Source: Psychroserpens sp. Hel_I_66
Lineage (GTDB): Bacteria > Bacteroidota > Bacteroidia > Flavobacteriales > Flavobacteriaceae
DNA: 64,000 nucleotides
Assembly: GCF_000799465.1 (NCBI RefSeq)
Contig: NZ_JUGU01000001.1
Coordinates: 3,306,501-3,370,500, forward strand
Direction of reading: 5' to 3'
The notes beneath the pieces were generated by a model, which saw only the letters and a list, made by a program, of their open reading frames with translations, did not search any database and was not told where the DNA came from. The position numbers and the translations under genes are program-made. Positions 1 to 64,000 of this stretch are shown here, one piece after another (the first letter of the stretch is position 1; every line of letters starts with the position of its first letter).

Positions 1-1
1 T

Positions 2-763
2 ACACTAGGATACAGTATTGTTTTAGATCCAACAACTTTAAATGGGCCAGCTGGGTTTACAGATGGTGATGCTTTTGGAGTTGCTTCAGCAGCACATTTT
101 ATTAATGATCTTTTCCCTGTTATAGAAGGTTCTCAAGGTTTTTTTATTGAGGATACCGATGGAACAATTACTATGAGTTTTGATTTCGTAGATCTTGCAG
201 GAACAACCAATCCACAGTTTAGTATGCAATACGTTTTAGAATCTACAAGCTGGGAAATAGAGGATTTTTTAAAAATAACGATTCAATTCACAGACTGTGC
301 AAATCCAGCATTAACATTAATTGATAGTTCTGGACTTGACATTGATGATTTGGGCATTGAAGGAAGTTGGAATACTTTAAATGCTGATTTATCTTCATAT
401 ACTGCATGTAAAGCGCAATTAGTTATTGAGTTTTCATCAAATTCTGCAGCCGAAGAATTAGGACTAGATGCAATTTCATTTACCGCTGGGATGACATTAT
501 CAAACACAAATTTTGATTTAGACAATTCAATTTCAGTGTATCCAAATCCTTCTAATGGTAATGTTACGATAAAGAACTCTGGTGTTTCCCTTGAAAATGC
601 TTTAATAACAGATGTTAACGGTCGTTTTATTAAATCTTACGATTTGAACGGAACAACGTTAGATAAAGAAGTTGATTTAAGTTCAGTAGTTTCTTCAGGA
701 ATATATTTTATGACTATTTCTTCGGAAAATGGCTCGACGGTAAAAAAGATCATTATTCAATAA
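2..763 (+). CDS. T9SS type A sorting domain protein, 5' end outside window
   Basis: The reading frame is open from base 2, so the start lies upstream; 253 residues are visible. The last ~75 residues form a T9SS C-terminal sorting domain: a YPNPSNG motif near the domain start, a central ITDVNGR segment and a final basic KKIIIQ strand. Such proteins are exported by Sec, moved across the outer membrane by T9SS, and anchored or released. The upstream part closely resembles the next gene's product along its whole visible length (for example shared DLAGTTNPQFSM and LGIEGSWNTL), so the two are tandem paralogues. Domain function before the sorting tail is not recognised. Confidence 0.85.
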   Translation, partial: TLGYSIVLDPTTLNGPAGFTDGDAFGVASAAHFINDLFPVIEGSQGFFIEDTDGTITMSFDFVDLAGTTNPQFSMQYVLESTSWEIEDFLKITIQFTDCANPALTLIDSSGLDIDDLGIEGSWNTLNADLSSYTACKAQLVIEFSSNSAAEELGLDAISFTAGMTLSNTNFDLDNSISVYPNPSNGNVTIKNSGVSLENALITDVNGRFIKSYDLNGTTLDKEVDLSSVVSSGIYFMTISSENGSTVKKIIIQ

Positions 764-949
764 AGCAGAAACTAAAAAAGCAAATCGTCAAATTTCGATT
801 TATTCATATTTAATAAGAGTTTGAGTTTGTGTACAATTAAATATGCTATTGACGTCGAATCAAATTGTTTATAGAATGAACATGGGGTAATAGTTTTAAC
901 TATCTGTTATTCAAAACTTTTAATTTATTAATCCAAACATTATGCTATT

Positions 950-1921
950 ATGAAAACAAAATTACTTTTTATTATTTTATTACTTCCTACAGTAATACTC
1001 TCTCAAATCAATCAGGGATTTGAGAATGTGCCAGGTATCACATTTGATGGTGGTGCTTGTCGCTATTTTGATTTTGATACTGCTACAGTACATGAACTTC
1101 AAAATTACAATTCACCGTGCGGTATCATTTACGTTAAAGAAACGGGATCTGCTTCTACATTAGGATATTTTGTAACTCTTGATCCTACCACCTCAAATGG
1201 ACCAGCAGGTTTTAGTGATGGAGACAATTTTGGTGTAGCAACAGCTGCTTCTTTTGTCTCTGGAATTGGGCTAGCACCACCAGAAGGTTCACAAGGATTT
1301 TACATGCAGGATGTAGATGGCACTGTATTAATGAGTTTTGACGTTGTTGACTTAGCAGGAACTACCAACCCTCAGTTTAGTATGAACTATATTTTAGAAA
1401 CTACAGGCTATGAGTTAGAAGATTTTGTGAAAATCTCTATTAAATTCACCGATTGCGCTAGCTCAACCATTGATTTGTTGAATTCCGTAGGAAGTGACAT
1501 CAATGATTTAGGTATCGAAGGTTCTTGGAACACGCTTAGTGCAGATTTATCTACATACTCAAGTTGTAAAGCGCAATTACTGGTTCAATTTTCGTCTAAT
1601 TCTACTGCTGAAGAATTAGGGATTGACGGAATTTCTTTTTCGCAAGGAACAGTCCTTTCTAATAATAAGGTTGATTTAGTTGATGCATTAAGTGTCTATC
1701 CTAACCCTTCAAATGGTGTGATAACTATTAAAAACTCTGGAGTAGAGCTTACTAGTGCTATCATTACAGATGTAAATGGACGTATAGTTTCCTCTATTGA
1801 TTTAAAAGGAACATCTCTTGATAGTGAGATTAACTTAAGTTCTGTATTGTCTTCAGGAATGTACTTTATAAAGATTTTTTCAGATAATGCATCTACAGTT
1901 AAAAAGCTAATTATCAAATAA
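950..1921 (+). CDS. T9SS type A sorting domain protein, tandem paralogue
   Basis: 323 residues. An N-terminal signal peptide (MKTKLLFIILLLPTVILSQ) is followed by an unrecognised all-beta-looking region (residues ~20-245) and a T9SS sorting domain (~248-323, with YPNPSNG and ending KKLIIK). It is probably a secreted or surface-anchored protein. Residues ~65-323 align without large gaps to the truncated protein just upstream, which indicates a local gene duplication. The 187-bp gap between them shows no terminator, so co-transcription is possible. The substrate or binding role is unknown. Confidence 0.85.
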   Translation: MKTKLLFIILLLPTVILSQINQGFENVPGITFDGGACRYFDFDTATVHELQNYNSPCGIIYVKETGSASTLGYFVTLDPTTSNGPAGFSDGDNFGVATAASFVSGIGLAPPEGSQGFYMQDVDGTVLMSFDVVDLAGTTNPQFSMNYILETTGYELEDFVKISIKFTDCASSTIDLLNSVGSDINDLGIEGSWNTLSADLSTYSSCKAQLLVQFSSNSTAEELGIDGISFSQGTVLSNNKVDLVDALSVYPNPSNGVITIKNSGVELTSAIITDVNGRIVSSIDLKGTSLDSEINLSSVLSSGMYFIKIFSDNASTVKKLIIK

Positions 1922-1941
1922 TATAAACTTTTATAATTAAT

Positions 1942-1970
1942 AAAAAGGCAACCAATTTGGGTGCCTTTTT
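1942..1970. terminator. Bidirectional rho-independent terminator
   Basis: Inverted repeat with arms AAAAAGGCA and TGCCTTTTT; A-run on one side and T-run on the other. It sits between the convergent T9SS gene and the Lrp regulator and can serve both. Confidence 0.8.
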
Positions 1971-1987
1971 ATTTAAGTAATATAAAA

Positions 1988-2458
1988 TTAAATCTTAATT
2001 TGTCTGTCAATTTGTTGATTAAGAGAAATAAATGTTTCGGTTCTTGAAACACCTGTTATAGATTGAATATCTTTATTGAGCACATGCATTAAATGCTCAT
2101 TATCCTTACATAATATCTTTATAAAAATACTCCAGTTACCAGTTGTATAATGACACTCTAGAACTTCAGGGATTTTTTGCAATTGTTTTACAGCTTCGGG
2201 ATTACTGATGGCTTTATCTAAATAAATACCAATAAAGGCCATTGTTGTGTAACCTAAAACTTTGGGATTGATAACGAATTTTGAACCTGAAATCAAACCC
2301 GATTTTTCCAACTTTCGAAGGCGCTGGTGAATCGCTGCTCCAGAAATGCCAACACCTCTTGCGATTTCCAGAATTGGAGTTCTGGCATCTTGCATTAGGG
2401 CTCTAAGGATTTTTTTATCAATCCCATCAATAATTATATTGTTATTTTGTGTTTTCAT
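1988..2458 (-). CDS. Lrp/AsnC family transcriptional regulator
   Basis: 156 residues with the classic two-domain layout. Residues ~10-60 form the winged HTH (IDKKILRALMQDARTPILEIAR, then the recognition region GISGAAIHQRLRKLEKSGLI). Residues ~70-150 form the RAM ligand-binding and oligomerisation domain. Members sense amino acids and act locally or globally. The next gene upstream on the same strand encodes a saccharopine-dehydrogenase-family enzyme, so lysine or a related amino acid is a plausible effector; this is inference from position only. A structured element lies in the 200-bp gap between the two genes. Confidence 0.9.
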   Translation of the reverse strand: MKTQNNNIIIDGIDKKILRALMQDARTPILEIARGVGISGAAIHQRLRKLEKSGLISGSKFVINPKVLGYTTMAFIGIYLDKAISNPEAVKQLQKIPEVLECHYTTGNWSIFIKILCKDNEHLMHVLNKDIQSITGVSRTETFISLNQQIDRQIKI

Positions 2459-2530
2459 CGGGTTTTAGTTTCGGTTGAAAACTTAAATGTAAGGAAATGA
2501 TTTTAATGTGAAAGCACTATCTTGCGTTAA

Positions 2531-2650
2531 GGATGGAAGTGGCATCCTTTTTTTCAGCCATATATGGCAAAAAAAGATAGAGCGTACAGCCTGACCCGCT
2601 GGGAGCCTGTAAGCCAAATAAGGCTGGCAGGTTCGTAGAGGGTAACGCCC
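2531..2650 (-). ncRNA. Structured RNA element (possibly the flavobacterial Flavo-1-type motif)
   Basis: Several nested pairings are visible (given in + strand letters). GGATG/CATCC forms a small hairpin (2531-2547). A T7 run, GCCATATATGGC and an A7 run form a long hairpin (2548-2575). GCGT/ACGC with ACCC/GGGT forms a long-range stem (2582-2597 with 2640-2648). It encloses an inner hairpin CCTG..GCC/GGC..CAGG. On the minus strand it directly follows the stop of the saccharopine-dehydrogenase gene. From memory, similar elements recur in many flavobacterial intergenic regions; the family name is my recollection, not a search result. Strand is inferred from that memory. Confidence 0.55.
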
Positions 2651-2659
2651 AAAATAAGA

Positions 2660-4024
2660 TTATATATTTAAAGGGTTATAGCCTAGGTAAGGCACATCTT
2701 TTTCAGAAAATTGAATGCCAAAATCTTCTAGTTCTTTTAAGATTGGTTGGTAAACTTCTTTGGTGATAGGAATTTGAACTCCGGGAGTTGTAATCTCTTC
2801 ATTTAAAATGGCTAGAGTTGCAATAGCCACTGGTAAACCAACTGTTTTTGCCATTGCAGTGTACGTCTGGTCTTCACCAATGGTCACCATAGTAGAATCG
2901 ATTTGGTGCATTTTGCCATTGAGCTCATATCCAAATTTATGGTACATCACGATCATATCTTTATCGTGTTCTTCTAAGGTCCAGCTATCCATTAGAATCT
3001 TCTGGAGAATTTGCGCTGGTGTTGCTTTTTTAAGTTCTACCATTTTGGTCTTACTAAAAATATCCAACTCTTCTAGCTTGTCCCAAACAATATCATCTTG
3101 ATCAATTTTTAGGGCGTGCCTAAATTTTAGTTCTACGGAATCTGTTGGGCTATAAGGTAAAAAGGCATTTACAAAATCACGATAGCTCATGTTCTCACTA
3201 TCTTCTATAGTGTAACTATCATCTGTTAAACCAAGTTGTACGAACATATTCCATGCGCGACTAAAACCAACTTTCCTAATGGTACCGCGATATAATGTAT
3301 TGATATGATCTAGACCATATACCGATTGATATTTAAGGGAATCTCTATTGGCATAGGCTTCAAAACGACCGTAACCTTCAATCTCTAAAAACTCTGTTCT
3401 TCTAAACAATCTGTTATACGGTATGTATTTATAGGAGTCTTCTTGTAAAAATTTTGCTGCACTTCCTTGGCCTGCAACCACCACGTTTCTTGGATTCCAT
3501 GTAAATTTATAATTCCATAGATTATTATCGCTTTCTGGAGCAACAAGACCTCCTGTAAAAGATTCAAACAAAACCATTTTACCTCCTTTTGCACGAATAT
3601 TGTCAATCACTTTCATTGCACTCATGTGGTCAATACCAGGATCTACACCAATCTCATTCATAAAAACCAAACCTTTGTCCGTTACGGTTTTATTTAATTT
3701 CTGCATTTCTGGACTTACGTAAGATGCTGTGACCATGTTTTTACCATAGGCAACACAATCTTTTGCGACTTCTATATGAAATCTTGCAGGTAGCATTGAT
3801 ACCACGATATCAGCATTTTCAATAGCTGCTTTTCGTGATGATTTATCAAAAACGTCTAATGTTATGGCTTGAGCATTCTCATGATCTCCAATAATCTTTC
3901 TTACATTTTGTAAATTGATATCTCCAACAATAATATGTAATTCCTCTTCTATAGATTTATCTAGTAAATATTTGATGAGATAAGATGTGGATTTTCCAGA
4001 ACCAATGACTAATATCTTTCGCAT
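2660..4024 (-). CDS. Saccharopine dehydrogenase family protein
   Basis: 454 residues. The N-terminal Rossmann fold starts MRKILVIGSGKS and includes VGDINLQN and the VVSMLPARFHIEVAKDCVAYGKNMVTASY segment typical of saccharopine reductases. EIGVDPGIDHM (~residues 123-133) opens the C-terminal dimerisation and substrate domain. The enzyme interconverts saccharopine with glutamate and aminoadipate semialdehyde, using NAD(P). In this group it most likely serves lysine catabolism; a glutaryl-CoA-dehydrogenase-like gene elsewhere in the window (25.8-27.0 kb) would fit a later step. The exact reaction is not proven by sequence. It is followed on the same strand by a structured RNA element and an Lrp-type regulator. 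Confidence 0.9.
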   Translation of the reverse strand: MRKILVIGSGKSTSYLIKYLLDKSIEEELHIIVGDINLQNVRKIIGDHENAQAITLDVFDKSSRKAAIENADIVVSMLPARFHIEVAKDCVAYGKNMVTASYVSPEMQKLNKTVTDKGLVFMNEIGVDPGIDHMSAMKVIDNIRAKGGKMVLFESFTGGLVAPESDNNLWNYKFTWNPRNVVVAGQGSAAKFLQEDSYKYIPYNRLFRRTEFLEIEGYGRFEAYANRDSLKYQSVYGLDHINTLYRGTIRKVGFSRAWNMFVQLGLTDDSYTIEDSENMSYRDFVNAFLPYSPTDSVELKFRHALKIDQDDIVWDKLEELDIFSKTKMVELKKATPAQILQKILMDSWTLEEHDKDMIVMYHKFGYELNGKMHQIDSTMVTIGEDQTYTAMAKTVGLPVAIATLAILNEEITTPGVQIPITKEVYQPILKELEDFGIQFSEKDVPYLGYNPLNI

Positions 4025-4113
4025 AATGGGTTTTCTTGAGTAATTTTGTTATTCTTATTAATTACGAATTTAGTAAATACAACGGGTTATAAAAACTCAA
4101 ATCAGATTTATAT

Positions 4114-4509
4114 ATGAACAAAAAAGTTTTGGTTTTAGGATGTCTTCTGGGTCTAATCGCTATAATTCTTGGTGCTTTTGGTGCTCACGGATTGAAATCC
4201 TTAATTTCTGAAGAAGCTGTTCAAACATTTGAGACAGGAGTGAGATATCAAATGTATCATGCGCTATTTCTTTTTTTCGTCGGAAATTTTACAGCTATAA
4301 GTACAAAAACAAAGTCTGTTATTTTTTACCTAGTCTTGATAGGCGTTATATTTTTCTCAGGTTCAATCTTCGCATTGGCTACAAATGACCTAACGGGCTT
4401 TGATTTTAAATCCATAGCATTTATAACGCCCGTTGGAGGATTGCTTTTAATAATAGCTTGGCTTGTTCTTTTGATAAACTTTTTGAAAATTAAAAATGAT
4501 AAATCATAA
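4114..4509 (+). CDS. DUF423 family small membrane protein
   Basis: 131 residues with four hydrophobic segments. The N-terminal GAFGAHGLK..L....V.TFETGVRYQMYHALFLF pattern is diagnostic of DUF423 (YwdK/YgdD). The molecular function of the family is not known. It is divergent from the saccharopine dehydrogenase gene and precedes pckA by 60 bp, but pckA appears to have its own promoter. Confidence 0.88.
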   Translation: MNKKVLVLGCLLGLIAIILGAFGAHGLKSLISEEAVQTFETGVRYQMYHALFLFFVGNFTAISTKTKSVIFYLVLIGVIFFSGSIFALATNDLTGFDFKSIAFITPVGGLLLIIAWLVLLINFLKIKNDKS

Positions 4510-4537
4510 TTATTACAGACTACTTTAAATAAATGTT

Positions 4538-4545
4538 TAATTTTG
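4538..4545 (+). promoter_or_regulatory. -7 promoter element of pckA
   Basis: TAATTTTG matches the Bacteroidetes -7 consensus TAnnTTTG and lies 25 bp before the pckA ATG. It overlaps an in-frame TTG at 4543, so that TTG cannot be the translation start. No clear -33 TTG is visible. Confidence 0.5.
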
Positions 4546-4569
4546 CAGTCTAAACAACATAAACAAATT

Positions 4570-6186
4570 ATGGTAAACCATACACAAAATACGAAAACGA
4601 TTTCGTTAGAAAATTACGGTATTAAAAACGCAAAAGTGAGATATCAATTATCTCCAACTGAACTTCATGATATCACCATATCAAAAGGTCAGGGAAAAGA
4701 AGCATCTTCTGGTGCTTTAGCAGTCAATACTGGAGAATTCACAGGTCGTTCACCTCAAGACAGATTTATCGTTAAAGATGACATTACAAAAGATCGCGTT
4801 TGGTGGGGAAATATCAACATTGCTTTTGATGCTGATAAATTTCAAAAATTATATAACAAAGTAACAGATTACCTTTCTGATAAAGAGGTTTTTGTAAGAG
4901 ATAGTTTTGCGTGTGCAGATGAGAATTACAAATTAAATATTCGTGTTATAAATGAATATCCTTGGAGCAATATGTTTGCTTACAATATGTTTTTACGACC
5001 TAATGAAGAAGAATTAAAAGATTTTTCTCCTGAATGGACTGTTGTTAATGCTCCTGGTTTTATGGCAGATCCTGAAGTTGATGGAACAAGACAACACAAT
5101 TTTGCGATTTTAGACTTTACTCGTAAAATCGCTTTGATTGGAGGCACTGGATATACTGGCGAAATTAAAAAAGGTATTTTCTCTGCTTTGAATTTTATTC
5201 TTCCTGTTTTTAAAAACACATTACCTATGCATTGCAGTGCCAATGTTGGTAAAGATGGAGATACTGCTATATTTTTTGGTTTGTCTGGTACGGGTAAAAC
5301 AACGTTATCTACAGATGCAGATCGTAGTTTAATTGGTGATGATGAGCACGGATGGACTAAAGAAAACACCGTATTTAATTTTGAAGGCGGTTGTTATGCA
5401 AAGGTTATTAACTTATCAAGAGAGCAAGAGCCAGAAATTTATGATGCCATCAAAAAAGGAGCAATCCTTGAGAACGTAATCATGAACGATAAAGGTGAAG
5501 TTCAATTTGAAGATACTTCTATAACTCAAAATACAAGGGTAAGTTATCCTATATATCATATTGATAATATTAGAAAACCGTCTATCGGTGAAAACCCTAA
5601 AAATATTTTCTTTTTAACCGCAGATGCTTTTGGAGTATTGCCTCCAATTTCAAAACTAACACCTAGTCAAGCTGCTTACCATTTTATTTCTGGTTATACA
5701 GCAAAAGTTGCAGGAACAGAGGCTGGAGTTGTTGAGCCAACACCAAATTTCTCAGCGTGTTTTGGTGCGCCTTTCATGCCATTGCATCCTACAAAATATG
5801 CAGAGATGCTAAGTAAGAAAATGAAAGATTCTGGTGTAAATGTATGGTTGGTGAACACAGGTTGGACAGGTGGACCTTACGGAGTTGGTACACGTATGAA
5901 ATTAAAATATACTAGAGCAATGATCAACGCTGTTTTAAACGGTCATTTAGGGCAGTATACTTATGAAGATTACCATATCCATTCTGTATTTGGAGTTGCA
6001 CAACCTAGAAGTTGTCCTGGTGTTCCAAACGAAGTTTTAAGTCCGAGATCAACTTGGAACGATGACGAAAATTATTATAAAACTGCCTTTAAATTAACGA
6101 ATGCGTTTCGCGAGAATTTCAAAAAGTTTGAAGAGCATGCTTCCGAAGAAATTAGAAGAGGAGGTCCTCAGCGTTATAGTTTCTAA
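4570..6186 (+). CDS. pckA: Phosphoenolpyruvate carboxykinase (ATP)
   Basis: 538 residues from the ATG at 4570. The enzyme converts oxaloacetate plus ATP to PEP, CO2 and ADP, the entry step of gluconeogenesis. Visible motifs are the PEPCK P-loop GLSGTGKTTLS (~residues 237-247) and the metal and nucleotide kinase-2 motif GDDEHGW (~255-261). Other family signatures are NTGEFTGRSPQDRF near the N-terminus and NTGWTGGPYGVG near residue 430. Length is normal for the ATP-dependent family. An upstream in-frame TTG (4543) is rejected because it lies inside the -7 promoter element. The motif TTCCGAAGAA lies at 6141. Confidence 0.97.
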   Translation: MVNHTQNTKTISLENYGIKNAKVRYQLSPTELHDITISKGQGKEASSGALAVNTGEFTGRSPQDRFIVKDDITKDRVWWGNINIAFDADKFQKLYNKVTDYLSDKEVFVRDSFACADENYKLNIRVINEYPWSNMFAYNMFLRPNEEELKDFSPEWTVVNAPGFMADPEVDGTRQHNFAILDFTRKIALIGGTGYTGEIKKGIFSALNFILPVFKNTLPMHCSANVGKDGDTAIFFGLSGTGKTTLSTDADRSLIGDDEHGWTKENTVFNFEGGCYAKVINLSREQEPEIYDAIKKGAILENVIMNDKGEVQFEDTSITQNTRVSYPIYHIDNIRKPSIGENPKNIFFLTADAFGVLPPISKLTPSQAAYHFISGYTAKVAGTEAGVVEPTPNFSACFGAPFMPLHPTKYAEMLSKKMKDSGVNVWLVNTGWTGGPYGVGTRMKLKYTRAMINAVLNGHLGQYTYEDYHIHSVFGVAQPRSCPGVPNEVLSPRSTWNDDENYYKTAFKLTNAFRENFKKFEEHASEEIRRGGPQRYSF

Positions 6187-6203
6187 TTGGAAATATAGAT
6201 GAT

Positions 6204-6240
6204 AAAAAAAATGCGATTTCTACTGAAATCGCATTTTTTT
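6204..6240. terminator. Bidirectional terminator between pckA and hemD
   Basis: Perfect 10-bp stem ATGCGATTTC/GAAATCGCAT with a 4-nt loop, flanked by an A-run and a T-run. It lies between convergent genes. Confidence 0.9.
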
Positions 6241-6258
6241 TATATTAATGAAAATGTA

Positions 6259-7011
6259 TTATTTTCCTTTATTTACTTTATCAATGTATTTTTCTAATGC
6301 CATTGTCATTGATGGCGTTTCAGGTGTTGGTGCAGAAATATCCACTCTCAATCCGTGTGATTCAACAGCCTTGACTGTTGTGTTTCCAAAAACAGCAATT
6401 CTGGTTTCGTTCTGCTTGAATTCTGGGAAATTATGAAATAATGATTCAATACCTGAAGGGCTAAAAAACACTAAAATATCATAGTACACATTTGCCAGGT
6501 CTGACAAATCGCTAATAACGGTTTTATAAAATACAGACTGTTTCCATTTTACTCCTAAATCATTTAAGATTTCAGGAACTTCTGGTTTTAGTTTATCTGT
6601 TGTAGGCAATAAAAAAGATTCATCTTTATATTTTTTAATTAATGGAGATAAATCTGCAAATGTGCGTTTGCCAACATAAATCTTACGTTTTCTATATACT
6701 ACATATTTTTGAAGATAGTAAGCGACAGCTTCAGACTGGCAGAAGTATTTCATTGTGTCTGGCACTTTAAATCGCATTTCATCTGCAACTCTGAAAAAGT
6801 GGTCAACAGAATTCCTACTTGTAAGAATTATAGCTGTATAATGAGAAAGATCAACTTTTTGTTGTCTAATTTCTTTAGCTTCTACACCTTCAACATGAAT
6901 AAATGGTCTGAAATCTATCTTTACTTTTTGCTTTTCTTGAAGATCAAAGTAAGGCGAATTTTCTATTTTAGGCTCTGGTTGAGATACTAAAATTGTTTTC
7001 ACTTTCGTCAT
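6259..7011 (-). CDS. hemD: Uroporphyrinogen-III synthase
   Basis: 250 residues resembling the flavobacterial HemD family. Two alternating alpha/beta half-domains are visible, with TAIILTSRNSVDHFF (~58-72) and DILVFFSPSGIESLFHNF (~182-199) as the paired motifs, and IAVFGNTTVKAVESHGL near the C-terminus. It cyclises hydroxymethylbilane to uroporphyrinogen III in tetrapyrrole synthesis. HemD proteins are weakly conserved, so the call rests on these motifs and on the neighbouring DUF4271 gene, an arrangement I recall from related genomes. Confidence 0.85.
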   Translation of the reverse strand: MTKVKTILVSQPEPKIENSPYFDLQEKQKVKIDFRPFIHVEGVEAKEIRQQKVDLSHYTAIILTSRNSVDHFFRVADEMRFKVPDTMKYFCQSEAVAYYLQKYVVYRKRKIYVGKRTFADLSPLIKKYKDESFLLPTTDKLKPEVPEILNDLGVKWKQSVFYKTVISDLSDLANVYYDILVFFSPSGIESLFHNFPEFKQNETRIAVFGNTTVKAVESHGLRVDISAPTPETPSMTMALEKYIDKVNKGK

Positions 7012-7025
7012 ATATCTTAATCGTT

Positions 7026-7691
7026 TTAAGCGTTGAAATCTTTAATTAACTTATATAAAATTAGATAGGGTCCAATTTCAAGTGCGCAAAGATACAAAAT
7101 AAAATAGAATATGTTATTTATTAGTAATTTTTGATGATTCTTAAAAGAAGAGACAAATCCAATTAGATTAATTAAAATAATAAGGCCAATTGTTACATAA
7201 ATTATAGTATATATTATGGTATTTGTTGGTGAAAGGGTATAAATTAAAACACAATTTATAGGAAATAAAATTAGTCCAGAATAATTTTTAAATGTCGTTT
7301 TTTGAAATAAATAGGAGTCTATAATGTCATCAATGTCAAAGAGACTCGCAATTAAACGTTCTAACAATACCTTGATTAGAAAGAGAACTCCAATCCCAAA
7401 AAGTAACTTGAAAAATTGATTGATATTAAATTCTGAAGGATTAACTATTGTAGAATAACTTATAAAAGCAAAGATAGAAATAGAGAATACAAGGTTAAAA
7501 AACAAAAGCGCATCAAAACCATCAATGAACTTTTGCTCTCTTGCATAGATTTTTAAATATTTAGAGTTACCGATAACAACTAAAAAATCCTTAAACCTAT
7601 GCGCATAAAAGAATTTAGCAACAGTTATAAAGGTTAAACCTATCACTAAAAAAATAGTAAACCAATCATTGGAAATAGCATCTCTAAGCAT
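7026..7691 (-). CDS. DUF4271 domain membrane protein
   Basis: 221 residues with about six hydrophobic segments. The AHRFKDFLVVIGNSKYLKIYAREQKF stretch near residues 30-55 is characteristic of the Bacteroidetes DUF4271 family. It precedes hemD by 14 bp on the same strand, so the two are probably co-transcribed. No biochemical function is known. Confidence 0.85.
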   Translation of the reverse strand: MLRDAISNDWFTIFLVIGLTFITVAKFFYAHRFKDFLVVIGNSKYLKIYAREQKFIDGFDALLFFNLVFSISIFAFISYSTIVNPSEFNINQFFKLLFGIGVLFLIKVLLERLIASLFDIDDIIDSYLFQKTTFKNYSGLILFPINCVLIYTLSPTNTIIYTIIYVTIGLIILINLIGFVSSFKNHQKLLINNIFYFILYLCALEIGPYLILYKLIKDFNA

Positions 7692-7810
7692 GTTGTAAAA
7701 TTATAAAGAATTTTTGATGATTGTATGTCTAATACAAATCAACTTTAACCAAAATTTTAAGATTAACAATGTTTATGATTTTAACAACTACATTTCATAG
7801 ATAAATCACT

Positions 7811-7818
7811 TATTTTTG
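7811..7818 (+). promoter_or_regulatory. -7 promoter element
   Basis: TATTTTTG matches TAnnTTTG, 33 bp before the glycosyltransferase ATG at 7851. No clear -33 element. Confidence 0.4.
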
Positions 7819-7850
7819 TCTCAAACTAAATTAATTATTTATTGCATTCT

Positions 7851-8576
7851 ATGTCAGATGCCATAGTGATCATACCAACTTATAATGAAATTGAGAACAT
7901 CGAAGCCATCATTAGAGCTGTGTTTTCTCAAGTTAAGGTGTTTGATATATTAATTGTTGATGATAATTCTCCAGATGGCACCTCTCAAAAAGTAAAAGCG
8001 TTACAAAACGAGTTTGGCAGTAAACTTAATCTACTATCTAGAGCAAAAAAAACAGGTCTTGGTAGAGCTTATATTGAAGCATTCAAGTGGTGTTTAGAAA
8101 GAGATTATGAGTACATATTTGAAATGGATGCAGATTTTTCGCATAATCCAAATGACTTAATTTATCTTTACAATGCCTGTGAACAAAATGGCGCAGATAT
8201 GTCAATAGGTTCGCGTTACATCAATAACAGGGTAAATGTGGTCAATTGGGATATGAAAAGATTATTAATGTCTTATTTTGCCTCAAAATATGTAAAACTT
8301 ATTACGCAAATGGATATTGATGATACTACTGCGGGTTTTGTATGTTATCATCGTAGAGTCTTAGAAACGATAAATTTAGAAAACATAAAATTTGTTGGCT
8401 ACGCATTTCAAATTGAAATGAAATTCAATACATATCTTAAAAAATTTAAGATTGTAGAAGTGCCAATAGTTTTTACAGACAGAAAAAAAGGAAAATCCAA
8501 AATGAGTGGAGGTATCATTTCCGAAGCTATATTTGGAGTAGTAAATATGAAGTTAAAAAGTATATTTAGAAATTAA
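7851..8576 (+). CDS. Polyprenol monophosphomannose synthase-like GT2 glycosyltransferase
   Basis: 241 residues from ATG 7851 (an in-frame TTG at 7842 is less likely). It begins with a GT2 fold: VIIPTYNEIENI, then DDNSPDGT, the acceptor region KTGLGRAYIEAFKW and the metal motif EMDADFSHNP. The ending FTDRKKGKSKMSGGIISEA is typical of dolichol- or polyprenol-phosphate mannose synthases without C-terminal membrane helices. It probably transfers a hexose from a nucleotide sugar to polyprenyl phosphate at the inner membrane face. It leads an apparent operon with pyrC (1-bp gap) and a DUF4296 lipoprotein. Confidence 0.9.
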   Translation: MSDAIVIIPTYNEIENIEAIIRAVFSQVKVFDILIVDDNSPDGTSQKVKALQNEFGSKLNLLSRAKKTGLGRAYIEAFKWCLERDYEYIFEMDADFSHNPNDLIYLYNACEQNGADMSIGSRYINNRVNVVNWDMKRLLMSYFASKYVKLITQMDIDDTTAGFVCYHRRVLETINLENIKFVGYAFQIEMKFNTYLKKFKIVEVPIVFTDRKKGKSKMSGGIISEAIFGVVNMKLKSIFRN

Positions 8577-8577
8577 A

Positions 8578-9924
8578 ATGCAAAACAAGATTATACTTAT
8601 TAAAAATGCAAAGATAGTCAACGAAGGTGTTGTGACTGAAGGTGATATTCTCATAGAAGGAGACTATATAAAAGAAGTTTCAGATTCTATAAGTGCTAAG
8701 TCTGCAGATGTCATGATAATTGACGCAGAAGGCAATTATGTCTTCCCAGGTGTTATTGATGACCAAGTTCATTTTAGAGAGCCAGGGCTTACGCATAAAG
8801 GCGATATAGAATCAGAATCTAGAGCAGCTATAGCTGGTGGTATTACTTCGTTCATAGAAATGCCCAATACAAACCCGCAAACAACTACCGTAGAAAAGTT
8901 GGAAGAAAAGTTTGAGATTGCATCAAACACATCATACGCCAATTACTCATTTATGTTCGGCGGTACCAATGATAATCTAGATGAAATTTTAAAAGTTGAC
9001 CCTAAAACAGTTGCAGGTTTAAAATTATTTTTAGGCTCATCAACAGGTAATATGCTTGTAGACGATCCAAAAGTGATCGAAAAAATATTTAGTTCCACAG
9101 ATATGGTAATATCTGTACATTGTGAGGATGAAGCAACAATTAAAAAGAACTTAAAAGAGCACATAGACAAATTTGGTGAAGATATCCCTATTGAAAAACA
9201 CCCAGTTATTAGAAGCGAAGAAGCATGCTACATCTCATCTTCCAAAGCGATAGAGCTTGCTAAAAAAACAGGAGCCAGGCTTCATGTATTTCATCTCTCA
9301 ACTGGTAAAGAGACCAGTTTGTTCAGTAATAAAATACCTTTAAAGGATAAAAAAATTACTGCGGAAGTATGTATCCACCACCTTTGGTTCAGCGATGAAG
9401 ATTATGCCAAAAAAGGAACACACATAAAATGGAATCCAGCGGTAAAATCTGCAAAAGACAGAAACCAACTTTGGAAAGCACTTTTAGACGATAGAATAGA
9501 TGTGATCGCTACAGATCATGCTCCTCATACCTTAGAAGAAAAAAATAATAAGTATACAAAAGCTCCTTCAGGAGGTCCATTAGTGCAACACGCTTTGGTA
9601 GCAATGATAGAAATGTACCACAAAGGCAAGATATCACTTCCAAAAATTGCTCAAAAAATGGCACACAATCCTGCGATATTATTTCAGGTTGAGAAGCGTG
9701 GCTATATAAAACAAGGTTATTTTGCAGATTTAGTAATTGTAGATATCAATAATCCTTGGACAGTCAATAAAGAGAATATTCTATACAAATGCGGTTGGTC
9801 TCCTTTTGAAGGTACCACATTTAAATCTAGAATAACCCATACTTTTCTTAATGGCAAATTAGTATATAACAACTTCAAGGTTCTTGATATAAAAGCTGGA
9901 AAACGTTTAACTTTTACCAGATGA
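8578..9924 (+). CDS. pyrC: Dihydroorotase (class I, Bacteroidetes type)
   Basis: 448 residues of the amidohydrolase superfamily. Visible elements are the REPG signature (HFREPGLTHKGD), H181 in SVHCEDE, H236/H239 in LHVFHLS, and catalytic D313 in ATDHAPHT. The usual HxH metal pair reads Q63-V-H65, so one metal ligand is replaced by Gln. I recall this substitution in Bacteroidetes relatives annotated as dihydroorotase. The expected reaction is carbamoyl-aspartate to dihydroorotate in pyrimidine synthesis. An altered metal site or another cyclic-amide substrate cannot be excluded. Overlaps the next gene by 4 bp. Confidence 0.88.
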   Translation: MQNKIILIKNAKIVNEGVVTEGDILIEGDYIKEVSDSISAKSADVMIIDAEGNYVFPGVIDDQVHFREPGLTHKGDIESESRAAIAGGITSFIEMPNTNPQTTTVEKLEEKFEIASNTSYANYSFMFGGTNDNLDEILKVDPKTVAGLKLFLGSSTGNMLVDDPKVIEKIFSSTDMVISVHCEDEATIKKNLKEHIDKFGEDIPIEKHPVIRSEEACYISSSKAIELAKKTGARLHVFHLSTGKETSLFSNKIPLKDKKITAEVCIHHLWFSDEDYAKKGTHIKWNPAVKSAKDRNQLWKALLDDRIDVIATDHAPHTLEEKNNKYTKAPSGGPLVQHALVAMIEMYHKGKISLPKIAQKMAHNPAILFQVEKRGYIKQGYFADLVIVDINNPWTVNKENILYKCGWSPFEGTTFKSRITHTFLNGKLVYNNFKVLDIKAGKRLTFTR

Positions 9925-10397
9925 AAAAAGTCGTTGTCATTTTAATATTTATGGTTCTTGTTAGTTGTCAATTTTCTAGCGCTCCAGAAAAGCCAGATAA
10001 TCTTATTCCCAAAGATAAAATGGTAGATATTTTATATGACGTTTCTATACTCAATGCTGCAAAAGGTACAAGCAAAGGTATTTTAGAAAATAACGGTGTT
10101 TTTCCTGAAGATTTCGTATTTGAAAAACATAAAATAGACAGTTTGCAATTTGCAAAGAGTAATGAGTATTATGGTTTTAATCTTGAAGAATATGAAGTTA
10201 TAGTTGCCAATCTAGAGCAGAGACTCAATGCAAATAAAGAAGAAATACAAGCTAAAATTGATAAAGAAGAACTAGAAAAAAAGCGCATAAAAGATTCCAT
10301 AAAAATGTTGGATGATTCGCTAAATACCAGGAAAATTTTACCAAAAGAAAAAATTAAAAAAGTAGATTATAAGGATTATCCAGATTCATCTAAATAA
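9921..10397 (+). CDS. DUF4296 domain lipoprotein
   Basis: 158 residues. A lipoprotein signal with lipobox ending at C16 (LVSC) is followed by the DUF4296 pattern IPKDKMVDILYDVSILNAAKG and a charged, probably coiled-coil region from ~100 onward. The start overlaps the pyrC stop as ATGA, giving tight translational coupling. The gene end overlaps the convergent epimerase gene by 22 bp. Role unknown; expected to be anchored in the envelope. Confidence 0.85.
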   Translation: MKKVVVILIFMVLVSCQFSSAPEKPDNLIPKDKMVDILYDVSILNAAKGTSKGILENNGVFPEDFVFEKHKIDSLQFAKSNEYYGFNLEEYEVIVANLEQRLNANKEEIQAKIDKEELEKKRIKDSIKMLDDSLNTRKILPKEKIKKVDYKDYPDSSK

Positions 10398-11392
10398 TAT
10401 TTTGAGACCTTGGATATGGAGATGTCAATTGGTGCAAATTTAAAATTTAGATCATTTTCAATTTTAGAATTATCATAAACAGTTCTACTTGATATCGATT
10501 TTGCCATTTGCTTAGATAATTTCCGTCGTTTCCCTAAGAGTTTATGATTCAACCAATCTAATCGCCAAATTATAGAAAGAAAAAATGGGGATGCTACTTT
10601 TTTTGCAGATGTAACTCCTAAAACTTCAGCAACCTTTTCCTGAAACAATTTAAACGTTAAATTTTCAGCAATTAAAATATAGCGCTCATTGTTTATCGCA
10701 CTATCCATTAGCTTGATCATCACTTCTGTAACATCCCAAACATCAACGTAAGCGGACGCTCCTTTTGGGTAATAGCTCAAACCTTTATAAATCTGTTTAA
10801 ACAAGCTACCGCTTCCTCCTCCTCTCCAAAAACCTGGGCCCAAGACAATTCCAGGATTCACGATCACAGCGTCAATACCTTCCTGTGTGCCTCGCCAGAC
10901 TTCCATTTCTGCGCCATATTTAGTAATGGCGTAAACGCTATTGTCCTGTTCTGGATTCCAATCTGTTTTTTCGGTAATCAAGATGTCTTCGTTTGGTTCA
11001 TTTCCTATGGCAGCAATCGAACTTACATAACAAAGTTTTTTAATTTTATTTTTGATGCAAAGATTGACAATATTAGCAGTGCCTTCAATATTAACTTTTC
11101 TAAGTTCATGATATTTATTAGGCTCAAAACTAATTAATGCAGCACAATGGTAAACTTGAGTAATATTTTTAAAAGCAATTTCTAAAGCAGGAATATCGTT
11201 TATTGTAGCTTCTATCCATTCAATTTTCTTGTAAAGTCTTTCAACATCACTTGTATAATATCCAAATACTTTTTTGACAGATTCTAATTTGTGCTCTCTT
11301 CTATAAATAGCTTTTACAGAACTATTATTGCTCACTAGTTTGAACAATAAATGAGAACCCACTAAGCCTGTGCCACCTGTAACTAAAATCAT
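10376..11392 (-). CDS. NAD-dependent epimerase/dehydratase family protein
   Basis: 338 residues from the ATG at 11392, which puts MILVTGGTGLVGSHLL (GxxGxxG dinucleotide motif) at the N-terminus. A start 18 codons further upstream (11446) would add a charged leader unlike this family and would overlap the tyrS promoter. Extended-SDR features include CYVSSIAAIG and the catalytic YAITKYGAE (YxxxK). It resembles dihydroflavonol-4-reductase-like or 3-beta-HSD-like SDRs. The substrate is not deducible. Its 3' end overlaps the DUF4296 gene by 22 bp. Confidence 0.88.
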   Translation of the reverse strand: MILVTGGTGLVGSHLLFKLVSNNSSVKAIYRREHKLESVKKVFGYYTSDVERLYKKIEWIEATINDIPALEIAFKNITQVYHCAALISFEPNKYHELRKVNIEGTANIVNLCIKNKIKKLCYVSSIAAIGNEPNEDILITEKTDWNPEQDNSVYAITKYGAEMEVWRGTQEGIDAVIVNPGIVLGPGFWRGGGSGSLFKQIYKGLSYYPKGASAYVDVWDVTEVMIKLMDSAINNERYILIAENLTFKLFQEKVAEVLGVTSAKKVASPFFLSIIWRLDWLNHKLLGKRRKLSKQMAKSISSRTVYDNSKIENDLNFKFAPIDISISKVSKYYLDESG

Positions 11393-11445
11393 AAAACAAA
11401 AATAGTCTTTTTTGTTATTCGCTTTTTCCTTTTGTTTGATAAACA

Positions 11446-11453
11446 TATCTTTG
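11446..11453 (+). promoter_or_regulatory. -7 promoter element of tyrS
   Basis: TATCTTTG matches TAnnTTTG, 26 bp before the tyrS ATG in the divergent intergenic gap. Confidence 0.5.
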
Positions 11454-11478
11454 TCGCACTTAGAATAATACTTAAAAG

Positions 11479-12783
11479 ATGAACTATAACTTAGTAGAAG
11501 AATTAACGTGGCGAGGAATGGTACATGATATCATGCCAGGAACAGAAGAGCAATTACAAAAGGAAATGACCACAGCGTATATTGGTTTTGATCCAACGTC
11601 AGATTCTTTGCATATAGGCAGTCTGGTACCCATTATTTTATTAATGCATTTAGAGAAATCTGGCCATAGACCAATTGCTTTAGTTGGAGGAGCAACAGGT
11701 ATGATTGGAGATCCATCTGGTAAAAGCGACGAGCGTAATTTATTGGACGAAGCCACTTTGAACAAAAACGTTGCAGGAATAAAAAACACACTAGCTCGAT
11801 TTTTAAATTTTTCTTCGGAAGAACAAAATGCTCCAGTTTTAGTAAACAACTACGATTGGATGAAGGACTTCTCATTCATAGAATTTGCACGTGATGTCGG
11901 TAAGCGTATTACCGTTAATTACATGATGGCAAAAGATTCTGTAAAGAAACGATTAAGTGGTGAAGAAGGAAACGTAGGCATGTCTTTTACAGAGTTTACC
12001 TACCAGCTCATTCAAGGTTATGATTTCCATCATTTATACAAATCACATAATTGCTTATTGCAAATGGGAGGAAGTGACCAATGGGGAAATATCACCACAG
12101 GTACAGAGCTTGTAAGGCGTATGAATGTTGGAGAAGAAGCCAAAGCTTATGCAATGACTTGTCCATTAATCACAAAAGCAGATGGCTCTAAATTTGGTAA
12201 AACTGAAGGCGGTAATGTGTGGTTAGATTCAGACAAAACTTCTGTTTATAAATTTTACCAGTTTTGGTTAAATACCAGCGATGAAGATGCTGAAAAATAC
12301 ATTAAGATCTTTACGTTTTTAGATAAAAATAAGATAGAGGGCTTAATAGTTGAGCATAATGAAAATAGAGGTCTAAAAAAGTTGCAAAAGAGTTTAGCAG
12401 AAGAAGTGACAAGATTAGTGCACTCAGATGAAGAATTTGAAAATGCAGAAAAAGCATCAAACATACTATTCAGTAAAACATTCAAGGCAGATATTAAAAC
12501 CTTAGACGAAAAGACGTTTTTAGATGTTTTTGAAGGTGTACCGCAAGCGGAAATATCTAAAGAGGAATTATCTCAACTTGACATGATAGGCGCTTTGGCA
12601 GCACAAACCAATTTCTTAGCCTCTAACAGCGAAGCACGTCGAGCATTAAAGGAAAACGCGGTTTCTGTAAACAAAGAAAAAGTAACAGAGGATTATCAAT
12701 TATCTGAAGAAGATTTGATAAACGGTAAGTACATTATATTAAATAAGGGGAAAAAGAACACTTATATTATAAAGGTCTCTTAA
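11479..12783 (+). CDS. tyrS: Tyrosyl-tRNA synthetase
   Basis: 434 residues, normal for bacterial TyrRS. The class I HIGH motif appears as HIGS (residues 45-48 in [11 protein letters not shown]) and the KMSKS equivalent as KFGKT (238-242). The tyrosine-specificity segment [24 protein letters not shown] is clear. The C-terminal ~70 residues form an S4-like RNA-binding domain. It charges tRNA-Tyr. TTCTTCGGAA occurs at 11811. Confidence 0.98.
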
Positions 12784-12816
12784 TTAAAATTTGTTTAAGG
12801 TTTTATGTAACCGCAT

Positions 12817-12894
12817 CGTCACCCTGAATTTATTTCAGGGTCTCATCACATATTGAAAATACATAATGTGATTCTGAAACAAGTTCAGAATGAC
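12817..12894. repeat. REP/MITE-like imperfect inverted repeat
   Basis: Two arms of ~30 nt mirror each other around a short AT-rich centre. The left arm contains CCCTGAA..TTTCAGGG followed by TCTCATCACAT. The right arm contains ATGTGAT followed by TTCTGAAACAAGTTCAGAA and TGAC. Each arm is itself a hairpin. This resembles the dispersed repeats carrying CCTGAAnnnnTTTCAGG that I recall from many flavobacterial genomes. It lies just after tyrS. No coding potential. Confidence 0.7.
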
Positions 12895-12923
12895 ACTGAA
12901 AATTAAACTAACCATAAATAGAA

Positions 12924-12948
12924 AAACGTCCCGTAATACGGGACGTTT
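12924..12948. terminator. Terminator-like perfect hairpin
   Basis: Ten-bp perfect stem AAACGTCCCG/CGGGACGTTT with a 5-nt loop, between the convergent tyrS and YHS genes. The T-run is short, so termination strength is uncertain. Confidence 0.65.
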
Positions 12949-13007
12949 AACATTAACCAATCAACTATTTATTAGAAGCTAATCTCTCTTTTTCATAGAA
13001 CTCTAAA

Positions 13008-13457
13008 CTATTTTAGATTCATAGCTTCCCAGTTTTTGTCGGCTTTTTGTTGTAGACCTTTCACATCACTTTCTTGCCATGTAGTTAAAGTATTGTTAAA
13101 CCAAGCATTGTAGAATAAGTAGAGTTTTCCGTCTCTTATCTCGAAGGTTTTAGGGTTGATATCAACCTTTTTATTATCAACTGCAATGGCATAAGCACAG
13201 TAACCACCGTATTGCGGAACGTATTTTTCTGGATTACTACTAAATTTCTTCAAGTTCTCTTCCGAAGAAAATTTATAGTTTACGCCATAATGCATAGTCG
13301 TAAATTCTTTTTTACCCTCAATGGCTTGATTGTCAAAATAGGCAACAACGTCATAGCCTTTTGCCATGTAATCGTTTTTTGTATTGTAATCAGCACTTTG
13401 GGCGAATGTGGTGAGCATCACAAAGAAAAAAAATGCACCAAGAATTTTAGTTTTCAT
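13008..13457 (-). CDS. YHS domain-containing exported protein
   Basis: 149 residues. A cleavable signal peptide (residues 1-20, ending TFAQ) precedes a YHS domain (~30-95: KGYDVVAYFDNQ..GKKEF, YKFSSEENLKKFSSNPEKYVPQYGGYCAYAI). YHS domains are thought to bind metal. The C-terminal part contains a conserved-looking LYLFYNAWFNNTLTTW segment. Precise function unknown; probably periplasmic. Contains a copy of the TTCCGAAGAA decamer at 13260. Confidence 0.85.
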   Translation of the reverse strand: MKTKILGAFFFFVMLTTFAQSADYNTKNDYMAKGYDVVAYFDNQAIEGKKEFTTMHYGVNYKFSSEENLKKFSSNPEKYVPQYGGYCAYAIAVDNKKVDINPKTFEIRDGKLYLFYNAWFNNTLTTWQESDVKGLQQKADKNWEAMNLK

Positions 13458-13487
13458 CTTGATGTAGTCGTGAAAATATAGTAGTGC

Positions 13488-14468
13488 TTACAGTACCATG
13501 AGATTGCAGCCTCTTATATCACTTGCATCAAATCTACCTATAATTTCAAAGCTAGAATTATCGTGTACTCGACCCAGATCTTGGGTAGCGATAAAGGAGC
13601 AAGAATTGATATTGGCAAGGTCAATAACATTTATTCCGCCAGTTTTTTTAGTGGATTGGATTGTGAGTGCATCTTCAGGATCACGGGTTAAAACGCGCAT
13701 CCAATTTGGGCATTTAAAAAGTCCGTCGCCTTGTGAATAGGCTTGGCTCAACAATTCGGTCATGCCATATTCACTATGTATTTTAGAGACTCCAAAACCC
13801 GATTCTAAAATCCCGTGCAATTCTTCCCTAACCAATTCTTTCCTGCGACCTTTCATGCCACCAGTTTCCATAATTATAGTGTTCTTGAGATTAAATTGAT
13901 GGTTTTCTACCAAATCTAAAAGTGCAAATGAAACGCCAATGAGCAACACTTTTTTTTCTTCGGAAGCTAAAGCATTCAAATGTGTTGTAAGTGCGTCGAT
14001 ATTGTTGAGGTAAAATCCGCTTTCAGGGTTTTGTGACTGTTTGATCATATCATCAACCATGTAGATTAATGATGACCCGTTACGTTCTAAATAACTGGGT
14101 AAAAGTGCGAGAATGGTATAATCTTTAATATTTCCGTAGAAATCATGAAAGCCTTTTCTAAAACTTTGCTCGTAGATTTTTAAATCTGTTACGTGGTGCT
14201 TACTCGTAATTGATCCCGTTGTACCACTACTTGAAAATGTGTCTTCAATTTGGGATTTGGAACTGAGAATTTTATGACTTTTAAAAAACTGAATAGGTAA
14301 AAACGGAATATCCTCAACACGTTTTACATCACTAGGATGTTTGTACAATAAATCACAAAACGAACGGTAGACCGGATTGTTTTCAAACTGAAATTTGAAG
14401 ACTTCCAAAGCTAGCGTATTAAATTCACTTTCCGAAGAAATAGAAAATATAGCGTCTGTGTTTATCAT
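13488..14468 (-). CDS. LuxE-like acyl-protein synthetase / acyl transferase
   Basis: 326 residues. The TFSSSGTTGSITSKHHV segment (~83-99) is the phosphate-binding motif of adenylate-forming enzymes of the LuxE/PaaK type. The YGMTELLSQAY motif (~232-242) supports this. LuxE activates fatty acids for reduction in bioluminescence, but no lux genes are present. Stand-alone relatives in Bacteroidetes are usually annotated only as acyl transferases, possibly for exopolymer or pigment synthesis. Substrate unknown. It carries two copies of the overrepresented decamer (13956, 14430). Confidence 0.75.
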   Translation of the reverse strand: MINTDAIFSISSESEFNTLALEVFKFQFENNPVYRSFCDLLYKHPSDVKRVEDIPFLPIQFFKSHKILSSKSQIEDTFSSSGTTGSITSKHHVTDLKIYEQSFRKGFHDFYGNIKDYTILALLPSYLERNGSSLIYMVDDMIKQSQNPESGFYLNNIDALTTHLNALASEEKKVLLIGVSFALLDLVENHQFNLKNTIIMETGGMKGRRKELVREELHGILESGFGVSKIHSEYGMTELLSQAYSQGDGLFKCPNWMRVLTRDPEDALTIQSTKKTGGINVIDLANINSCSFIATQDLGRVHDNSSFEIIGRFDASDIRGCNLMVL

Positions 14469-14480
14469 AATTGCAAAAAT

Positions 14481-14515
14481 AAAAAAAGCGCTGTCATAAC
14501 TGACAACGCTTTTTT
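14481..14515. terminator. Bidirectional terminator
   Basis: A-run, stem AGCGCTGTCA/TGACAACGCT with loop TAAC and a T-run, between two minus-strand genes. It terminates the T9SS gene upstream. Confidence 0.85.
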
Positions 14516-14535
14516 AATACTTTATTTAAAAAGGA

Positions 14536-16197
14536 TTACTTGATCACTAATTTTTTAGTAACCTGAGCATCATTTTGAGAAATCTTTACAATGTAAACAC
14601 CAGCGTTTAATCCAGAAACATTAATACGGTTGTTGTTTAAAGCTTGGTTGATCACTTGTTTTCCTAAGATATCATAAACCGAAACAGAAATAGCATCATC
14701 ATTTGTTCCAACTACATTTACAAATCCTGTAGATGTTGGGTTTGGATATACTGAGAATGAGTTAGTGCTTACTTCGTTGATAGAAAGTGTTGCTCCTGCA
14801 ACATCTGATACGTATCTAGGTAACACTTGGTAAGTACCATTGAACTCTGCGCCTAAACCAATAACAGATGATGTGCCAGTTGGAATGTTTGCTCCAACTA
14901 AATTCTCATCTCCAAAGGTAACTCTAGCAACAGTTGTATCTGCACCAGCAGAAATATCGTAACTAGTATTATCTGTAAATACGCCTGTATCAGCAAAAGT
15001 AACTCCTGTTATTTGGATTAATTCACTTTCATAAGATTCACCAGCTGCTAAAAATTGAGAAACTGTTACAGCCTCTGGAGTGATTGTAGTACCAGTAGAT
15101 GATGCTCCAGCAACATCTGCAACAGGCACAAATTGCAATACACCATTAAATTCTCCTAATTGACCTTGTAAACCTGTGATACCATCACCAATATTGAAAG
15201 AAGGTGTAAGTGTACCAGCATTATCGTCAATTAATATTCCTGCAGTAGCATCTTGGATGTACTTTTGGTTTCTACCATTATCTGTTACTATGTAAGTGAT
15301 GATTGCTTCACCTGTTAATTCATAAACTTCACCAAGTGTTCCAGCTCTTAGCTCTGCAACAGTTGCTACAGTATTTGAGGATAATACGCTAAACGTAATC
15401 ATATCTGAATCAAGTATTGTACCATCTACCAATTCTACAAGAACATTGTATGTTTGACCATCAACAGTGGCAACAGTAAATGGACTGGTTACACCTGTAG
15501 TTGTAGTGCTATTAACGGTAATAGCAAATGTTTCTCCACCCTGTAAATTAGTACCTGAAAATTCAACATCTACAGAAGTTGTTCCAGGAACAAATTCAAA
15601 ACCATTTGAAGGAGATGTAATTGTAATACTAGGAGTGTTTGTAGATGTAAAAGTTTGGTTTGTATTAACTAAGCCATAAGTGTTTGCAATTGCAAGAGTT
15701 TCCCAAGTAAATTCTTCATAAGAATCACCAGAGCCCATTAACTGAAGAGATTCTCCTACTTGAGTCGTACCACCTTCTTCTACACCAATATCTGTAGATG
15801 TCATACCAGCTGCAGGTCCATCAGCAGCAGTTAAAGATCCTTCATAACTTAAAAATTGCACCACATTACCCATGTTATCAACCAAAGCAATAGCGTCTGG
15901 CGAGCCATTTTGAAGTGAATTAGCTGCGAAAATAAAGTTAAGTGTACCATATCCATTCTCTTGATCTGAAATAGTACCACTTAGGCTTTCGTTACCGTAA
16001 GATTCATTGTTGCTTCCATTGTATTTTTCAATAGACCAACCTGTTAGGTCAGTTCCTGCTGGACCAGCAATTTCTATTGCTTCGTCTACATCAGCACCAG
16101 TGTTATCATAATGAATTTCATTGATAAAAATGTTTGTTTGCCCAAAAGACGATAATCCTATTAAAGCAGTTAAACATAAAAAGTAAAGTTTTTTCAT
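14536..16197 (-). CDS. Large T9SS cargo protein with lamin-tail-like and OB-like domains
   Basis: 553 residues. Signal peptide (1-19, ending SFGQ). Residues ~22-170 resemble a lamin-tail domain (INEIHYDNTGADVDEAIEIAG, LTGWSIEKYNG, FLSYEG). Residues ~190-270 form an Ig-like repeat. Residues ~275-465 contain two nucleic-acid-binding-like (OB/DUF5689-type) segments, with VYELTGEAIITYIV, KYIQDATAGILIDD and YQVLPRYVSDV. The last ~75 residues form a T9SS sorting domain (FSVYPNPTSTGF..VTKKLVIK). This architecture is common in secreted flavobacterial proteins, sometimes beside nucleases, but no nuclease domain is present here. Confidence 0.85.
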   Translation of the reverse strand: MKKLYFLCLTALIGLSSFGQTNIFINEIHYDNTGADVDEAIEIAGPAGTDLTGWSIEKYNGSNNESYGNESLSGTISDQENGYGTLNFIFAANSLQNGSPDAIALVDNMGNVVQFLSYEGSLTAADGPAAGMTSTDIGVEEGGTTQVGESLQLMGSGDSYEEFTWETLAIANTYGLVNTNQTFTSTNTPSITITSPSNGFEFVPGTTSVDVEFSGTNLQGGETFAITVNSTTTTGVTSPFTVATVDGQTYNVLVELVDGTILDSDMITFSVLSSNTVATVAELRAGTLGEVYELTGEAIITYIVTDNGRNQKYIQDATAGILIDDNAGTLTPSFNIGDGITGLQGQLGEFNGVLQFVPVADVAGASSTGTTITPEAVTVSQFLAAGESYESELIQITGVTFADTGVFTDNTSYDISAGADTTVARVTFGDENLVGANIPTGTSSVIGLGAEFNGTYQVLPRYVSDVAGATLSINEVSTNSFSVYPNPTSTGFVNVVGTNDDAISVSVYDILGKQVINQALNNNRINVSGLNAGVYIVKISQNDAQVTKKLVIK

Positions 16198-16232
16198 AAT
16201 TATTTCGTTTTAAATTTCTAAAAATTAAGGTT

Positions 16233-16240
16233 CAAATATA
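16233..16240 (-). promoter_or_regulatory. -7 promoter element of the large T9SS gene
   Basis: The minus strand reads TATATTTG (TAnnTTTG), about 36 bp before the ATG at 16197. No clear -33. Confidence 0.4.
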
Positions 16241-16443
16241 ATGAGAATTTAGGGTTTAAACGAATAATTTTTGAGCTATACAGCTATTTAACAATTGGAT
16301 AACATTGAGATGTAAATGTCTTATATTGTAAATATTACCATAATAGTAAGTTAACATTGTGTTATCAATTTTAGCTTCTTTCATTTTTTTTGTTATTAAT
16401 CCTATCTTTACATTAGCAATACTCAGTTTTTCAAATTAAATAA

Positions 16444-17127
16444 ATGAAAAAGAAAAATATTAAAATTTTATTGGTAGATGATGAACCAGACATTTTAGAA
16501 ATAGTTGGTTATAATTTATCTGCGGAAGGCTACCAGGTCATCACTGCCGAAAATGGTGCCGAAGGTGTCAAGAAAGCAAAAAAAGAAAAGCCTCAACTTA
16601 TTATCCTCGATGTGATGATGCCAGAAATGGACGGGATTGAAGCTTGCGAGCAAATTAGAAAAATGCCAGATCTTAGCAATACAATCATAACTTTTTTAAC
16701 TGCTAGAGGTGAAGATTATTCTCAAATGGCTGGTTTTGATGCTGGAGCAGATGATTATATTACAAAACCCATAAAACCTAAGGTGCTTGTAAGTAAAGTT
16801 AAGGCGCTCTTAAGACGTTTAAAAGATGATGATCAACCTGAAGAAGTTTTAAAAATAGGAAACTTAACAATTAACAGAGAGGAGTATAAAATATCTATTA
16901 AGGGACAGGAGCTTCTATTGCCAAGAAAAGAATTTGAATTGTTATCTTTGTTAGCAACAAAACCAAACAAAGTCTTTAAACGCGAAGAAATCTTAGATAG
17001 AGTATGGGGCAATGAAGTGGTTGTTGGAGGACGAACTATTGATGTTCATATTAGAAAACTTCGTGAAAAAATTGGAGACAAAAAATTTAAAACAATAAAA
17101 GGCGTTGGTTATAAGTTTGTAGATTAA
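16444..17127 (+). CDS. OmpR/PhoB-family response regulator
   Basis: 227 residues. Receiver domain with acidic pocket D12/D13, phosphoacceptor D56 (LILDVMMPEMDG) and the conserved Lys in DDYITKPIKP. A winged-helix DNA-binding domain follows (~130-227), with VGGRTIDVHIRKLREKIGD and IKGVGYKFVD. Together with the following kinase gene, whose start overlaps this stop (TAATG), it forms a PhoB/PhoR-type two-component system. Phosphate control is a plausible but unproven role. Confidence 0.92.
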   Translation: MKKKNIKILLVDDEPDILEIVGYNLSAEGYQVITAENGAEGVKKAKKEKPQLIILDVMMPEMDGIEACEQIRKMPDLSNTIITFLTARGEDYSQMAGFDAGADDYITKPIKPKVLVSKVKALLRRLKDDDQPEEVLKIGNLTINREEYKISIKGQELLLPRKEFELLSLLATKPNKVFKREEILDRVWGNEVVVGGRTIDVHIRKLREKIGDKKFKTIKGVGYKFVD

Positions 17128-18170
17128 TGCAAAATAAATTAAAAAAAACATATAGGTTTGCTTTTAAGACCTCAATGTACATCACTATTTTTTTAACGCT
17201 CTTATCGAGTGTTTTTTTGTATTTATTACATTCTATTGATATTTTATTTCTTGCATCTTTTGCGATTTTTACTTACATCATCTCTTTCGTGGTTATACAA
17301 TATAGGGTCGAGCGTTTTATTTATAGAAGAGTTAAGAAGATATACGACGATCTAACGTTGTTGGAATCTGCTTCGCTTCGAAGTCAGCCTATCACAACAG
17401 ATATGGCAACACTCACCCAAGAAATTGATAAATATGCAAAAGATAAAAAGTTAGAAATAGAAACACTTATCGTTAGAGAAGAATATCGAAAAGAATTTCT
17501 TGGTAACATATCCCACGAATTAAAAACACCCTTATTTACAGTCCAAGGCTATCTTGAAACCTTATTGGATGGCGCTATGCACGACAAAAAAGTAAATGAG
17601 AAATATTTAAACAGAGCCAGTAAAGGATTGGAGCGTCTCATCTACATCGTTAAGGATTTAGATATGATAACAAAATTAGAAGTTGGTGATCTTCAACTAA
17701 ATATCAAAGAATTTGACATCGTTGAGTTAGTAGAAAGTGTTTTTGAGCTCTTAGAGATGAAAGCAGCAAAGAAGAAAATCTCACTTATTTTTGATATCGA
17801 TTATACCCAGCCTATTATGGTAATGGGAGATAGAGAACGCATCCAGCAAGTCCTATCTAACCTCATTGTTAACTCTATAAAATATGGTGAAGATAAAGGT
17901 ACGACAGAGATTAGTATTGAAAACCTAATTAAGAACAAAGTCATCGTAAGAGTAACAGATAATGGAGAAGGCATATCAAAAACAAATCTTCCACGTTTGT
18001 TTGAACGTTTCTTTCGTGTAGATAAAAGTGGGTCTCGTAAAGTTGGAGGTTCCGGTCTTGGGCTATCCATCGTAAAACATATTATAGAAGCTCACGACGA
18101 GAAAATCTATGTAGAAAGTGAAATTGGAGTAGGCAGTGAATTCTCATTTACCCTCGAAAAGTCTAAATAA
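17127..18170 (+). CDS. Sensor histidine kinase, PhoR-like
   Basis: 347 residues. Two transmembrane helices (~12-60) with a very short periplasmic loop precede the HisKA H-box GNISHELKTPL (phospho-acceptor H130). The HATPase motifs follow: N box NLIVNSIKYGEDKG, G1 TDNGEGIS, F/G2 FERFFRVDKSGSRKVGGSGLGLSIVKHI. No PAS domain is evident, so sensing may rely on the membrane part or on partners. Partner of the preceding regulator. The 3' end overlaps the convergent glycosyltransferase gene by 27 bp. Confidence 0.92.
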   Translation: MQNKLKKTYRFAFKTSMYITIFLTLLSSVFLYLLHSIDILFLASFAIFTYIISFVVIQYRVERFIYRRVKKIYDDLTLLESASLRSQPITTDMATLTQEIDKYAKDKKLEIETLIVREEYRKEFLGNISHELKTPLFTVQGYLETLLDGAMHDKKVNEKYLNRASKGLERLIYIVKDLDMITKLEVGDLQLNIKEFDIVELVESVFELLEMKAAKKKISLIFDIDYTQPIMVMGDRERIQQVLSNLIVNSIKYGEDKGTTEISIENLIKNKVIVRVTDNGEGISKTNLPRLFERFFRVDKSGSRKVGGSGLGLSIVKHIIEAHDEKIYVESEIGVGSEFSFTLEKSK

Positions 18171-19196
18171 TCGTTTAAAATTCAACTCATAATCCATTGC
18201 GCTCAACCCTTTGTAATTTGAAACTTCTTCCAATTTATCAATCGTAAATTCATCTTGTTTACAACTCCCAACAAAACCTAATTTTGTCAAACGCTCAGCG
18301 AGATACTCTTGCTCAAATTGTCCAGGTGTAGGTATAAAATAGGCGTTTTTATTCAATTTTGCTAAATCCATAAGCGTTGTATAACCCGATCTGGAAACAA
18401 CAAATGCACTTTCGTTAATTGCTTTTTCCAATTGAGAACTCGTCATAAAATTATAGATCTTAATATTTTTTTCTTCGGAAATATGCTGTTCACTTTCAAT
18501 TACGCCTTTAATAAAAATAACTTTGCCATTATAATTTAAAAAATCCGTGAAAAGCTTTTTCTCCAAAAAACCACGTTGAGGTTCTGGTCCAGAAAGTAAG
18601 ACCATTACGTCATATTTAAAGGAAACCTCTTTTTTGGTAAGCCTACTTAAAGGGCCTAAATATTTAACTGGGATATCGTAAAGTGTTGTGTGACCAAGTT
18701 TTCCGCTAAGATTAGGTTCTCCCAGATTATCTGGCACCCAGCATTCCTGAAATTGTCTAATGATTTTTTCGTGTAATTTAGTGCTCAGCCAAGTGGTATT
18801 TCCGCTCAAAACCTTGAGTTGGTGTGTTATAAAAACGCTTGGTAAATGTTTGCAATGAACACCCAATCTATTGTCAGAAATAATACCATCAATTTTATAA
18901 GATTCAATAATTATGGTAGTTGCTTTATGTTCAGCCTTTATTGTTTTTGCTAGTTTAGGTGAGCTTTGCAACATCTTTAATTTAAAATGCTTTCCTTTTA
19001 TGGGATAGGTAATATTGTAAGAAGGTAATTCAATGCTTTGTAAATGCGGAAACTCTTTTCGTAAAAGACACAAAGCAGCACCATCACTGGCAATAACTGG
19101 TTCAAAATTATGAGCAATCAAGGCATTTATTATGGGTATACATCTTGTGGCATGACCTAATCCCCAATTTAAGGGAGCAATGAGTATTCGTTTCAT
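18144..19196 (-). CDS. MurG/GT28-like glycosyltransferase
   Basis: 350 residues with a GT-B layout. The N-terminus ILIAPLNWGLGHATRCIPII has the Gly-rich acceptor loop and GHATR motif of UDP-glycosyltransferase-like proteins. The C-terminal domain has LLSGPEPQRG and the donor-binding region SAFVVSRSGYTTLMDLAKLNKNAYFIPTPGQFEQEYLAERL, as in GT28 enzymes. Donor and acceptor are unknown. It appears to be a single-gene unit. Confidence 0.8.
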   Translation of the reverse strand: MKRILIAPLNWGLGHATRCIPIINALIAHNFEPVIASDGAALCLLRKEFPHLQSIELPSYNITYPIKGKHFKLKMLQSSPKLAKTIKAEHKATTIIIESYKIDGIISDNRLGVHCKHLPSVFITHQLKVLSGNTTWLSTKLHEKIIRQFQECWVPDNLGEPNLSGKLGHTTLYDIPVKYLGPLSRLTKKEVSFKYDVMVLLSGPEPQRGFLEKKLFTDFLNYNGKVIFIKGVIESEQHISEEKNIKIYNFMTSSQLEKAINESAFVVSRSGYTTLMDLAKLNKNAYFIPTPGQFEQEYLAERLTKLGFVGSCKQDEFTIDKLEEVSNYKGLSAMDYELNFKRLFRLFEGK

Positions 19197-19244
19197 GTGG
19201 TTGATCTAGTAGAGTATTTCAAAATTTTACCATTTTAGGAAAAT

Positions 19245-19252
19245 CAAAGATA
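19245..19252 (-). promoter_or_regulatory. -7 promoter element of the GT28-like gene
   Basis: The minus strand reads TATCTTTG, about 49 bp upstream of the ATG at 19196. No good -33. Confidence 0.35.
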
Positions 19253-19319
19253 AAGCTTAAAATGTTTCCTTAATTTTACCGCATCTTTAATAAAAATAAC
19301 AAATTGTTAAACGAAAATT

Positions 19320-19994
19320 GTGGGAAGTAAAAACAAACTTAAGAGATTTAAGGAAAATGAAACGTTCTCTAATGTGTTTCAGCCAAAAAGGGAGGAATTA
19401 GTCGATTCAGAATATGAACTTAAGGGAAACTGGAATTCTGAAGTATTCAAAAACAATAATCCTCTGGTATTAGAACTGGGTTGCGGTAGAGGAGAGTATA
19501 CAGTTGAGTTGGCGAAAAAATTTCCGAAGAAAAACTTTATAGGTATCGATATAAAGGGAGCGCGTTTTTGGAGAGGCGCCAAAACAGCCATTGAAGAAAA
19601 CTTACCAAACGTGGCATTTATACGCACACAAATAGAGCTTGTAGATTTTGTCTTTGCCAAAAATGAAGTTGACGAAATCTGGATTACGTTTCCAGATCCT
19701 CAAATAAAATACAAGCGTACCAAGCATAGAATGACGAATTCTCAATTTTTAAATCGCTATAAAACTATTTTAAAACCAGAAGGTTTTGTAAATTTAAAAA
19801 CAGATAGTGAATTTATGCATGGATATACTCTGGGGCTTTTGCATGGAGAGGGACACGAAGTGGTGTATGCAAATCACAATGTGTATAAGCAAGAAGGAAG
19901 CCCAGAAGAAGTAACGAGCATTCAAACCTACTATGAATCTCAATATTTAGAGCATAATAAACCAATTACGTATATTAAATTCAAAATTAACTAA
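19320..19994 (+). CDS. trmB: tRNA (guanine-N7-)-methyltransferase
   Basis: 224 residues from a GTG start; the N-terminus MGSKNKLKRFKENETFSNVFQP matches the flavobacterial family. SAM-binding motif LELGCGRGEYTVELAKKFP (~49-67) and IGIDIKGARFWRG, then the TrmB hallmark WITFPDPQIKYKRTKHRMTNSQFL. It methylates G46 of tRNA. It begins a three-gene cluster with LysE (2-bp gap) and the alkyltransferase-like protein (1-bp overlap). Confidence 0.95.
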   Translation: MGSKNKLKRFKENETFSNVFQPKREELVDSEYELKGNWNSEVFKNNNPLVLELGCGRGEYTVELAKKFPKKNFIGIDIKGARFWRGAKTAIEENLPNVAFIRTQIELVDFVFAKNEVDEIWITFPDPQIKYKRTKHRMTNSQFLNRYKTILKPEGFVNLKTDSEFMHGYTLGLLHGEGHEVVYANHNVYKQEGSPEEVTSIQTYYESQYLEHNKPITYIKFKIN

Positions 19995-19996
19995 CC

Positions 19997-20626
19997 TTGA
20001 ATATTACTGTCGTTTTTTTTCTAGGGCTAATTATAGCTTTGATAGGTGTGGTGCCTCCTGGACTATTAAATATGACAGCTGCAAAAATAAGTCTCAAAGA
20101 CGGTTACAGTAGAGGTATCACTTTTTCTATTGGTGTTTGTATTATTGTTTTTCTGCAAACCTATATAGCCTCTATGTTTGCGAGATATTTAAGTAACCAT
20201 CCGCACACCGTTGAGATTTTAAGACAAGTCGCATTTGTAATATTTGTTCTAATAACAGTCTACTTTTTGTTCATCGCAAAATCCAGCCCTACACCAAATG
20301 TAGAGCCACATGCTACAAGTAAGAGAAGTCGCTTTTTCCAAGGTATGTTTTTATCTGCCATTAATGTTTTTCCAATACCATATCAAGCCTATATGACGAT
20401 TACCATCGCAGGATTTGGATGGTTTATGTTTGATAAAATGAGCATTATTACCTATTGCTCTGGCGCAACGACAGGCACATTTGTAATGCTTTATTTTTAT
20501 ATTTTCTTTTTTGATAAGATTAAAAACAAAAATCTTACCTCTCAAAAAAACATGAATTACAGTATTGGTGCCATTACAGGTTTGGTAGCAATCATCACTC
20601 TTTTTAATATTTTAATGGACACGTAA
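19997..20626 (+). CDS. LysE family translocator
   Basis: 209 residues with about six membrane helices. The N-terminal GVVPPGLLNMTAAKISLKDGYSRGITFSIG corresponds to the LysE/RhtB signature region. The family exports amino acids; the substrate here is unknown. The only possible start is TTG 19997, because an in-frame TAA precedes it by two codons and no ATG or GTG is available near the first helix. Confidence 0.85.
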   Translation: MNITVVFFLGLIIALIGVVPPGLLNMTAAKISLKDGYSRGITFSIGVCIIVFLQTYIASMFARYLSNHPHTVEILRQVAFVIFVLITVYFLFIAKSSPTPNVEPHATSKRSRFFQGMFLSAINVFPIPYQAYMTITIAGFGWFMFDKMSIITYCSGATTGTFVMLYFYIFFFDKIKNKNLTSQKNMNYSIGAITGLVAIITLFNILMDT

Positions 20627-20955
20627 TGACACCCGAAACGCTTAATTTCTTTGATCGTGTTTATGAGGTTGCTAAACAAATTCCCTTCGGAAAAGTAACC
20701 AGCTACGGAGCAATTGCAAATTATTTGGGAGCTAAGCAAAGTGCAAGAATGGTTGGTTACGCGATGAATGGCTCTGGCGGAAAAGACATTCCAGCACATC
20801 GTGTCGTCAACCGAAAAGGATTACTCACAGGAAAACACCATTTTGACGGGACAAATCTCATGCAACAACTTTTAGAAAGTGAAGGCGTTTTGATTGTTGA
20901 TAATCAAATTCAGGATTTGGAAACAGTTTTTTGGGATCCAAATAAGGAGTTGTGA
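20626..20955 (+). CDS. Alkyltransferase-like protein (MGMT family, Cys-less)
   Basis: 109 residues covering only the C-terminal DNA-binding domain of O6-alkylguanine transferases (FFDRVYEVAKQIPFGKVTSYGAIAN.., helix-turn-helix with ARMVGYAMNG). The active-site motif reads PAHRVVN (residues 56-62) where the methyl-accepting enzyme has PCHRV, so A57 replaces Cys. Such ATL proteins bind alkylated guanine without repairing it and flag it for nucleotide-excision repair. The start overlaps the lysE-like stop (TAATG). Confidence 0.9.
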   Translation: MTPETLNFFDRVYEVAKQIPFGKVTSYGAIANYLGAKQSARMVGYAMNGSGGKDIPAHRVVNRKGLLTGKHHFDGTNLMQQLLESEGVLIVDNQIQDLETVFWDPNKEL

Positions 20956-21050
20956 AATTTTTATTTTTCTATATGTACTCACTATTTATATCTCAAATCC
21001 TACCATAATAAAATGCAATCCCAACACTTTAATCTTCAACCTTTATTAAG

Positions 21051-21058
21051 TATCTTTG
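21051..21058 (+). promoter_or_regulatory. -7 promoter element of the mrp gene
   Basis: TATCTTTG matches TAnnTTTG; it lies 48 bp before the ATG. Confidence 0.45.
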
Positions 21059-21106
21059 CATTTAGAATGATTCTGAATAAATTAATTCTAGAATTAAAAG
21101 CTTACT

Positions 21107-22243
21107 ATGAAATTAGATAAACAAAATATACTTAAAGCACTAGAAACGATTACAGCTCCAGGAGAAGGGCAAAACATGGTAGAGAGTGGTGCGGTAACAA
21201 ATGTAGTGACGTTCGCAGATGAGGTCATTGTAGATATAACCATCACAAACCCAAGTTTGCAGGCTAAAAAGAAAACCGAAGTTGAGATCATGCAAACCAT
21301 TCATAAATTGGTGTATGAAAAAGCTAAAATTAAGGTAAATGTAAAAGTAGATACACCAGCAAAGCCTGCCACAAATGCCATAAAAGGAAAGGAAATTCCC
21401 GGTATTAAAAATATAATAGCTGTAGCCTCAGGAAAAGGAGGTGTAGGTAAATCTACAGTAACAGCAAATCTTGCTGTGACCTTATCAAAAATGGGTTTTA
21501 ATGTCGGTATTTTAGATGCAGATATTTACGGTCCATCTATGCCAATCATGTTTGATGTAGAACTTGAAAGACCATTGGCGGTCAATGTTGACGGAAAATC
21601 AAAAATGCGTCCCGTTGAAAATTACGGTGTTAAAATATTATCTATTGGTTTTTTTACAAAACCAGATCAAGCAGTAGTTTGGAGAGGTCCAATGGCAGCT
21701 AAAGCACTAAATCAAATGATTTTTGATGCAGCTTGGGGAGAACTGGATTTCATGCTTATAGATTTACCTCCAGGAACAGGAGATATTCATTTAAGTATCA
21801 TGCAATCACTTCCAATTACAGGAGCAGTAATTGTAAGTACACCTCAAAATGTTGCTTTGGCAGATGCTAAGAAAGGTGTAGCCATGTTCCAACAAGAGAG
21901 TATAAATGTGCCAGTGTTGGGTATCATAGAAAATATGGCGTATTTTACCCCAGAGGAGCTTCCAGATCATAAATATTATATCTTCGGAAAAGAAGGTGCA
22001 AAAAACCTGGCTGAAGATATAAATGTACGTCTCTTAGGAGAAATACCATTAGTTCAAAGCATTAGAGAAGCTGGAGATATTGGTCGACCAGCAGCATTAC
22101 AAACTGCCACACCTTTAGAAAAAGCATTTGAGGAATTAACCAGAAATGTTGTCGAAGAAGTAGTCAAACGTAATGATAACTTACCTCCAACCGAAGCTAT
22201 CAAAATAACAACTATGGCTGGATGTTCAGCAGTAAAAAAATAA
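21107..22243 (+). CDS. mrp: Mrp/NBP35 family Fe-S cluster carrier ATPase
   Basis: 378 residues. An N-terminal MIP18/DUF59-type domain (~1-85) precedes a deviant Walker A P-loop ASGKGGVGKSTVTANLA (~105-121), DADIYGPSMP and the LIDLPPGTGDIHLS motif. The C-terminal tail carries a Cys (MAGCSAVKK). ApbC/Mrp proteins bind and hand over Fe-S clusters. The next gene, 3 bp downstream, encodes a NifU C-terminal-type scaffold, and a [2Fe-2S] ferredoxin follows, which suits an Fe-S assembly role. Confidence 0.93.
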   Translation: MKLDKQNILKALETITAPGEGQNMVESGAVTNVVTFADEVIVDITITNPSLQAKKKTEVEIMQTIHKLVYEKAKIKVNVKVDTPAKPATNAIKGKEIPGIKNIIAVASGKGGVGKSTVTANLAVTLSKMGFNVGILDADIYGPSMPIMFDVELERPLAVNVDGKSKMRPVENYGVKILSIGFFTKPDQAVVWRGPMAAKALNQMIFDAAWGELDFMLIDLPPGTGDIHLSIMQSLPITGAVIVSTPQNVALADAKKGVAMFQQESINVPVLGIIENMAYFTPEELPDHKYYIFGKEGAKNLAEDINVRLLGEIPLVQSIREAGDIGRPAALQTATPLEKAFEELTRNVVEEVVKRNDNLPPTEAIKITTMAGCSAVKK

Positions 22244-22246
22244 TAA

Positions 22247-22489
22247 ATGAGTACAGAAGAGCTTAGATTGAATGTTGAAAAAGCATTAGATGAAATACGT
22301 CCGTTCTTACAAAGTGATGGAGGCGATATTTCTTTGTTAGCCATCGAGAACGGTAATTTGGTGAAAGTGCAGCTACAAGGTGCTTGTGTTGGTTGTAGTG
22401 TAAACCAAATGACACTAAAGTCTGGTGTGGAAATGACTATAAAAAAATATGCACCCCAAATAGAACAAGTCATTAATATTGATGCTTAA
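22247..22489 (+). CDS. NifU C-terminal domain Fe-S scaffold protein
   Basis: 80 residues made only of the NifU C-terminal (Nfu) domain: N-terminal helix VEKALDEIRPFLQSDGGDISLL and the cluster-binding CxxC (C47, C50 in GACVGCSVNQMTLKSGVE). It transfers [4Fe-4S] clusters to apo-proteins. It directly follows mrp by 3 bp, so it is probably co-translated with it. Confidence 0.93.
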   Translation: MSTEELRLNVEKALDEIRPFLQSDGGDISLLAIENGNLVKVQLQGACVGCSVNQMTLKSGVEMTIKKYAPQIEQVINIDA

Positions 22490-22553
22490 ATGACTTTGTC
22501 ATAAATGTATGAAGTATTATATATTAAATTTACTTTCCCCGAAATTATAATTC

Positions 22554-23615
22554 ATGATTAAAACAGATATACTCATTATTGGAGCAGGACCAACAGGATT
22601 ATTCACTGTTTTTGAAGCTGGTTTGCTAAAATTAAAATGTCATTTAATTGATGCTTTGCCTCAACCTGGCGGACAATGCTCAGAAATTTACCCAAAAAAA
22701 CCCATTTACGATATTCCAGCATATCCAGAAATTCTTGCAGGAGATCTCACAGAAAGGTTACTTGAGCAATGCAAACAATTTGAACCTGGTTTTACCTTAG
22801 GCGAACGTGCTGAAACTATAGAAAAACAAGAGGATGAATCATTTATAGTTACAACAAATAAAGGAACTAAGCACCAAGCACCTATCGTGGCAATTGCTGG
22901 CGGATTAGGGAGTTTTGAGCCTCGTAAACCTTTAATTCATAACATTGCAGAGTTTGAGGATATTGGTGTAGAATACATCATTAAAGATCCAGAGATTTAC
23001 AGAAATAAAAAAGTAGTTATTGCTGGTGGAGGAGATTCTGCTCTAGATTGGAGTATCTTTTTAAGTGATGTAGCAAGTGAGGTTACTTTAATCCATAGAC
23101 GAAATGAGTTTCGTGGACATTTAGATTCCGTAGAAAAAGTACAAGAATTAAAAAACAAAGGAAAAATAAATTTAATTACTCCTGCAGAAGTGGTAGGTAT
23201 TGTTGGTGACGAAAAGGTAGAAGCTGTTGTAGTAAAACAAGCAAAGCATATTGAAAAAGAATTTGAAGTAGACTGTGATCATTTTATACCGCTTTTTGGG
23301 CTGTCGCCAAAACTTGGACCTATCGCAGATTGGGGATTAGAAATCGAAAAGAATGCTATAGTTGTAAATAACGCTTTAGATTACCAAACCAATATTCCAG
23401 GAATATTCGCCATTGGTGATGTTAATACCTATCCAGGAAAGTTAAAATTAATTTTGTGCGGTTTTCACGAAGCAACATTAATGTGTCAAGCTGCGTATCA
23501 AATCATTAATCCAGGAAAACGATATGTATTAAAATACACTACTGTTAGTGGAGTTGATGGTTTTGATGGAACTCGAAAAGAAGCACCAAAAGCAGTAGTG
23601 AAATCAATAGATTAG
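22554..23615 (+). CDS. Thioredoxin-reductase-like ferredoxin/flavodoxin-NADP+ reductase
   Basis: 353 residues. FAD-binding GAGPTGLFTVFEAG at the N-terminus (~8-21), PQPGGQCSEIYPKKPIYDIPA, a second dinucleotide motif VIAGGGDSALDW (~160-171) and IFAIGDVNTYPGKLKLILCGFHEA. The redox-active CxxC of thioredoxin reductases is absent, as in the YumC-type ferredoxin-NADP reductases. The adjacent downstream ferredoxin (17-bp gap) is the obvious electron partner. Confidence 0.92.
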   Translation: MIKTDILIIGAGPTGLFTVFEAGLLKLKCHLIDALPQPGGQCSEIYPKKPIYDIPAYPEILAGDLTERLLEQCKQFEPGFTLGERAETIEKQEDESFIVTTNKGTKHQAPIVAIAGGLGSFEPRKPLIHNIAEFEDIGVEYIIKDPEIYRNKKVVIAGGGDSALDWSIFLSDVASEVTLIHRRNEFRGHLDSVEKVQELKNKGKINLITPAEVVGIVGDEKVEAVVVKQAKHIEKEFEVDCDHFIPLFGLSPKLGPIADWGLEIEKNAIVVNNALDYQTNIPGIFAIGDVNTYPGKLKLILCGFHEATLMCQAAYQIINPGKRYVLKYTTVSGVDGFDGTRKEAPKAVVKSID

Positions 23616-23632
23616 GAATGTAACGTTGAAAT

Positions 23633-23965
23633 TTGGAACAGGATATAAACATAAAAATAACCGATAGAGAAGGAGTTACCCATTCAATTCAAGCACCAAC
23701 AGATATGGCTATGAATTTAATGGAAGTTGTTCGTTCTTACGAACTCGCTCCAGAAGGGACTATTGGTATTTGTGGTGGCATGGCAATGTGTGCATCTTGT
23801 CAATGTTATGTATTAAGTGAAACCGATTTACCAGAAATGCAGGACGACGAAGAAGCAATGCTTAGCGAAGCTTTTTATGTAAAGGATAATTCGCGATTGG
23901 GTTGTCAAATTCAAATGACTCCAAATATGGAAGGCTTGGAAGTTGAGTTAGCTCCAGAAAGCTAG
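23633..23965 (+). CDS. [2Fe-2S] ferredoxin, adrenodoxin type
   Basis: 110 residues. Cluster ligands are C47, C53, C56 and C91, the C-x5-C-x2-C-x34-C spacing of adrenodoxin/ISC ferredoxins. The acidic DDEEAML region is also family-like. The start must be TTG 23633: an in-frame TGA lies two codons upstream, and the first internal Met (residue 25) would remove the first beta strands. It pairs with the upstream reductase. Confidence 0.92.
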   Translation: MEQDINIKITDREGVTHSIQAPTDMAMNLMEVVRSYELAPEGTIGICGGMAMCASCQCYVLSETDLPEMQDDEEAMLSEAFYVKDNSRLGCQIQMTPNMEGLEVELAPES

Positions 23966-24019
23966 ATTTTTGAGAAAGCATGTCTACACTTCAAATCAAA
24001 CACTTTCTCTTATGTTTAT

Positions 24020-24916
24020 CTATTCGGTCTTATAATCAATCAACCTTTTTGGTCCTTCCAATAAAACCCTAACAATTTTCAAAACACCGTCATCGGTGGT
24101 GGCAATTTGCCATTTAATGAGTGAGATTTCTCCGTTTTCAATTTCAATACCCGTAATGCTTCTTGGGTGAACGCAACTTCCATCATTAAAAAATGCAATA
24201 TCTCCGGGTTCAGGAAAACGAGGCCTGTGGGTATGTCCAACAATTGTAATCAGGTTATTGTTATTGATAATCCACTTCTTGGTTCTGCGCTCAACTTTAA
24301 TGAGTTCTTTATAATTTTTTGCAGGACTTGTAGGATCTGCAATACCCATAACGTTTAGTGGTTTCCAAAGAATTCTAACTAAAAACCGACTCCATTTCCA
24401 AAAGGTATAATTCCACCAATCGGCTTGATGACCATGTGTTAGAAATAGTTCTTGATTACTTTGGGTATGTTTTAAAACAATACCTTCATGATAAGTAAGA
24501 CCGCAGAATAAATCTACATCTTCCCCAATCTTCGGGTCAAAATACTTAGATAAATGCTTTTCTACATATTTTGGATTTTTATAGACCATATCATGGTTTC
24601 CCCAAATCATATGTAAGCGCTCTTTGTCATGAAATAATTTCATGAGCATATACACATTTTTATGAGCGTCTAAGATAGATTCAAAAGAGATATTTTCCCA
24701 GAGTTCATCGCCATCACCAAGTTCACAATAGCTAAAACCTTCAGCATAATAATGCTTTAAAGCATGAAAATAGATGTTTCGGTTATTGGCAAAATCATCT
24801 GCAAAACTATTATCGCCTCTGTGACAATCACTAAAAAGGATAATTTTACTGGAATCGTCAAAGTCGACAACTTTAGCATTTTTATATGCACGATCTAATC
24901 TCGTTTTTGATGACAT
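24020..24916 (-). CDS. Calcineurin-like metallophosphoesterase
   Basis: 298 residues. All metal-binding blocks are visible: SDCHRGD (D30, H32), GDGDELWE (D68/D70), GNHD (N107, H108), THGHQADWW and the C-terminal GHTHRP. This is the arrangement of LpxH-like or general phosphoesterases. The substrate is not determinable, but lipid or nucleotide phosphate hydrolysis is typical. Single gene, convergent with the ferredoxin. Confidence 0.9.
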   Translation of the reverse strand: MSSKTRLDRAYKNAKVVDFDDSSKIILFSDCHRGDNSFADDFANNRNIYFHALKHYYAEGFSYCELGDGDELWENISFESILDAHKNVYMLMKLFHDKERLHMIWGNHDMVYKNPKYVEKHLSKYFDPKIGEDVDLFCGLTYHEGIVLKHTQSNQELFLTHGHQADWWNYTFWKWSRFLVRILWKPLNVMGIADPTSPAKNYKELIKVERRTKKWIINNNNLITIVGHTHRPRFPEPGDIAFFNDGSCVHPRSITGIEIENGEISLIKWQIATTDDGVLKIVRVLLEGPKRLIDYKTE

Positions 24917-24965
24917 GAGAAAACTTTCAACTAAAATAAGTAGAATTTACTCAATTTGAGATACC

Positions 24966-25664
24966 TCATTCAATTTTCTCAAGAGCGATTGGGAGTAATC
25001 GCTCTACAAATTTGGAGTACGCTATTGCTGAAGGGTGTAAACCATCAGATGCGACAAGTTCTGGGTTTTCAATGCCTTGACGTGTAATATCTGTAATGTT
25101 CAAAAAGGTAATATTTTGTTGGGCGCAATAGTTTTCTGCGAAATCGTTATAGAGGTCTATTTCTTCGGAAGTGGTCTCGGGATTGCCATTATTTTGACCA
25201 AAAGGCGTTAATGCATAATCGGGAATTGAAAGTACGATCACGTTATTTTTATCTCCTTGAGCAGCATTGGTCGCTGTTTGAACCAATTGCGAAAATTCAG
25301 TTTCGTATAAGGAAAAAGGTTTACCTTGAAATTGATTATTAACGCCAATTAATAAAGTAACGAGATCATAGTTGGTCGTTAAATTTTCCGAGGAAATAGC
25401 AGTTTTAAGGTTTGTGGTTGTCCATCCTGTTTGTGCAATAACGTTAAGGTCGAAACCTGTTTCCAAAGAAAATTGCAGTTTAAGACTATCTTTTAATTGC
25501 TCGGGAAATCTGCAAGATTCACAAACGCTTTGGCCAATGGTATAACTATCACCTAGACTTAAAATTTTAAATGTATTTGGTGAGGTAATTGGGGTTTCAT
25601 CTGACGATGAGCAGCCAATGAATGCTAGAAAAACTAACAAGGAAAAGTAAATAATGTTTCGCAT
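24966..25664 (-). CDS. SGNH/GDSL hydrolase lipoprotein
   Basis: 232 residues. Lipobox ending at C18 (LAFIGC). Block I SLGDSYTIG with nucleophile S40, block III-like LLIGVNNQFQG and block V DGLHPSAIAY (Asp/His). It is likely an outer-membrane-anchored esterase or lysophospholipase. The acyl substrate is unknown. The TTCTTCGGAA decamer lies at 25161. Confidence 0.9.
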   Translation of the reverse strand: MRNIIYFSLLVFLAFIGCSSSDETPITSPNTFKILSLGDSYTIGQSVCESCRFPEQLKDSLKLQFSLETGFDLNVIAQTGWTTTNLKTAISSENLTTNYDLVTLLIGVNNQFQGKPFSLYETEFSQLVQTATNAAQGDKNNVIVLSIPDYALTPFGQNNGNPETTSEEIDLYNDFAENYCAQQNITFLNITDITRQGIENPELVASDGLHPSAIAYSKFVERLLPIALEKIE

Positions 25665-25689
25665 AGTTATAAAGATACAATTTCCGAAG

Positions 25690-25724
25690 AAAAAAATGCT
25701 TCCCGTATTTGAGAAGCATTTTTT
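25690..25724. terminator. Terminator after the acyl-CoA dehydrogenase gene
   Basis: Stem AAAAAATGCTTC/GAAGCATTTTTT with a loop of about 11 nt and A/T runs. A copy of TTCCGAAGAA (25682-25691) abuts its 5' arm. Confidence 0.85.
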
Positions 25725-25778
25725 CTATTTAAATAAAACGATTGTGTTTAAGTGAGATACTTAAATATCCACTCTCGA

Positions 25779-26957
25779 CTATTTAAAAGCGTTCAAGCCT
25801 GTAATATCTAATCCCGTGATTAGTAAATGAATGTCGTGTGTCCCTTCATAGGTTATAACACTTTCAAGATTCATAGAATGACGCATGATGCTGTACTCTC
25901 CAGTGATTCCCATGCCACCAAGCATTTGTCTAGCTTCTCGAGCAATGTTAATGGCCATATCTACGTTGTTTCGTTTTGCCATTGAGATTTGTGCAGAAGT
26001 TGCTGTGCCATTTTCACGCATTACACCAAGTCTCCAGGCCAATAATTGTGCTTTGGTGATTTCGGTAATCATCTCAGCTAATTTTTTTTGTTGCAATTGA
26101 AACTGCCCTATAGGCTTGCCAAATTGCATACGCTCTTTGGAGTATCGTAACGCAGTATCATAACAATCCATGGCTGCGCCGATTGCTCCCCAGGCAATAC
26201 CAAAACGTGCCGAATCTAAGCAACCTAGAGGCGCTCCCAATCCCGATTTATTTGGTAATAAATTTTCTTTGGGTACTTTAACATTATCAAAAATGAGCTC
26301 ACCTGTTGAACTTGCTCGAAGTGACCACTTATTATGAGTTTCTGGTGTTGAGAAACCTTCCATACCACGTTCTACAATCAAACCGTGAATTCTCCCTTCT
26401 TCATTTTTTGCCCAAACGACAGCGACTTGACAAAATGGAGCATTTGAGATCCACATTTTTGCGCCATTTAAAAGATAATGGTCACCCATATCCTTAAAAT
26501 TAGTGGTCATTCCTCCAGGATTACTACCATGATCTGGTTCTGTCAAACCAAAAGAGCCCATCCATTCGCCAGAAGCTAATTTTGGTAAGAATTTTTTGCG
26601 TTGATCCTCGTTTCCATATTTCCAAATAGGATACATGACCAAAGATGATTGAACAGAAGCTGTACTTCTTACTCCAGAGTCACCACGCTCAATTTCTTGC
26701 ATGATTAATCCGTAGGAAATTTGATCTAATCCAGCACCACCGTACTCTACAGGGATATATGGACCAAAAGCGCCAATTTCAGCTAAACCACCAATAATTA
26801 ATTTTGGGAATTCTGCTTTTTGCGCAGCTTCCTCAATAATAGGTGAAACATCACGTTTTACCCATTCTCTGGCAGCATCACGTACAAGTATATGTTCTTC
26901 GGTAAGTAATTCGTCAAGATTGTAATAATCTGGTCCTTCAAATAAATCTGGCTTCAT
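25779..26957 (-). CDS. Acyl-CoA dehydrogenase, glutaryl-CoA dehydrogenase-like
   Basis: 392 residues. The FAD motif FGLTEPDHGSNPGGM, MWISNA, and the catalytic-Glu region NLESVITYEGTHDIHLLITGLDITG place it closest to glutaryl-CoA dehydrogenases (YEGT with the catalytic Glu). It would oxidise and decarboxylate glutaryl-CoA to crotonyl-CoA late in lysine and tryptophan breakdown; a saccharopine dehydrogenase is encoded about 22 kb away. Substrate assignment within the superfamily is by resemblance. Apparent single-gene unit with its own promoter. Confidence 0.87.
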   Translation of the reverse strand: MKPDLFEGPDYYNLDELLTEEHILVRDAAREWVKRDVSPIIEEAAQKAEFPKLIIGGLAEIGAFGPYIPVEYGGAGLDQISYGLIMQEIERGDSGVRSTASVQSSLVMYPIWKYGNEDQRKKFLPKLASGEWMGSFGLTEPDHGSNPGGMTTNFKDMGDHYLLNGAKMWISNAPFCQVAVVWAKNEEGRIHGLIVERGMEGFSTPETHNKWSLRASSTGELIFDNVKVPKENLLPNKSGLGAPLGCLDSARFGIAWGAIGAAMDCYDTALRYSKERMQFGKPIGQFQLQQKKLAEMITEITKAQLLAWRLGVMRENGTATSAQISMAKRNNVDMAINIAREARQMLGGMGITGEYSIMRHSMNLESVITYEGTHDIHLLITGLDITGLNAFK

Positions 26958-26979
26958 TTTTTTGTTGTTTTATGGATAA

Positions 26980-27010
26980 CAAAAATAACGAAAACGTTTG
27001 CAGTTAACAA
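26980..27010 (-). promoter_or_regulatory. Promoter of the acyl-CoA dehydrogenase gene
   Basis: The minus strand reads TTG (27010-27008), 20 nt, then TATTTTTG (26987-26980), a good match to the Bacteroidetes -33/-7 promoter, 23 bp before the ATG. Confidence 0.6.
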
Positions 27011-27105
27011 TTTAATAAATGTTTTTTCCGAAGATATAAATCTAGAGAATTGTTTGCCAATTACGGTATACTAAAAATCTGTAGTTAATGATTTGTGTAA
27101 AAAAG

Positions 27106-28137
27106 TTAGTCCGTTTTTTTTAATAAATGAGCATAGGCCTCCATACCGTTGGTATGGTCAAAAATTACTTTTAAAACTCCAATTACAGGTAATGCGATTA
27201 TAGCTCCAACAACACCCCAAAGTGTAGAGAATAGGATAACGCCAAAAATGGTCATGAATGGATTGAGGTTTATTTCGTCACCAATAATCCAAGGTGTGAG
27301 TAAATAATTCTCAACAAGCTGTGTTGCCGATACAACTCCTATTACAATAAGTGCTGGTGTTGAACCTGCGTAAAGAAAAGATAGAATCACTGCGACTCCG
27401 CCACCAATGATATTACCAACGTATGGGATAATGGAAAATAAGGAGGCAAACAGTGCTAAAAACAATGCATACGGAACAGAGCCCAATAAAAAACCGAGGT
27501 AGTAAATAACAAAAAGAAATAACATGATTTTTCCCTTTCCCACAAAATAACTTCTGGTGATGTTAGCAGAATTTTTAAGCAAAGAATTTATAGAAACATT
27601 CTTTGGGTAAAGTTTTTTGAAAAAATTGATAAATTGTTGTTTTTGCATCAAAAAGAGAATGATGTATATAAAAATGATGAGTGATTGTGATAGTAAGCTC
27701 ATAAGTGACGATAAGAAATTACTGGCCAGAGCTTCAGCTTTTTTTACAAGTTTTTGATTATTTTCTATGTAATCTTTATAATCCCAGTTAAGTGAATTAT
27801 TAGCCCATTGCGATAGTGCATTTAATTTTACAGTGGCTTTATCCTTTATAGTTGGCCAATCTTGAGCCATATTATTTATTTGGGAACTAACGAGCCAAAA
27901 AAGAAGAGAAAAAATGATTAGCATGAGCAAGATGGATAGTGTTATTGCAAGCCAATTAGGTAATCCTAGGTTTTTGAGTTTTTGTACAGGGATATCAAGT
28001 ATAATGGCAATAATTCCACCAACGAGTAGTGGCATAATAAGAGTTTTTCCGTAGTAGAATATAGCAAATAGGCCTCCAATAAGTAAAAGGATCTTTATTG
28101 ATTTTTGTGCAGATATATCTATTTTTTGAGTACTCAA
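27106..28137 (-). CDS. AI-2E family transporter
   Basis: 343 residues with about eight membrane segments in the usual pattern: two or three at the N-terminus, a hydrophilic central region, then LFALFASLFSIIPYVGNIIGGGVAV and the PWIIGDEINLNPFMTIFGVILFSTLWGVVGAIIALP block typical of the family. Members include TqsA (autoinducer-2) and Na+/H+ antiporters; the substrate here is open. No operon partner is evident. Confidence 0.9.
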   Translation of the reverse strand: MSTQKIDISAQKSIKILLLIGGLFAIFYYGKTLIMPLLVGGIIAIILDIPVQKLKNLGLPNWLAITLSILLMLIIFSLLFWLVSSQINNMAQDWPTIKDKATVKLNALSQWANNSLNWDYKDYIENNQKLVKKAEALASNFLSSLMSLLSQSLIIFIYIILFLMQKQQFINFFKKLYPKNVSINSLLKNSANITRSYFVGKGKIMLFLFVIYYLGFLLGSVPYALFLALFASLFSIIPYVGNIIGGGVAVILSFLYAGSTPALIVIGVVSATQLVENYLLTPWIIGDEINLNPFMTIFGVILFSTLWGVVGAIIALPVIGVLKVIFDHTNGMEAYAHLLKKTD

Positions 28138-28209
28138 ATTTTGATTTTTTTAGTTATTTAGCATTATAAAGCTACATTAAAATTTATCAAAAATGAAGAT
28201 TTTATGGTG

Positions 28210-28926
28210 TTAAGACATTTTTAAATAAAAATCCTTTGTCAAATTGATATAATCTTCGGTATAGTGGTGACGGGTTGTTTCTACAATTAATTCTGAAATT
28301 TCAGGAGTATTTTCATGAAACGAAAATTCTACTAGGCTACGCTTTTTCTCTGCGGAAGGTGTTCCTCTAACGTGTGTTTTTCTGTTCAAAAACAAACTAA
28401 AATCTTGAGCTAGTTCTATGAACTTTTTTTCTTCGGAAAATGGAATGATCACACAGAATGTGCCATGTTTAGAAAGTAAGGAAACGACGCTCTCTAATAA
28501 GTGTGCAAAGGGCATTGCATCTTGAAATCGTGCTAAATCACGCTGTGGATTTTTAGATTTATAATCTTCAGAATAAAATGGCGGATTGCAGATGATTAAA
28601 TCATATTGATCTTCAATTTCTTCAGCAAATTCCTCTAAAGAGGCGTGATAGCAAAACAATCTATCATTCCAAGGGGATTGTTCAAAATTTTCTACACATT
28701 GCTCATAGGCATTGTCGTCAATTTCTAAGGCTTCAATAATTTGAGCATCACTTCGTTGGGCAAGCATTAAAGATAAAATGCCAGTTCCTGCTCCAATATC
28801 TAGTATTGAAAAAGGGTGTTTTTGTATTGAAGTCCAAGCACCAAGCAAAACTCCATCTGTCCCAATTTTCATGGCACATTGGTCTTGATTAACCGAGAAT
28901 TGTTTTAATTTAAAAGGCTTGTCCAT
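28210..28926 (-). CDS. trmN6: tRNA1(Val) (adenine(37)-N6)-methyltransferase
   Basis: 238 residues. The N-terminal FKLKQFSVNQDQCAMKIGTDGVLLGAW is the family hallmark. SAM motif LDIGAGTGILSLMLAQR and the N6-adenine catalytic motif NPPFY (in LIICNPPFYSEDYKSKNPQRDLAR) are present. It methylates A37 of tRNA-Val. The copy of TTCTTCGGAA at 28429 lies within it. Confidence 0.93.
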   Translation of the reverse strand: MDKPFKLKQFSVNQDQCAMKIGTDGVLLGAWTSIQKHPFSILDIGAGTGILSLMLAQRSDAQIIEALEIDDNAYEQCVENFEQSPWNDRLFCYHASLEEFAEEIEDQYDLIICNPPFYSEDYKSKNPQRDLARFQDAMPFAHLLESVVSLLSKHGTFCVIIPFSEEKKFIELAQDFSLFLNRKTHVRGTPSAEKKRSLVEFSFHENTPEISELIVETTRHHYTEDYINLTKDFYLKMS

Positions 28927-29005
28927 CGTCTATCATTCCTACAGAAGTAGGAATTTCTTTTATTTGATTGAGCTCATTTTTAGCTTGTGTTTTAATCAAT
29001 GTAAT

Positions 29006-29536
29006 CTATTCCTCTAAATACAAATCAATCAACCCTTCTGGGGTATCAACAATAATGACTTTGTTTTTCTTGTCTACTTTAGAAATGAACTCATCATTCA
29101 TTGGAATTAAAATTTCAACACCATCTCTATCTATTTCAAAAAGGGATTGCGCAGTCGAGTCGTTAATAGATTTAATAATACCAACAAGCCCAAAGGTTTT
29201 GTCTTCAACTGTATAACCAATAATCTCATGAAAGTAGAATTTATCATCCTCCAATTTTGGTAAAAATTCTAAAGGTAGATACAAACCACTTTTCATAAGT
29301 GCGTCAGCATCTTCTTCGCTATCAACATCTTCAAATTTTATTCGCAGTAATTCAGACTTATGGAGCTGTGATGATTCAATGAAGAAAGGAACTAGGTTGT
29401 TGCGAACTTCAATAAATACCGAATCCATATTTTCATAAAGTTCTGGTTCATCGGTATCCAATTTAATCAACAACTCTCCTTTAAAACTGTATTTTTTGAC
29501 AATTTTCCCTAAAAAAAAACATTCTTCTTTTTGCAT
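29006..29536 (-). CDS. rimM: Ribosome maturation factor RimM
   Basis: 176 residues from ATG 29536, which starts MQKEECFFLGKIVKKYSFKGELLIK, the expected RimM N-terminus. An upstream Met at 29563 lies within a terminator hairpin and is rejected. The C-terminal PRC-like domain includes FYFHEIIGYTVED and ILIPMNDEFI. It assists 30S assembly by binding S19. It follows rpsP as in many bacteria, but a terminator separates them. Confidence 0.95.
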   Translation of the reverse strand: MQKEECFFLGKIVKKYSFKGELLIKLDTDEPELYENMDSVFIEVRNNLVPFFIESSQLHKSELLRIKFEDVDSEEDADALMKSGLYLPLEFLPKLEDDKFYFHEIIGYTVEDKTFGLVGIIKSINDSTAQSLFEIDRDGVEILIPMNDEFISKVDKKNKVIIVDTPEGLIDLYLEE

Positions 29537-29549
29537 AGTATAAAATAAA

Positions 29550-29577
29550 AAACTCCGACACATATGTATCGGAGTTT
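29550..29577. terminator. Hairpin between rpsP and rimM
   Basis: Perfect 9-bp stem AAACTCCGA/TCGGAGTTT around a 10-nt loop, in the 62-bp gap between rpsP and rimM. It may attenuate rimM relative to rpsP. Confidence 0.65.
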
Positions 29578-29598
29578 AAAAGTATAAAAAATAATTTT

Positions 29599-30123
29599 CT
29601 ATTCTTCTTCGTTAGAAGCTTTAGCGTCATCTGCAGGAGCATCTGTTGTCTCTGCTTCTTCAGCCACTTCCTCTACAGGAGTTGCTGCAGCTATTCTAGC
29701 TTCGTTAACTGCTTTTTCTGCTTTTAATGCATCTGCTTTCGCTTTTGCTTGTGCATCAGATAGGCCAGCTTCTTTTTCTTTAACCTTTCCAGCTTTTTCT
29801 TCTGACCAAGCGTTGAATTTTTCTTCTGCTTGCTCTTCAGTTAAAGCGCCTTTAGCAACACCACCAGCTAAATGATTTTTAAGTAAAGCACCTTTATAAG
29901 ATAAAATCGCTCTTGCTGTATCAGTTGGTTGTGCACCATTTTGTAACCATTGTACCGCTCCGTCAACATTCAATTCTATAGTTGCAGGGTTGGTATTTGG
30001 ATTGTAAGCACCTAGTTTTTCTAAATATTTACCATCTCTTTTAGCTCGTGCATCTGCTGCTACGATCCAATAATAAGGTTTCCCTTTTTTACCGTGTCTT
30101 TGTAATCTAATTTTTACAGGCAT
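29599..30123 (-). CDS. rpsP: 30S ribosomal protein S16 with long C-terminal tail
   Basis: 174 residues. Residues 1-~80 are standard bS16 (MPVKIRLQRHGKKGKPYYWIVAAD, KYLEKLGAYNP, GAQPTDTA). Residues ~85-174 form an Ala/Glu/Lys-rich, probably helical and then disordered tail, about twice the usual S16 length and typical of Bacteroidetes. It is part of the small subunit. The 5' leader contains a small perfect hairpin. Confidence 0.96.
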   Translation of the reverse strand: MPVKIRLQRHGKKGKPYYWIVAADARAKRDGKYLEKLGAYNPNTNPATIELNVDGAVQWLQNGAQPTDTARAILSYKGALLKNHLAGGVAKGALTEEQAEEKFNAWSEEKAGKVKEKEAGLSDAQAKAKADALKAEKAVNEARIAAATPVEEVAEEAETTDAPADDAKASNEEE

Positions 30124-30141
30124 ATTTTTAAATTAATTTGT

Positions 30142-30156
30142 GAGGTTCGCGACCTC
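30142..30156. promoter_or_regulatory. Hairpin in the rpsP 5' leader
   Basis: GAGGT/ACCTC stem with a 5-nt loop, 19 bp upstream of the rpsP start and downstream of its promoter. It could be a translational control site; inference only. Confidence 0.35.
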
Positions 30157-30172
30157 TATTATTAATGAGGCG

Positions 30173-30201
30173 CAAAGATAATACAATAATTTAATTCTCA
30201 A
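30173..30201 (-). promoter_or_regulatory. Promoter of rpsP
   Basis: The minus strand reads TTG (30201-30199), 18 nt, then TATCTTTG (30180-30173). Both boxes match the Bacteroidetes consensus; 49 bp to the rpsP ATG. Confidence 0.65.
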
Positions 30202-30287
30202 CATTTTATTTGAAATTAAGTAATATTGAAATTTTATTATACTTTTGGGAGTTCTAAAACGTTATGTCTAACCTATAATGATCCTTA

Positions 30288-30295
30288 TAATTTTG
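30288..30295 (+). promoter_or_regulatory. -7 promoter element
   Basis: TAATTTTG, 20 bp before the ATG of the Ca-repeat lipoprotein. No clear -33. Confidence 0.45.
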
Positions 30296-30315
30296 TGAGG
30301 AAGAAAATTTAAGCA

Positions 30316-31521
30316 ATGAAAAGAATAGCAATACTTCTTATAACTGTATTATCTTTAGTGAGTTGTGGTGATGAAGTTGAATTTAATTCACCTGCATTTC
30401 AAGGTAACCGAGAATACGGTCTGTGGAGAGCAGAATTTACCAGCGCAACTATAGATGAAAATGGTTTTTTAACTATAACCGCAGGTAATAATGTAGAAAC
30501 AGTAACTCTCAAAATACCTACCGTTGCAGTTGGAACCTACGTATTAGGGGATGTGGATTCTATGGAAGGACGCTACGTAGATGCTAACGGGACGGTGTAT
30601 TCTACAAATAACAGGCCAGATCCTAGTGTTTCTATTTATCCCGAATATGGTTTTGTAAAACTTGATGAGATAAACAATAATACCTTTACTGGTACATTTC
30701 AATTTTTAGCTTTTGACGAGTCTGGATTAAATTCTATAGGTTATAACGAAGGCATCTTTTTTAGAGTGCCATTAACGTCTGGAGCTATTCCTGCGGTAGT
30801 AATAACTTGTGATGACACAGAGGGAGTTTCTCAATTAGCAAGGTCTGCTTATTTAGCTTCTTTTTCCCCGAGTTTAGAATATATAGACCGCATTGCATAC
30901 GAAAGCGCATGTAATGAATATAGAAATGCTTTGATTGATCAACAAAACTATTGTGGTGATTTTGACGGTGAACTTCAGCAAGCTATAGACGAGTTGGATA
31001 GCTGCAACTTTAGATGCACATTTGCCACACAAAACAGAAATACTGCCCAAATGACTTTTGAGGCAGCAACTATATCTAATTATGTTGATTCTTGTGAGAA
31101 TTATAGATTTTACTTAGAACAGCAAATTGAAATTTGTGGTGATGAGACTGGAGAAATTCAAATAATTATTGATGAGTTAGATTGTAATGATGATGATGCA
31201 GATGGTGTTCCAAATAATTTTGAAGACTTCAATGGTGATGGTAGTTTAGATAATGATGATCTAGATCTAGATGGCATACCAAACTACTTAGACGACGACG
31301 ACGATGGAGATGGTGTTTTAACTATTTACGAAGCTTTAGAGACAGATGGTAATTTAATTGATACAGATGGGGATGGAGATGTAGATTATTTAGATAATGA
31401 TGATGATGGAGATACATTATTGACAATTAATGAAGATGCAGATCCAAATATGGATGGAAATCCGTCAGATGCGCTTGATACAGATGGTGATGGAATTCCA
31501 GATTATCTAGATAATATGTAA
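30316..31521 (+). CDS. Lipoprotein with C-terminal thrombospondin-3-type Asp-rich repeats
   Basis: 401 residues. Lipobox ends at C17 (LSLVSC). Residues ~20-160 form an unrecognised beta-rich region. Residues ~165-295 hold Cys-containing helical repeats in duplicate (for example YESACNEYRNALIDQQNYCGDFDGELQQ and a later YRFYLEQQIEICGDETGEIQ). Residues ~298-401 are Asp-rich DxDxDGxxD calcium-binding repeats (DTDGDGDVDYLDND, DTDGDGIPDYLDN). Probably a surface lipoprotein stabilised by Ca2+. Role unknown. Confidence 0.8.
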   Translation: MKRIAILLITVLSLVSCGDEVEFNSPAFQGNREYGLWRAEFTSATIDENGFLTITAGNNVETVTLKIPTVAVGTYVLGDVDSMEGRYVDANGTVYSTNNRPDPSVSIYPEYGFVKLDEINNNTFTGTFQFLAFDESGLNSIGYNEGIFFRVPLTSGAIPAVVITCDDTEGVSQLARSAYLASFSPSLEYIDRIAYESACNEYRNALIDQQNYCGDFDGELQQAIDELDSCNFRCTFATQNRNTAQMTFEAATISNYVDSCENYRFYLEQQIEICGDETGEIQIIIDELDCNDDDADGVPNNFEDFNGDGSLDNDDLDLDGIPNYLDDDDDGDGVLTIYEALETDGNLIDTDGDGDVDYLDNDDDGDTLLTINEDADPNMDGNPSDALDTDGDGIPDYLDNM

Positions 31522-31543
31522 TAAGAATTCATTTTTTATACTG

Positions 31544-31570
31544 AAAAGCAGCCAAATGGCTGCTTTTTTT
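31544..31570 (+). terminator. Rho-independent terminator
   Basis: AAAAGCAGCC/GGCTGCTTTT stem with loop AAAT (approximately) and seven Ts, 22 bp after the lipoprotein stop. Confidence 0.9.
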
Positions 31571-31707
31571 GTTAAACTTTCACAACACTTTGTTAAAGAT
31601 GTTAATATGTTAGATTTTTCCTACAATTATACCTATATTAAGAATAGTCAGATGTGAAACAATACGCATCACAAAAAAAGGTATTGAAATTTAAAATGTA
31701 AAAGAAA

Positions 31708-32157
31708 ATGAAGTATTCAGAAGAAATTTCAAACAAATTAAACGAATTATTAGTAAAAAACTATGATGCAGAAAAAGGGTATTTAAATGCCATTGATAAT
31801 GTAGATAGTGATAAGTTAAAAATGTATTTTAAACGAAGAGCTTCAGAAAGAAGTGAGTTTGCAAAAGAACTTAGGACTGAAATCTTACAATATGGAGAAA
31901 TCCCAGAAGATTCAGGAACTTTCAAGGGTACAATGCACCGTAACTGGATGTCACTAAAATCAACTTTTAGTTCAAACAATGAAGAGTCTATTCTTGAGGA
32001 AGCAATTCGAGGAGAAGAGGCAAGTTTAGAAGAATATAATGAATTAATAAAAGAGCGTAATTTACCGCCAAGTATTGATTCCTTATTGATCAAACATAAA
32101 AATTCCATACAATCGGCAATCAATACCGAGAAAGTACATGAAGAGCTAGTATCATAA
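31708..32157 (+). CDS. PA2169-family four-helix-bundle protein (DUF2383)
   Basis: 149 residues, all helical. LNELLVKNYDAEKGYLNAIDNVDSDKLKMYFKRRASERSEFAKEL and the later EEAIRGEEASLEEYNELI match the DUF2383 ferritin-like bundle with Glu/His-type metal-site spacing. These proteins are often stress- or stationary-phase-associated; function unknown. Single gene between two terminators. Confidence 0.85.
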   Translation: MKYSEEISNKLNELLVKNYDAEKGYLNAIDNVDSDKLKMYFKRRASERSEFAKELRTEILQYGEIPEDSGTFKGTMHRNWMSLKSTFSSNNEESILEEAIRGEEASLEEYNELIKERNLPPSIDSLLIKHKNSIQSAINTEKVHEELVS

Positions 32158-32174
32158 AATATTAGGTTCAATGT

Positions 32175-32210
32175 AAAAAAAGTCAGCTTTTAAAAGTTGA
32201 CTTTTTTTTT
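32175..32210 (+). terminator. Rho-independent terminator
   Basis: AAAAAAAGTCAGCTTTT paired with AAAAGTTGACTTTTTTT, 18 bp after the DUF2383 stop. Confidence 0.85.
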
Positions 32211-32388
32211 GTTTAAAACTGTTCATAACTTCGCTTTATAAAAGTGGAGTTTATTTGTAATTTTATAAACTGATTTTTCTTGAACATTTTTAGAAATCAA
32301 GCATAAAAAATCAGTCTTTTCAAATAGGTTAATCAAATTAGATTTTGATATAATACAACTTAGAAAGAGATAAATAGCCCAAAATAGT

Positions 32389-35300
32389 ATGTACTTAATA
32401 TTTGATACCGAAACCACAGGATTGCCAAAAAGGTGGGATGCACCAATTACAGATGTAGATAACTGGCCAAGATGTATTCAAATTGCATGGCAACTCCATG
32501 ACGAAATGGGTAATTGTATAGACCATCAAGATTATCTAGTAAAACCAGAGGGTTTTAATATTCCTTACGATGCTGAAAAAATTCACGGAATTTCTACGGA
32601 ATTAGCTCAAGAACAAGGTGTGGCACTCCAAGACGTTTTGGAGAAATTCAAAATAGCGCTTTCAAAAACAAAATTTGTGGTAGGTCAAAACGTGAAGTTT
32701 GATCTCAATATTATGGGAGCAGAATTTGTTAGAGAGGAAATCTCAAATGAGCTTCAAGAACTTCCGGTTTTAGATACCTGTACAGAGCATACTGCAGAGT
32801 TGTGCCAGATTCCTGGTGGTCGTTATGGAAAATTTAAGCTTCCAACACTCACAGAGTTACATCAATTTTTATTTAATCAACCATTTGCAGAAGCACATAA
32901 TGCCACAGCAGATGTTGAGGCAACTACAAGATGCTTTTTAGAGCTCATAAGACTTGAAGAATATACAAAAGAGCAGTTAGACGTTGAGCCAGGTTATTTT
33001 CAGGATTTTAAGGAGGAGAACCCCAATACAATCCAACTCATTGGCTTAAAGCACATCAATCTCAAAAAAGAAAGTGCAAAAATAAATGAGCGTCTTCAAA
33101 AACTACAAGGAGAAGATATTTCCGAAGAAGAAATAAAAGAAAATATTTCTGAACTACAGGAGGTTGATTTTGTGCATCTTCATAACCATTCCCAGTTTTC
33201 GGTATTGCAATCTACAATTAGTATTTCAGATTTGGTGGCTGTCGCAGCAGAGCATAAAATGCCTGCAGTTGCACTCACAGACCATGCTAATATGATGGGA
33301 GCTTTTCATTTTGTAAAAGCAGTAAACATCCATAATAAAAATGTAGAGTTAAAACATAAAGAAGCTGAAGAAAAAGGAGAGGTTTCTTCGGAAAAAGAAA
33401 TAAAACCAATCATTGGCTGCGAGTTTTTTGTTTGTGAAGATCATAAGGATAAATCCAGAAAAGACAATGGCTATCAAATTGTGTTAATCGCTAAGAATAA
33501 AGAAGGCTATCACAACTTGGCTAAACTATCGTCACATGCCTTTGTTGATGGTTTTTATTATTTGCCAAGAATAGATAAAAAACTCATTCAAAAATACAAA
33601 GAACATCTTATTTGCTTAACTGGTAACCTATATGGTGAAGTCCCAAGCAAAGTGTTGAACGTTGGAGAAAACCAAGCAGAAGAAGCATTACTTTGGTGGA
33701 AACAAGAATTTGGAGAGGATCTATACATCGAATTAATGCGACACAATCAAGAAGATGAAAATCGTGTTAATCCTGTGTTGATTGATTTCTCAAAAAAACA
33801 TGATGTTAAATTAATAGCTTCAAACAATACCTATTATTGCAAAAAAGAAGATGCCAATGCACACGATATTTTACTGTGCGTTAAAGATGGAGAAAAGCAA
33901 GCCACACCAATAGGAAGGGGTAGAGGCTATCGTTACGGTTTGCCAAACAAAGAGTATTATTTTAAATCTTCAGAAGAAATGAAATCCTTGTTTAAGGACG
34001 TGCCAGAGGCGATTAGTAATATTCAAGACGTCGTAGATAAGGTTGAAGGTTATCAACTGGCGCGGGATGTATTATTACCTGCTTTTGATATCCCAGAAGA
34101 ATTTAAAAACAACGCAGATATTGATGATGGAGGCAAACGTGGTGAAAATGCCTACCTAAAACATTTAACGTTTAAAGGTGCGAAAAAACGATACGGAGAA
34201 GAATTAAGTGATGAGATCGTTGAGAGGCTTGATTTTGAGTTGAGCGTTATTGAAAACACGGGTTATCCAGGTTACTTTTTAATTGTGGAGGATTTTATTC
34301 GTGAAGCTCGAAATATGGATGTTTCTGTTGGTCCAGGTCGTGGTTCTGCAGCTGGATCTGTGGTTGCTTATTGCTTGTGGATAACCAATATTGATCCTTT
34401 AAAATATGACTTGCTTTTTGAGCGTTTCTTAAATCCAGATCGTGTGAGCATGCCAGATATTGATATCGATTTTGATGATGAAGGTCGAAGTCGTGTGATG
34501 GATTATGTGATCAAAAAATATGGTTCAAATCAAGTTGCTCAAATTATTACCTACGGAACGATGGCTGCAAAGTCATCTATTCGAGATACAGCAAGAGTAC
34601 TCGATTTGCCATTGTTTGAAGCAGATCGCATAGCAAAGCTTATCCCGACAATGTCAAAACTGAATAAGATTTTTGGCCTATCGGAAAAGGAACTGGGCAG
34701 TAAATTTAGAGCAGATGATTTAGAAAAAGTTAATGAACTGCTCAATATTGCAGATGGTGAAGGCTTAGATGCAGAAACTATAAATCTAGCCAGAACCCTT
34801 GAAGGATCAGTTAGAAATACGGGTATTCATGCCTGCGGAGTTATTATTACTCCAGACGATATTACCAATTTTGTGCCTGTTTCCGTAGCAAAGGATTCCG
34901 ATTTGTATGTCACGCAATTTGATAACTCTGTAGTTGAAGATGCAGGTTTGCTCAAAATGGATTTTTTGGGATTGAAAACGTTAACCTTAATAAAGGATAC
35001 GGTTAAAATCGTAAAGGCAAAACATGATATTTTATTGGATCCTGATAGCTTTCCGCTTGACGATGAGAAAACATATGAACTGTTTCAAAAAGGAGAAACG
35101 GTTGGAGTGTTTCAATATGAATCTCCCGGAATGCAAAAACATTTAAAGGAATTAAAACCAACGGTTTTTGAGGATTTAATTGCGATGAACGCACTATATC
35201 GTCCAGGACCAATGGAATATATCCCAAGTTTTACAAGACGTAAACATGGTGATGAAGATATTGAGTACGACTTACCCGCAATGGAAGAGTATCTCAAAGA

Positions 35301-36777
35301 AACCTACGGTATTACGGTATATCAGGAGCAAGTGATGTTGTTGTCTCAAAAGCTAGCAGATTTTACAAAAGGTGAAGCCGATGTTTTGAGAAAAGCAATG
35401 GGTAAAAAACAAATTGCGGTTTTGGATAAAATGAAACCAAAATTTATTGAGCAAGCAAGTGCCAAAGGGCATGACGCAAAAATTCTTGAAAAAGTATGGA
35501 AAGACTGGGAAGCTTTTGCAAGTTATGCATTTAACAAATCCCACTCAACGTGCTATGCTTGGATTGCTTACCAAACAGCTTATCTAAAAGCACATTATCC
35601 TGCAGAATATATGGCAGCTGTACTATCTAACAATATGAACGACATCAAGCAGGTAACGTTCTTTATGGAGGAGTGTAAACGTATGCGATTGGATGTTTTA
35701 GGTCCAGATGTCAATGAATCGTATTATAAATTTTCGGTTAATAAAGATAATGCGGTTCGTTTTGGAATGGGTGCGATAAAAGGTGTTGGTCATGGCGCTG
35801 TGATGACCATAGTTGAGCATAGAAAAAAAGATGGTCATTTCAAATCAATTTTTGATTTAGCAAAACGAATAGATTTAAGAGCAGCAAATAAAAAAGCATT
35901 TGAAAATTTAGCATTGGCAGGAGGATTTGACGGATTTGGAGATACACACCGCGCTCAATATTTTCATGATGAAGGTGATGGAATTACATTCCTCGAAAAA
36001 GCCATTAAATATGGAGCTAAGCATCAAGAAAACGAGAATTCAGCACAAGTAAGCTTATTTGGTGCAGCAAGTGATGTGCAAATAGCAGAGCCAATAGTAC
36101 CACCTTGTGAAGAATGGGGAACTATGGAAAAACTAGCTCAAGAAAAAGAAGTAGTTGGAGTTTATATCTCTGGTCATCCGTTAGATGATTTTAAAGTGGA
36201 GATGAAAACATTTTGCAATGGTACTTTAGCCTTATTTAATGAATTGGAAACGTATGTAAATCGTGAAATTACTTTTGGAGGTGTTGTTACAGATGTGCAA
36301 CATCGTGTAAGTAAGCAAGGTAAAGGCTGGGCTATTTTTATGGTAGAGGATTATACAGATAGTTTTGAATTCAGAATTTTTGGAGAAGAGTATTTAAAAT
36401 TCCGCCATTTCTTGGTAAAAAATAGTTTTGTTTACGTTAAGTCTTTTGTTAGAGAAGGTTGGGTTAATAGAGATACAGGTAAAAAAGGAGATCCTAGATT
36501 ACAATTTAATAGTTTTCAATTATTACACGATGTGATGGGAACCTATGCGAGAAAATTATCAATACAACTTAATATAAGAGAGTTACAAGAAAAACGCATA
36601 GATGTTCTTCAGGATTTGTTTAGAATACATCAAGGTGATAAATCATTAAGCTTTATAGTGTACGATAATGATGAAAAGATTAAATTAAATATGCCAAGTA
36701 GAAAACAAAAAATAAACATTTCCCAAGAATTATTGGACCAATTATCCCACCATGAAGTCACATACAAATTAAATTAA
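32389..36777 (+). CDS. dnaE: DNA polymerase III alpha subunit with N-terminal proofreading exonuclease
   Basis: 1462 residues, ~300 longer than a typical DnaE. Residues 1-~200 are a DEDDh exonuclease: FDTETTG (D6, E8), GQNVKFDLN and HNATADVEA (H170, D175). The PHP domain starts near 262 (VHLHNHSQFS, H263) and retains HLHNH and LTDHANMMG. The polymerase core has GPGRGSAAGS (~648) and catalytic D690/D692 in PDIDIDFDDEGR. The C-terminal part holds HhH and OB segments (ITFGGVVTDVQHRVSKQGKGW). So alpha and an epsilon-like activity sit in one chain, a form I recall from Bacteroidetes. Contains TTCCGAAGAA (33120) and TTCTTCGGAA (33384). Confidence 0.96.
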   Translation: MYLIFDTETTGLPKRWDAPITDVDNWPRCIQIAWQLHDEMGNCIDHQDYLVKPEGFNIPYDAEKIHGISTELAQEQGVALQDVLEKFKIALSKTKFVVGQNVKFDLNIMGAEFVREEISNELQELPVLDTCTEHTAELCQIPGGRYGKFKLPTLTELHQFLFNQPFAEAHNATADVEATTRCFLELIRLEEYTKEQLDVEPGYFQDFKEENPNTIQLIGLKHINLKKESAKINERLQKLQGEDISEEEIKENISELQEVDFVHLHNHSQFSVLQSTISISDLVAVAAEHKMPAVALTDHANMMGAFHFVKAVNIHNKNVELKHKEAEEKGEVSSEKEIKPIIGCEFFVCEDHKDKSRKDNGYQIVLIAKNKEGYHNLAKLSSHAFVDGFYYLPRIDKKLIQKYKEHLICLTGNLYGEVPSKVLNVGENQAEEALLWWKQEFGEDLYIELMRHNQEDENRVNPVLIDFSKKHDVKLIASNNTYYCKKEDANAHDILLCVKDGEKQATPIGRGRGYRYGLPNKEYYFKSSEEMKSLFKDVPEAISNIQDVVDKVEGYQLARDVLLPAFDIPEEFKNNADIDDGGKRGENAYLKHLTFKGAKKRYGEELSDEIVERLDFELSVIENTGYPGYFLIVEDFIREARNMDVSVGPGRGSAAGSVVAYCLWITNIDPLKYDLLFERFLNPDRVSMPDIDIDFDDEGRSRVMDYVIKKYGSNQVAQIITYGTMAAKSSIRDTARVLDLPLFEADRIAKLIPTMSKLNKIFGLSEKELGSKFRADDLEKVNELLNIADGEGLDAETINLARTLEGSVRNTGIHACGVIITPDDITNFVPVSVAKDSDLYVTQFDNSVVEDAGLLKMDFLGLKTLTLIKDTVKIVKAKHDILLDPDSFPLDDEKTYELFQKGETVGVFQYESPGMQKHLKELKPTVFEDLIAMNALYRPGPMEYIPSFTRRKHGDEDIEYDLPAMEEYLKETYGITVYQEQVMLLSQKLADFTKGEADVLRKAMGKKQIAVLDKMKPKFIEQASAKGHDAKILEKVWKDWEAFASYAFNKSHSTCYAWIAYQTAYLKAHYPAEYMAAVLSNNMNDIKQVTFFMEECKRMRLDVLGPDVNESYYKFSVNKDNAVRFGMGAIKGVGHGAVMTIVEHRKKDGHFKSIFDLAKRIDLRAANKKAFENLALAGGFDGFGDTHRAQYFHDEGDGITFLEKAIKYGAKHQENENSAQVSLFGAASDVQIAEPIVPPCEEWGTMEKLAQEKEVVGVYISGHPLDDFKVEMKTFCNGTLALFNELETYVNREITFGGVVTDVQHRVSKQGKGWAIFMVEDYTDSFEFRIFGEEYLKFRHFLVKNSFVYVKSFVREGWVNRDTGKKGDPRLQFNSFQLLHDVMGTYARKLSIQLNIRELQEKRIDVLQDLFRIHQGDKSLSFIVYDNDEKIKLNMPSRKQKINISQELLDQLSHHEVTYKLN

Positions 36778-36877
36778 ACGCTTGATTTTTTCTGAAATTA
36801 AAAAACACATATAAATAGTCAATATCTTCATAATCAAAACAAATACTGCCACTGTAAGGTTTGGCAAAATTTTTGAC

Positions 36878-36885
36878 TAATTTTG
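36878..36885 (+). promoter_or_regulatory. -7 promoter element of trxA
   Basis: TAATTTTG, 43 bp before the trxA ATG. A TTTG lies 14 nt upstream, shorter than the usual spacing. Confidence 0.45.
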
Positions 36886-36928
36886 TATATCAAATAAAAC
36901 TGAAGTTAAACATTAAGACAATATAATT

Positions 36929-37246
36929 ATGGCATTAGAAATAACAGATGCAAATTTTGAAGAAACAGTACTAAAAAGTGATAAACCAGTTATGGTAGAC
37001 TTTTGGGCTGCTTGGTGTGGACCATGTAGAATGGTTGGCCCAATCATAGATGAAATCAGTACAGAATACGACGGTAAAGCTATCGTAGGTAAAGTAGATG
37101 TTGATGCAAACCAAGAGTTTGCAGCAAAATACGGAGTACGTAACATACCAACCGTATTAGTATTTAAAGACGGGGAAGTAGTTGGTCGTCAAGTAGGAGT
37201 TGCTCCTAAAAATGCATATACAGAGGCAATAGATTCTTTATTATAA
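36929..37246 (+). CDS. trxA: Thioredoxin
   Basis: 105 residues, normal length. Active site WCGPC with C30 and C33 in VDFWAAWCGPCRMVGP. The cis-proline loop RNIPTVLVFKDGE is present. Cytoplasmic protein-disulfide reductant. It is bounded by its own promoter and a terminator, so it is monocistronic. Confidence 0.97.
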   Translation: MALEITDANFEETVLKSDKPVMVDFWAAWCGPCRMVGPIIDEISTEYDGKAIVGKVDVDANQEFAAKYGVRNIPTVLVFKDGEVVGRQVGVAPKNAYTEAIDSLL

Positions 37247-37277
37247 GAATTATTAGATATAATCTAAAAGAAATGAT

Positions 37278-37309
37278 AAAAGGTTTGCCAGTATGGTAAA
37301 CCTTTTTTT
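37278..37309 (+). terminator. Rho-independent terminator of trxA
   Basis: AAAAGGTTTGCC/GGTAAACCTTTT stem with a 5-nt loop and T-run, 32 bp after the stop. Confidence 0.88.
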
Positions 37310-37345
37310 ATTTTTAACTAATATTAAGACATAAGAAAAACACAT

Positions 37346-37891
37346 ATGAGTAAGCAAGCAAAAACGCAAGACTTAATTGATAGTAAATTATTAGAAGAAC
37401 GAAAAGTATTCCTTTGGGGAATGGTAGATGATAAATCAGCAAAACACGTGATTGACCGTTTATTATATTTAGATTCTATAGAAAAAAAAGACATCCATTT
37501 ATATATAAACAGTCCTGGAGGCTATGTAACCTCTGGGTTTGCAATGTATGACTGTATAAAATCATTAAATAGTGATGTATCTACAATCTGTACGGGTCTG
37601 GCAGCATCTATGGGATCAATATTATTATCTGTTGGTACAAAAGGAAAACGATTCATACAGCCACATGCAAGAGTGATGATTCACCAACCAAGTGGAGGAG
37701 CTCGCGGTCAGGCAAGCGATATTGAAATCACCGCTCAAGAAATATTAAAGACCAAAGAATTAAGCGCTAAAATATTAGCAGAAAACTGTGGTCAGGATTT
37801 CGATCAAGTAATGAAAGATTTCAATCGTGACCATTGGATGGGAGCAGAAGAATCTAAAGCCTACGGTATCGTAGATAAAATAATAAAGTAG
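37346..37891 (+). CDS. ClpP family serine protease
   Basis: 181 residues. Catalytic triad S88 (GLAASMGS), H113 (MIHQPSGG) and D162 (NRDHWM) are intact. It is somewhat shorter and more divergent than housekeeping ClpP, and lacks a neighbouring clpX or tig, so it is probably the second ClpP paralogue. It would form the degradation chamber with a Clp ATPase. It is followed 27 bp later by a DUF58 gene. Confidence 0.88.
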   Translation: MSKQAKTQDLIDSKLLEERKVFLWGMVDDKSAKHVIDRLLYLDSIEKKDIHLYINSPGGYVTSGFAMYDCIKSLNSDVSTICTGLAASMGSILLSVGTKGKRFIQPHARVMIHQPSGGARGQASDIEITAQEILKTKELSAKILAENCGQDFDQVMKDFNRDHWMGAEESKAYGIVDKIIK

Positions 37892-37918
37892 ATTTTTTCT
37901 TCGGAAGATAATAAGCAA

Positions 37919-38848
37919 ATGAACCTACAGGCAGAACTCAATAAAACAGGAGGCTTTAAAAATCTAGAATTACTCGCAAAGCAAGTAGTTGAAGGTTTTA
38001 TAGCTGGAATGCATAAGAGTCCATTCCATGGTTTTTCTGCAGAATTTGCTGAGCATAAAATTTACAATCAAGGAGAAAGCACACGACACATCGACTGGAA
38101 GCTCTATGCCAAAACCGATAAGTTGTACACCAAGCGCTATGACGATGAAACAAATCTACGTTGTCACCTCATTGTAGACAACAGTAGCTCAATGCACTAT
38201 CCCGAAATAAAAGAGTTTAATATCTCTAGATTAAATAAAATAGGGTTTTCAGCATTAGCATCTGCATCGCTAATGCACATATTAAAAAAGCAAAGAGATG
38301 CAGTAGGGCTTAGTATTTATAGTGATGCTTATGATTATTATTCTCCAGAAAAGGGAAGTGAGCGTCATCACCAAATGCTTCTGGCAGAGTTAAGCAATAT
38401 GGTAGTTTCTAAACAAACAAACAAACAAACCGAGACATATACATATTTACATCAAATTGCAGAAAATATTAATAGACGCTCTTTGATTTTTTTCTTTACA
38501 GACATGTTTCAAACAGAAACAGATGACACAAAGTTATTTGAAGCTCTAAGGCATTTAAAATATAATAAGCACGAAGTCGTACTATTTCATGTAATAGATA
38601 AAGAAAAGGAGCTTAAATTTGATTTTGATAATACCCCAAAGCGATTTATAGATGTTGAGACAAATGAGTTTATAAATTTGTATCCAGATACAGTAAAACA
38701 AGGATATGAAAGTGCAGTAACAGAATACTTTAAGAGCATTAGATTAAAATGTGGCCAATACCAAATTAAATATGTTCAAGCCGACATTAATAAGTCCTTT
38801 GACAAAATATTAACGACCTATATGGTCGAGAGACAAAAATTTATTTAA
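37919..38848 (+). CDS. DUF58 / vWA-like domain protein
   Basis: 309 residues. The family signature appears as the FAEHKIYNQGESTRHIDWKLYAKTDKLYTKRYDDE segment (~45-80), followed by a von Willebrand A-like metal site DNSSSM (~91-96). DUF58 proteins commonly work with MoxR AAA+ ATPases in aerotolerance (Bat) operons, but no moxR gene lies in the window. TTCTTCGGAA lies in the gap just before it (37897). Confidence 0.87.
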   Translation: MNLQAELNKTGGFKNLELLAKQVVEGFIAGMHKSPFHGFSAEFAEHKIYNQGESTRHIDWKLYAKTDKLYTKRYDDETNLRCHLIVDNSSSMHYPEIKEFNISRLNKIGFSALASASLMHILKKQRDAVGLSIYSDAYDYYSPEKGSERHHQMLLAELSNMVVSKQTNKQTETYTYLHQIAENINRRSLIFFFTDMFQTETDDTKLFEALRHLKYNKHEVVLFHVIDKEKELKFDFDNTPKRFIDVETNEFINLYPDTVKQGYESAVTEYFKSIRLKCGQYQIKYVQADINKSFDKILTTYMVERQKFI

Positions 38849-38876
38849 AAAATTTGTCAAAAATTGTGGTAAAATA

Positions 38877-38907
38877 TTTGTGATATTAAAAATCGAATGT
38901 ATATTTG
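38877..38907 (+). promoter_or_regulatory. Promoter of tRNA-Asp
   Basis: TTTG (38877-38880), exactly 19 nt, TATATTTG (38900-38907), then the tRNA 18 bp later. It is a full match to the Bacteroidetes consensus. Confidence 0.75.
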
Positions 38908-38925
38908 CCCTCGCAATAAAGCAAC

Positions 38926-38999
38926 GGTCTGGTAGTTCAGCTGGTTAGAATGTCGCCCTGTCACGGCGAAGGTCGCGGGTTCGAGTCCCGTCCAGACCG
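38926..38999 (+). tRNA. tRNA-Asp (anticodon GTC)
   Basis: 74-nt cloverleaf: acceptor GGTCTGG pairs with CCAGACC, discriminator G. Anticodon stem CGCC/GGCG encloses loop CTGTCAC with GTC. T arm CGGG-TTCGAGT-CCCG is standard. CCA is not encoded. Confidence 0.97.
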
Positions 39000-39017
39000 C
39001 TAAAAAATTGCAAAACT

Positions 39018-39045
39018 AAAGCTCTAAGAAATTAGAGCTTTTTTT
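39018..39045 (+). terminator. Terminator after tRNA-Asp
   Basis: AAAGCTCTAA/TTAGAGCTTT stem with GAAA loop and T7. Confidence 0.88.
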
Positions 39046-39070
39046 AAGCAATAAAAAGAAGTTGTGTTGT

Positions 39071-39174
39071 TCTCAGAGAAATCTGAGAGTAGTTGTAAGA
39101 CACTCAATGTTGTTGAGTGCTTACCAATGAGAAGCTTTCCTTTTTTCTTAATAAGAAGATTGGGATGCTTTTTT
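39071..39174. other. Array of hairpins in the tRNA-Asp / peptide gap
   Basis: No ORF. Three potential hairpins in a row: TCTCAGA/TCTGAGA (39071-39088, GAAA loop), CACTCAA/TTGAGTG (39101-39119), and AAGC..GCTT enclosing TCTTAATAAGA, followed by a T-run (39131-39174). This could be a short structured RNA or a secondary terminator. No promoter match was found just upstream. The stretch 39175-39250 shows nothing recognisable. Confidence 0.35.
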
Positions 39175-39251
39175 GTTTTAGAATAGTTGTATTGTACTTA
39201 ATACAGAAAGTTATGAACACGTAATTAACAAATTTTAGGAAAAATTTGTTT

Positions 39252-39283
39252 TTTATCGGATAAAATTAGCATTTTATCGGATT
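39252..39283 (+). promoter_or_regulatory. Tandem direct repeat, 21-bp period (probable activator site)
   Basis: TTTTATCGGAT occurs at 39252-39262 and again exactly at 39273-39283, two helical turns apart and immediately upstream of a -33/-7 promoter. This geometry is typical of tandem response-regulator sites such as LytTR. Confidence 0.6.
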
Positions 39284-39288
39284 TCATT

Positions 39289-39318
39289 TTGACGTTCATA
39301 TAATTAGCCTTATTTTTG
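39289..39318 (+). promoter_or_regulatory. Promoter of the 56-aa peptide transcript
   Basis: TTTG (39289-39292), 18 nt, TATTTTTG (39311-39318). The predicted transcript has a ~200-nt leader before the peptide ATG at 39531. Confidence 0.6.
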
Positions 39319-39530
39319 TGTCCCTTAATAAGCCCCTAAGTTCACTTATCAAGGTTCATATTAATTAATTTTTAATTCAAAATCTGAAAGAGTTTTGAAT
39401 TCTATTTGATTTTAGGCAAGTATTGCCAACAAGTTAATAATCCATTCTTCCCTCAAAATAGCATTTTAAATGCTGTATTGTTATTAACATAATTAAAATT
39501 GAATTTATAATCCCTAAAAATTAATTTAAA

Positions 39531-39701
39531 ATGAAAACCCTAAAAATTACTTTACTACTATTAGCAGTATTATTTTTAACACTATCTGGACAAAGCAGTG
39601 ATGCTATCGCAGATAATGACGAACCAACTTACAAAACCCAAAAACAATATGATTTATTAGCGCATGCTAAAAAGAAAGCAAAGCTTGATCCAAACGGATA
39701 A
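39531..39701 (+). CDS. 56-residue exported small protein
   Basis: The ORF runs ATG to TAA. Residues 1-~27 are a signal peptide (MKTLKITLLLLAVLFLTLSG then QSSDAIA). The mature part is ~29 hydrophilic, Lys-rich residues ending in KKAKLDPNG. No family recognised. It has its own promoter and a strong terminator 17 bp after the stop, and lies directly before a sensor kinase/response regulator pair, so it could be a ligand or target of that system; this is inference from position. Confidence 0.65.
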   Translation: MKTLKITLLLLAVLFLTLSGQSSDAIADNDEPTYKTQKQYDLLAHAKKKAKLDPNG

Positions 39702-39718
39702 TTTTACTCAATAAAATC

Positions 39719-39752
39719 AAAAAAAGCCCTTATATTTATAAGGGCTTTTTTT
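39719..39752 (+). terminator. Terminator of the peptide gene
   Basis: AAGCCCTTATA/TATAAGGGCTT stem flanked by A- and T-runs; very stable. Confidence 0.9.
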
Positions 39753-39775
39753 GGATTTAATAAATAAATTTATTC

Positions 39776-39783
39776 TATTTTTG
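39776..39783 (+). promoter_or_regulatory. -7 element of the TPR sensor kinase gene
   Basis: TATTTTTG with TTTG 22 nt upstream (39750-39753, at the foot of the preceding terminator); 24 bp before the TTG start. Confidence 0.45.
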
Positions 39784-39807
39784 AGGAATAACACTAAATA
39801 ATTAGTA

Positions 39808-41832
39808 TTGAATAAAATTTTAACACTAATTCTATTTTGCATAATCTCATTGTCATTTCAGGCTCAAACGAAAGAGAGTAAACTAAAAGAGGTTATTTCT
39901 TTAAGAAAAAAATCAAAAAATCAAAAAAACTCTCTCAATGAACGTCTTCAATATGCTATTGAGTCTGTAGAGATTGCAAAAAATATTAAACAAGATTCTT
40001 CTATATTACTTAGTAATAGGCAGTTGTCTGTTTTGTTTTATGAAAATGGACAATATGAAGATTATTTAAATCTAACAAGATCTAATATTCTACTTGCGGA
40101 TAAGTTAAATGATTCTATGGCTATAGCCTTAGCTAACGATAATTTGGCAAGATATTATCATTCGGTTCAAGAAAATGACAGTGCTTATTTTTACTATTCA
40201 AAGGCTTTGAATTTTTATAACCTCACAAATGAACTAGAACAAAAAGCTACTATACTACTAAATATAGCCGATATACAGGATACCGAAAAAGATTATATAG
40301 GTAGCGAGGAGAACGCTATTAAGTCCCTTCGTGTTTTTGAGACTTTACCAAAAACAGAAGATATTTATGAGAGTTTATGGATTCTAAATAATTTATTAGG
40401 TATTATTTCTTTAAAACTTGGGGATTATGAGAAATCTTTAGAATACCACTATAAAGCAGAGTCAATTGCAGACGATATGCGAGAAGGTTTTTATAATAAG
40501 ATTTTCTCTATTAACAATAGGGCTTTTGTTTATAGAGAGCAAAATCAATATGAGAAATCTTTAGAACTTTATGATGAATTAAGATCTATTAAAAACGAAT
40601 ATAACGAATACGACCCTACATTTTATCCTTTAGTTTTAGACAATTACGCATATACCAAATTTGTTGCTGGTGATAAGGATTACAATACTATTGAAAAGCT
40701 TTTTAAAGAAGCTTATTCTATAAGTGCCAGATTGGGTGATCCTATCACAAAACTGCAAGTGAGTATAGATATCTCTAAATTTTATCTCCAACAAAAGAAA
40801 ATTGATTCCTCATTAAAATACGCTAACATTTCCTACAAATTGGCTAAAGAGACTTCTTCCAATGAAATTTTGTTAGATGTTTTGGAAGTCCTTTCAGAAT
40901 TGAAAGAAGGTGAGGAAGGAAAAGATTATCTAAAAGAGCACATCAAGCTAAGTGATAGTCTGCTCAATCTCGAGAGAAACAAGAGAAACAAATTCGCAAG
41001 AATAGAATTTGAAACTGATAAAATAGAAGAGGAAAATGAGAAAATAACTGAGCAAAGGTTATGGTTGATAATTACCTCAATTGGTTTGTTATTTACGATA
41101 TTTTTACTTTATATAATTGTCACTCAGCGCGCAAAAAACAAGGAGCTTAAATTTGAAAAAGACCAGCAAAAAGCAAATGAAGAGATTTATAATTTGATGT
41201 TATCTCAACAAGATAAGGTCGATGAGGCTAGAGCTAACGAAAAAATTAGAATTTCAGAAGAGCTCCATGATGGTATTTTAGGACGATTGTTCGGGACAAG
41301 GTTAAGTTTGGATAGTTTTAATTTTTCCGAAGGAAAAGAGGCAATACATAAACGTGCGAGTTACATTAGTGAACTTAAAATTATTGAGGACGATATTAGA
41401 AAAATATCACATGATTTAAATACAGATTTTGTATCTGGTTCTGGTTTTATGGGTATCGTTTCAGAATTAATTGAAAAGCAAACAGAAGCGTATCAACTGC
41501 AATCATCATTTGTTTATACCGATGATATCAACTGGGAAATGGTCACTAATAAGGCTAAGATAAATATTTATAGAATCATACAAGAATCGCTTCAAAATAT
41601 TTACAAGCATGCCAACGCTAAGCTTGTGAAAATTAGTTTTCAATTAAAAAATAATGTAATTTGCTTATCAATAATTGACGATGGTGATGGGTTTGATGCC
41701 AATAAAAGCAAAAAAGGAATTGGCTTAAAAAATATTAATTCTAGAGTAGAGGAGGTTGGTGGTAATGTGAGATTTAACTCTAAAATAAATCAAGGTACTG
41801 AGGTTGAAATAATGATGCCTTACAAAAATTAA
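39808..41832 (+). CDS. TPR-containing sensor histidine kinase (HisKA_3/NarX type)
   Basis: 674 residues. Signal peptide (1-~20, ending SFQAQ), a long periplasmic TPR region (~35-395, for example NERLQYAIESVEIAK, AYFYYSKALNFYN, GDYEKSLEYHYKAESIA), a transmembrane helix at ~418-440 and a cytoplasmic HisKA_3 domain with phospho-acceptor H487 (RISEELHDGILGRLFG). HATPase_c follows with YRIIQESLQNIYKHANA and DDGDGFDANKSKKGIGLKNI. The start is TTG 39808; a TAA precedes it three codons upstream. Five bp later begins its response regulator. Confidence 0.9.
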   Translation: MNKILTLILFCIISLSFQAQTKESKLKEVISLRKKSKNQKNSLNERLQYAIESVEIAKNIKQDSSILLSNRQLSVLFYENGQYEDYLNLTRSNILLADKLNDSMAIALANDNLARYYHSVQENDSAYFYYSKALNFYNLTNELEQKATILLNIADIQDTEKDYIGSEENAIKSLRVFETLPKTEDIYESLWILNNLLGIISLKLGDYEKSLEYHYKAESIADDMREGFYNKIFSINNRAFVYREQNQYEKSLELYDELRSIKNEYNEYDPTFYPLVLDNYAYTKFVAGDKDYNTIEKLFKEAYSISARLGDPITKLQVSIDISKFYLQQKKIDSSLKYANISYKLAKETSSNEILLDVLEVLSELKEGEEGKDYLKEHIKLSDSLLNLERNKRNKFARIEFETDKIEEENEKITEQRLWLIITSIGLLFTIFLLYIIVTQRAKNKELKFEKDQQKANEEIYNLMLSQQDKVDEARANEKIRISEELHDGILGRLFGTRLSLDSFNFSEGKEAIHKRASYISELKIIEDDIRKISHDLNTDFVSGSGFMGIVSELIEKQTEAYQLQSSFVYTDDINWEMVTNKAKINIYRIIQESLQNIYKHANAKLVKISFQLKNNVICLSIIDDGDGFDANKSKKGIGLKNINSRVEEVGGNVRFNSKINQGTEVEIMMPYKN

Positions 41833-41837
41833 ACACA

Positions 41838-42506
41838 ATGCAACAAGTTCATATTTTAATGGTTGATGATCATCCCATAATTATTGAAGGTTATCAAAAT
41901 ACATTAATGGCTACTAAAAAGGACGACCAAACTCTGGTTATCGATACAGCTAATACCTGTGATGCTGCTCATATTTTAATGCAAAAAGCAGCCGATGAAA
42001 GACCTTACGATGTATGTTTTTTTGATATTAGTCTTCCACCATCTGCAGATGGAAAAATCACCTCTGGGGAGGATCTTGCGAAGATATCTAGAGAAATTAT
42101 GCCTAGAGCAAAAGTGATTATTTTAACGATGTTCAATGAGTCTTATCGTATTCATAATATTGTTAGAGAAATAAGTCCTGATGGGTTTTTGATAAAAAGT
42201 GATTTGACATCCAGTGAACTGGCTGAAGCTTTTCAGCATATTTTAGTTGATCCACCATATTATAGTAGTACTGTAAGTAATTTTTTAAATAAATCTGTTG
42301 TTAATGAAATTTATGTAGATGATATTAACCGTAAAATACTTCACTTATTATCAAAAGGAATCAAGACAAGAAGTCTAACGGAATACATAGATTTGTCTAT
42401 GAGCGCTATTGAAAAAAGAAAAAAGCAGCTCAAGCTTTTATTCTCGATTGAAGATGGTAAAGATGAATCTTTGATAATAGAAGCTCGAAAAAAAGGGTTT
42501 CTATAA
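41838..42506 (+). CDS. NarL/LuxR-like response regulator
   Basis: 222 residues. Receiver domain with D10/D11, phospho-acceptor D63 (CFFDISLPPS) and LTMFNE. The C-terminal ~60 residues (DDINRKILHLLSKGIKTRSLTEYIDLSMSAIEKRKKQLKLLF) resemble a LuxR-type HTH but diverge from the usual motif. It is the cognate partner of the TPR kinase (5-bp gap). No terminator follows directly. Confidence 0.88.
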   Translation: MQQVHILMVDDHPIIIEGYQNTLMATKKDDQTLVIDTANTCDAAHILMQKAADERPYDVCFFDISLPPSADGKITSGEDLAKISREIMPRAKVIILTMFNESYRIHNIVREISPDGFLIKSDLTSSELAEAFQHILVDPPYYSSTVSNFLNKSVVNEIYVDDINRKILHLLSKGIKTRSLTEYIDLSMSAIEKRKKQLKLLFSIEDGKDESLIIEARKKGFL

Positions 42507-42574
42507 ATAAAACTGTTAAATAACCTATTTATTCTAATTTTATTGCTTCTTCAATCTCACGTTATCATTGAAAA

Positions 42575-42609
42575 TTACGGTTTTTCCACACCATGTTTAC
42601 GGTTTTTCC
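42575..42609 (+). promoter_or_regulatory. Tandem direct repeat, 22-bp period (probable activator site)
   Basis: TTACGGTTTTTCC at 42575-42587 and again at 42597-42609. The second copy extends into a palindrome TTACGG-TTTTT-CCGTAA. It ends 25 bp before a -7 box, almost the same distance as at the 39-kb site. Confidence 0.6.
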
Positions 42610-42634
42610 GTAACAAAAAGTTATTAACATTAAA

Positions 42635-42642
42635 TATCTTTG
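42635..42642 (+). promoter_or_regulatory. -7 element of the candidate small RNA
   Basis: TATCTTTG matches TAnnTTTG. There is no -33 TTG, which fits an activator-dependent promoter using the tandem repeat upstream. Confidence 0.5.
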
Positions 42643-42645
42643 AAT

Positions 42646-42743
42646 AAGTCAACAAACGTTATTTTAATCCCTCTAAGTAATTTGTTGAATTAATAGCAAC
42701 ATAATTAAAACCTGATACCTCTCAACAAGTATCAGGTTTTTTT
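42646..42743 (+). ncRNA. Candidate ~98-nt small RNA
   Basis: Bounded by a -7 promoter box (42635) and a strong terminator (42711-42743) with no ORF of note between. It contains the sequence AATCCCTCTAA and AACATAATTAAAA; the latter also occurs in the leader of the 56-aa peptide (39486-39498). It follows the TPR kinase/regulator genes. The rest of the 418-bp gap (42744-42850) shows nothing recognisable. Confidence 0.5.
42711..42743 (+). terminator. Terminator of the candidate small RNA
   Basis: CCTGATAC/GTATCAGG stem, 10-nt loop and T7. Confidence 0.88.
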
Positions 42744-42856
42744 GGTTTGAAATACTTTCACTATTTATTAGGCATTCAAGATCACTAAAATATGTTCGTG
42801 ATAGATATGTGACGTTATAATTATATCATAGATAGATAACCTATGCTTACAGTTTT

Positions 42857-42894
42857 ATAACTAAAAAATTAGTTTAAACTAATTTTTTAGTTAT
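42857..42894. promoter_or_regulatory. Perfect 38-bp palindromic operator of the BlaI-like operon
   Basis: Bases 42857-42875 are the exact reverse complement of 42876-42894. Each half is itself near-palindromic (AACTAA-N4-TTAGTT), giving two adjacent dyads suited to two dimers of a BlaI/MecI-type repressor. The right end overlaps the -7 box at 42892, so binding would block transcription. Confidence 0.8.
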
Positions 42895-42899
42895 ATTTG
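42892..42899 (+). promoter_or_regulatory. -7 element of the blaI-like operon
   Basis: TATATTTG, 25 bp before the ATG and overlapping the operator palindrome by three bases. Confidence 0.6.
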
Positions 42900-42924
42900 T
42901 TTATCAGAAAATGAAAACGAAATC

Positions 42925-43287
42925 ATGAAACAACTCACAAAAGCTGAAGAAGAGATCATGCAAGTCCTCTGGCAATTAGAAAAAGCCAATGTAAAAGACG
43001 TTATCAATCAACTTCCAGAACCAAAACCTGCATACAACACCGTATCTACGATTATTAGAATTCTTGAAAATAAAGGGTTTGTAGATTATAAAAAGCAAGG
43101 TAAGGGGCACATCTATTTTCCGCTTCTCAAAAAGCAAGAGTATAGTAACCAATCTATTAATAATTTAGTAGACAACTATTTTCAAGGTTCTTTTAAAAGC
43201 ATGGTGTCTTTTTTTGTCAAGAAAAATGATGTCGATTTAAAAGATATGGAAGCGATTTTAAAGGAAATTAACAAAACAAACCAATAA
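42925..43287 (+). CDS. BlaI/MecI/CopY family transcriptional repressor
   Basis: 120 residues. Winged HTH KQLTKAEEEIMQVLWQLEKANVKDVINQLPEPKPAYNTVSTIIRILENKGFVDYKKQGKGHIYFPL is diagnostic. The C-terminal helices mediate dimerisation and contain the protease-sensitive region in relatives. It is encoded 2 bp before its presumed M56 protease sensor and behind a perfect palindromic operator, so it probably represses its own operon. No beta-lactamase gene is nearby. Confidence 0.93.
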   Translation: MKQLTKAEEEIMQVLWQLEKANVKDVINQLPEPKPAYNTVSTIIRILENKGFVDYKKQGKGHIYFPLLKKQEYSNQSINNLVDNYFQGSFKSMVSFFVKKNDVDLKDMEAILKEINKTNQ

Positions 43288-43288
43288 C

Positions 43289-45604
43289 ATGTTACACTAT
43301 ATCATACAAGTCGTTGCGTTTCAATTACTGTTTTTAATTATCTATGATTTGTTTCTGCGAAAGGAAACTTTTTTCACCCTCAATCGTATCTATCTGTTAA
43401 GTACATCCATATTATCGTTGGTGATTCCCTTTGTCAAAATAGAGCGCATAAAAGAAGTAGTACCCAAAGATTTTGTAATTAGCCTACCAGAAGTTCTCAT
43501 TGGTGACACCACAAAGCCAGCAAGCGCAATTGATCCTACCACTACTTTAGAAGCAGGCATCAATATTGGGCCACAACCAGTTTCTATTTGGAATATCATA
43601 TTAATATCTGGGATGTGTGTTGCTGCCTTGATTTTAGTCTATAAAATCATTAAACTATTCTTGTTGGTGTCTAAAAATCCAAAATATCGAAATGGAAAAG
43701 TGTTGATTATCTCTTTATTGAATAGCACAAAAGCCTTTTCATTTTTTAACTACATCTTTTTAGGAAATCGTTTGACTGCAAAAGAAAGTACGTCAATTTT
43801 AGAACATGAAATGGTACATATCAAACAAAATCACTCATTAGATCTTTTGTTTTTTGAACTATCCCGTATCGTCTTCTGGTTCAATCCATTGGTTTACATC
43901 TATCAAAATAGAATTGCAACAGTTCACGAATATATAGCAGATGCCAAAGCAGTAAAAGGAAAAAATAAGGCAGACTATTACGATAATTTACTAATCCAGG
44001 TCTTTGAGACCCAACAATTCTCATTTGTCAATCCATTTTTTAAAAAATCATTAATCAAAAAACGAATCGTTATGTTAAGCAAATCAAAATCAAAACAAAT
44101 CAATTTGGTCAAATATGCATTACTCATCCCAATGGTATTTACAATGCTCATTTATACATCCTCTTATGCTCAAGATAAAATTACGACTTCTTCGGAAATT
44201 GAAAACCAAGACACTCAGGAGTTGACAGATGAGGAGCTAAAACAAAAACTCTATGAGGAATTAGTAGAAATGGAGAAAGACGGTAAATCGTCTATTGAAA
44301 TTAAGAATTTCATTATGAACAATGACACTCATAAATACCTTAAGTCTAGAATAGAATATTATAAACTTGGAGTTTATATGACATACATGCTAGAATCTGC
44401 AAAAAAAAGAAATTCTGAAAATTCGTCCTCTAGCGAAAACTTTGCTGAACTTGAAAACTCACTATCTAATCAAAGAACTTATAAAGAGTACGTTGAATGG
44501 AAAAAAACCGATGAAGCCAAATCAAGTTGGGAAAATAAAAATATTGATGGAGTTTTAAAACTATTTGTTGAGGACTTAAACAATCTAACTTCCGAAGAAA
44601 GGAAAAAAAGAGCAGAGAAGTTAGAGTTGCTAAATACCAACGATTTTTATCACAAGCTCATTGTATCAGATTATTATGATTCAAATGTTTTTGACTTCGG
44701 AAAAGAAAAAAACACTTTTAAATTCAATACTAATGATGACATAGAAATCATCGAAGTTGACGAAAATATTGAAGTCCCATTCGCAATAATCGAAGAAACA
44801 CCAACCTTCACCTTCTGCGAATCTCTAGAAACAAACCAAGAGCGAAAAGAATGTATGAGTGACAACATCTCAAAACATGTTGCTACAAACTTTAATACCA
44901 AACTAGCAGATAGTCTAGGTTTGACAGGTCGCCAACGTATAAACGTTGTTTTTAAAATCGATAAACAAGGAGATATTATCGATGTCAAATCTAGAGCATC
45001 ACACCCTGCCCTAGAAGAAGAAGCCATTAGAGTTATTAAAACCTTACCTCAATTAGTTCCAGGAAAACAAAAAGGAAAAGCAGTTGTAGTGCCTTATAGC
45101 TTACCAATTATTTTTCAAGTTAAGGCAGATAATACAAATGCCTCTGAAAACACAAATCTAAATGATATTATAAAATCGTTAAAAGAGTCTCTTGCGAATT
45201 CAGTAAATAGTCAAGTAAAAAAAATACTTTTTAGTGAAGTAGATCAAGTGCCAATGCACGAAGCATGTGCTGGCTTAACTAGTAACGAAGATCAAAAAAA
45301 GTGTATCTCAAACGAGATTTCAATGTTTGTCAATAAAAATTTTAATCTAGACCTCGCTTCAAAATTAGGTTTGAAAGGAAGACAACAAATTAGTGCATTG
45401 TTTGCTATTAATAAAAATGGTGAAACTCAAGATATTAAAGTTAGGGCTCCACACCCAGAATTAGAGAAAGAAACTGAAAGGGTTATTAAAGCATTACCAC
45501 AGTTTATACCAGGTATGCATAATGGTAAATCTGTAACCGTGATGTATAGCCTGCCAATACTATTTCAAGTAGCAGACGATACTAAAGACAACAAGAAAAA
45601 TTGA
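43289..45604 (+). CDS. BlaR1-like M56 metalloprotease with two TonB-like C-terminal domains
   Basis: 771 residues. N-terminal membrane helices, M56 zinc-protease motif HEMVH (H173, E174, H177) and a helix near residue 275. There is no penicillin-binding sensor domain. Instead the periplasmic part has a ~200-residue charged region and two homologous TonB-C-like domains (~534-610 and ~684-761), each starting LGL.GRQ.I and ending YSLPI.FQV. The domain may sense stress or interact with TonB-dependent receptors; inference. It would cleave or inactivate the BlaI-like repressor. Contains two TTCTTCGGAA-type decamers (44188, 44590). Confidence 0.88.
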   Translation: MLHYIIQVVAFQLLFLIIYDLFLRKETFFTLNRIYLLSTSILSLVIPFVKIERIKEVVPKDFVISLPEVLIGDTTKPASAIDPTTTLEAGINIGPQPVSIWNIILISGMCVAALILVYKIIKLFLLVSKNPKYRNGKVLIISLLNSTKAFSFFNYIFLGNRLTAKESTSILEHEMVHIKQNHSLDLLFFELSRIVFWFNPLVYIYQNRIATVHEYIADAKAVKGKNKADYYDNLLIQVFETQQFSFVNPFFKKSLIKKRIVMLSKSKSKQINLVKYALLIPMVFTMLIYTSSYAQDKITTSSEIENQDTQELTDEELKQKLYEELVEMEKDGKSSIEIKNFIMNNDTHKYLKSRIEYYKLGVYMTYMLESAKKRNSENSSSSENFAELENSLSNQRTYKEYVEWKKTDEAKSSWENKNIDGVLKLFVEDLNNLTSEERKKRAEKLELLNTNDFYHKLIVSDYYDSNVFDFGKEKNTFKFNTNDDIEIIEVDENIEVPFAIIEETPTFTFCESLETNQERKECMSDNISKHVATNFNTKLADSLGLTGRQRINVVFKIDKQGDIIDVKSRASHPALEEEAIRVIKTLPQLVPGKQKGKAVVVPYSLPIIFQVKADNTNASENTNLNDIIKSLKESLANSVNSQVKKILFSEVDQVPMHEACAGLTSNEDQKKCISNEISMFVNKNFNLDLASKLGLKGRQQISALFAINKNGETQDIKVRAPHPELEKETERVIKALPQFIPGMHNGKSVTVMYSLPILFQVADDTKDNKKN

Positions 45605-46740
45605 TGAGAGCAAATTTAATAGGCATCTGTACGTTATTCTTTTTTATTTCTGAAGCTCAGCAACCCATATTGCAAAAAGCAGACAGTTTATACAACAATG
45701 GTAATTACAGCAAAGCTATTGATGTCTATAAAATCTATGATAATCAGGCTGAAGTTCATGATCAAATAGCAAAAGCTTACGTCGCAATTGGTAATTATGA
45801 AAGCGCTTTAGATTATTATAAACTAGCTGCTGAGGCTCAACCAAACAACGGATTGATTTTATATGAATACGCAAGATTGCTCTCAAAAACCAAAAAGTTT
45901 GAAGCGTCGATAGACGTGTTTAATAAGTTGATGAACATCGATTACCGTAATCCTAATTACCATTACGAAATGGGATTGGCGCTCGAGCGTATGGGAGATT
46001 CTACAGCAATAAATAGGTTTCGTTCTGCTTACGATCTTGATGACACGCACCAAAAAGCGATCTATCAAGTGGCAAAATATTATTTAAAGAAAGGCAATCA
46101 TAAACTTGTAGATCAATATACAGAAAAAGGACTGGAGAGTTACAAGGATAACATTGAACTTATTAGCCTAAAAGCGCAAAGCTATTACCACAGAGAATAT
46201 TACAAACAATCGCGTTATTGGTTTGAGAAATTAGTGGAGTTGGGAGAAACTTCAGAATTTATTCACGAAAAACTAAGCATAATCTATGATGCTTTTTCAG
46301 AATATGAACTCGCCATAGAACAACGTAAAAAAATATTGGAACTCAATCCTTACGACTCAAATTCAATGCTTTTGATTGGTAAATATTATGAAAGCCTAAA
46401 GGATTATGTTAATTCAGAAAAGTACATTAGACAAGCACTTAAATTAAAAGATGTGCCTCTAGATTACGAATACCAACTGCTTGGTAGTGTTTTGAACAGA
46501 CAAGATAAAAGCAAGGAAGCCATTGAGGCATTTCAAAAATCAATAAAGGAAAATCCCGAAAATATAATGTCAGAATTCTTCATCATTTCTACAAAAGACA
46601 AGTACTATGCAGATCTAGACATTAAGATTAAAATGTATGAAGATTTTAGAGATAAATATCCAGGAACCTTTTATTCCAAGTTTGCAGCCCAGAGAATTTC
46701 AGAATTAAAAGAAGAGAAATTTTTAAAGGCCAAAGACTAA
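45604..46740 (+). CDS. Tetratricopeptide-repeat exported protein
   Basis: 378 residues from ATG 45604, which overlaps the BlaR-like stop (TGATG); a TTG one codon upstream is the alternative. Signal peptide (ending ISEAQ) then at least eight TPR-like units (for example AKAYVAIGNYESALDYYKLAAEAQPNN, YHYEMGLALERMGDSTA, EAIEAFQKSIKENPEN). Probably a periplasmic scaffold. It is translationally coupled to the protease sensor, so it likely shares its regulation. Confidence 0.85.
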   Translation: MRANLIGICTLFFFISEAQQPILQKADSLYNNGNYSKAIDVYKIYDNQAEVHDQIAKAYVAIGNYESALDYYKLAAEAQPNNGLILYEYARLLSKTKKFEASIDVFNKLMNIDYRNPNYHYEMGLALERMGDSTAINRFRSAYDLDDTHQKAIYQVAKYYLKKGNHKLVDQYTEKGLESYKDNIELISLKAQSYYHREYYKQSRYWFEKLVELGETSEFIHEKLSIIYDAFSEYELAIEQRKKILELNPYDSNSMLLIGKYYESLKDYVNSEKYIRQALKLKDVPLDYEYQLLGSVLNRQDKSKEAIEAFQKSIKENPENIMSEFFIISTKDKYYADLDIKIKMYEDFRDKYPGTFYSKFAAQRISELKEEKFLKAKD

Positions 46741-46791
46741 AAGATTTTAATATCTAAAAAAATTGTACTTTTCGGTTTCAGTTTATTAATT

Positions 46792-47268
46792 ATGAACCGC
46801 GTACTCGCTTTTTTATTTCTAACCACGTTTTGCTCCTGTGAATTTATCGAGAAGAAGAAAGTCTATTCTAATGACATCGTTGAGGAAGAACTCCAAACCT
46901 TCAATTGGAATGATGTTGACGAGTATCCCTCTTTTGAATCCTGCGAAGCAACATTAGATAAAGCCAATAAAAAAGCCTGCTTTGAGAACACGTTGAGAGA
47001 AATTCTCAATAAAAATCTAGCAAAATATAAAATTATCGTTTCCGAAGAAATCCACGATACCATACATTTAAAAATCACGATTGATAATGATGGCGAATTT
47101 GTTGTTGATGATATCATTAGCAATGAAAAAACGCAAGCAGAAATACCAAAACTAGACAGTTTACTTCGGAAAAGTTTAGACTCACTTCCAAAAATCTACC
47201 CAGCAATTAAGAGAAGTCAGCACGTTAAAACGCAGTTTAGCTTACCTGTAATTATTAAGATTGATTAA
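46792..47268 (+). CDS. Small lipoprotein with TonB-C-like fold, related to the BlaR-like C-terminus
   Basis: 158 residues. Lipobox near C14/C16 (FLTTFCSC). The body repeats the pattern seen before each TonB-like domain of the M56 protein: SCEATLDKANKKACFENTLREILNKNL resembles its FCESLETNQERKECMSDNISKHV. A beta-rich tail ends in QFSLPVIIKID. It looks like a stand-alone copy of that domain attached to a membrane. It lies 51 bp after the TPR gene, probably in the same operon. TTCCGAAGAA at 47040. Confidence 0.7.
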   Translation: MNRVLAFLFLTTFCSCEFIEKKKVYSNDIVEEELQTFNWNDVDEYPSFESCEATLDKANKKACFENTLREILNKNLAKYKIIVSEEIHDTIHLKITIDNDGEFVVDDIISNEKTQAEIPKLDSLLRKSLDSLPKIYPAIKRSQHVKTQFSLPVIIKID

Positions 47269-47376
47269 TGATTTTTCTTCGGAAATCATAATTAATATAT
47301 AAAAGAGGGCGAGGTAAAACCACCTAAAAAAGTAGCCTTAAACAATAAGATTATAGTTTTTTTATTTAAAAAATTA

Positions 47377-48249
47377 CTATAAATTAAACTTATAACCAAT
47401 AGCGAAATCCTGTGAGAAGTTACCTTGATTGTCCAAAAACACAGCGAAGAGCTCGTTGTAAGCTAGAGTGATATAGCTGTTTTCGGTAACCCGAATATCT
47501 GCTCCAACACCAAATATGAAAGGAACATCAAACGCGGTTTGATTAAAGCTTTCGGTAGTTGGTAGACCTTCATTTTGAGTAACTACAGTTGCATCAGAAA
47601 AATTTACAGTTGCAAATTTTACATTTCCGTAGAAACTAAAAGAGGCTTTATTGATAAACCTAAAACGGTAACCAAGAGCTATTTCTGTTGTAGAATATTG
47701 TAATTCATCTTGCTCAAGTACATGTTTTACTTGTAAAAAAGCTGCATGTCTGGATATTTGACCAGCATCCAAAACTTCTAATTCACCTCCAAAAAGAGGT
47801 GTTGTGAGATTGTCTGGATTGGTTATAAATGGATTGTTTGTGAATCCGCCAAAAACACCGAGCCTAAAATGTAATTTATTACGTACCGCTGTAGATTGGT
47901 AGGACGAATCGACGCTGCCATTGTAATCATCAATAAATTCCTTGAGGCTAAAAAGGGTGAGATTTAATTTTTTAGTTGACATCGCTTCATTGGTCAACTC
48001 GTTTAAAAGTGTTTTGTATTGTTCTTGAAATTTACCGTCTACTTTAGTGTTTTTAAGTTCAGTAATTTCATTATTTTCTGTTCTTACAAAATAGCGGTAT
48101 TTGCCATCTATGATATTCCAAAGTAAATCTAATTTGCCATCTACTTCAGTTTTTAATTCTAACATTTCTCCATCAACTGTATAGGTTTCTTGAGCTTCTA
48201 AAAAACTGAAAGACAGTAAAAAACAAAATAAGCAAACAATCTTTTTCAT
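47377..48249 (-). CDS. Outer-membrane beta-barrel-like protein
   Basis: 290 residues. Signal peptide (1-19, ending FLEAQ), an N-terminal ~110 residues with a coiled look, then a barrel-like C-terminal half with alternating amphipathic strands (KLHFRLGVFGGFTNNP, STTEIALGYRFRFINKASFSFYGNVKFA, VPFIFGVGADIRVTENSYITLAYNEL) and a terminal aromatic strand QDFAIGYKFNL. No named family recognised. Probably an outer-membrane protein. Confidence 0.7.
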   Translation of the reverse strand: MKKIVCLFCFLLSFSFLEAQETYTVDGEMLELKTEVDGKLDLLWNIIDGKYRYFVRTENNEITELKNTKVDGKFQEQYKTLLNELTNEAMSTKKLNLTLFSLKEFIDDYNGSVDSSYQSTAVRNKLHFRLGVFGGFTNNPFITNPDNLTTPLFGGELEVLDAGQISRHAAFLQVKHVLEQDELQYSTTEIALGYRFRFINKASFSFYGNVKFATVNFSDATVVTQNEGLPTTESFNQTAFDVPFIFGVGADIRVTENSYITLAYNELFAVFLDNQGNFSQDFAIGYKFNL

Positions 48250-48310
48250 TTCATATATGGATTTGGATTAATGTAAATCTAACAAAAAAAATTGATAGTT
48301 TTCACAGTTA

Positions 48311-49438
48311 TTATTTCTTGTAAGTTCTGTCTTTCCATTTGTAATTTTTAAACATAGAAATGAATACTATATATACACTAAAAAAAGGATACAACAAAAA
48401 TGAAAAAAAATAGGACGATAAATACTGCTCTTGATTGAAAAACCGTGAGGCTTTAAAGATGAGTAAAAAGTCAATTAAAAACTTAATAGAAATTGTATAA
48501 ATCACCGGTTTTAGAGAAATGACGCCTAGCGCAAAAAGTAATGGTAAACCTATTAATAGCGCATTCATGAGAAGTACTAAAATACCCGTTAGTTTTGCAA
48601 ATGCACTTTTATAACGTGTTGTTTTTGAAGCCCATCTCACGCGTTGGGACTTTAAGCTCGTGAAATTTTCTTCTGCTGAGGTGGTCACAATACTGTGCGT
48701 ATTTTTCACATAATAAACACTATTGCGATCGATTTTTAAGAATTTTTCTAACAGAAAAATATCATCACCACTAGCAATATTAGAGTTGCCTTCAAAGCCT
48801 TTTGCACTCTCAAAAACAGATTTTTTATAAGCCATATTTGCACCATTACAAAGTATTGGTTTTTTTATGCCAAAACTACCAATAGTTGCACCTTGCAAAC
48901 TCAAAAAATCTAACAATTGAAATCGCCTAAAAAATGAATCAATAGTAGTATAGGTTACTGGTGCAATTAACATATTGGGTTTTTGATTTTGAATTAAATC
49001 ATCAAACGTATCCAGCCAAAATTTGGGGAGTACACAGTCAGCATCTGTGGTGACGATCCAATCGTTTTTTGAGTTTTTTATGGCTAGAGTAATGGCATCT
49101 TTTTTTGGCGATTGGCTTATCCTTTCATTGTTGATTATTTTGACGTCAAAATCTTTATGTTTTTCAATATATCTTGTAATAATTTCTGCGGAAAGATCAC
49201 CAGACTCATCATCAACAAAAATGATCTCAAATTTAGATTTTGGGTAGGTTAATTTAGAAATTGAAGACAGCAAAATCGGTAAATTAGATGCTTCATTTCT
49301 AAAAGGAATAACGATTGAAAATTTTGTTTTGGGAGCTAAATCCTGTAATTGTATTAGTGGCACTTTATCAAAACCGTAGATAAGACTTCCTATTAGCAGC
49401 ACGTACGAAACAACGATTATAAATAAAATAACAAGCAT
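48311..49438 (-). CDS. GT2 glycosyltransferase, membrane-bound
   Basis: 375 residues. N-terminal helix, then a GT2 catalytic domain (KFSIVIPFRNEASNLPILL, EIIFVDDESGD, WIVTTDADC, GDDIFLLEKFL, and QRVRWASKTTRYK as the QxxRW-like motif), then about four C-terminal helices. The topology resembles processive or lipid-linked-sugar transferases. It starts 3 bp after the stop of the LPG-synthase-like gene, so the two form an operon possibly acting on lipids or carotenoids. Confidence 0.88.
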   Translation of the reverse strand: MLVILFIIVVSYVLLIGSLIYGFDKVPLIQLQDLAPKTKFSIVIPFRNEASNLPILLSSISKLTYPKSKFEIIFVDDESGDLSAEIITRYIEKHKDFDVKIINNERISQSPKKDAITLAIKNSKNDWIVTTDADCVLPKFWLDTFDDLIQNQKPNMLIAPVTYTTIDSFFRRFQLLDFLSLQGATIGSFGIKKPILCNGANMAYKKSVFESAKGFEGNSNIASGDDIFLLEKFLKIDRNSVYYVKNTHSIVTTSAEENFTSLKSQRVRWASKTTRYKSAFAKLTGILVLLMNALLIGLPLLFALGVISLKPVIYTISIKFLIDFLLIFKASRFFNQEQYLSSYFFSFLLYPFFSVYIVFISMFKNYKWKDRTYKK

Positions 49439-49441
49439 GAG

Positions 49442-50419
49442 TTAAGTGTTGGTTTTTTGAAGTTTAAAGTTAAGCACGTAATAGCTCCCAATCATACTAG
49501 GAAGCACAAAATTAAGAATCCACATGATACTAATACAACTAAGTATAGTAAATTCATTAACGCCAACACCAACAATAGAGAATAAATATACTGCGACACT
49601 TCCTTTAATAACAACATCAAAAATGAATATCGAGGGAATGACCGAAGCCAGCAAATAGATTGAAGTAATAACTATCATAGCATCTATATAACCCAATGAA
49701 ACTCCAAAAATAGTTAAGATCACATAAAACTGAAATGAGAAAATCAAATACCTGGCAATAGAAAAAGCAAAGGCTAAAAATTGAATTTTAAGAGGCAAAT
49801 TTTTAAAAAAACTTTTCAATTTTTCTACGGAAAATCCTTTAATCTTCAACCTATTTCTATAAAGGCCTAAAACAACCAATCCCAAAACAATACAGCCAAT
49901 TATTACTATATTCAAAAATTTAAAGTAGCTAATATTCAAATCATAAATAGTTTGCATCGCAAACAAACCAATACAACCAAATAGAACCGTTACGGTCATT
50001 TGCGTCATATTGCCAACCAGGTTGAGCAGCATGATCTTCTTTCGGGATGCTTTATCATAATAGATGGCTTTTGCGCCATATTCTCCAATACGGTTTGGTG
50101 TAATTAAAGAAGCGGTCAATGATGCCAAAGATTGTTCAAGCGCATTTTTAAATGAAATAAGTTTAATATACTTCACTAATGTTTTCCATTTTAGGATTTC
50201 AAAAAACCAATTAAAAATGCTCAAAAAGACTAAAAAACTGATGGTTTTGATCGAAAAAAAACGATTTTCATTTAGATTTTGAATAAAATCCTCAAAATTT
50301 AAATTCTCATTGGTTGTTAATTTATAGTAGATAAAATAAAAAGCACCAACAACAATACTTAATTTAATAAGTACAAAAAAGAATTGTTTAGTTTTGTAAG
50401 GAAGACCTCCAAAATTCAT
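49442..50419 (-). CDS. Lysylphosphatidylglycerol synthase-like membrane protein (UPF0104)
   Basis: 325 residues from ATG 50419; a longer version from 50446 would reach toward the divergent gene and adds no conserved sequence. About eight membrane helices, with the family segment FKNALEQSLASLTASLITPNRIGEYGAKAIYYDKA (~90-125). Members are flippase-like domains, not necessarily aminoacyl transferases; this one lacks the soluble synthase part. Co-transcribed with the GT2 gene. Confidence 0.85.
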   Translation of the reverse strand: MNFGGLPYKTKQFFFVLIKLSIVVGAFYFIYYKLTTNENLNFEDFIQNLNENRFFSIKTISFLVFLSIFNWFFEILKWKTLVKYIKLISFKNALEQSLASLTASLITPNRIGEYGAKAIYYDKASRKKIMLLNLVGNMTQMTVTVLFGCIGLFAMQTIYDLNISYFKFLNIVIIGCIVLGLVVLGLYRNRLKIKGFSVEKLKSFFKNLPLKIQFLAFAFSIARYLIFSFQFYVILTIFGVSLGYIDAMIVITSIYLLASVIPSIFIFDVVIKGSVAVYLFSIVGVGVNEFTILSCISIMWILNFVLPSMIGSYYVLNFKLQKTNT

Positions 50420-50465
50420 AAATCTAACGATGTATTCTTGGCGCAAATTAAACCATTATAATGAT

Positions 50466-51098
50466 ATGAACTCAAATAATAAACTGCAAAAACTAAGTAT
50501 TCTCATAATTGCATTTGTATGTTTCTCCTATAGCTACGCACAAAAACCAACAAATCTAATCAAGGCCCAAATAGCTTTGGGTATCAATAGCCCATCACAA
50601 TCTGGCTTTGTTGAAGGTTTTCAAGCGCAATCTGTAAATTTTCCGACTGTAAATTTAGGAGTTCAATATATGTTTAAACCGCAATTGGGAGGAAAACTAG
50701 ATTTTGGTTTCAATCGGTTTTCAAGTGATGACAACTCACTTGACTTTAAAACCAACTATACAAGAATCAATGCGCAATTAGTGTACGACCCAACCGTATC
50801 GATAGGCTTTTTACCGCCTCAAATTGGTTTGGTTACCCATGCTGGACCTGGTTATTCTTTTATAAAACCTTTGGGCGAATTTGGTAATAATAAAACCTCC
50901 TACTTAAATCTAATGGCAGGTTTAGAAGTCCATTATGCGCTTAGCCAATACATGTCACTCTATACAGATGTCTCATATATTGCAGGTTTTGGTAGCGATT
51001 TTGATACAATTACAGATGGCTTTGGCTCGTTTAACGGTAATCTTTTGACCATTACCTTCGGAATCACATTTTCACTAAGCGGTTGCCAATATTGTTAA
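50466..51098 (+). CDS. Outer-membrane beta-barrel (OmpA-like barrel) protein
   Basis: 210 residues from ATG 50466 (MNSNNKLQKL..), which places a signal peptide ending SYAQ; upstream starts are less plausible. The rest is an 8-strand-type barrel: IKAQIALGINSPS, NLGVQYMFKPQLGGKLDFGFNRF, NAQLVYDPTVSIGF, VTHAGPGYSFIKP, SLYTDVSYIAGFG and a terminal LLTITFGITFSLSG. It belongs to the general porin-like family in flavobacteria. ruvC follows 3 bp later. Confidence 0.8.
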   Translation: MNSNNKLQKLSILIIAFVCFSYSYAQKPTNLIKAQIALGINSPSQSGFVEGFQAQSVNFPTVNLGVQYMFKPQLGGKLDFGFNRFSSDDNSLDFKTNYTRINAQLVYDPTVSIGFLPPQIGLVTHAGPGYSFIKPLGEFGNNKTSYLNLMAGLEVHYALSQYMSLYTDVSYIAGFGSDFDTITDGFGSFNGNLLTITFGITFSLSGCQYC

Positions 51099-51101
51099 TT
51101 G

Positions 51102-51656
51102 ATGAGCAACGAAAAAATCATATTAGGGATTGACCCAGGCACGACGATTATGGGTTTCGGACTCATAAAAGTGGTTGGGAAAAAGATGGAATTCTTGCAA
51201 CTTAATGAGCTCGATTTAAAAAAATACTCCGATCATTACTTAAAGCTAAAGCTCATTTTTGAACGTACCGTTGAGCTCATAGACACGCACCATCCAGATG
51301 AAATTGCAATTGAAGCACCTTTCTTCGGAAAAAATGTACAAAGTATGCTCAAATTAGGAAGAGCGCAAGGTGTCGCTATGGCAGCAGGATTGTCGAGAGA
51401 AGTCCCAATCACAGAGTATGCGCCAAAAAAAATAAAAATGGCAATTACAGGTAGCGGTACAGCAAGTAAAGAGCAAGTTGCCAAAATGCTTCAAAGTTTG
51501 TTAGGCTTAAAAAGCTTACCTAAAAATCTGGATTCAATGGATGGTCTCGCAGCAGCTGTTTGTCATTTCTACAACCAAGGTCGCATAGAAATTGGTAAAA
51601 GTTATACAGGCTGGAGTGCTTTTGTAAAACAGAATGAAGATCGAGTTAAAAAATAG
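51102..51656 (+). CDS. ruvC: Crossover junction endodeoxyribonuclease RuvC
   Basis: 184 residues from ATG 51102. Acidic active site: D11 in GIDPGTTIMGFG, Glu in IAIEAPFFGKN and the Asp pair in LDSMDGLAAAVCHF. It cleaves Holliday junctions during recombination. It follows the barrel gene after 3 bp, an unusual pairing that probably reflects shared transcription only. A TTCTTCGGAA copy (51321) encodes Phe-Phe-Gly here, a different frame from most copies. Confidence 0.96.
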   Translation: MSNEKIILGIDPGTTIMGFGLIKVVGKKMEFLQLNELDLKKYSDHYLKLKLIFERTVELIDTHHPDEIAIEAPFFGKNVQSMLKLGRAQGVAMAAGLSREVPITEYAPKKIKMAITGSGTASKEQVAKMLQSLLGLKSLPKNLDSMDGLAAAVCHFYNQGRIEIGKSYTGWSAFVKQNEDRVKK

Positions 51657-51768
51657 TTGATTTCTTTAATCATTACATTGCCATTTAGCATTTGATGCGG
51701 AATGTATTTTGTAAATTCTCAGAGACGATCTATTAAACACAACACTAAAAAAATAAACGTAAAAACTA

Positions 51769-52935
51769 ATGTCTGGCATCTATATCCACATCCCATTCTG
51801 CAAACAAGCCTGCCATTATTGCGACTTTCACTTTTCGACCTCGTTAAAAAAGAAAGATGAACTCATCAATGCATTAGCAAAAGAATTGTTTCTTCGGAAA
51901 GCAGAATTTCAAAACACTACCGTAGAAACCATCTATTTTGGAGGTGGCACACCTTCCGTTTTGTCAATAGACGAATTACAATTTTTAATAGACAGCGTTT
52001 ACAAGCATTATAACGTTTCCGAAGCACCCGAAATCACCCTTGAGGCAAATCCCGATGATCTCATTCAAGCGCAACAGGTATCAAAACATAATTCAAATAC
52101 ATCTTCAATTTTTGAGAACTATAAAAAAATCGGTATCAATAGACTTTCAATTGGGATTCAATCTTTTTTTGAAACCGATTTAAAACTCATGAATCGCGCT
52201 CACAATGCAGAAGAAGCTAAACAATGTCTGGAAGAAGCGACTCAGTATTTTAATAATATTTCTTTAGATTTAATCTACGGAATTCCTGGTTTGAGCAATG
52301 AAAAATGGAAAGAAAATATCGAGATAGCACTCAGCTACGGGATTCCCCATATTTCAAGTTATGCGCTTACTGTTGAGCCAAAAACCGCTTTAGAACGTTT
52401 TATAAAAAAAGGTATCATTGATGATGTTGATGATGATTTGGCGCATGAGCAATTTCATATTTTGATCGCGACTTTAGAGAACCATGATTTTGTGCATTAT
52501 GAGTTGTCTAATTTTGGTAAAGCGGGATTTTTCAGTAGAAATAATTCGGCATATTGGCAAGGCAAACCTTATTTGGGCATTGGACCTTCTGCACATTCTT
52601 TCTGCGGAAATGAGCGTAGCTGGAACATTCGTAATAATTCAAAATATATAGCCTCTATTGAGGATGGCAAACTTCCGAAGGAAACAGAAAAATTAACACA
52701 AACAGATAAGTACAACGAGTACGTCATGACTGGTTTGCGAACGATTTGGGGAGTGTCGTTGCAAAAAGTCGAAGCAGATTTTGGATTGCAGTTCAAAAAA
52801 TACCTTTTAGAGCAATCACAGACCTTCATAAATAAACAATTATTGTATATTGAAGATGAAAAGCTGAAAGTCACCAAAAGCGGAAAATTTTTAAGTGACG
52901 GTATTGCTTCAAGCCTATTCAAACTCAATTTATAA
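51769..52935 (+). CDS. hemW: Radical SAM heme chaperone HemW
   Basis: 388 residues. Radical-SAM cluster CxxxCxxC at C11, C15, C18 (IPFCKQACHYCDFH), then YFGGGTPSVLS, TLEANPDD, RLSIGIQSF and SLDLIYGIPG, with the C-terminal HemN/HemW extension. The absence of the extra Cys of coproporphyrinogen oxidase (CxxxCxxCxC) favours the heme-chaperone HemW. It contains several decamer-like copies (51890 exact; 52017, 52600, 52673 variants). Confidence 0.92.
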   Translation: MSGIYIHIPFCKQACHYCDFHFSTSLKKKDELINALAKELFLRKAEFQNTTVETIYFGGGTPSVLSIDELQFLIDSVYKHYNVSEAPEITLEANPDDLIQAQQVSKHNSNTSSIFENYKKIGINRLSIGIQSFFETDLKLMNRAHNAEEAKQCLEEATQYFNNISLDLIYGIPGLSNEKWKENIEIALSYGIPHISSYALTVEPKTALERFIKKGIIDDVDDDLAHEQFHILIATLENHDFVHYELSNFGKAGFFSRNNSAYWQGKPYLGIGPSAHSFCGNERSWNIRNNSKYIASIEDGKLPKETEKLTQTDKYNEYVMTGLRTIWGVSLQKVEADFGLQFKKYLLEQSQTFINKQLLYIEDEKLKVTKSGKFLSDGIASSLFKLNL

Positions 52936-52954
52936 TCCTGAAAATTCAGCATAA

Positions 52955-53704
52955 ATGCTAGCAACAATACAATACAACTCTAGAAAATTACAATTAGATT
53001 TAAAGAAACCGCTAGATATTTCTATACCAATGCGAGCAACAAAATCTAATGTTAACGCCTGGTATATTGATGGGCCAAAAATTGAACCCGAAAAATTTGA
53101 TAATGATATCATAAGTGTTGCAAAAGGAGCATCGGTCAACTTTAACACGATAACCTACAACCCACATGCGCATGGCACGCACACTGAATGTGTTGGACAT
53201 ATTACCGAAAAAGTACACTCGATAAATAAAAACCTAAAACAGTTTTTCTTTTTGGCAGAGGTGGTTACTGTCGCTCCAGAGCGTTTAATGAAAGATACCG
53301 TTATCTCTAAAAAACAACTGCAATTTGCGTTGGGAAACAAAAAAAGAGATGCCATAGTGATACGAACAATCCCAAACATGACCGAAAAAAAATCACGTCA
53401 GTATTCTAATACCAATTGGACTTATTTACAAGAAGACGCAGTTCAATATTTAGTGGATAAAGGTATCAAGCATTTATTAATAGATTTGCCAAGTATAGAT
53501 CGCGAAGAAGATGGAGGTGAGCTCAAAGCTCATAAAGCATTTTGGAATTTTAATGGTAAATTAAGAAAAGAAGCTACCATAACAGAACTAATTTATGTGT
53601 CAAATACTATTGAGGATGGTGAATATTTTTTAAATCTTCAAATTGCTCCTTTTGAAAATGATGCCACACCAAGCAAACCTATTTTATATAAAATTATAGA
53701 TTAA
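52955..53704 (+). CDS. Cyclase / kynurenine-formamidase-like metalloenzyme
   Basis: 249 residues. The metal motif HxHGTHxE reads H71-A-H73-G-T-H76-T-E78, in line with the HxGTHxDxPxH family signature though Glu and Cys replace parts of the usual DxP. Further DVAIRT-like segment DAIVIRTIPN and LLIDLPSIDREEDGG are typical. Members hydrolyse cyclic or formyl amides. The role here is not specified. It follows hemW by 19 bp. Confidence 0.83.
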   Translation: MLATIQYNSRKLQLDLKKPLDISIPMRATKSNVNAWYIDGPKIEPEKFDNDIISVAKGASVNFNTITYNPHAHGTHTECVGHITEKVHSINKNLKQFFFLAEVVTVAPERLMKDTVISKKQLQFALGNKKRDAIVIRTIPNMTEKKSRQYSNTNWTYLQEDAVQYLVDKGIKHLLIDLPSIDREEDGGELKAHKAFWNFNGKLRKEATITELIYVSNTIEDGEYFLNLQIAPFENDATPSKPILYKIID

Positions 53705-53760
53705 AACAATTAAAAATTTGGGATCGCTGTCTTAAACTTCAGTAGTGCTAAAAACGAACT

Positions 53761-54369
53761 ATGGAAATATTTTTTACAATCATCTTAAGCATATTGGTCA
53801 CATTGGTTGTAGTGACGATTTACAAACAGGTCAAAATCAAGAAAAGAACAAACTCACAATCTGTAATTTTATTGGATAAGATAAAAAGGGTATGTAAATT
53901 CATAACCGTAGAAGGTGATTTTGCAGAAATCTATCATTATGAAGACGTGAAAGAACGATTCTTAAAACTCGTCATTAGTAAGAAAAAAGCACTCGTAGTT
54001 ATCAATGCGAAAGCCCATGTTGGCTTTGATCTGTCAAAAATTCAAATGGATTCTAATGTGAAAACAAAAACGGTAAGCTTACATCATTTCCCGCAACCAG
54101 AAGTGTTGAGCATAGAAACCGATTTAAATTATTATGACAAAAAAGATGGGATGTTCAACAGGTTTGAAGCATCAGATTTGACAGAGCTTCATAATGAGGC
54201 AAAACTTCATATCATGAATAAAGTTCCAGAGAGCGGACTTTATGACATTGCGAAAAAAGAAGCTCTGGATTCTGTTTTGCTCATTGAGAGTATTGTCGAG
54301 ACCATAGGTTGGAAATTAGATTATTCAGCATTAAAAATCGAAGACACTTCACCCAAAAAAATAAAATGA
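53761..54369 (+). CDS. DUF4230 domain protein
   Basis: 202 residues. One N-terminal membrane anchor (~3-24), then the DUF4230 pattern VEGDFAEIYHYEDVK, KALVVINAKAHVGFDLSKIQ and the C-terminal GLYDIAKKEALDSVLLIESIVETIGWKL. Faces the periplasm or cytoplasm; function unknown. Follows the cyclase by 56 bp on the same strand. Confidence 0.85.
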   Translation: MEIFFTIILSILVTLVVVTIYKQVKIKKRTNSQSVILLDKIKRVCKFITVEGDFAEIYHYEDVKERFLKLVISKKKALVVINAKAHVGFDLSKIQMDSNVKTKTVSLHHFPQPEVLSIETDLNYYDKKDGMFNRFEASDLTELHNEAKLHIMNKVPESGLYDIAKKEALDSVLLIESIVETIGWKLDYSALKIEDTSPKKIK

Positions 54370-54396
54370 TGTTTTTGCTACGGAAAAATTAAAGCA

Positions 54397-54759
54397 ATGA
54401 ATATTGAACAATTGAGAACCTATTGCTTAGCTAAAAAAGCAGTTACCGAAGATTTTCCGTTTGACCAAGATACACTTGTATTTAAGGTCTTGGGAAAGAT
54501 GTTTGCGCTATTTCCGTTAGAAAAATGGGAAAAAGGCGAAGGCTATGTCAATCTCAAATGTGATCCAGATTATGCTCTTGAACTTCGTGAAGAGTACGAC
54601 AGTATAAAACCAGGTTGGCACATGAGTAAGACCCATTGGAATTCTGTTCACACAAGCTCAGGAGAATTATCACCAAAACTGGTTTGCGAACTCATAGATC
54701 ATTCTTACGATATGGTAGTAAAGGGGATGACCAAAAAAATGCGTGAAAAATTACAGTAA
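54397..54759 (+). CDS. MmcQ/YjbR family protein
   Basis: 120 residues covering the whole YjbR domain: LRTYCLAKKAVTEDFPFDQDTLVFKVLGKMFALFPL, VNLKCDPDYALELREEYDSIKPGWHMSKTHWNSV and a C-terminal helix. Double-wing fold proteins sometimes described as DNA-binding, but function is unclear. 27 bp after the DUF4230 gene; probably the last gene of this run. Confidence 0.9.
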   Translation: MNIEQLRTYCLAKKAVTEDFPFDQDTLVFKVLGKMFALFPLEKWEKGEGYVNLKCDPDYALELREEYDSIKPGWHMSKTHWNSVHTSSGELSPKLVCELIDHSYDMVVKGMTKKMREKLQ

Positions 54760-54845
54760 ATTTTTATTCATCTATAGTAACCTGCAATCTATCTAGGTAA
54801 ACTTGTGAATTGAAGAATTTAAAAGAAATCTAGGATATATCGGGA

Positions 54846-54853
54846 TAAATTTG
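54846..54853 (+). promoter_or_regulatory. -7 promoter element
   Basis: TAAATTTG, 15 bp before the ATG of the 100-residue ORF. No close -33. Confidence 0.35.
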
Positions 54854-54868
54854 TCATCGTATTAATTA

Positions 54869-55171
54869 ATGATAAATTCCATGTCCCCAAGAAAAACCAT
54901 TCTTTTGCTCAATCTTGAGCAATTCTTTCCCAAGAAAAATTCAAGTCGACAAAAGGATAAAATCGCTTTGAAAGTAGGAGCTAATAAGATCTCTACCACT
55001 CATAAATTACAAAAAAGTTTAAAACAACTGGAGTTTATATCCCTTTTTGAAATGAATCTAGACAAACATAGTGAGCACCTTTATTCACTTAGTTTTTTAC
55101 AAGAATTAGAGCAACTTAAATATTCCGCACAATTGGATACTATCGAGTTGCTTAGCTTAAAGAGCGCTTAA
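54869..55171 (+). CDS. Hypothetical protein of 100 residues
   Basis: Start ATG 54869, with ATG 54881 as alternative. It is Lys/Leu-rich and mostly helical, with no signal peptide or recognised motif (for example KLQKSLKQLEFISLFEMNL and YSLSFLQELEQLKY). It sits between the YjbR gene and the H-NOX operon and has a -7 box. Codon use looks normal, so I consider it a probable real gene, but homologues are needed to confirm. Confidence 0.5.
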   Translation: MINSMSPRKTILLLNLEQFFPKKNSSRQKDKIALKVGANKISTTHKLQKSLKQLEFISLFEMNLDKHSEHLYSLSFLQELEQLKYSAQLDTIELLSLKSA

Positions 55172-55184
55172 ATCAATTTCCATT

Positions 55185-55216
55185 CGTCGACACTTTTTTG
55201 TTAATCGTCGAAACTT
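55185..55216 (+). promoter_or_regulatory. Tandem direct repeat, 21-bp period, upstream of the H-NOX operon
   Basis: CGTCGACACTT (55185-55195) and CGTCGAAACTT (55206-55216) are 21 bp apart; a third GTCGACA lies at 55247. The layout fits a tandem LytTR site, and the operon's last gene encodes a LytTR regulator. A near-consensus -7 box (TACTTTTC) lies at 55262. Confidence 0.6.
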
Positions 55217-55294
55217 ACTTTTGGTTTAACGAAATTTAAGGTTAAGGTCGACAAATTACTCTACTTTTCCATATCTAATGTAAGACGATTCCTA

Positions 55295-55708
55295 ATGAAA
55301 AATATATTAAAAGTACTTTTAATAGAAGATGACGCTATTGAAGTGATGAAATTAAATAGAGCTATTAGCTCATTACAACTTAAGCATCAAATTGTTGAAG
55401 CCAATAATGGAGAAGAAGCGCTTGAAATTTTAAAAAATAAACAAATAATACCTGATATTATTTTATTAGATTTAAACATGCCAAAAATAAATGGCATTGA
55501 ATTTTTAGCTACTTTAAAAAAAGACGAGGTTCTCAAATATATCCCAACAATTATTTTAACCACATCCAATAATCAAAAAGATTTGTTAGAATGTTATAAA
55601 ATTGGCGTTGCTGGCTACGTTTTAAAACCTTTAAAATATGAAGATTACGTCTCTAAAATCGAGAATTTACTCTCGTATTGGAGCATAAATGAATTGATTA
55701 AAATATAA
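55295..55708 (+). CDS. CheY-like single-domain response regulator
   Basis: 137 residues, receiver only. Acidic pocket D12/D13, phospho-acceptor D59 (ILLDLNMPKI), Thr in LTTSN and Lys in YVLKPLKYED. No output domain, so it probably shuttles phosphate within the downstream relay or modulates a partner by binding. It is the first gene of a seven-gene operon (next gene 6 bp away). Confidence 0.92.
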   Translation: MKNILKVLLIEDDAIEVMKLNRAISSLQLKHQIVEANNGEEALEILKNKQIIPDIILLDLNMPKINGIEFLATLKKDEVLKYIPTIILTTSNNQKDLLECYKIGVAGYVLKPLKYEDYVSKIENLLSYWSINELIKI

Positions 55709-55714
55709 ATAGTA

Positions 55715-56254
55715 ATGAAAGGAATTGTTTTTACAGAGTTTTTAGAACTCGTTGAAGATAAATTTGGATTAGAGATGGTAGATGATATTATTTCGAGCTC
55801 AAACCTAGAGTCAGAAGGGATTTATACTTCGGTAGGGACGTATAGTTTTTCTGAAATGTTACAATTATTACAGCATCTCAGTAAGAGGACAAATATTTCC
55901 ATCGATAATTTATTACTCGTTTATGGTGAACATTTTTTCAATGTGATTGAAAACAGTTACCCTGGTCTTTTGGCTACTTATAAAGACCCTATTGAAATGA
56001 TTTCATCTATTGAAAACCATATCCATGTTGAAGTAAGAAAAATTTATCCAGATGCAGAATTGCCTACATTTAAGGTTATAGAGAAAAAGGAAAACGCTCT
56101 TATAATGGATTATAAATCAAGTAGGGCTATGCACCATTTTGGACTTGGCTTAATGAACAAAACATTTGAGCATTTTAATTCTACAGCAGTAATAGAATTA
56201 GAGAAAATCAAAGATGATGGCACAGAAGTACGATTTATTATAAATAAAAACTAA
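55715..56254 (+). CDS. H-NOX (heme-NO/O2-binding) sensor protein
   Basis: 179 residues, full H-NOX length. N-terminal MKGIVFTEFLELVEDKFGLEMVDDII is typical. The proximal heme ligand is H104 in ENHIHVEVRKIYP, and the heme-propionate motif YxSxR is Y133-K-S135-S-R137. Stand-alone H-NOX proteins bind NO and control a partner histidine kinase or cyclase. The start of the next gene, a PAS histidine kinase, overlaps its stop (TAATG), matching that role. Confidence 0.93.
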   Translation: MKGIVFTEFLELVEDKFGLEMVDDIISSSNLESEGIYTSVGTYSFSEMLQLLQHLSKRTNISIDNLLLVYGEHFFNVIENSYPGLLATYKDPIEMISSIENHIHVEVRKIYPDAELPTFKVIEKKENALIMDYKSSRAMHHFGLGLMNKTFEHFNSTAVIELEKIKDDGTEVRFIINKN

Positions 56255-58218
56255 TGGGTCAAGAGCAGTTAGATGTACTAAAGCGAGCACTACAACGAGA
56301 GAAAGCAGCTAGAAAAGCTGCTGAAAAAATTCTTGAGGAGAAATCAAGACAGCTTTATACGACCTCACAAAAACTTGGTGAACTTTTAGACGAGAAATCT
56401 GCACAATTACAAGGCGTTTTCGAGAATATCGTTGATGCTTATGTGATTATGGATTTAAATGGAGATGTTTTAAAGTTGAACGAAGCAGCTGTAAAACTCT
56501 TTGGGTACAATGTAGAAGAAGAAGCATTAAATGTTGTTAGTCTAATCTATAAAGAGGATTATCAATATGCCATGGAGTCCTACTCCGAGTTAAACTCAAA
56601 AGGTTTTTTTAAAGATTATGAAGCCCGAGTCTATACCAAATCTGGTGAGGTAAAATGGGTTCATATCAATGCAAGTATTATTTACAACAAGTATAAAACA
56701 GCAATTGCAGCTCAGGGGATTGTTCGGGATATTACAAAACAAAAATTATCAGACGAGCAACTTGTAAAATCTGAAAGTAGATTATCCACACTTATCTTAA
56801 ATTTAGATAGTGGTGTTTTACTGGAAGATGAAGATCGCAAAATAGTATTAACCAATAAGAAATTTTGTGAACTACTTCAAATTCCTGTTGATCCAGAATT
56901 TTTAAAAGGACAAGATTGCTCTAATGCAGCAGAGCAGAGTAAAGGTTTATTTGAAAATGAGGAAGAATTCGTCAAAAGGATTGACACTATTTTAAAAAAT
57001 AAAAAGGTGGTACTCAGCGATGAGTTAACCATGAAAAACGGAATAATTTTGGAGCGTGACTTTGTACCTATTATTAAAGATGATATATACAGAGGCCATC
57101 TTTGGGCATATAGAGATATTACATTAAAGAGAACATATCGCAAAAGTCTGGAAGCTCAAAAACAAAAATATAGCAGCATCATAGCCAACATGAATCTTGG
57201 TTTGGTAGAGGTTAATAATGATGATGAAATATTGATGATTAATCAAAGTTTTGCTGAAATGTCTGGGTATTCTGAAGAGGAGCTTATTGGTGAAAAAGGA
57301 GGTGAAATATTTCAAAAAGACAATGATGTTGATATTATTGATATTGAAAACAAAAAGCGTCAAGAAGGTGAATCCAACTCCTATGAACTCAAAGTTAAAA
57401 ACAAAGCTGGTGAAACAAGATATTGGCTCATAAGTGGTGCTCCAAATTATGATTTTGCTGGAAACGTGGTTGGATCTATTGGTATTCATTTAGATATAAC
57501 AGACTTTAAAAGTCTTGAACTGCAAAAAGAGAAATTATTGCTCAAACTAGAAAAGAGTAATAATGAATTGCATGAATACGCTCATGTCGTATCTCATGAT
57601 CTAAAATCACCATTACGAAGTATAGATGCCTTGGTAAGTTGGTTAAAAGAGGATAATAAAGGCAAGTTTGATGAGGTAAGCCTTCAAAACTTAGCTCATA
57701 TAGAGACGACTCTTGAAAAAATGGAACAGTTAATTACAGATGTTCTAAATTACTCAAGTGTAGGTTCCGATGATAATGAAAAAAGTGAAGTTGATACCAA
57801 TGAACTTGTTCAGGATTTAATACAAATTCTATATGTCCCAGATCATATAGACATTAATATCTTAAATCCATTACCGGTTTTAAATTGTGATAAAACAAAA
57901 ATTCAGCAAGTATTTCAAAATTTAATAAGTAATGCTGTGAAGTTTATTGACAAAGATCAAGGTCTTATAGAAATTGATGTAGTAGATAAAATACAATACT
58001 ATCAATTTTCAATAAAGGACAATGGCATTGGCATTGAAGAAAAATTCCATAACAAAATCTTTAAAATATTTCATGCTTTAAATAAAAGTAAAGATTCCAC
58101 AGGGATAGGTTTGTCGATAGTGAAAAAAATAATTGATTTACATGAAGGAGATATCTGGTTAGAAAGCACACCTAATGTTAGCACGACCTTTTACTTTACA
58201 TTAAAAAAACAGTCATGA
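56254..58218 (+). CDS. PAS-domain sensor histidine kinase, H-NOX partner
   Basis: 654 residues, no membrane helix. An N-terminal coiled coil (REKAARKAAEKILEEKSRQL) precedes PAS domains near ~50-165 (VFENIVDAYVIMDLNGDVLKLNEAAVKLFGY), a second degenerate one (~175-285) and a third (~305-420, MINQSFAEMSGYSEEELIG). HisKA H-box has H448 (EYAHVVSHDLKSPLRS), and the HATPase has NLISNAVKF, DNGIGIE and STGIGLSIVKKI. Soluble, so it should read cytoplasmic signals such as H-NOX. Its kinase core is paralogous to that of the second kinase in the operon. Overlaps the FIST gene by 4 bp. Confidence 0.92.
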   Translation: MGQEQLDVLKRALQREKAARKAAEKILEEKSRQLYTTSQKLGELLDEKSAQLQGVFENIVDAYVIMDLNGDVLKLNEAAVKLFGYNVEEEALNVVSLIYKEDYQYAMESYSELNSKGFFKDYEARVYTKSGEVKWVHINASIIYNKYKTAIAAQGIVRDITKQKLSDEQLVKSESRLSTLILNLDSGVLLEDEDRKIVLTNKKFCELLQIPVDPEFLKGQDCSNAAEQSKGLFENEEEFVKRIDTILKNKKVVLSDELTMKNGIILERDFVPIIKDDIYRGHLWAYRDITLKRTYRKSLEAQKQKYSSIIANMNLGLVEVNNDDEILMINQSFAEMSGYSEEELIGEKGGEIFQKDNDVDIIDIENKKRQEGESNSYELKVKNKAGETRYWLISGAPNYDFAGNVVGSIGIHLDITDFKSLELQKEKLLLKLEKSNNELHEYAHVVSHDLKSPLRSIDALVSWLKEDNKGKFDEVSLQNLAHIETTLEKMEQLITDVLNYSSVGSDDNEKSEVDTNELVQDLIQILYVPDHIDINILNPLPVLNCDKTKIQQVFQNLISNAVKFIDKDQGLIEIDVVDKIQYYQFSIKDNGIGIEEKFHNKIFKIFHALNKSKDSTGIGLSIVKKIIDLHEGDIWLESTPNVSTTFYFTLKKQS

Positions 58219-59348
58219 AAACAGTACAATTAAAAAAACACAAGCATAAAGATTGGGAGTATTTATCTAAAAAAATAGATTTAAAAGAGCCTTTAGTTCT
58301 TGTTTTAGGTAATAGATATATGTTAGAGGACGACACCCTTTACGATCAAATAAGACAAAAATTCCCAAATGGACATTTAGTCTTTGGATCTACAAGTGGA
58401 GATATTACTGCAGATATTGTAGATGATGAAAGTATAACAATAACCGCTATAGAATTTGAAAAAACCAGTTTTGACATAAAAACCAGTAATGTGTTACATT
58501 CAGATTTAGATAGTTTTAAGACCGGTAGCGATCTAGTCAGTCAGTTTTCAAAAGATAATTTAAAATTGATATTTGTTATTTCTGAAGGTAGCTTCATCAA
58601 CGGTAGCCAGCTAACAAAAGGTATGAATGCAGCTACAAGCGGAGAGTTGTTGATTACTGGTGGTCTATGTGGTGATGCAGCACGATTTGAGAAAACAGTA
58701 GCATCATACAATGAAAATCCAAAAGCAGGAGAAATTGTAGCCATTGGTTTTTATGGAGACACTTTTGAAGCATCCTTTTCAATTCATGGTGGGTGGACAC
58801 CATTTGGTCCAGAGCGTATTGTCACTAAATCTAAATCTAACGAGCTCTTTGAATTAGACAATCAACCAGCGTTGGATTTATACAAAAAATATTTGGGAGA
58901 TAAATCTAAAGAATTGCCAGGAGCAGCATTATTATATCCACTTAACGTAAAATCCCATGACGAGAAACAATCTTTTGTAAGGACGATATTAAATATTGAT
59001 GAAGAGAAAAATACCATGATTCTTGCAGGAGATATTCCAGAGAATTCTAAGGTACAACTCATGATGACCAATGTAGATAATATTGCAAATGCTTCAGAAC
59101 GTGCTGCTAGACAAGCCTTAGAGTTTAGAAAAAACAAACCTCAATTAGCGCTTTTAGTAAGTTGTATTGGTAGAAAATTAGTGCTAGATCAAAGAGTGGA
59201 AGAAGAAATAGAGGAGGTCGTAGATGTTGTAGGGCATGATACTGTTATTTGTGGCTTTTATTCCTATGGGGAAATTGCACCATTTCATGGCGAGAACAAT
59301 TGCCAACTTCACAATCAAACCATGACAATTACTCTAATTAGTGAATAA
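58215..59348 (+). CDS. FIST domain sensor protein (NosP-like candidate)
   Basis: 377 residues. FIST N-terminal domain (LVLVLGNRYMLEDDTLYDQI, HLVFGSTSGDITADIV, GLCGDAARFEKT) and FIST C domain with SIHGGWTPFGPERIVTKSKSNELFELDNQPALDLYKKYLG and the ending CQLHNQTMTITLIS. FIST proteins bind small ligands; some (NosP) are heme proteins that sense NO and regulate an adjacent kinase. Heme binding here cannot be judged from sequence alone. Start overlaps the previous stop (ATGA), stop overlaps the next start (TAATG). Confidence 0.9.
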   Translation: MKTVQLKKHKHKDWEYLSKKIDLKEPLVLVLGNRYMLEDDTLYDQIRQKFPNGHLVFGSTSGDITADIVDDESITITAIEFEKTSFDIKTSNVLHSDLDSFKTGSDLVSQFSKDNLKLIFVISEGSFINGSQLTKGMNAATSGELLITGGLCGDAARFEKTVASYNENPKAGEIVAIGFYGDTFEASFSIHGGWTPFGPERIVTKSKSNELFELDNQPALDLYKKYLGDKSKELPGAALLYPLNVKSHDEKQSFVRTILNIDEEKNTMILAGDIPENSKVQLMMTNVDNIANASERAARQALEFRKNKPQLALLVSCIGRKLVLDQRVEEEIEEVVDVVGHDTVICGFYSYGEIAPFHGENNCQLHNQTMTITLISE

Positions 59349-60394
59349 TGGGATCTTTACTTAAACGACAAATCCGAAAATACTTAACGCCAGAGTTAGC
59401 AGCCAATAAAGATTTGGAAGTTTTTTTGGACGCTGTTGGTAGATCATACACTAATTTTGATGAGCAATTTGCCATGCAACAGCGGGCAATGAGCATAAGT
59501 TCCGAAGAACTCTTTAATGCTAACGAGAAATTAAAAAAAGAAGCCGAATCCCAAAAAGAGATCATTACCAAACTTAAAAACGTTCTTGAGACCCTTAAAT
59601 TTTATAAACTACCTGAAGAGGGTATAATTAACGATGTTGATTTAGATAGTTCAAAATTATTGGACTTCATCGATGGTAAAACCCGAGAGATCGTAGAAAT
59701 AAATAAGCAGCGTGAAGCACTCGTTAATGAGTTGGCACATCAAAATCAAGAATTAAGTGATTATGCGCATATGGTATCCCACGATTTAAAGTCACCTTTA
59801 AGAAGTATAGATACATTGACTGCCTGGTTAAAGGAGGATTATAAAGACCAGTTTGACGAGAACGGAAATCAAAATTTAGATCTCATAAGGAGTAACGTTG
59901 AAAAAATGGATACCCTAATTAATGGTATTTTAGAATATTCAACCATCGGGAAATTGCAAGTAGAAGTGTATGACGTCAATTTGAATACTCTAATCGATGA
60001 TATTTTAAATACTATACAAGTGCCTCATAACATAAATGTTGTAAAAAATAACCTACCTACAGTGAAAGGCGATAAGCATAGATTACAACAGTTATTTCAA
60101 AACCTAATCGATAACGCTATTTCACATAATGACAAGGAAACTGGCAACATAGAGATTGGAGCTGTTGATAAAGGCGAATTATGGGAATTTTATATTTCAG
60201 ATAATGGGAAAGGTATTGATAGTGCCTATTTTGATAAGATATTTAAAACGTTTGAAACGCTAGAAAGCAACGTGCAATCTACAGGCATTGGTCTTTCAAT
60301 AGTAAAAAAGATTGTCAATTTATACGGAGGTACCATTTGGTTGACTTCGGAAATTGGAAAAGGCACAACATTCTTCTTCACATTAAAAAAATAG
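59348..60394 (+). CDS. Soluble sensor histidine kinase, FIST partner
   Basis: 348 residues. The N-terminal ~130 residues are helical (LLKRQIRKYLTPELAANKDLEVFLDAVGRSYTNFDEQFAMQQRAMSISSEEL) and could dock a partner. HisKA H145 (DYAHMVSHDLKSPLRSIDTLTAWLKED) and HATPase (NLIDNAISH, DNGKGID, STGIGLSIVKKI) are intact. The catalytic core closely resembles that of the PAS kinase two genes upstream. No membrane segment. Two bp later follows an Hpt gene. Confidence 0.92.
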   Translation: MGSLLKRQIRKYLTPELAANKDLEVFLDAVGRSYTNFDEQFAMQQRAMSISSEELFNANEKLKKEAESQKEIITKLKNVLETLKFYKLPEEGIINDVDLDSSKLLDFIDGKTREIVEINKQREALVNELAHQNQELSDYAHMVSHDLKSPLRSIDTLTAWLKEDYKDQFDENGNQNLDLIRSNVEKMDTLINGILEYSTIGKLQVEVYDVNLNTLIDDILNTIQVPHNINVVKNNLPTVKGDKHRLQQLFQNLIDNAISHNDKETGNIEIGAVDKGELWEFYISDNGKGIDSAYFDKIFKTFETLESNVQSTGIGLSIVKKIVNLYGGTIWLTSEIGKGTTFFFTLKK

Positions 60395-60396
60395 AA

Positions 60397-60714
60397 ATGG
60401 AACAACCAAATTTATCCTATATCGAAAGCATGTCTGGTGGAGACAAAGCTTTTGAACAAAAGTTGATCGATATCATTAAAGGCGAATTTCCGGAGGAAAA
60501 AAAAGTCTATTTTGAAAATATCCTGGATAAAAACTACAAACTTACTGCAGAGAATGTTCATAAACTTAAGCATAAAATTAGTATTTTAGGCCTTGAGAAG
60601 AGTTATGAAATTGCGGTAGCTTATGAAAATAATCTACTTGAGGATAGTACCGAACTTCAAGAGGATTTTGAGTCTATCTTAGCAATAATGACCGATTATT
60701 TACTAAAGTTATAA
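60397..60714 (+). CDS. Histidine phosphotransfer (Hpt) domain protein
   Basis: 105 residues from ATG 60397, 2 bp after the kinase stop; a start at 60337 would lie inside the kinase gene and is rejected. Four-helix Hpt with likely phospho-His H59 in VHKLKHKISILGLEKSYEIA. It can relay phosphate from the kinases through a receiver to the LytTR regulator downstream. Its position between kinase and regulator fits this. Confidence 0.87.
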   Translation: MEQPNLSYIESMSGGDKAFEQKLIDIIKGEFPEEKKVYFENILDKNYKLTAENVHKLKHKISILGLEKSYEIAVAYENNLLEDSTELQEDFESILAIMTDYLLKL

Positions 60715-60724
60715 TTAGGACTAA

Positions 60725-61435
60725 ATGAATTGTATTATTATTGATGATGAGGCAACAGCCAGAGCAATTATTGAGCAGTTGTGCTCTAATGTGCCCAGTC
60801 TAAACGTAGTAGAACAATTTCCCAATGCTATACAAGCTATAAAATACCTCAATCAAAACGAGATTGATCTTATTTTTTTGGATATTCATATGCCAGATTT
60901 TACGGGATTTGATTTTATTGAAACCCTTAAAAACCCACCAAAAATAATTTTAACAACATCAGATGCTAATTTTGCTATTCAAGCTTTTGAATATGATTGT
61001 ATCGTAGATTATTTGGTAAAGCCAATTTTACCACCACGCTTTGAAAAGGCTATTCAAAAAGCAGAGGCGCAACCAGTAAAAGTGGCATCATCGCCATCAA
61101 CGGAGAGCGTGGAGTCAACCTCAGGAAATGACTTGTACGTTAATATTGATAGACGTCTCATAAAAATTGATATTCCCAGTATTTATTTAGTGGAAGCAAA
61201 AGGCGATTACATCAATGTAAAAACCGAAACCCAAAACTACACCGTACACTCTACACTTAAAAAGATTGAGGATAAACTGCCAAACGATTTATTCCTTAAA
61301 ATCCATCGTTCATTTATTATCAATGTGGATAAAATAATTGATATTGAAGACAATAGTGTTTTGATTAAAAAAGATGTCATCCCAGTGAGTCGCTCGAACA
61401 GACCAGAGTTGATGAAGCGCCTTAATCTTCTTTGA
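60725..61435 (+). CDS. LytTR-family response regulator
   Basis: 236 residues. Receiver domain with D7/D8, phospho-acceptor D53 (IFLDIHMPDFTG) and YLVKPILPPRF, an acidic/Ser linker, then a LytTR DNA-binding domain (~137-236: SIYLVEAKGDYINVKTETQNYTVHSTLKKIEDKLP, FLKIHRSFIINVDKI, VSRSNRPELMKRL). It is the output of the H-NOX/FIST relay. Tandem 21-bp-period repeats upstream of the operon (55185) suit autoregulation. Confidence 0.94.
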   Translation: MNCIIIDDEATARAIIEQLCSNVPSLNVVEQFPNAIQAIKYLNQNEIDLIFLDIHMPDFTGFDFIETLKNPPKIILTTSDANFAIQAFEYDCIVDYLVKPILPPRFEKAIQKAEAQPVKVASSPSTESVESTSGNDLYVNIDRRLIKIDIPSIYLVEAKGDYINVKTETQNYTVHSTLKKIEDKLPNDLFLKIHRSFIINVDKIIDIEDNSVLIKKDVIPVSRSNRPELMKRLNLL

Positions 61436-61519
61436 AACCATTGGTCTACTGTTCAGTGTTGTTCGACTGGTCATTAAGTTTGGTCATCGAATTATAAAAA
61501 TAACTGTCACTATACTTTC

Positions 61520-61527
61520 TATTTTTG
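61520..61527 (+). promoter_or_regulatory. -7 element after the LytTR gene
   Basis: TATTTTTG matches TAnnTTTG, 33 bp downstream of the last TGGTCAT copy. No -33 TTG at the expected place. Confidence 0.45.
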
Positions 61528-61530
61528 TAT

Positions 61531-61604
61531 CATATTTTAAAGTAGGTTTAGAATAGTGTTAATAGTAAGAGCAAAGGCAAAAGACACCCTCTTTTGCCTT
61601 TTTT
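61531..61604 (+). ncRNA. Candidate ~74-nt small RNA
   Basis: Predicted from the -7 box (61520) to a terminator (61573-61604). No ORF between. The layout repeats that of the RNA candidate at 42.65 kb: regulator gene, repeated upstream words, -7 box, short RNA. Confidence 0.35.
61573..61604 (+). terminator. Terminator with AAAGGCAAAAG stem
   Basis: AAAGGCAAAAG/CTTTTGCCTTT, 7-nt loop and T-run. Confidence 0.85.
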
Positions 61605-61871
61605 ATTTTTGTAAGATGTTGTTTGAAATCCTTAAAAATCATTCATCTATAGTAAAATTTGGCCTAACGCGATTCTGTTCACACCAAACAAAAAACAGGG
61701 ATATTAAAATCCTTAATAACGGAATTTTGTGCGGAACAATTTGAATAAAGTATAAAACCATAAGTCAAAAAACACATTATAATCCCCTTAAATTAATAGC
61801 TAGGTAATCCCTAATTTTTTTAGCTATCTAGAATGTCTGGCAATGAGATTTGCAACTGGATGTTTTAGGTT

Positions 61872-61901
61872 AAAGGCAAAAGCGAAAGCTTTTGCCTTTT
61901 T
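61872..61901 (+). terminator. Second terminator with the same stem
   Basis: AAAGGCAAAAGC/GCTTTTGCCTTT with GAAA loop and T-run; the 11-nt arm is identical to that of the terminator 299 bp upstream. Confidence 0.85.
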
Positions 61902-62013
61902 AAGTTTGAGAAATTTTAAAAGTTCTGTTATTTTTTAAGTAGTGGAGATAAAAGTATATATTGTTTGATAGACAATGAGTTAGATGCAAGTTTTCTTTAA
62001 TCAAGCCTAATAA

Positions 62014-62118
62014 ATGAAAATAACTGAAATAGTGGCTGGCGGTGTAATATCAGAAACACTAAGTATAGATATCGTCAGGATATTAGCAGAAAATTACGAT
62101 ACTTTAATTTCTGGATAA
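62014..62118 (+). CDS. Possible 34-residue peptide ORF
   Basis: ATG to TAA, encoding MKITEIVAGGVISETLSI and 16 further residues. No signal peptide, promoter or homologue that I recognise. It is listed because it is a clean short ORF in an otherwise empty 800-bp gap; a chance ORF is at least as likely. Confidence 0.2.
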   Translation: MKITEIVAGGVISETLSIDIVRILAENYDTLISG

Positions 62119-62236
62119 CAAAATTCTACACTTGACGACTTGTAAAAATAATTGCTTGTTTTATATCTAATCGAAAAATCCTAAGGATTTTCCTTTGGTT
62201 TGTTTTCTTTTACTAACTTATTTCTTTCCAATATAC

Positions 62237-64000
62237 CTAATCCCTAAACAAAGGACCATCAAACAGCCTCCAGTTAAATCTCAGGCCAATTTCCGTAAAG
62301 GTAAAACCAGCAGCAGTAGCAGAGGCAATATTACTTCGTGTCCCAAACACGTTTAACATACTGCGCTCAGAAAATTTATAACCCAGCTTAGCTTGAATAC
62401 GATAGGTGCTTTGACGTTCACCATCCTCAATATATTGTACGCCTGTTGCTGCGGTTAGTTCATAAAACCACTCGTTTGGCTTGGTCGTATTTTCATCTTT
62501 AATCAAATTTAAAAACACCTCTCCTGCTTGAAACGACTCCGGACTAAAATAAATGGTTGGCACTTGATCTGCAAACGTGATGTATTGATAGTTCAAACCT
62601 ACTTTTAGAGATGGCTTTGCCAATAGGTTGTAGTATAATGAGGTAAAGAGTAAATTTCTTTTGTTTCCATCATTTTGAGAGGTGAACATGTATTGTGTAA
62701 ACCAACCCAAGTTAAAATTGGTGCTGAGGTTGTAGTTTCCGTAGAAATTATTTTGCACAATCTCACGATCTAATAAATCGGCATTAAAACTTTGTATTTC
62801 CCTTTTGTAACCAATATCCAACGTTTGTAATTTAAGCGGTTTGATATGAAACGAAAGATCTGTTAAGAGTTGTGTATAGTCTGCTGTTTCTGCCTTTGCA
62901 GAGGTTAAGCCTGTTGTCCCATTAAAGGTAATATTGTTTAATAACTGGTAGGATAAACCTAAAGAGATATCGTTGGAGTTGGCTTTATTATTGGTAATCG
63001 TGTTGTTGGTGTTTCTATAGTTGTAGTTTCCTAAAATTTTAAGTTTTGTAGACAACGGAAACCATACATTGGTATGAAATGAATAGGCTTTATTGTTACC
63101 ATTATCAAAAGTATAGGCTGCTCTGGAGTCTAAAGCAGGTGTGAAACTGGTATTTAGATTAGTTATAAAATTCACCGCATCTTTTTGATTATCATAGAAG
63201 CTTAAGGTGTTTTCTGCGGAAGCATACGCCTCGTCATAGTAGCCTAATGCTTTTAGTGCATTAGCTTTTCCTAAGTTACCATCAAACGACGTACTGTCAT
63301 TTGCCAAGATTCTATTGTAATCTTTTAAGCTCTTTTTAAAATTACTTTTATAGACGTTTAAGGTTGCTCGCAATGCCAATACCCAATTTTCGTTGGGTTG
63401 CTCAAATATTAATGTGTCGATAACACGTTCTGCTTGTTTATATTTCTTATTCCAGATCAACGCTTGTGTGTAACGCTCTGTGGTTTGTTGTGAGACGATT
63501 TCCGAAGTATTTGAAGTTATTCCCGTAAACGCTTTCGTACTTAATTCTAGTGCTTTTTTCTCTTTTCCCTTTAAATGGGAAACTAAAGCCAAACCGTTTA
63601 GTGCTTCTAATGTATTGGATGGGTTTTTAGCGATTCTGCTATAAACAGCATTTGCATAATCAAGTTCATTGGTAATCAAATATAGATTGGCAAGATTCAT
63701 TAAGGTTTCTTTGTCTTCACCAAACAGTTCTAGGTTTTTAGTGAGTAGCGTTTCTGCTTCACCATAATTTTGGGCTTGTTGGTTTTGATATGCATATCCT
63801 AAATAGATGTATTTTTTTGAGACCATTGCGTTAGGATTTTCTGGAGAAACCACTAAAGCGTTATTGACATAAATCAAAGCCTTATCATATTCCTTTAAAT
63901 TAGAAAGAGTGTTGGCGTAACCTAAAAGTGCAGGAAAACTTTCTGGAGATTCGGTTACTAAACTATTGTAATAGGTTTTTGCTTCGGAAAATTTATGACT
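62237..64000 (-). CDS. TPR / YaiO-like outer-membrane beta-barrel protein, 5' end outside window
   Basis: 587 residues visible; the frame stays open to base 64000, so the start lies beyond. The N-terminal two-fifths are TPR units (for example SFPALLGYANTLSNLKEYDKALIYV, NLANLYLITNELDYANAVYSRIAKNPSN, LNGLALVSHLKGKEKKALELSTKAF). The C-terminal ~300 residues form a barrel with repeated aromatic strands and a terminal strand GFTFTEIGLRFNWRLFDGPLFRD. This TPR-plus-barrel layout resembles YaiO and polysaccharide-export outer-membrane components. Role not certain. Confidence 0.8.
   Translation of the reverse strand, partial: SHKFSEAKTYYNSLVTESPESFPALLGYANTLSNLKEYDKALIYVNNALVVSPENPNAMVSKKYIYLGYAYQNQQAQNYGEAETLLTKNLELFGEDKETLMNLANLYLITNELDYANAVYSRIAKNPSNTLEALNGLALVSHLKGKEKKALELSTKAFTGITSNTSEIVSQQTTERYTQALIWNKKYKQAERVIDTLIFEQPNENWVLALRATLNVYKSNFKKSLKDYNRILANDSTSFDGNLGKANALKALGYYDEAYASAENTLSFYDNQKDAVNFITNLNTSFTPALDSRAAYTFDNGNNKAYSFHTNVWFPLSTKLKILGNYNYRNTNNTITNNKANSNDISLGLSYQLLNNITFNGTTGLTSAKAETADYTQLLTDLSFHIKPLKLQTLDIGYKREIQSFNADLLDREIVQNNFYGNYNLSTNFNLGWFTQYMFTSQNDGNKRNLLFTSLYYNLLAKPSLKVGLNYQYITFADQVPTIYFSPESFQAGEVFLNLIKDENTTKPNEWFYELTAATGVQYIEDGERQSTYRIQAKLGYKFSERSMLNVFGTRSNIASATAAGFTFTEIGLRFNWRLFDGPLFRD

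What the first reader, a model, noticed from the sequence alone, without database searches (positions are those of the whole stretch)
718..63989. Massively overrepresented decamer TTCTTCGGAA / TTCCGAAGAA across the window
I counted by eye 21 exact copies. TTCTTCGGAA: 718, 11811, 13956, 18471, 25161, 28429, 33384, 37897, 44188, 47275, 51321, 51890. TTCCGAAGAA: 6141, 13260, 14430, 19522, 25682, 33120, 44590, 47040, 59500. At ~35% GC a random 10-mer of this composition is expected ~0.1-0.2 times on both strands. A further ~12 sites keep the core TTCGGAA/TTCCGAA (20686, 21983, 27026, 41325, 44696, 47165, 51057, 52017, 52673, 60346, 63500, 63983). Single-base variants TTCT(G/A)CGGAA also recur (32592, 49184, 49823, 52600, 63212). 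Both strands are used. Most coding copies encode Ser-Ser-Glu or Ser-Glu-Glu using rare TCG/TCC codons, but others are read as Phe-Phe-Gly (ruvC), Pro-Lys-Lys (trmB) and Leu-Arg-Lys (hemW), and three are intergenic. So the DNA word, not the protein, seems selected. Possible roles: DNA uptake sequence, chromosome-organising site, methylation or recombination signal. I know of no described motif like this in the family.
Basis: partly seen in the sequence, partly recalled or inferred. Interest (0 to 1): 0.85.

Follow-up and report, generated by a model that had tools for sequence, protein, structure and literature searches.

The report
Candidate flavobacterial DNA uptake signal
A short DNA word is repeated far more often than chance in this marine bacterium and in some of its relatives, and it behaves like the 'take me up' tags that a few unrelated bacteria use to recognise their own kind's DNA; if confirmed, such a tag would be new for this large bacterial group.

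Summary
All 21 exact copies lie where stated; the whole genome (a Psychroserpens-like flavobacterium) has 970, against 16 for the reversed word. The unit is an 8-bp core, CTNCGGAA (N mostly T), behind a T-tract, about once per 1.2 kb, in several frames, on both strands and more densely between genes, without polarity to replication. Half of all Ser-Ser-Glu and Ser-Glu-Glu tripeptides sampled are spelled with it, so codon context does not explain it. Nineteen genera of the family are enriched (150 copies or more), patchily; no genome sampled outside the family comes near. Best reading: a DNA uptake signal. The genome lacks the type IV pilus platform but carries pilus-free transformation genes known from Riemerella: barrel, DUF5689 lipoprotein (predicted tandem OB-fold), HHH protein, ComEC, DprA. 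The four ComEC-less genomes examined have mostly lost this module and show no enrichment. Against it: non-enriched relatives keep the module, no receptor residue survives phylogenetic control, and there is no uptake assay. Chi-like, codon and RNA readings are refuted or weak; a chromosomal binding site is not excluded.

The parts
718..727 (+). exact TTCTTCGGAA
11811..11820 (+). exact TTCTTCGGAA
13956..13965 (+). exact TTCTTCGGAA
18471..18480 (+). exact TTCTTCGGAA
25161..25170 (+). exact TTCTTCGGAA
28429..28438 (+). exact TTCTTCGGAA
33384..33393 (+). exact TTCTTCGGAA in the DnaE gene; core in 0 of 80 aligned relatives
37897..37906 (+). exact TTCTTCGGAA, intergenic; core in 2 of 22 aligned relatives (L021, L027), mostly a gap in the others
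44188..44197 (+). exact TTCTTCGGAA
47275..47284 (+). exact TTCTTCGGAA, intergenic
51321..51330 (+). exact TTCTTCGGAA
51890..51899 (+). exact TTCTTCGGAA
6141..6150 (-). exact motif (TTCCGAAGAA on +)
13260..13269 (-). exact motif
14430..14439 (-). exact motif
19522..19531 (-). exact motif
25682..25691 (-). exact motif, intergenic
33120..33129 (-). exact motif in the DnaE gene; core in 12 of 79 aligned relatives
44590..44599 (-). exact motif
47040..47049 (-). exact motif
59500..59509 (-). exact motif
3133..3140 (+). core CTNCGGAA
9359..9366 (+). core CTNCGGAA
16520..16527 (+). core CTNCGGAA
20685..20692 (+). core CTNCGGAA
21982..21989 (+). core CTNCGGAA
28350..28357 (+). core CTNCGGAA
32594..32601 (+). 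core CTNCGGAA
34551..34558 (+). core CTNCGGAA
44695..44702 (+). core CTNCGGAA
47164..47171 (+). core CTNCGGAA
49186..49193 (+). core CTNCGGAA
49825..49832 (+). core CTNCGGAA
51056..51063 (+). core CTNCGGAA
52275..52282 (+). core CTNCGGAA
52602..52609 (+). core CTNCGGAA
54378..54385 (+). core CTNCGGAA, intergenic
60345..60352 (+). core CTNCGGAA
63214..63221 (+). core CTNCGGAA
63982..63989 (+). core CTNCGGAA
1483..1490 (-). core CTNCGGAA
14132..14139 (-). core CTNCGGAA
23126..23133 (-). core CTNCGGAA
27026..27033 (-). core CTNCGGAA, intergenic
28047..28054 (-). core CTNCGGAA
34881..34888 (-). core CTNCGGAA
41325..41332 (-). core CTNCGGAA
47625..47632 (-). core CTNCGGAA
52017..52024 (-). core CTNCGGAA
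52673..52680 (-). core CTNCGGAA
60488..60495 (-). core CTNCGGAA
62737..62744 (-). core CTNCGGAA
63500..63507 (-). core CTNCGGAA

Best explanation
The word is the genomic footprint of a self-DNA uptake signal (DUS/USS-like). Shown here: a strongly over-represented, direction-neutral, T-tract-plus-core motif placed at synonymous and intergenic positions, poor in GC-poor (probably acquired) DNA, in a subset of Flavobacteriaceae, in a genome that carries ComEC, DprA and homologues of the Riemerella-type pilus-free transformation genes and lacks the type IV pilus platform. Inferred: the surface machine (outer-membrane barrel plus DUF5689 lipoprotein, with a periplasmic HHH protein and ComEC behind it) binds or admits DNA bearing the motif more readily. 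Every recombination of taken-up DNA then favours alleles with a motif, so copies accumulate by molecular drive. Lineages that lose competence or specificity lose the motif. Which protein reads the motif is not known.
For: (1) Density and layout resemble known uptake sequences: core once per 1.2 kb (1058 in 1.264 Mb), no bias to replication, intergenic density 1.36x, neighbours under 80 bp apart in converging orientation 16 against 4 diverging (p 0.012; same orientation 11). Comparison features come from passages of PMC1626085. A mild sense-strand excess in genes (323 to 249) also matches what the abstract of PMC2346458 reports for uptake sequences. (2) The perfect 10-mer (317) outnumbers every single-mismatch word (largest 61), and tolerance lies mainly at positions 1, 2 and 5. 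(3) 131 intergenic sites show T-3 89%, T-2 82%, A+8 64% and weak downstream A/T and C17/T18 preferences. (4) Coding copies are bought with rare synonymous codons; relatives often have CTTC[A/T]GAA, or a gap at intergenic 37899. (5) Patchy in the family; same core and T-tract in 25 enriched genomes outside the genus (152 sites in 225 kb, reversed control 29) against 13 in 142 kb (control 19) from 22 non-enriched. (6) 10-kb bins of 29-31% GC carry 3.0 cores against 9.35 at 33-35%; composition alone predicts a factor of 0.72. (7) Own genome has ComEC, DprA (33), the barrel-DUF5689 gene pair (59, 60) and the two-HHH protein (66); Riemerella needs their counterparts (PMC8459023, sections read). (8) Of 70 genomes, 4 lack ComEC; 3 of these 4 lack DUF5689 against 0 of 66 (p 7e-5), and all 4 lack or have broken the HHH protein; none of the 4 is enriched. 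G052 (no ComEC, only a partial DprA match, 13 copies) against its congener G277 (178 copies) is the clearest contrast. (9) DUF5689 alone folds as OB domains; best Foldseek matches are RPA, HIN-200 with dsDNA and RADX. (10) R. columbina transformation is competed by its own DNA more than by other DNA (PMC7965970, section 16).
Against: No uptake or transformation data for this organism. Among 330 good genomes, ComEC absence against enrichment is not significant (0 of 14 against 37 of 316, p 0.38), most ComEC-less ones are small genomes, and two incomplete assemblies without a ComEC match are enriched (G223, 68% complete, 140 copies; G406, 79%, 104). All 34 ComEC-bearing genomes with under 70 copies keep DUF5689, so the module is not sufficient. 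DUF5689 type does not track the motif, and the barrel residues that do (e.g. Q805) fail the independent-pairs test. Spacing is random, not regular, and position within genes is flat, where Pasteurellaceae sites lean to gene ends (abstract). Single-mismatch copies together (527) exceed perfect ones, unlike the very strong consensus described for USS/DUS. In the sister family f2, which I only guess to hold Riemerella, counts reach at most 86.
Confidence: 0.62

Rival explanations
1. Binding site of an abundant chromosomal protein (nucleoid-associated, SMC-loader-like or replication-associated) that needs frequent sites on both strands.
For: Spread over the chromosome apart from GC-poor bins, no polarity, intergenic preference, strict 8-bp core.
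Against: Copy number varies from 53 to 970 within one genus and is under 100 in most of the 397 family genomes, which is odd for a housekeeping site; the word is also common inside coding sequence, where SSE, SEE and FFG tripeptides look more frequent than in 17 relatives' loci. No candidate binder was sought directly.
Confidence: 0.16
2. Chi-like recombination hotspot read by AddAB/RecBCD.
For: Short strict core, high over-representation, asymmetric word.
Against: Chi sites are co-oriented with replication (recalled); here 543 of 1058 cores point one way relative to the GC-skew arms (51.3%, CI 48.3-54.4%). AddAB/RecBCD genes were not searched.
Confidence: 0.06
3. Word kept or spread by another DNA-processing bias (modification, repair or HIP1-like drive) unrelated to uptake.
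For: Patchy, drive-like presence at synonymous positions; methylation data not available.
Against: A strict core with tolerant positions 1, 2 and 5 plus a T-tract does not look like a methylase site (judgement). It leaves unexplained that all 32 enriched genomes keep ComEC, DprA and DUF5689, though the other ComEC-bearing genomes do so too.
Confidence: 0.13
4. RNA-level element: TTC-TTCG-GAA can fold into a cUUCGg (UNCG) tetraloop hairpin, and position 5 tolerance fits UNCG.
For: CTTCGGAA is somewhat commoner on the sense strand (323 against 249, p 0.002); position 5 is variable.
Against: A9 and A10 are nearly strict while their would-be partners T1 and T2 are free; the exact decamer is 47 sense against 50 antisense.
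Confidence: 0.02

Closest known systems
Haemophilus/Pasteurellaceae uptake signal sequence (USS)
   Same: Strict core of 8-9 bp, A/T-rich flanks, about 1 per kb, both orientations, close inverted pairs, coding and intergenic, fewer sites in a lineage with broken competence genes (PMC1626085, passages).
   Different: Different core; the strong T-tract is 5' of the core, theirs is 3'; their machinery is type IV pilus based (recalled), absent here; single-mismatch copies commoner; spacing random.
Neisseriaceae DNA uptake sequence (DUS) and its dialects
   Same: 10-mer counts of 943-5918 per genome (PMC3630211 section 6) against 970 here; lineage-wise distribution.
   Different: GCCGTCTGAA-type word, read by the pilin ComP (recalled); here no PilC-type platform and no second dialect evident in 100 kb each of three non-enriched genomes.
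Riemerella anatipestifer pilus-free transformation machinery (RA0C_RS04915/04920/02645)
   Same: Same gene order, barrel then DUF5689 protein, plus HHH protein, ComEC, DprA (PMC8459023 sections 17, 19-21).
   Different: No uptake word is known for Riemerella: the published k-mer counts list only A/T-rich words by raw frequency (PMC7965970 section 16).
Chi sites
   Same: Short over-represented asymmetric word.
   Different: No replication polarity.

Membership tests
DNA uptake sequence (DUS/USS) | Preferential uptake of DNA carrying the word, shown by experiment | not testable with these tools
   No assay data seen in the listings.
DNA uptake sequence (DUS/USS) | Massive over-representation, near one copy per kb | tested here: met
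   Core 1058 in 1.264 Mb; the exact 10-mer is rarer, 970 in 3.84 Mb.
DNA uptake sequence (DUS/USS) | No significant orientation bias | tested here: met
   51.3% (CI 48.3-54.4%) by arm; a mild sense excess of CTTCGGAA in genes, 323 to 249.
DNA uptake sequence (DUS/USS) | Preference for non-coding DNA and close inverted pairs | tested here: met
   Intergenic density 1.36x; 16 converging against 4 diverging pairs, p 0.012.
DNA uptake sequence (DUS/USS) | Many more perfect than singly mismatched copies | tested here: inconclusive
   Perfect 317 exceeds each mismatch word (max 61), but the 30 mismatch words sum to 527 (128 expected).
DNA uptake sequence (DUS/USS) | Somewhat more regular spacing than random (reported tendency, not a definition) | tested here: not met
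   Median/mean 0.692 against 0.693 for random, 658 gaps.
DNA uptake sequence (DUS/USS) | Host has natural-transformation genes | tested here: met
   ComEC, DprA, barrel-DUF5689 pair and HHH protein in the own genome; their function there is inferred.
ComP/type IV pilus-type DUS system | Type IV pilus platform | tested here: not met
   No PF00482 in the own genome; 8 of 32 enriched and 6 of 35 other genomes have it.
Riemerella-type transformation machinery | Adjacent barrel (PF13620) and DUF5689 protein | tested here: met
   L218 6489-9341 and 9398-10831.
Riemerella-type transformation machinery | ComF and DUF1343 proteins | not tested
   Not searched.
Chi | Orientation with replication | tested here: not met
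   arms set by GC skew only.

The most novel reading that the evidence does not exclude
A self-recognition uptake signal outside Neisseriaceae and Pasteurellaceae, read not by a type IV pilin but by a pilus-free outer-membrane machine of Flavobacteriaceae in which a surface lipoprotein with two OB folds and/or its barrel recognises TTTTTCTNCGGAAA.
Probability: 0.42. Interest if true: 0.92.

Novelty: new variant of a known kind. Interest (0 to 1): 0.82.

Why it matters
Uptake words were known only from Pasteurellaceae and Neisseriaceae when PMC1626085 was written (2006; passage seen), and I found no Bacteroidota one in searches. One here would show that self-preferring transformation arose independently on a different machine, would suggest widespread transformation in marine flavobacteria, and would give a handle on the sequence-reading protein of the pilus-free system.

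Tried and rejected
Codon-context artefact: rejected. Chi: no polarity. RNA tetraloop: pairing partners not co-constrained, exact word balanced to transcription. Type IV pilus link: absent in own genome, no association. Motif outside the family: (296 genomes; 294) the highest counts outside the family were 73 (G435) and 86 (G858). The word still exceeds the reversed control several-fold in many of these (for example 56 against 6 in G908, 38 against 0 in G597), so that control is not an exact background and a mild excess there is unexplained. Alternative dialect in three non-enriched genomes, 100 kb each: none of like strength; G356's top words look like a local repeat and G164 has only weak ones. 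Receptor hunt: DUF5689 type does not follow the motif; barrel residues R637, Q662, Q805 and L872 associate naively, but a ComEC tree of 45 genomes, a case-control choice of mine, leaves 3-5 independent pairs and no support. Full-length fold search matched only the C-terminal jelly-roll, so the DUF5689 part was folded alone. Literature: one search listed 20 of 71 papers holding the decamer, none on flavobacteria by title; one search found three papers holding CTTCGGAA and 'flavobacter' (one on Riemerella Cas1/Cas2), not opened; two searches found none; (Chi and AddAB) gave no flavobacterial title among 12 of 49 listed.

Counting notes. The 37 enriched of 330 (at least 100 copies) and the 19 genera (at least 150) were counted by me from the printed table; at 100 copies or more it is 26 genera, four of them only in assemblies under 90% complete. 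Of the 43 genomes without ComEC, 20 were listed and 23 were found by elimination. G223 and G406 are outside the 330 because they are under 90% complete. 'Non-enriched' sets include three Psychroserpens with 53-66 copies (G004, G010, G014), which is above background. The 17 comparison loci were picked for low counts. The listing was cut, so for some of the other 66 genomes the ~290-aa HHH protein is inferred from two or more matches. G018 = L021 (Psychroserpens), G029 = L097 (Salinimicrobium catena) and G061 = Cochleicola gelatinilyticus were inferred from equal contig lengths.

Full report
WHAT IS THERE. The 21 exact copies are all at the stated coordinates. The window is G000:C1:3306501-3370500 of a 3.84-Mb one-contig genome with 970 copies; the reversed control word has 16. 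The genus is Psychroserpens by inference: the closest named DnaE relative (L021, uncultured Psychroserpens, 92%) lies in G698, whose size and counts equal those of same-genus G018, and contig lengths agree.

THE UNIT. On 1.264 Mb of own DNA CTTCGGAA occurs 679 times (36 expected) and is the strongest 8-mer; TTCTTCGGAA 317 (4.9 expected) the strongest 10-mer. Single-mismatch words of the decamer are enriched at positions 1 and 2 (10-27 fold) and 5 (6-18 fold); at 7 mainly for C (7 fold), a word that overlaps the reverse-strand core; at 4 and 9 up to 5 fold in small numbers; and not at 3, 6, 8 or 10 (1.6 fold at most). Among 131 intergenic core sites the flank is T-3 89%, T-2 82%, T-4 65%, A+8 64%, with weaker A/T preference to +14 and C17 (37%, background 14%), T18. 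The window holds 54 cores, 31 on + and 23 on -.

WHERE IT SITS. Of 679 CTTCGGAA, 323 are sense, 249 antisense, 107 intergenic; intergenic density is 1.36 times coding, and position within genes is flat (KS p 0.997). The exact decamer in 464 kb is 47 sense, 50 antisense, 16 intergenic. Genes here are simple ORF calls. By GC-skew arm, CTNCGGAA is 281+/274- and 241+/262-, 51.3% in one sense (p 0.41); ori and ter were inferred from skew only. Spacing is random. Ten-kb bins of 29-31% GC (11 bins) hold 3.0 cores, bins of 33-35% (65 bins) 9.35.

NOT A CODON EFFECT. Half of SSE (81 of 162) and SEE (113 of 230) and 41% of FFG (38 of 93) are spelled with the word, 11 to 36 times over codon expectation; in 17 relatives' loci with few copies the counts are 0 of 30, 2 of 51 and 0 of 10. 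In the DnaE region, 17 core sites were compared with up to 80 relatives: relatives often differ by a synonymous base (CTTCAGAA, CTTCTGAA), and the intergenic site 37899 is in 2 of 22 (L021, L027) and mostly a gap in the others. Not every site fits: at 34551 the core is in L022-L025 but not in L021 or L027. Sites 28047, 44190, 44590 and 44695 had no alignable relative.

DISTRIBUTION. In the genus, 53 to 970 copies in 23 genomes. In the family, 397 genomes of 237 genera: most under 100 copies, 19 genera with a genome of 150 or more, roughly strand-balanced. Outside the family the highest are 73 and 86, with a mild excess over the control in many. Enriched genomes outside the genus have the same core and T-tract (152 sites in 225 kb, control 29; 22 non-enriched genomes 13 in 142 kb, control 19; five Psychroserpens other than the own 12 in 34 kb, control 4). 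On a ComEC tree of 45 genomes the enriched state needs 5 changes, at least 3 forced by well-supported branches; the genomes were chosen as cases and controls, so gain and loss cannot be told apart.

MACHINERY. No PilC/GspF platform in the own genome, so a pilin receptor is unlikely. Riemerella transforms with ComEC, DprA, ComF, RecA and four unusual genes (PMC8459023, abstract and sections 17, 19, 20, 21 read). The own genome has an equivalent pair: a 950-aa barrel-type protein with CarboxypepD_reg (G000:C1:2728489-2731341, +), then a 477-aa DUF5689 lipoprotein (2731398-2732831, +), and a 291-aa two-HHH protein (matches at 232427-232807). A barrel homologue was found in the same short locus as DUF5689 in 65 of 67 genomes, the own one included; in G185 and G197 none was found within the 1.5 kb held on each side. 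DUF5689 is in 67 of 70 genomes; the three without it (G052, G120, G396) are among the four without ComEC, and the fourth (G163) has it. The HHH protein is missing or broken in all four. Motif counts of the four are 13, 6, 12 and 20 (G052, G120, G396, G163). G052 is also the only one of 67 whose best DprA match is partial. This ties the pair and the HHH protein to competence across the family, and ties absence of competence to absence of the word, but the last only weakly: 0 of 14 against 37 of 316 (p 0.38).

JUDGEMENT. Observation certain; 'selected DNA word' near certain; uptake signal most likely (0.62); reader protein unknown. The chief open rival is a chromosomal binding site.

Noticed in passing
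window 14536-16197 (-): 553-aa protein with an LTD-like stretch, a second, weak DUF5689 (6e-11) and a Por_Secre_tail, so probably secreted by T9SS.
   Followed up: partly
G000:C1 about 147560-151000 (locus L152): 43 copies of a word at a mostly 76-bp period: a CRISPR-like array with a repeat of roughly 46 bp.
   Followed up: partly
L218 5279-6349 (-): Exo_endo_phos_3 protein with a signal-like start, divergent from the barrel-DUF5689 pair; could be the nuclease that the transformation model lacks.
   Followed up: no
L199 and L258 (G003, G004): Two members of the genus carry a barrel (55-56% identical to the own one) and DUF5689 protein (31-33%) more divergent than those of the congeners examined, suggesting exchange of the gene pair; G003 still has 601 motif copies, G004 63.
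   Followed up: partly
L190/L255 (G277), L233 (G097), L216 (G304), L215 (G135): DUF5689 proteins with two or three tandem DUF5689 domains.
   Followed up: no
G120:C6:49623-49790: HHH match in a broken frame (TGA and TAA inside), in a genome without ComEC or DUF5689 match: apparently a decaying gene.
   Followed up: no
genomes outside the family, e.g. G908, G597: The decamer exceeds its reversed control several-fold (56 against 6, 38 against 0) though total counts stay low.
   Followed up: no
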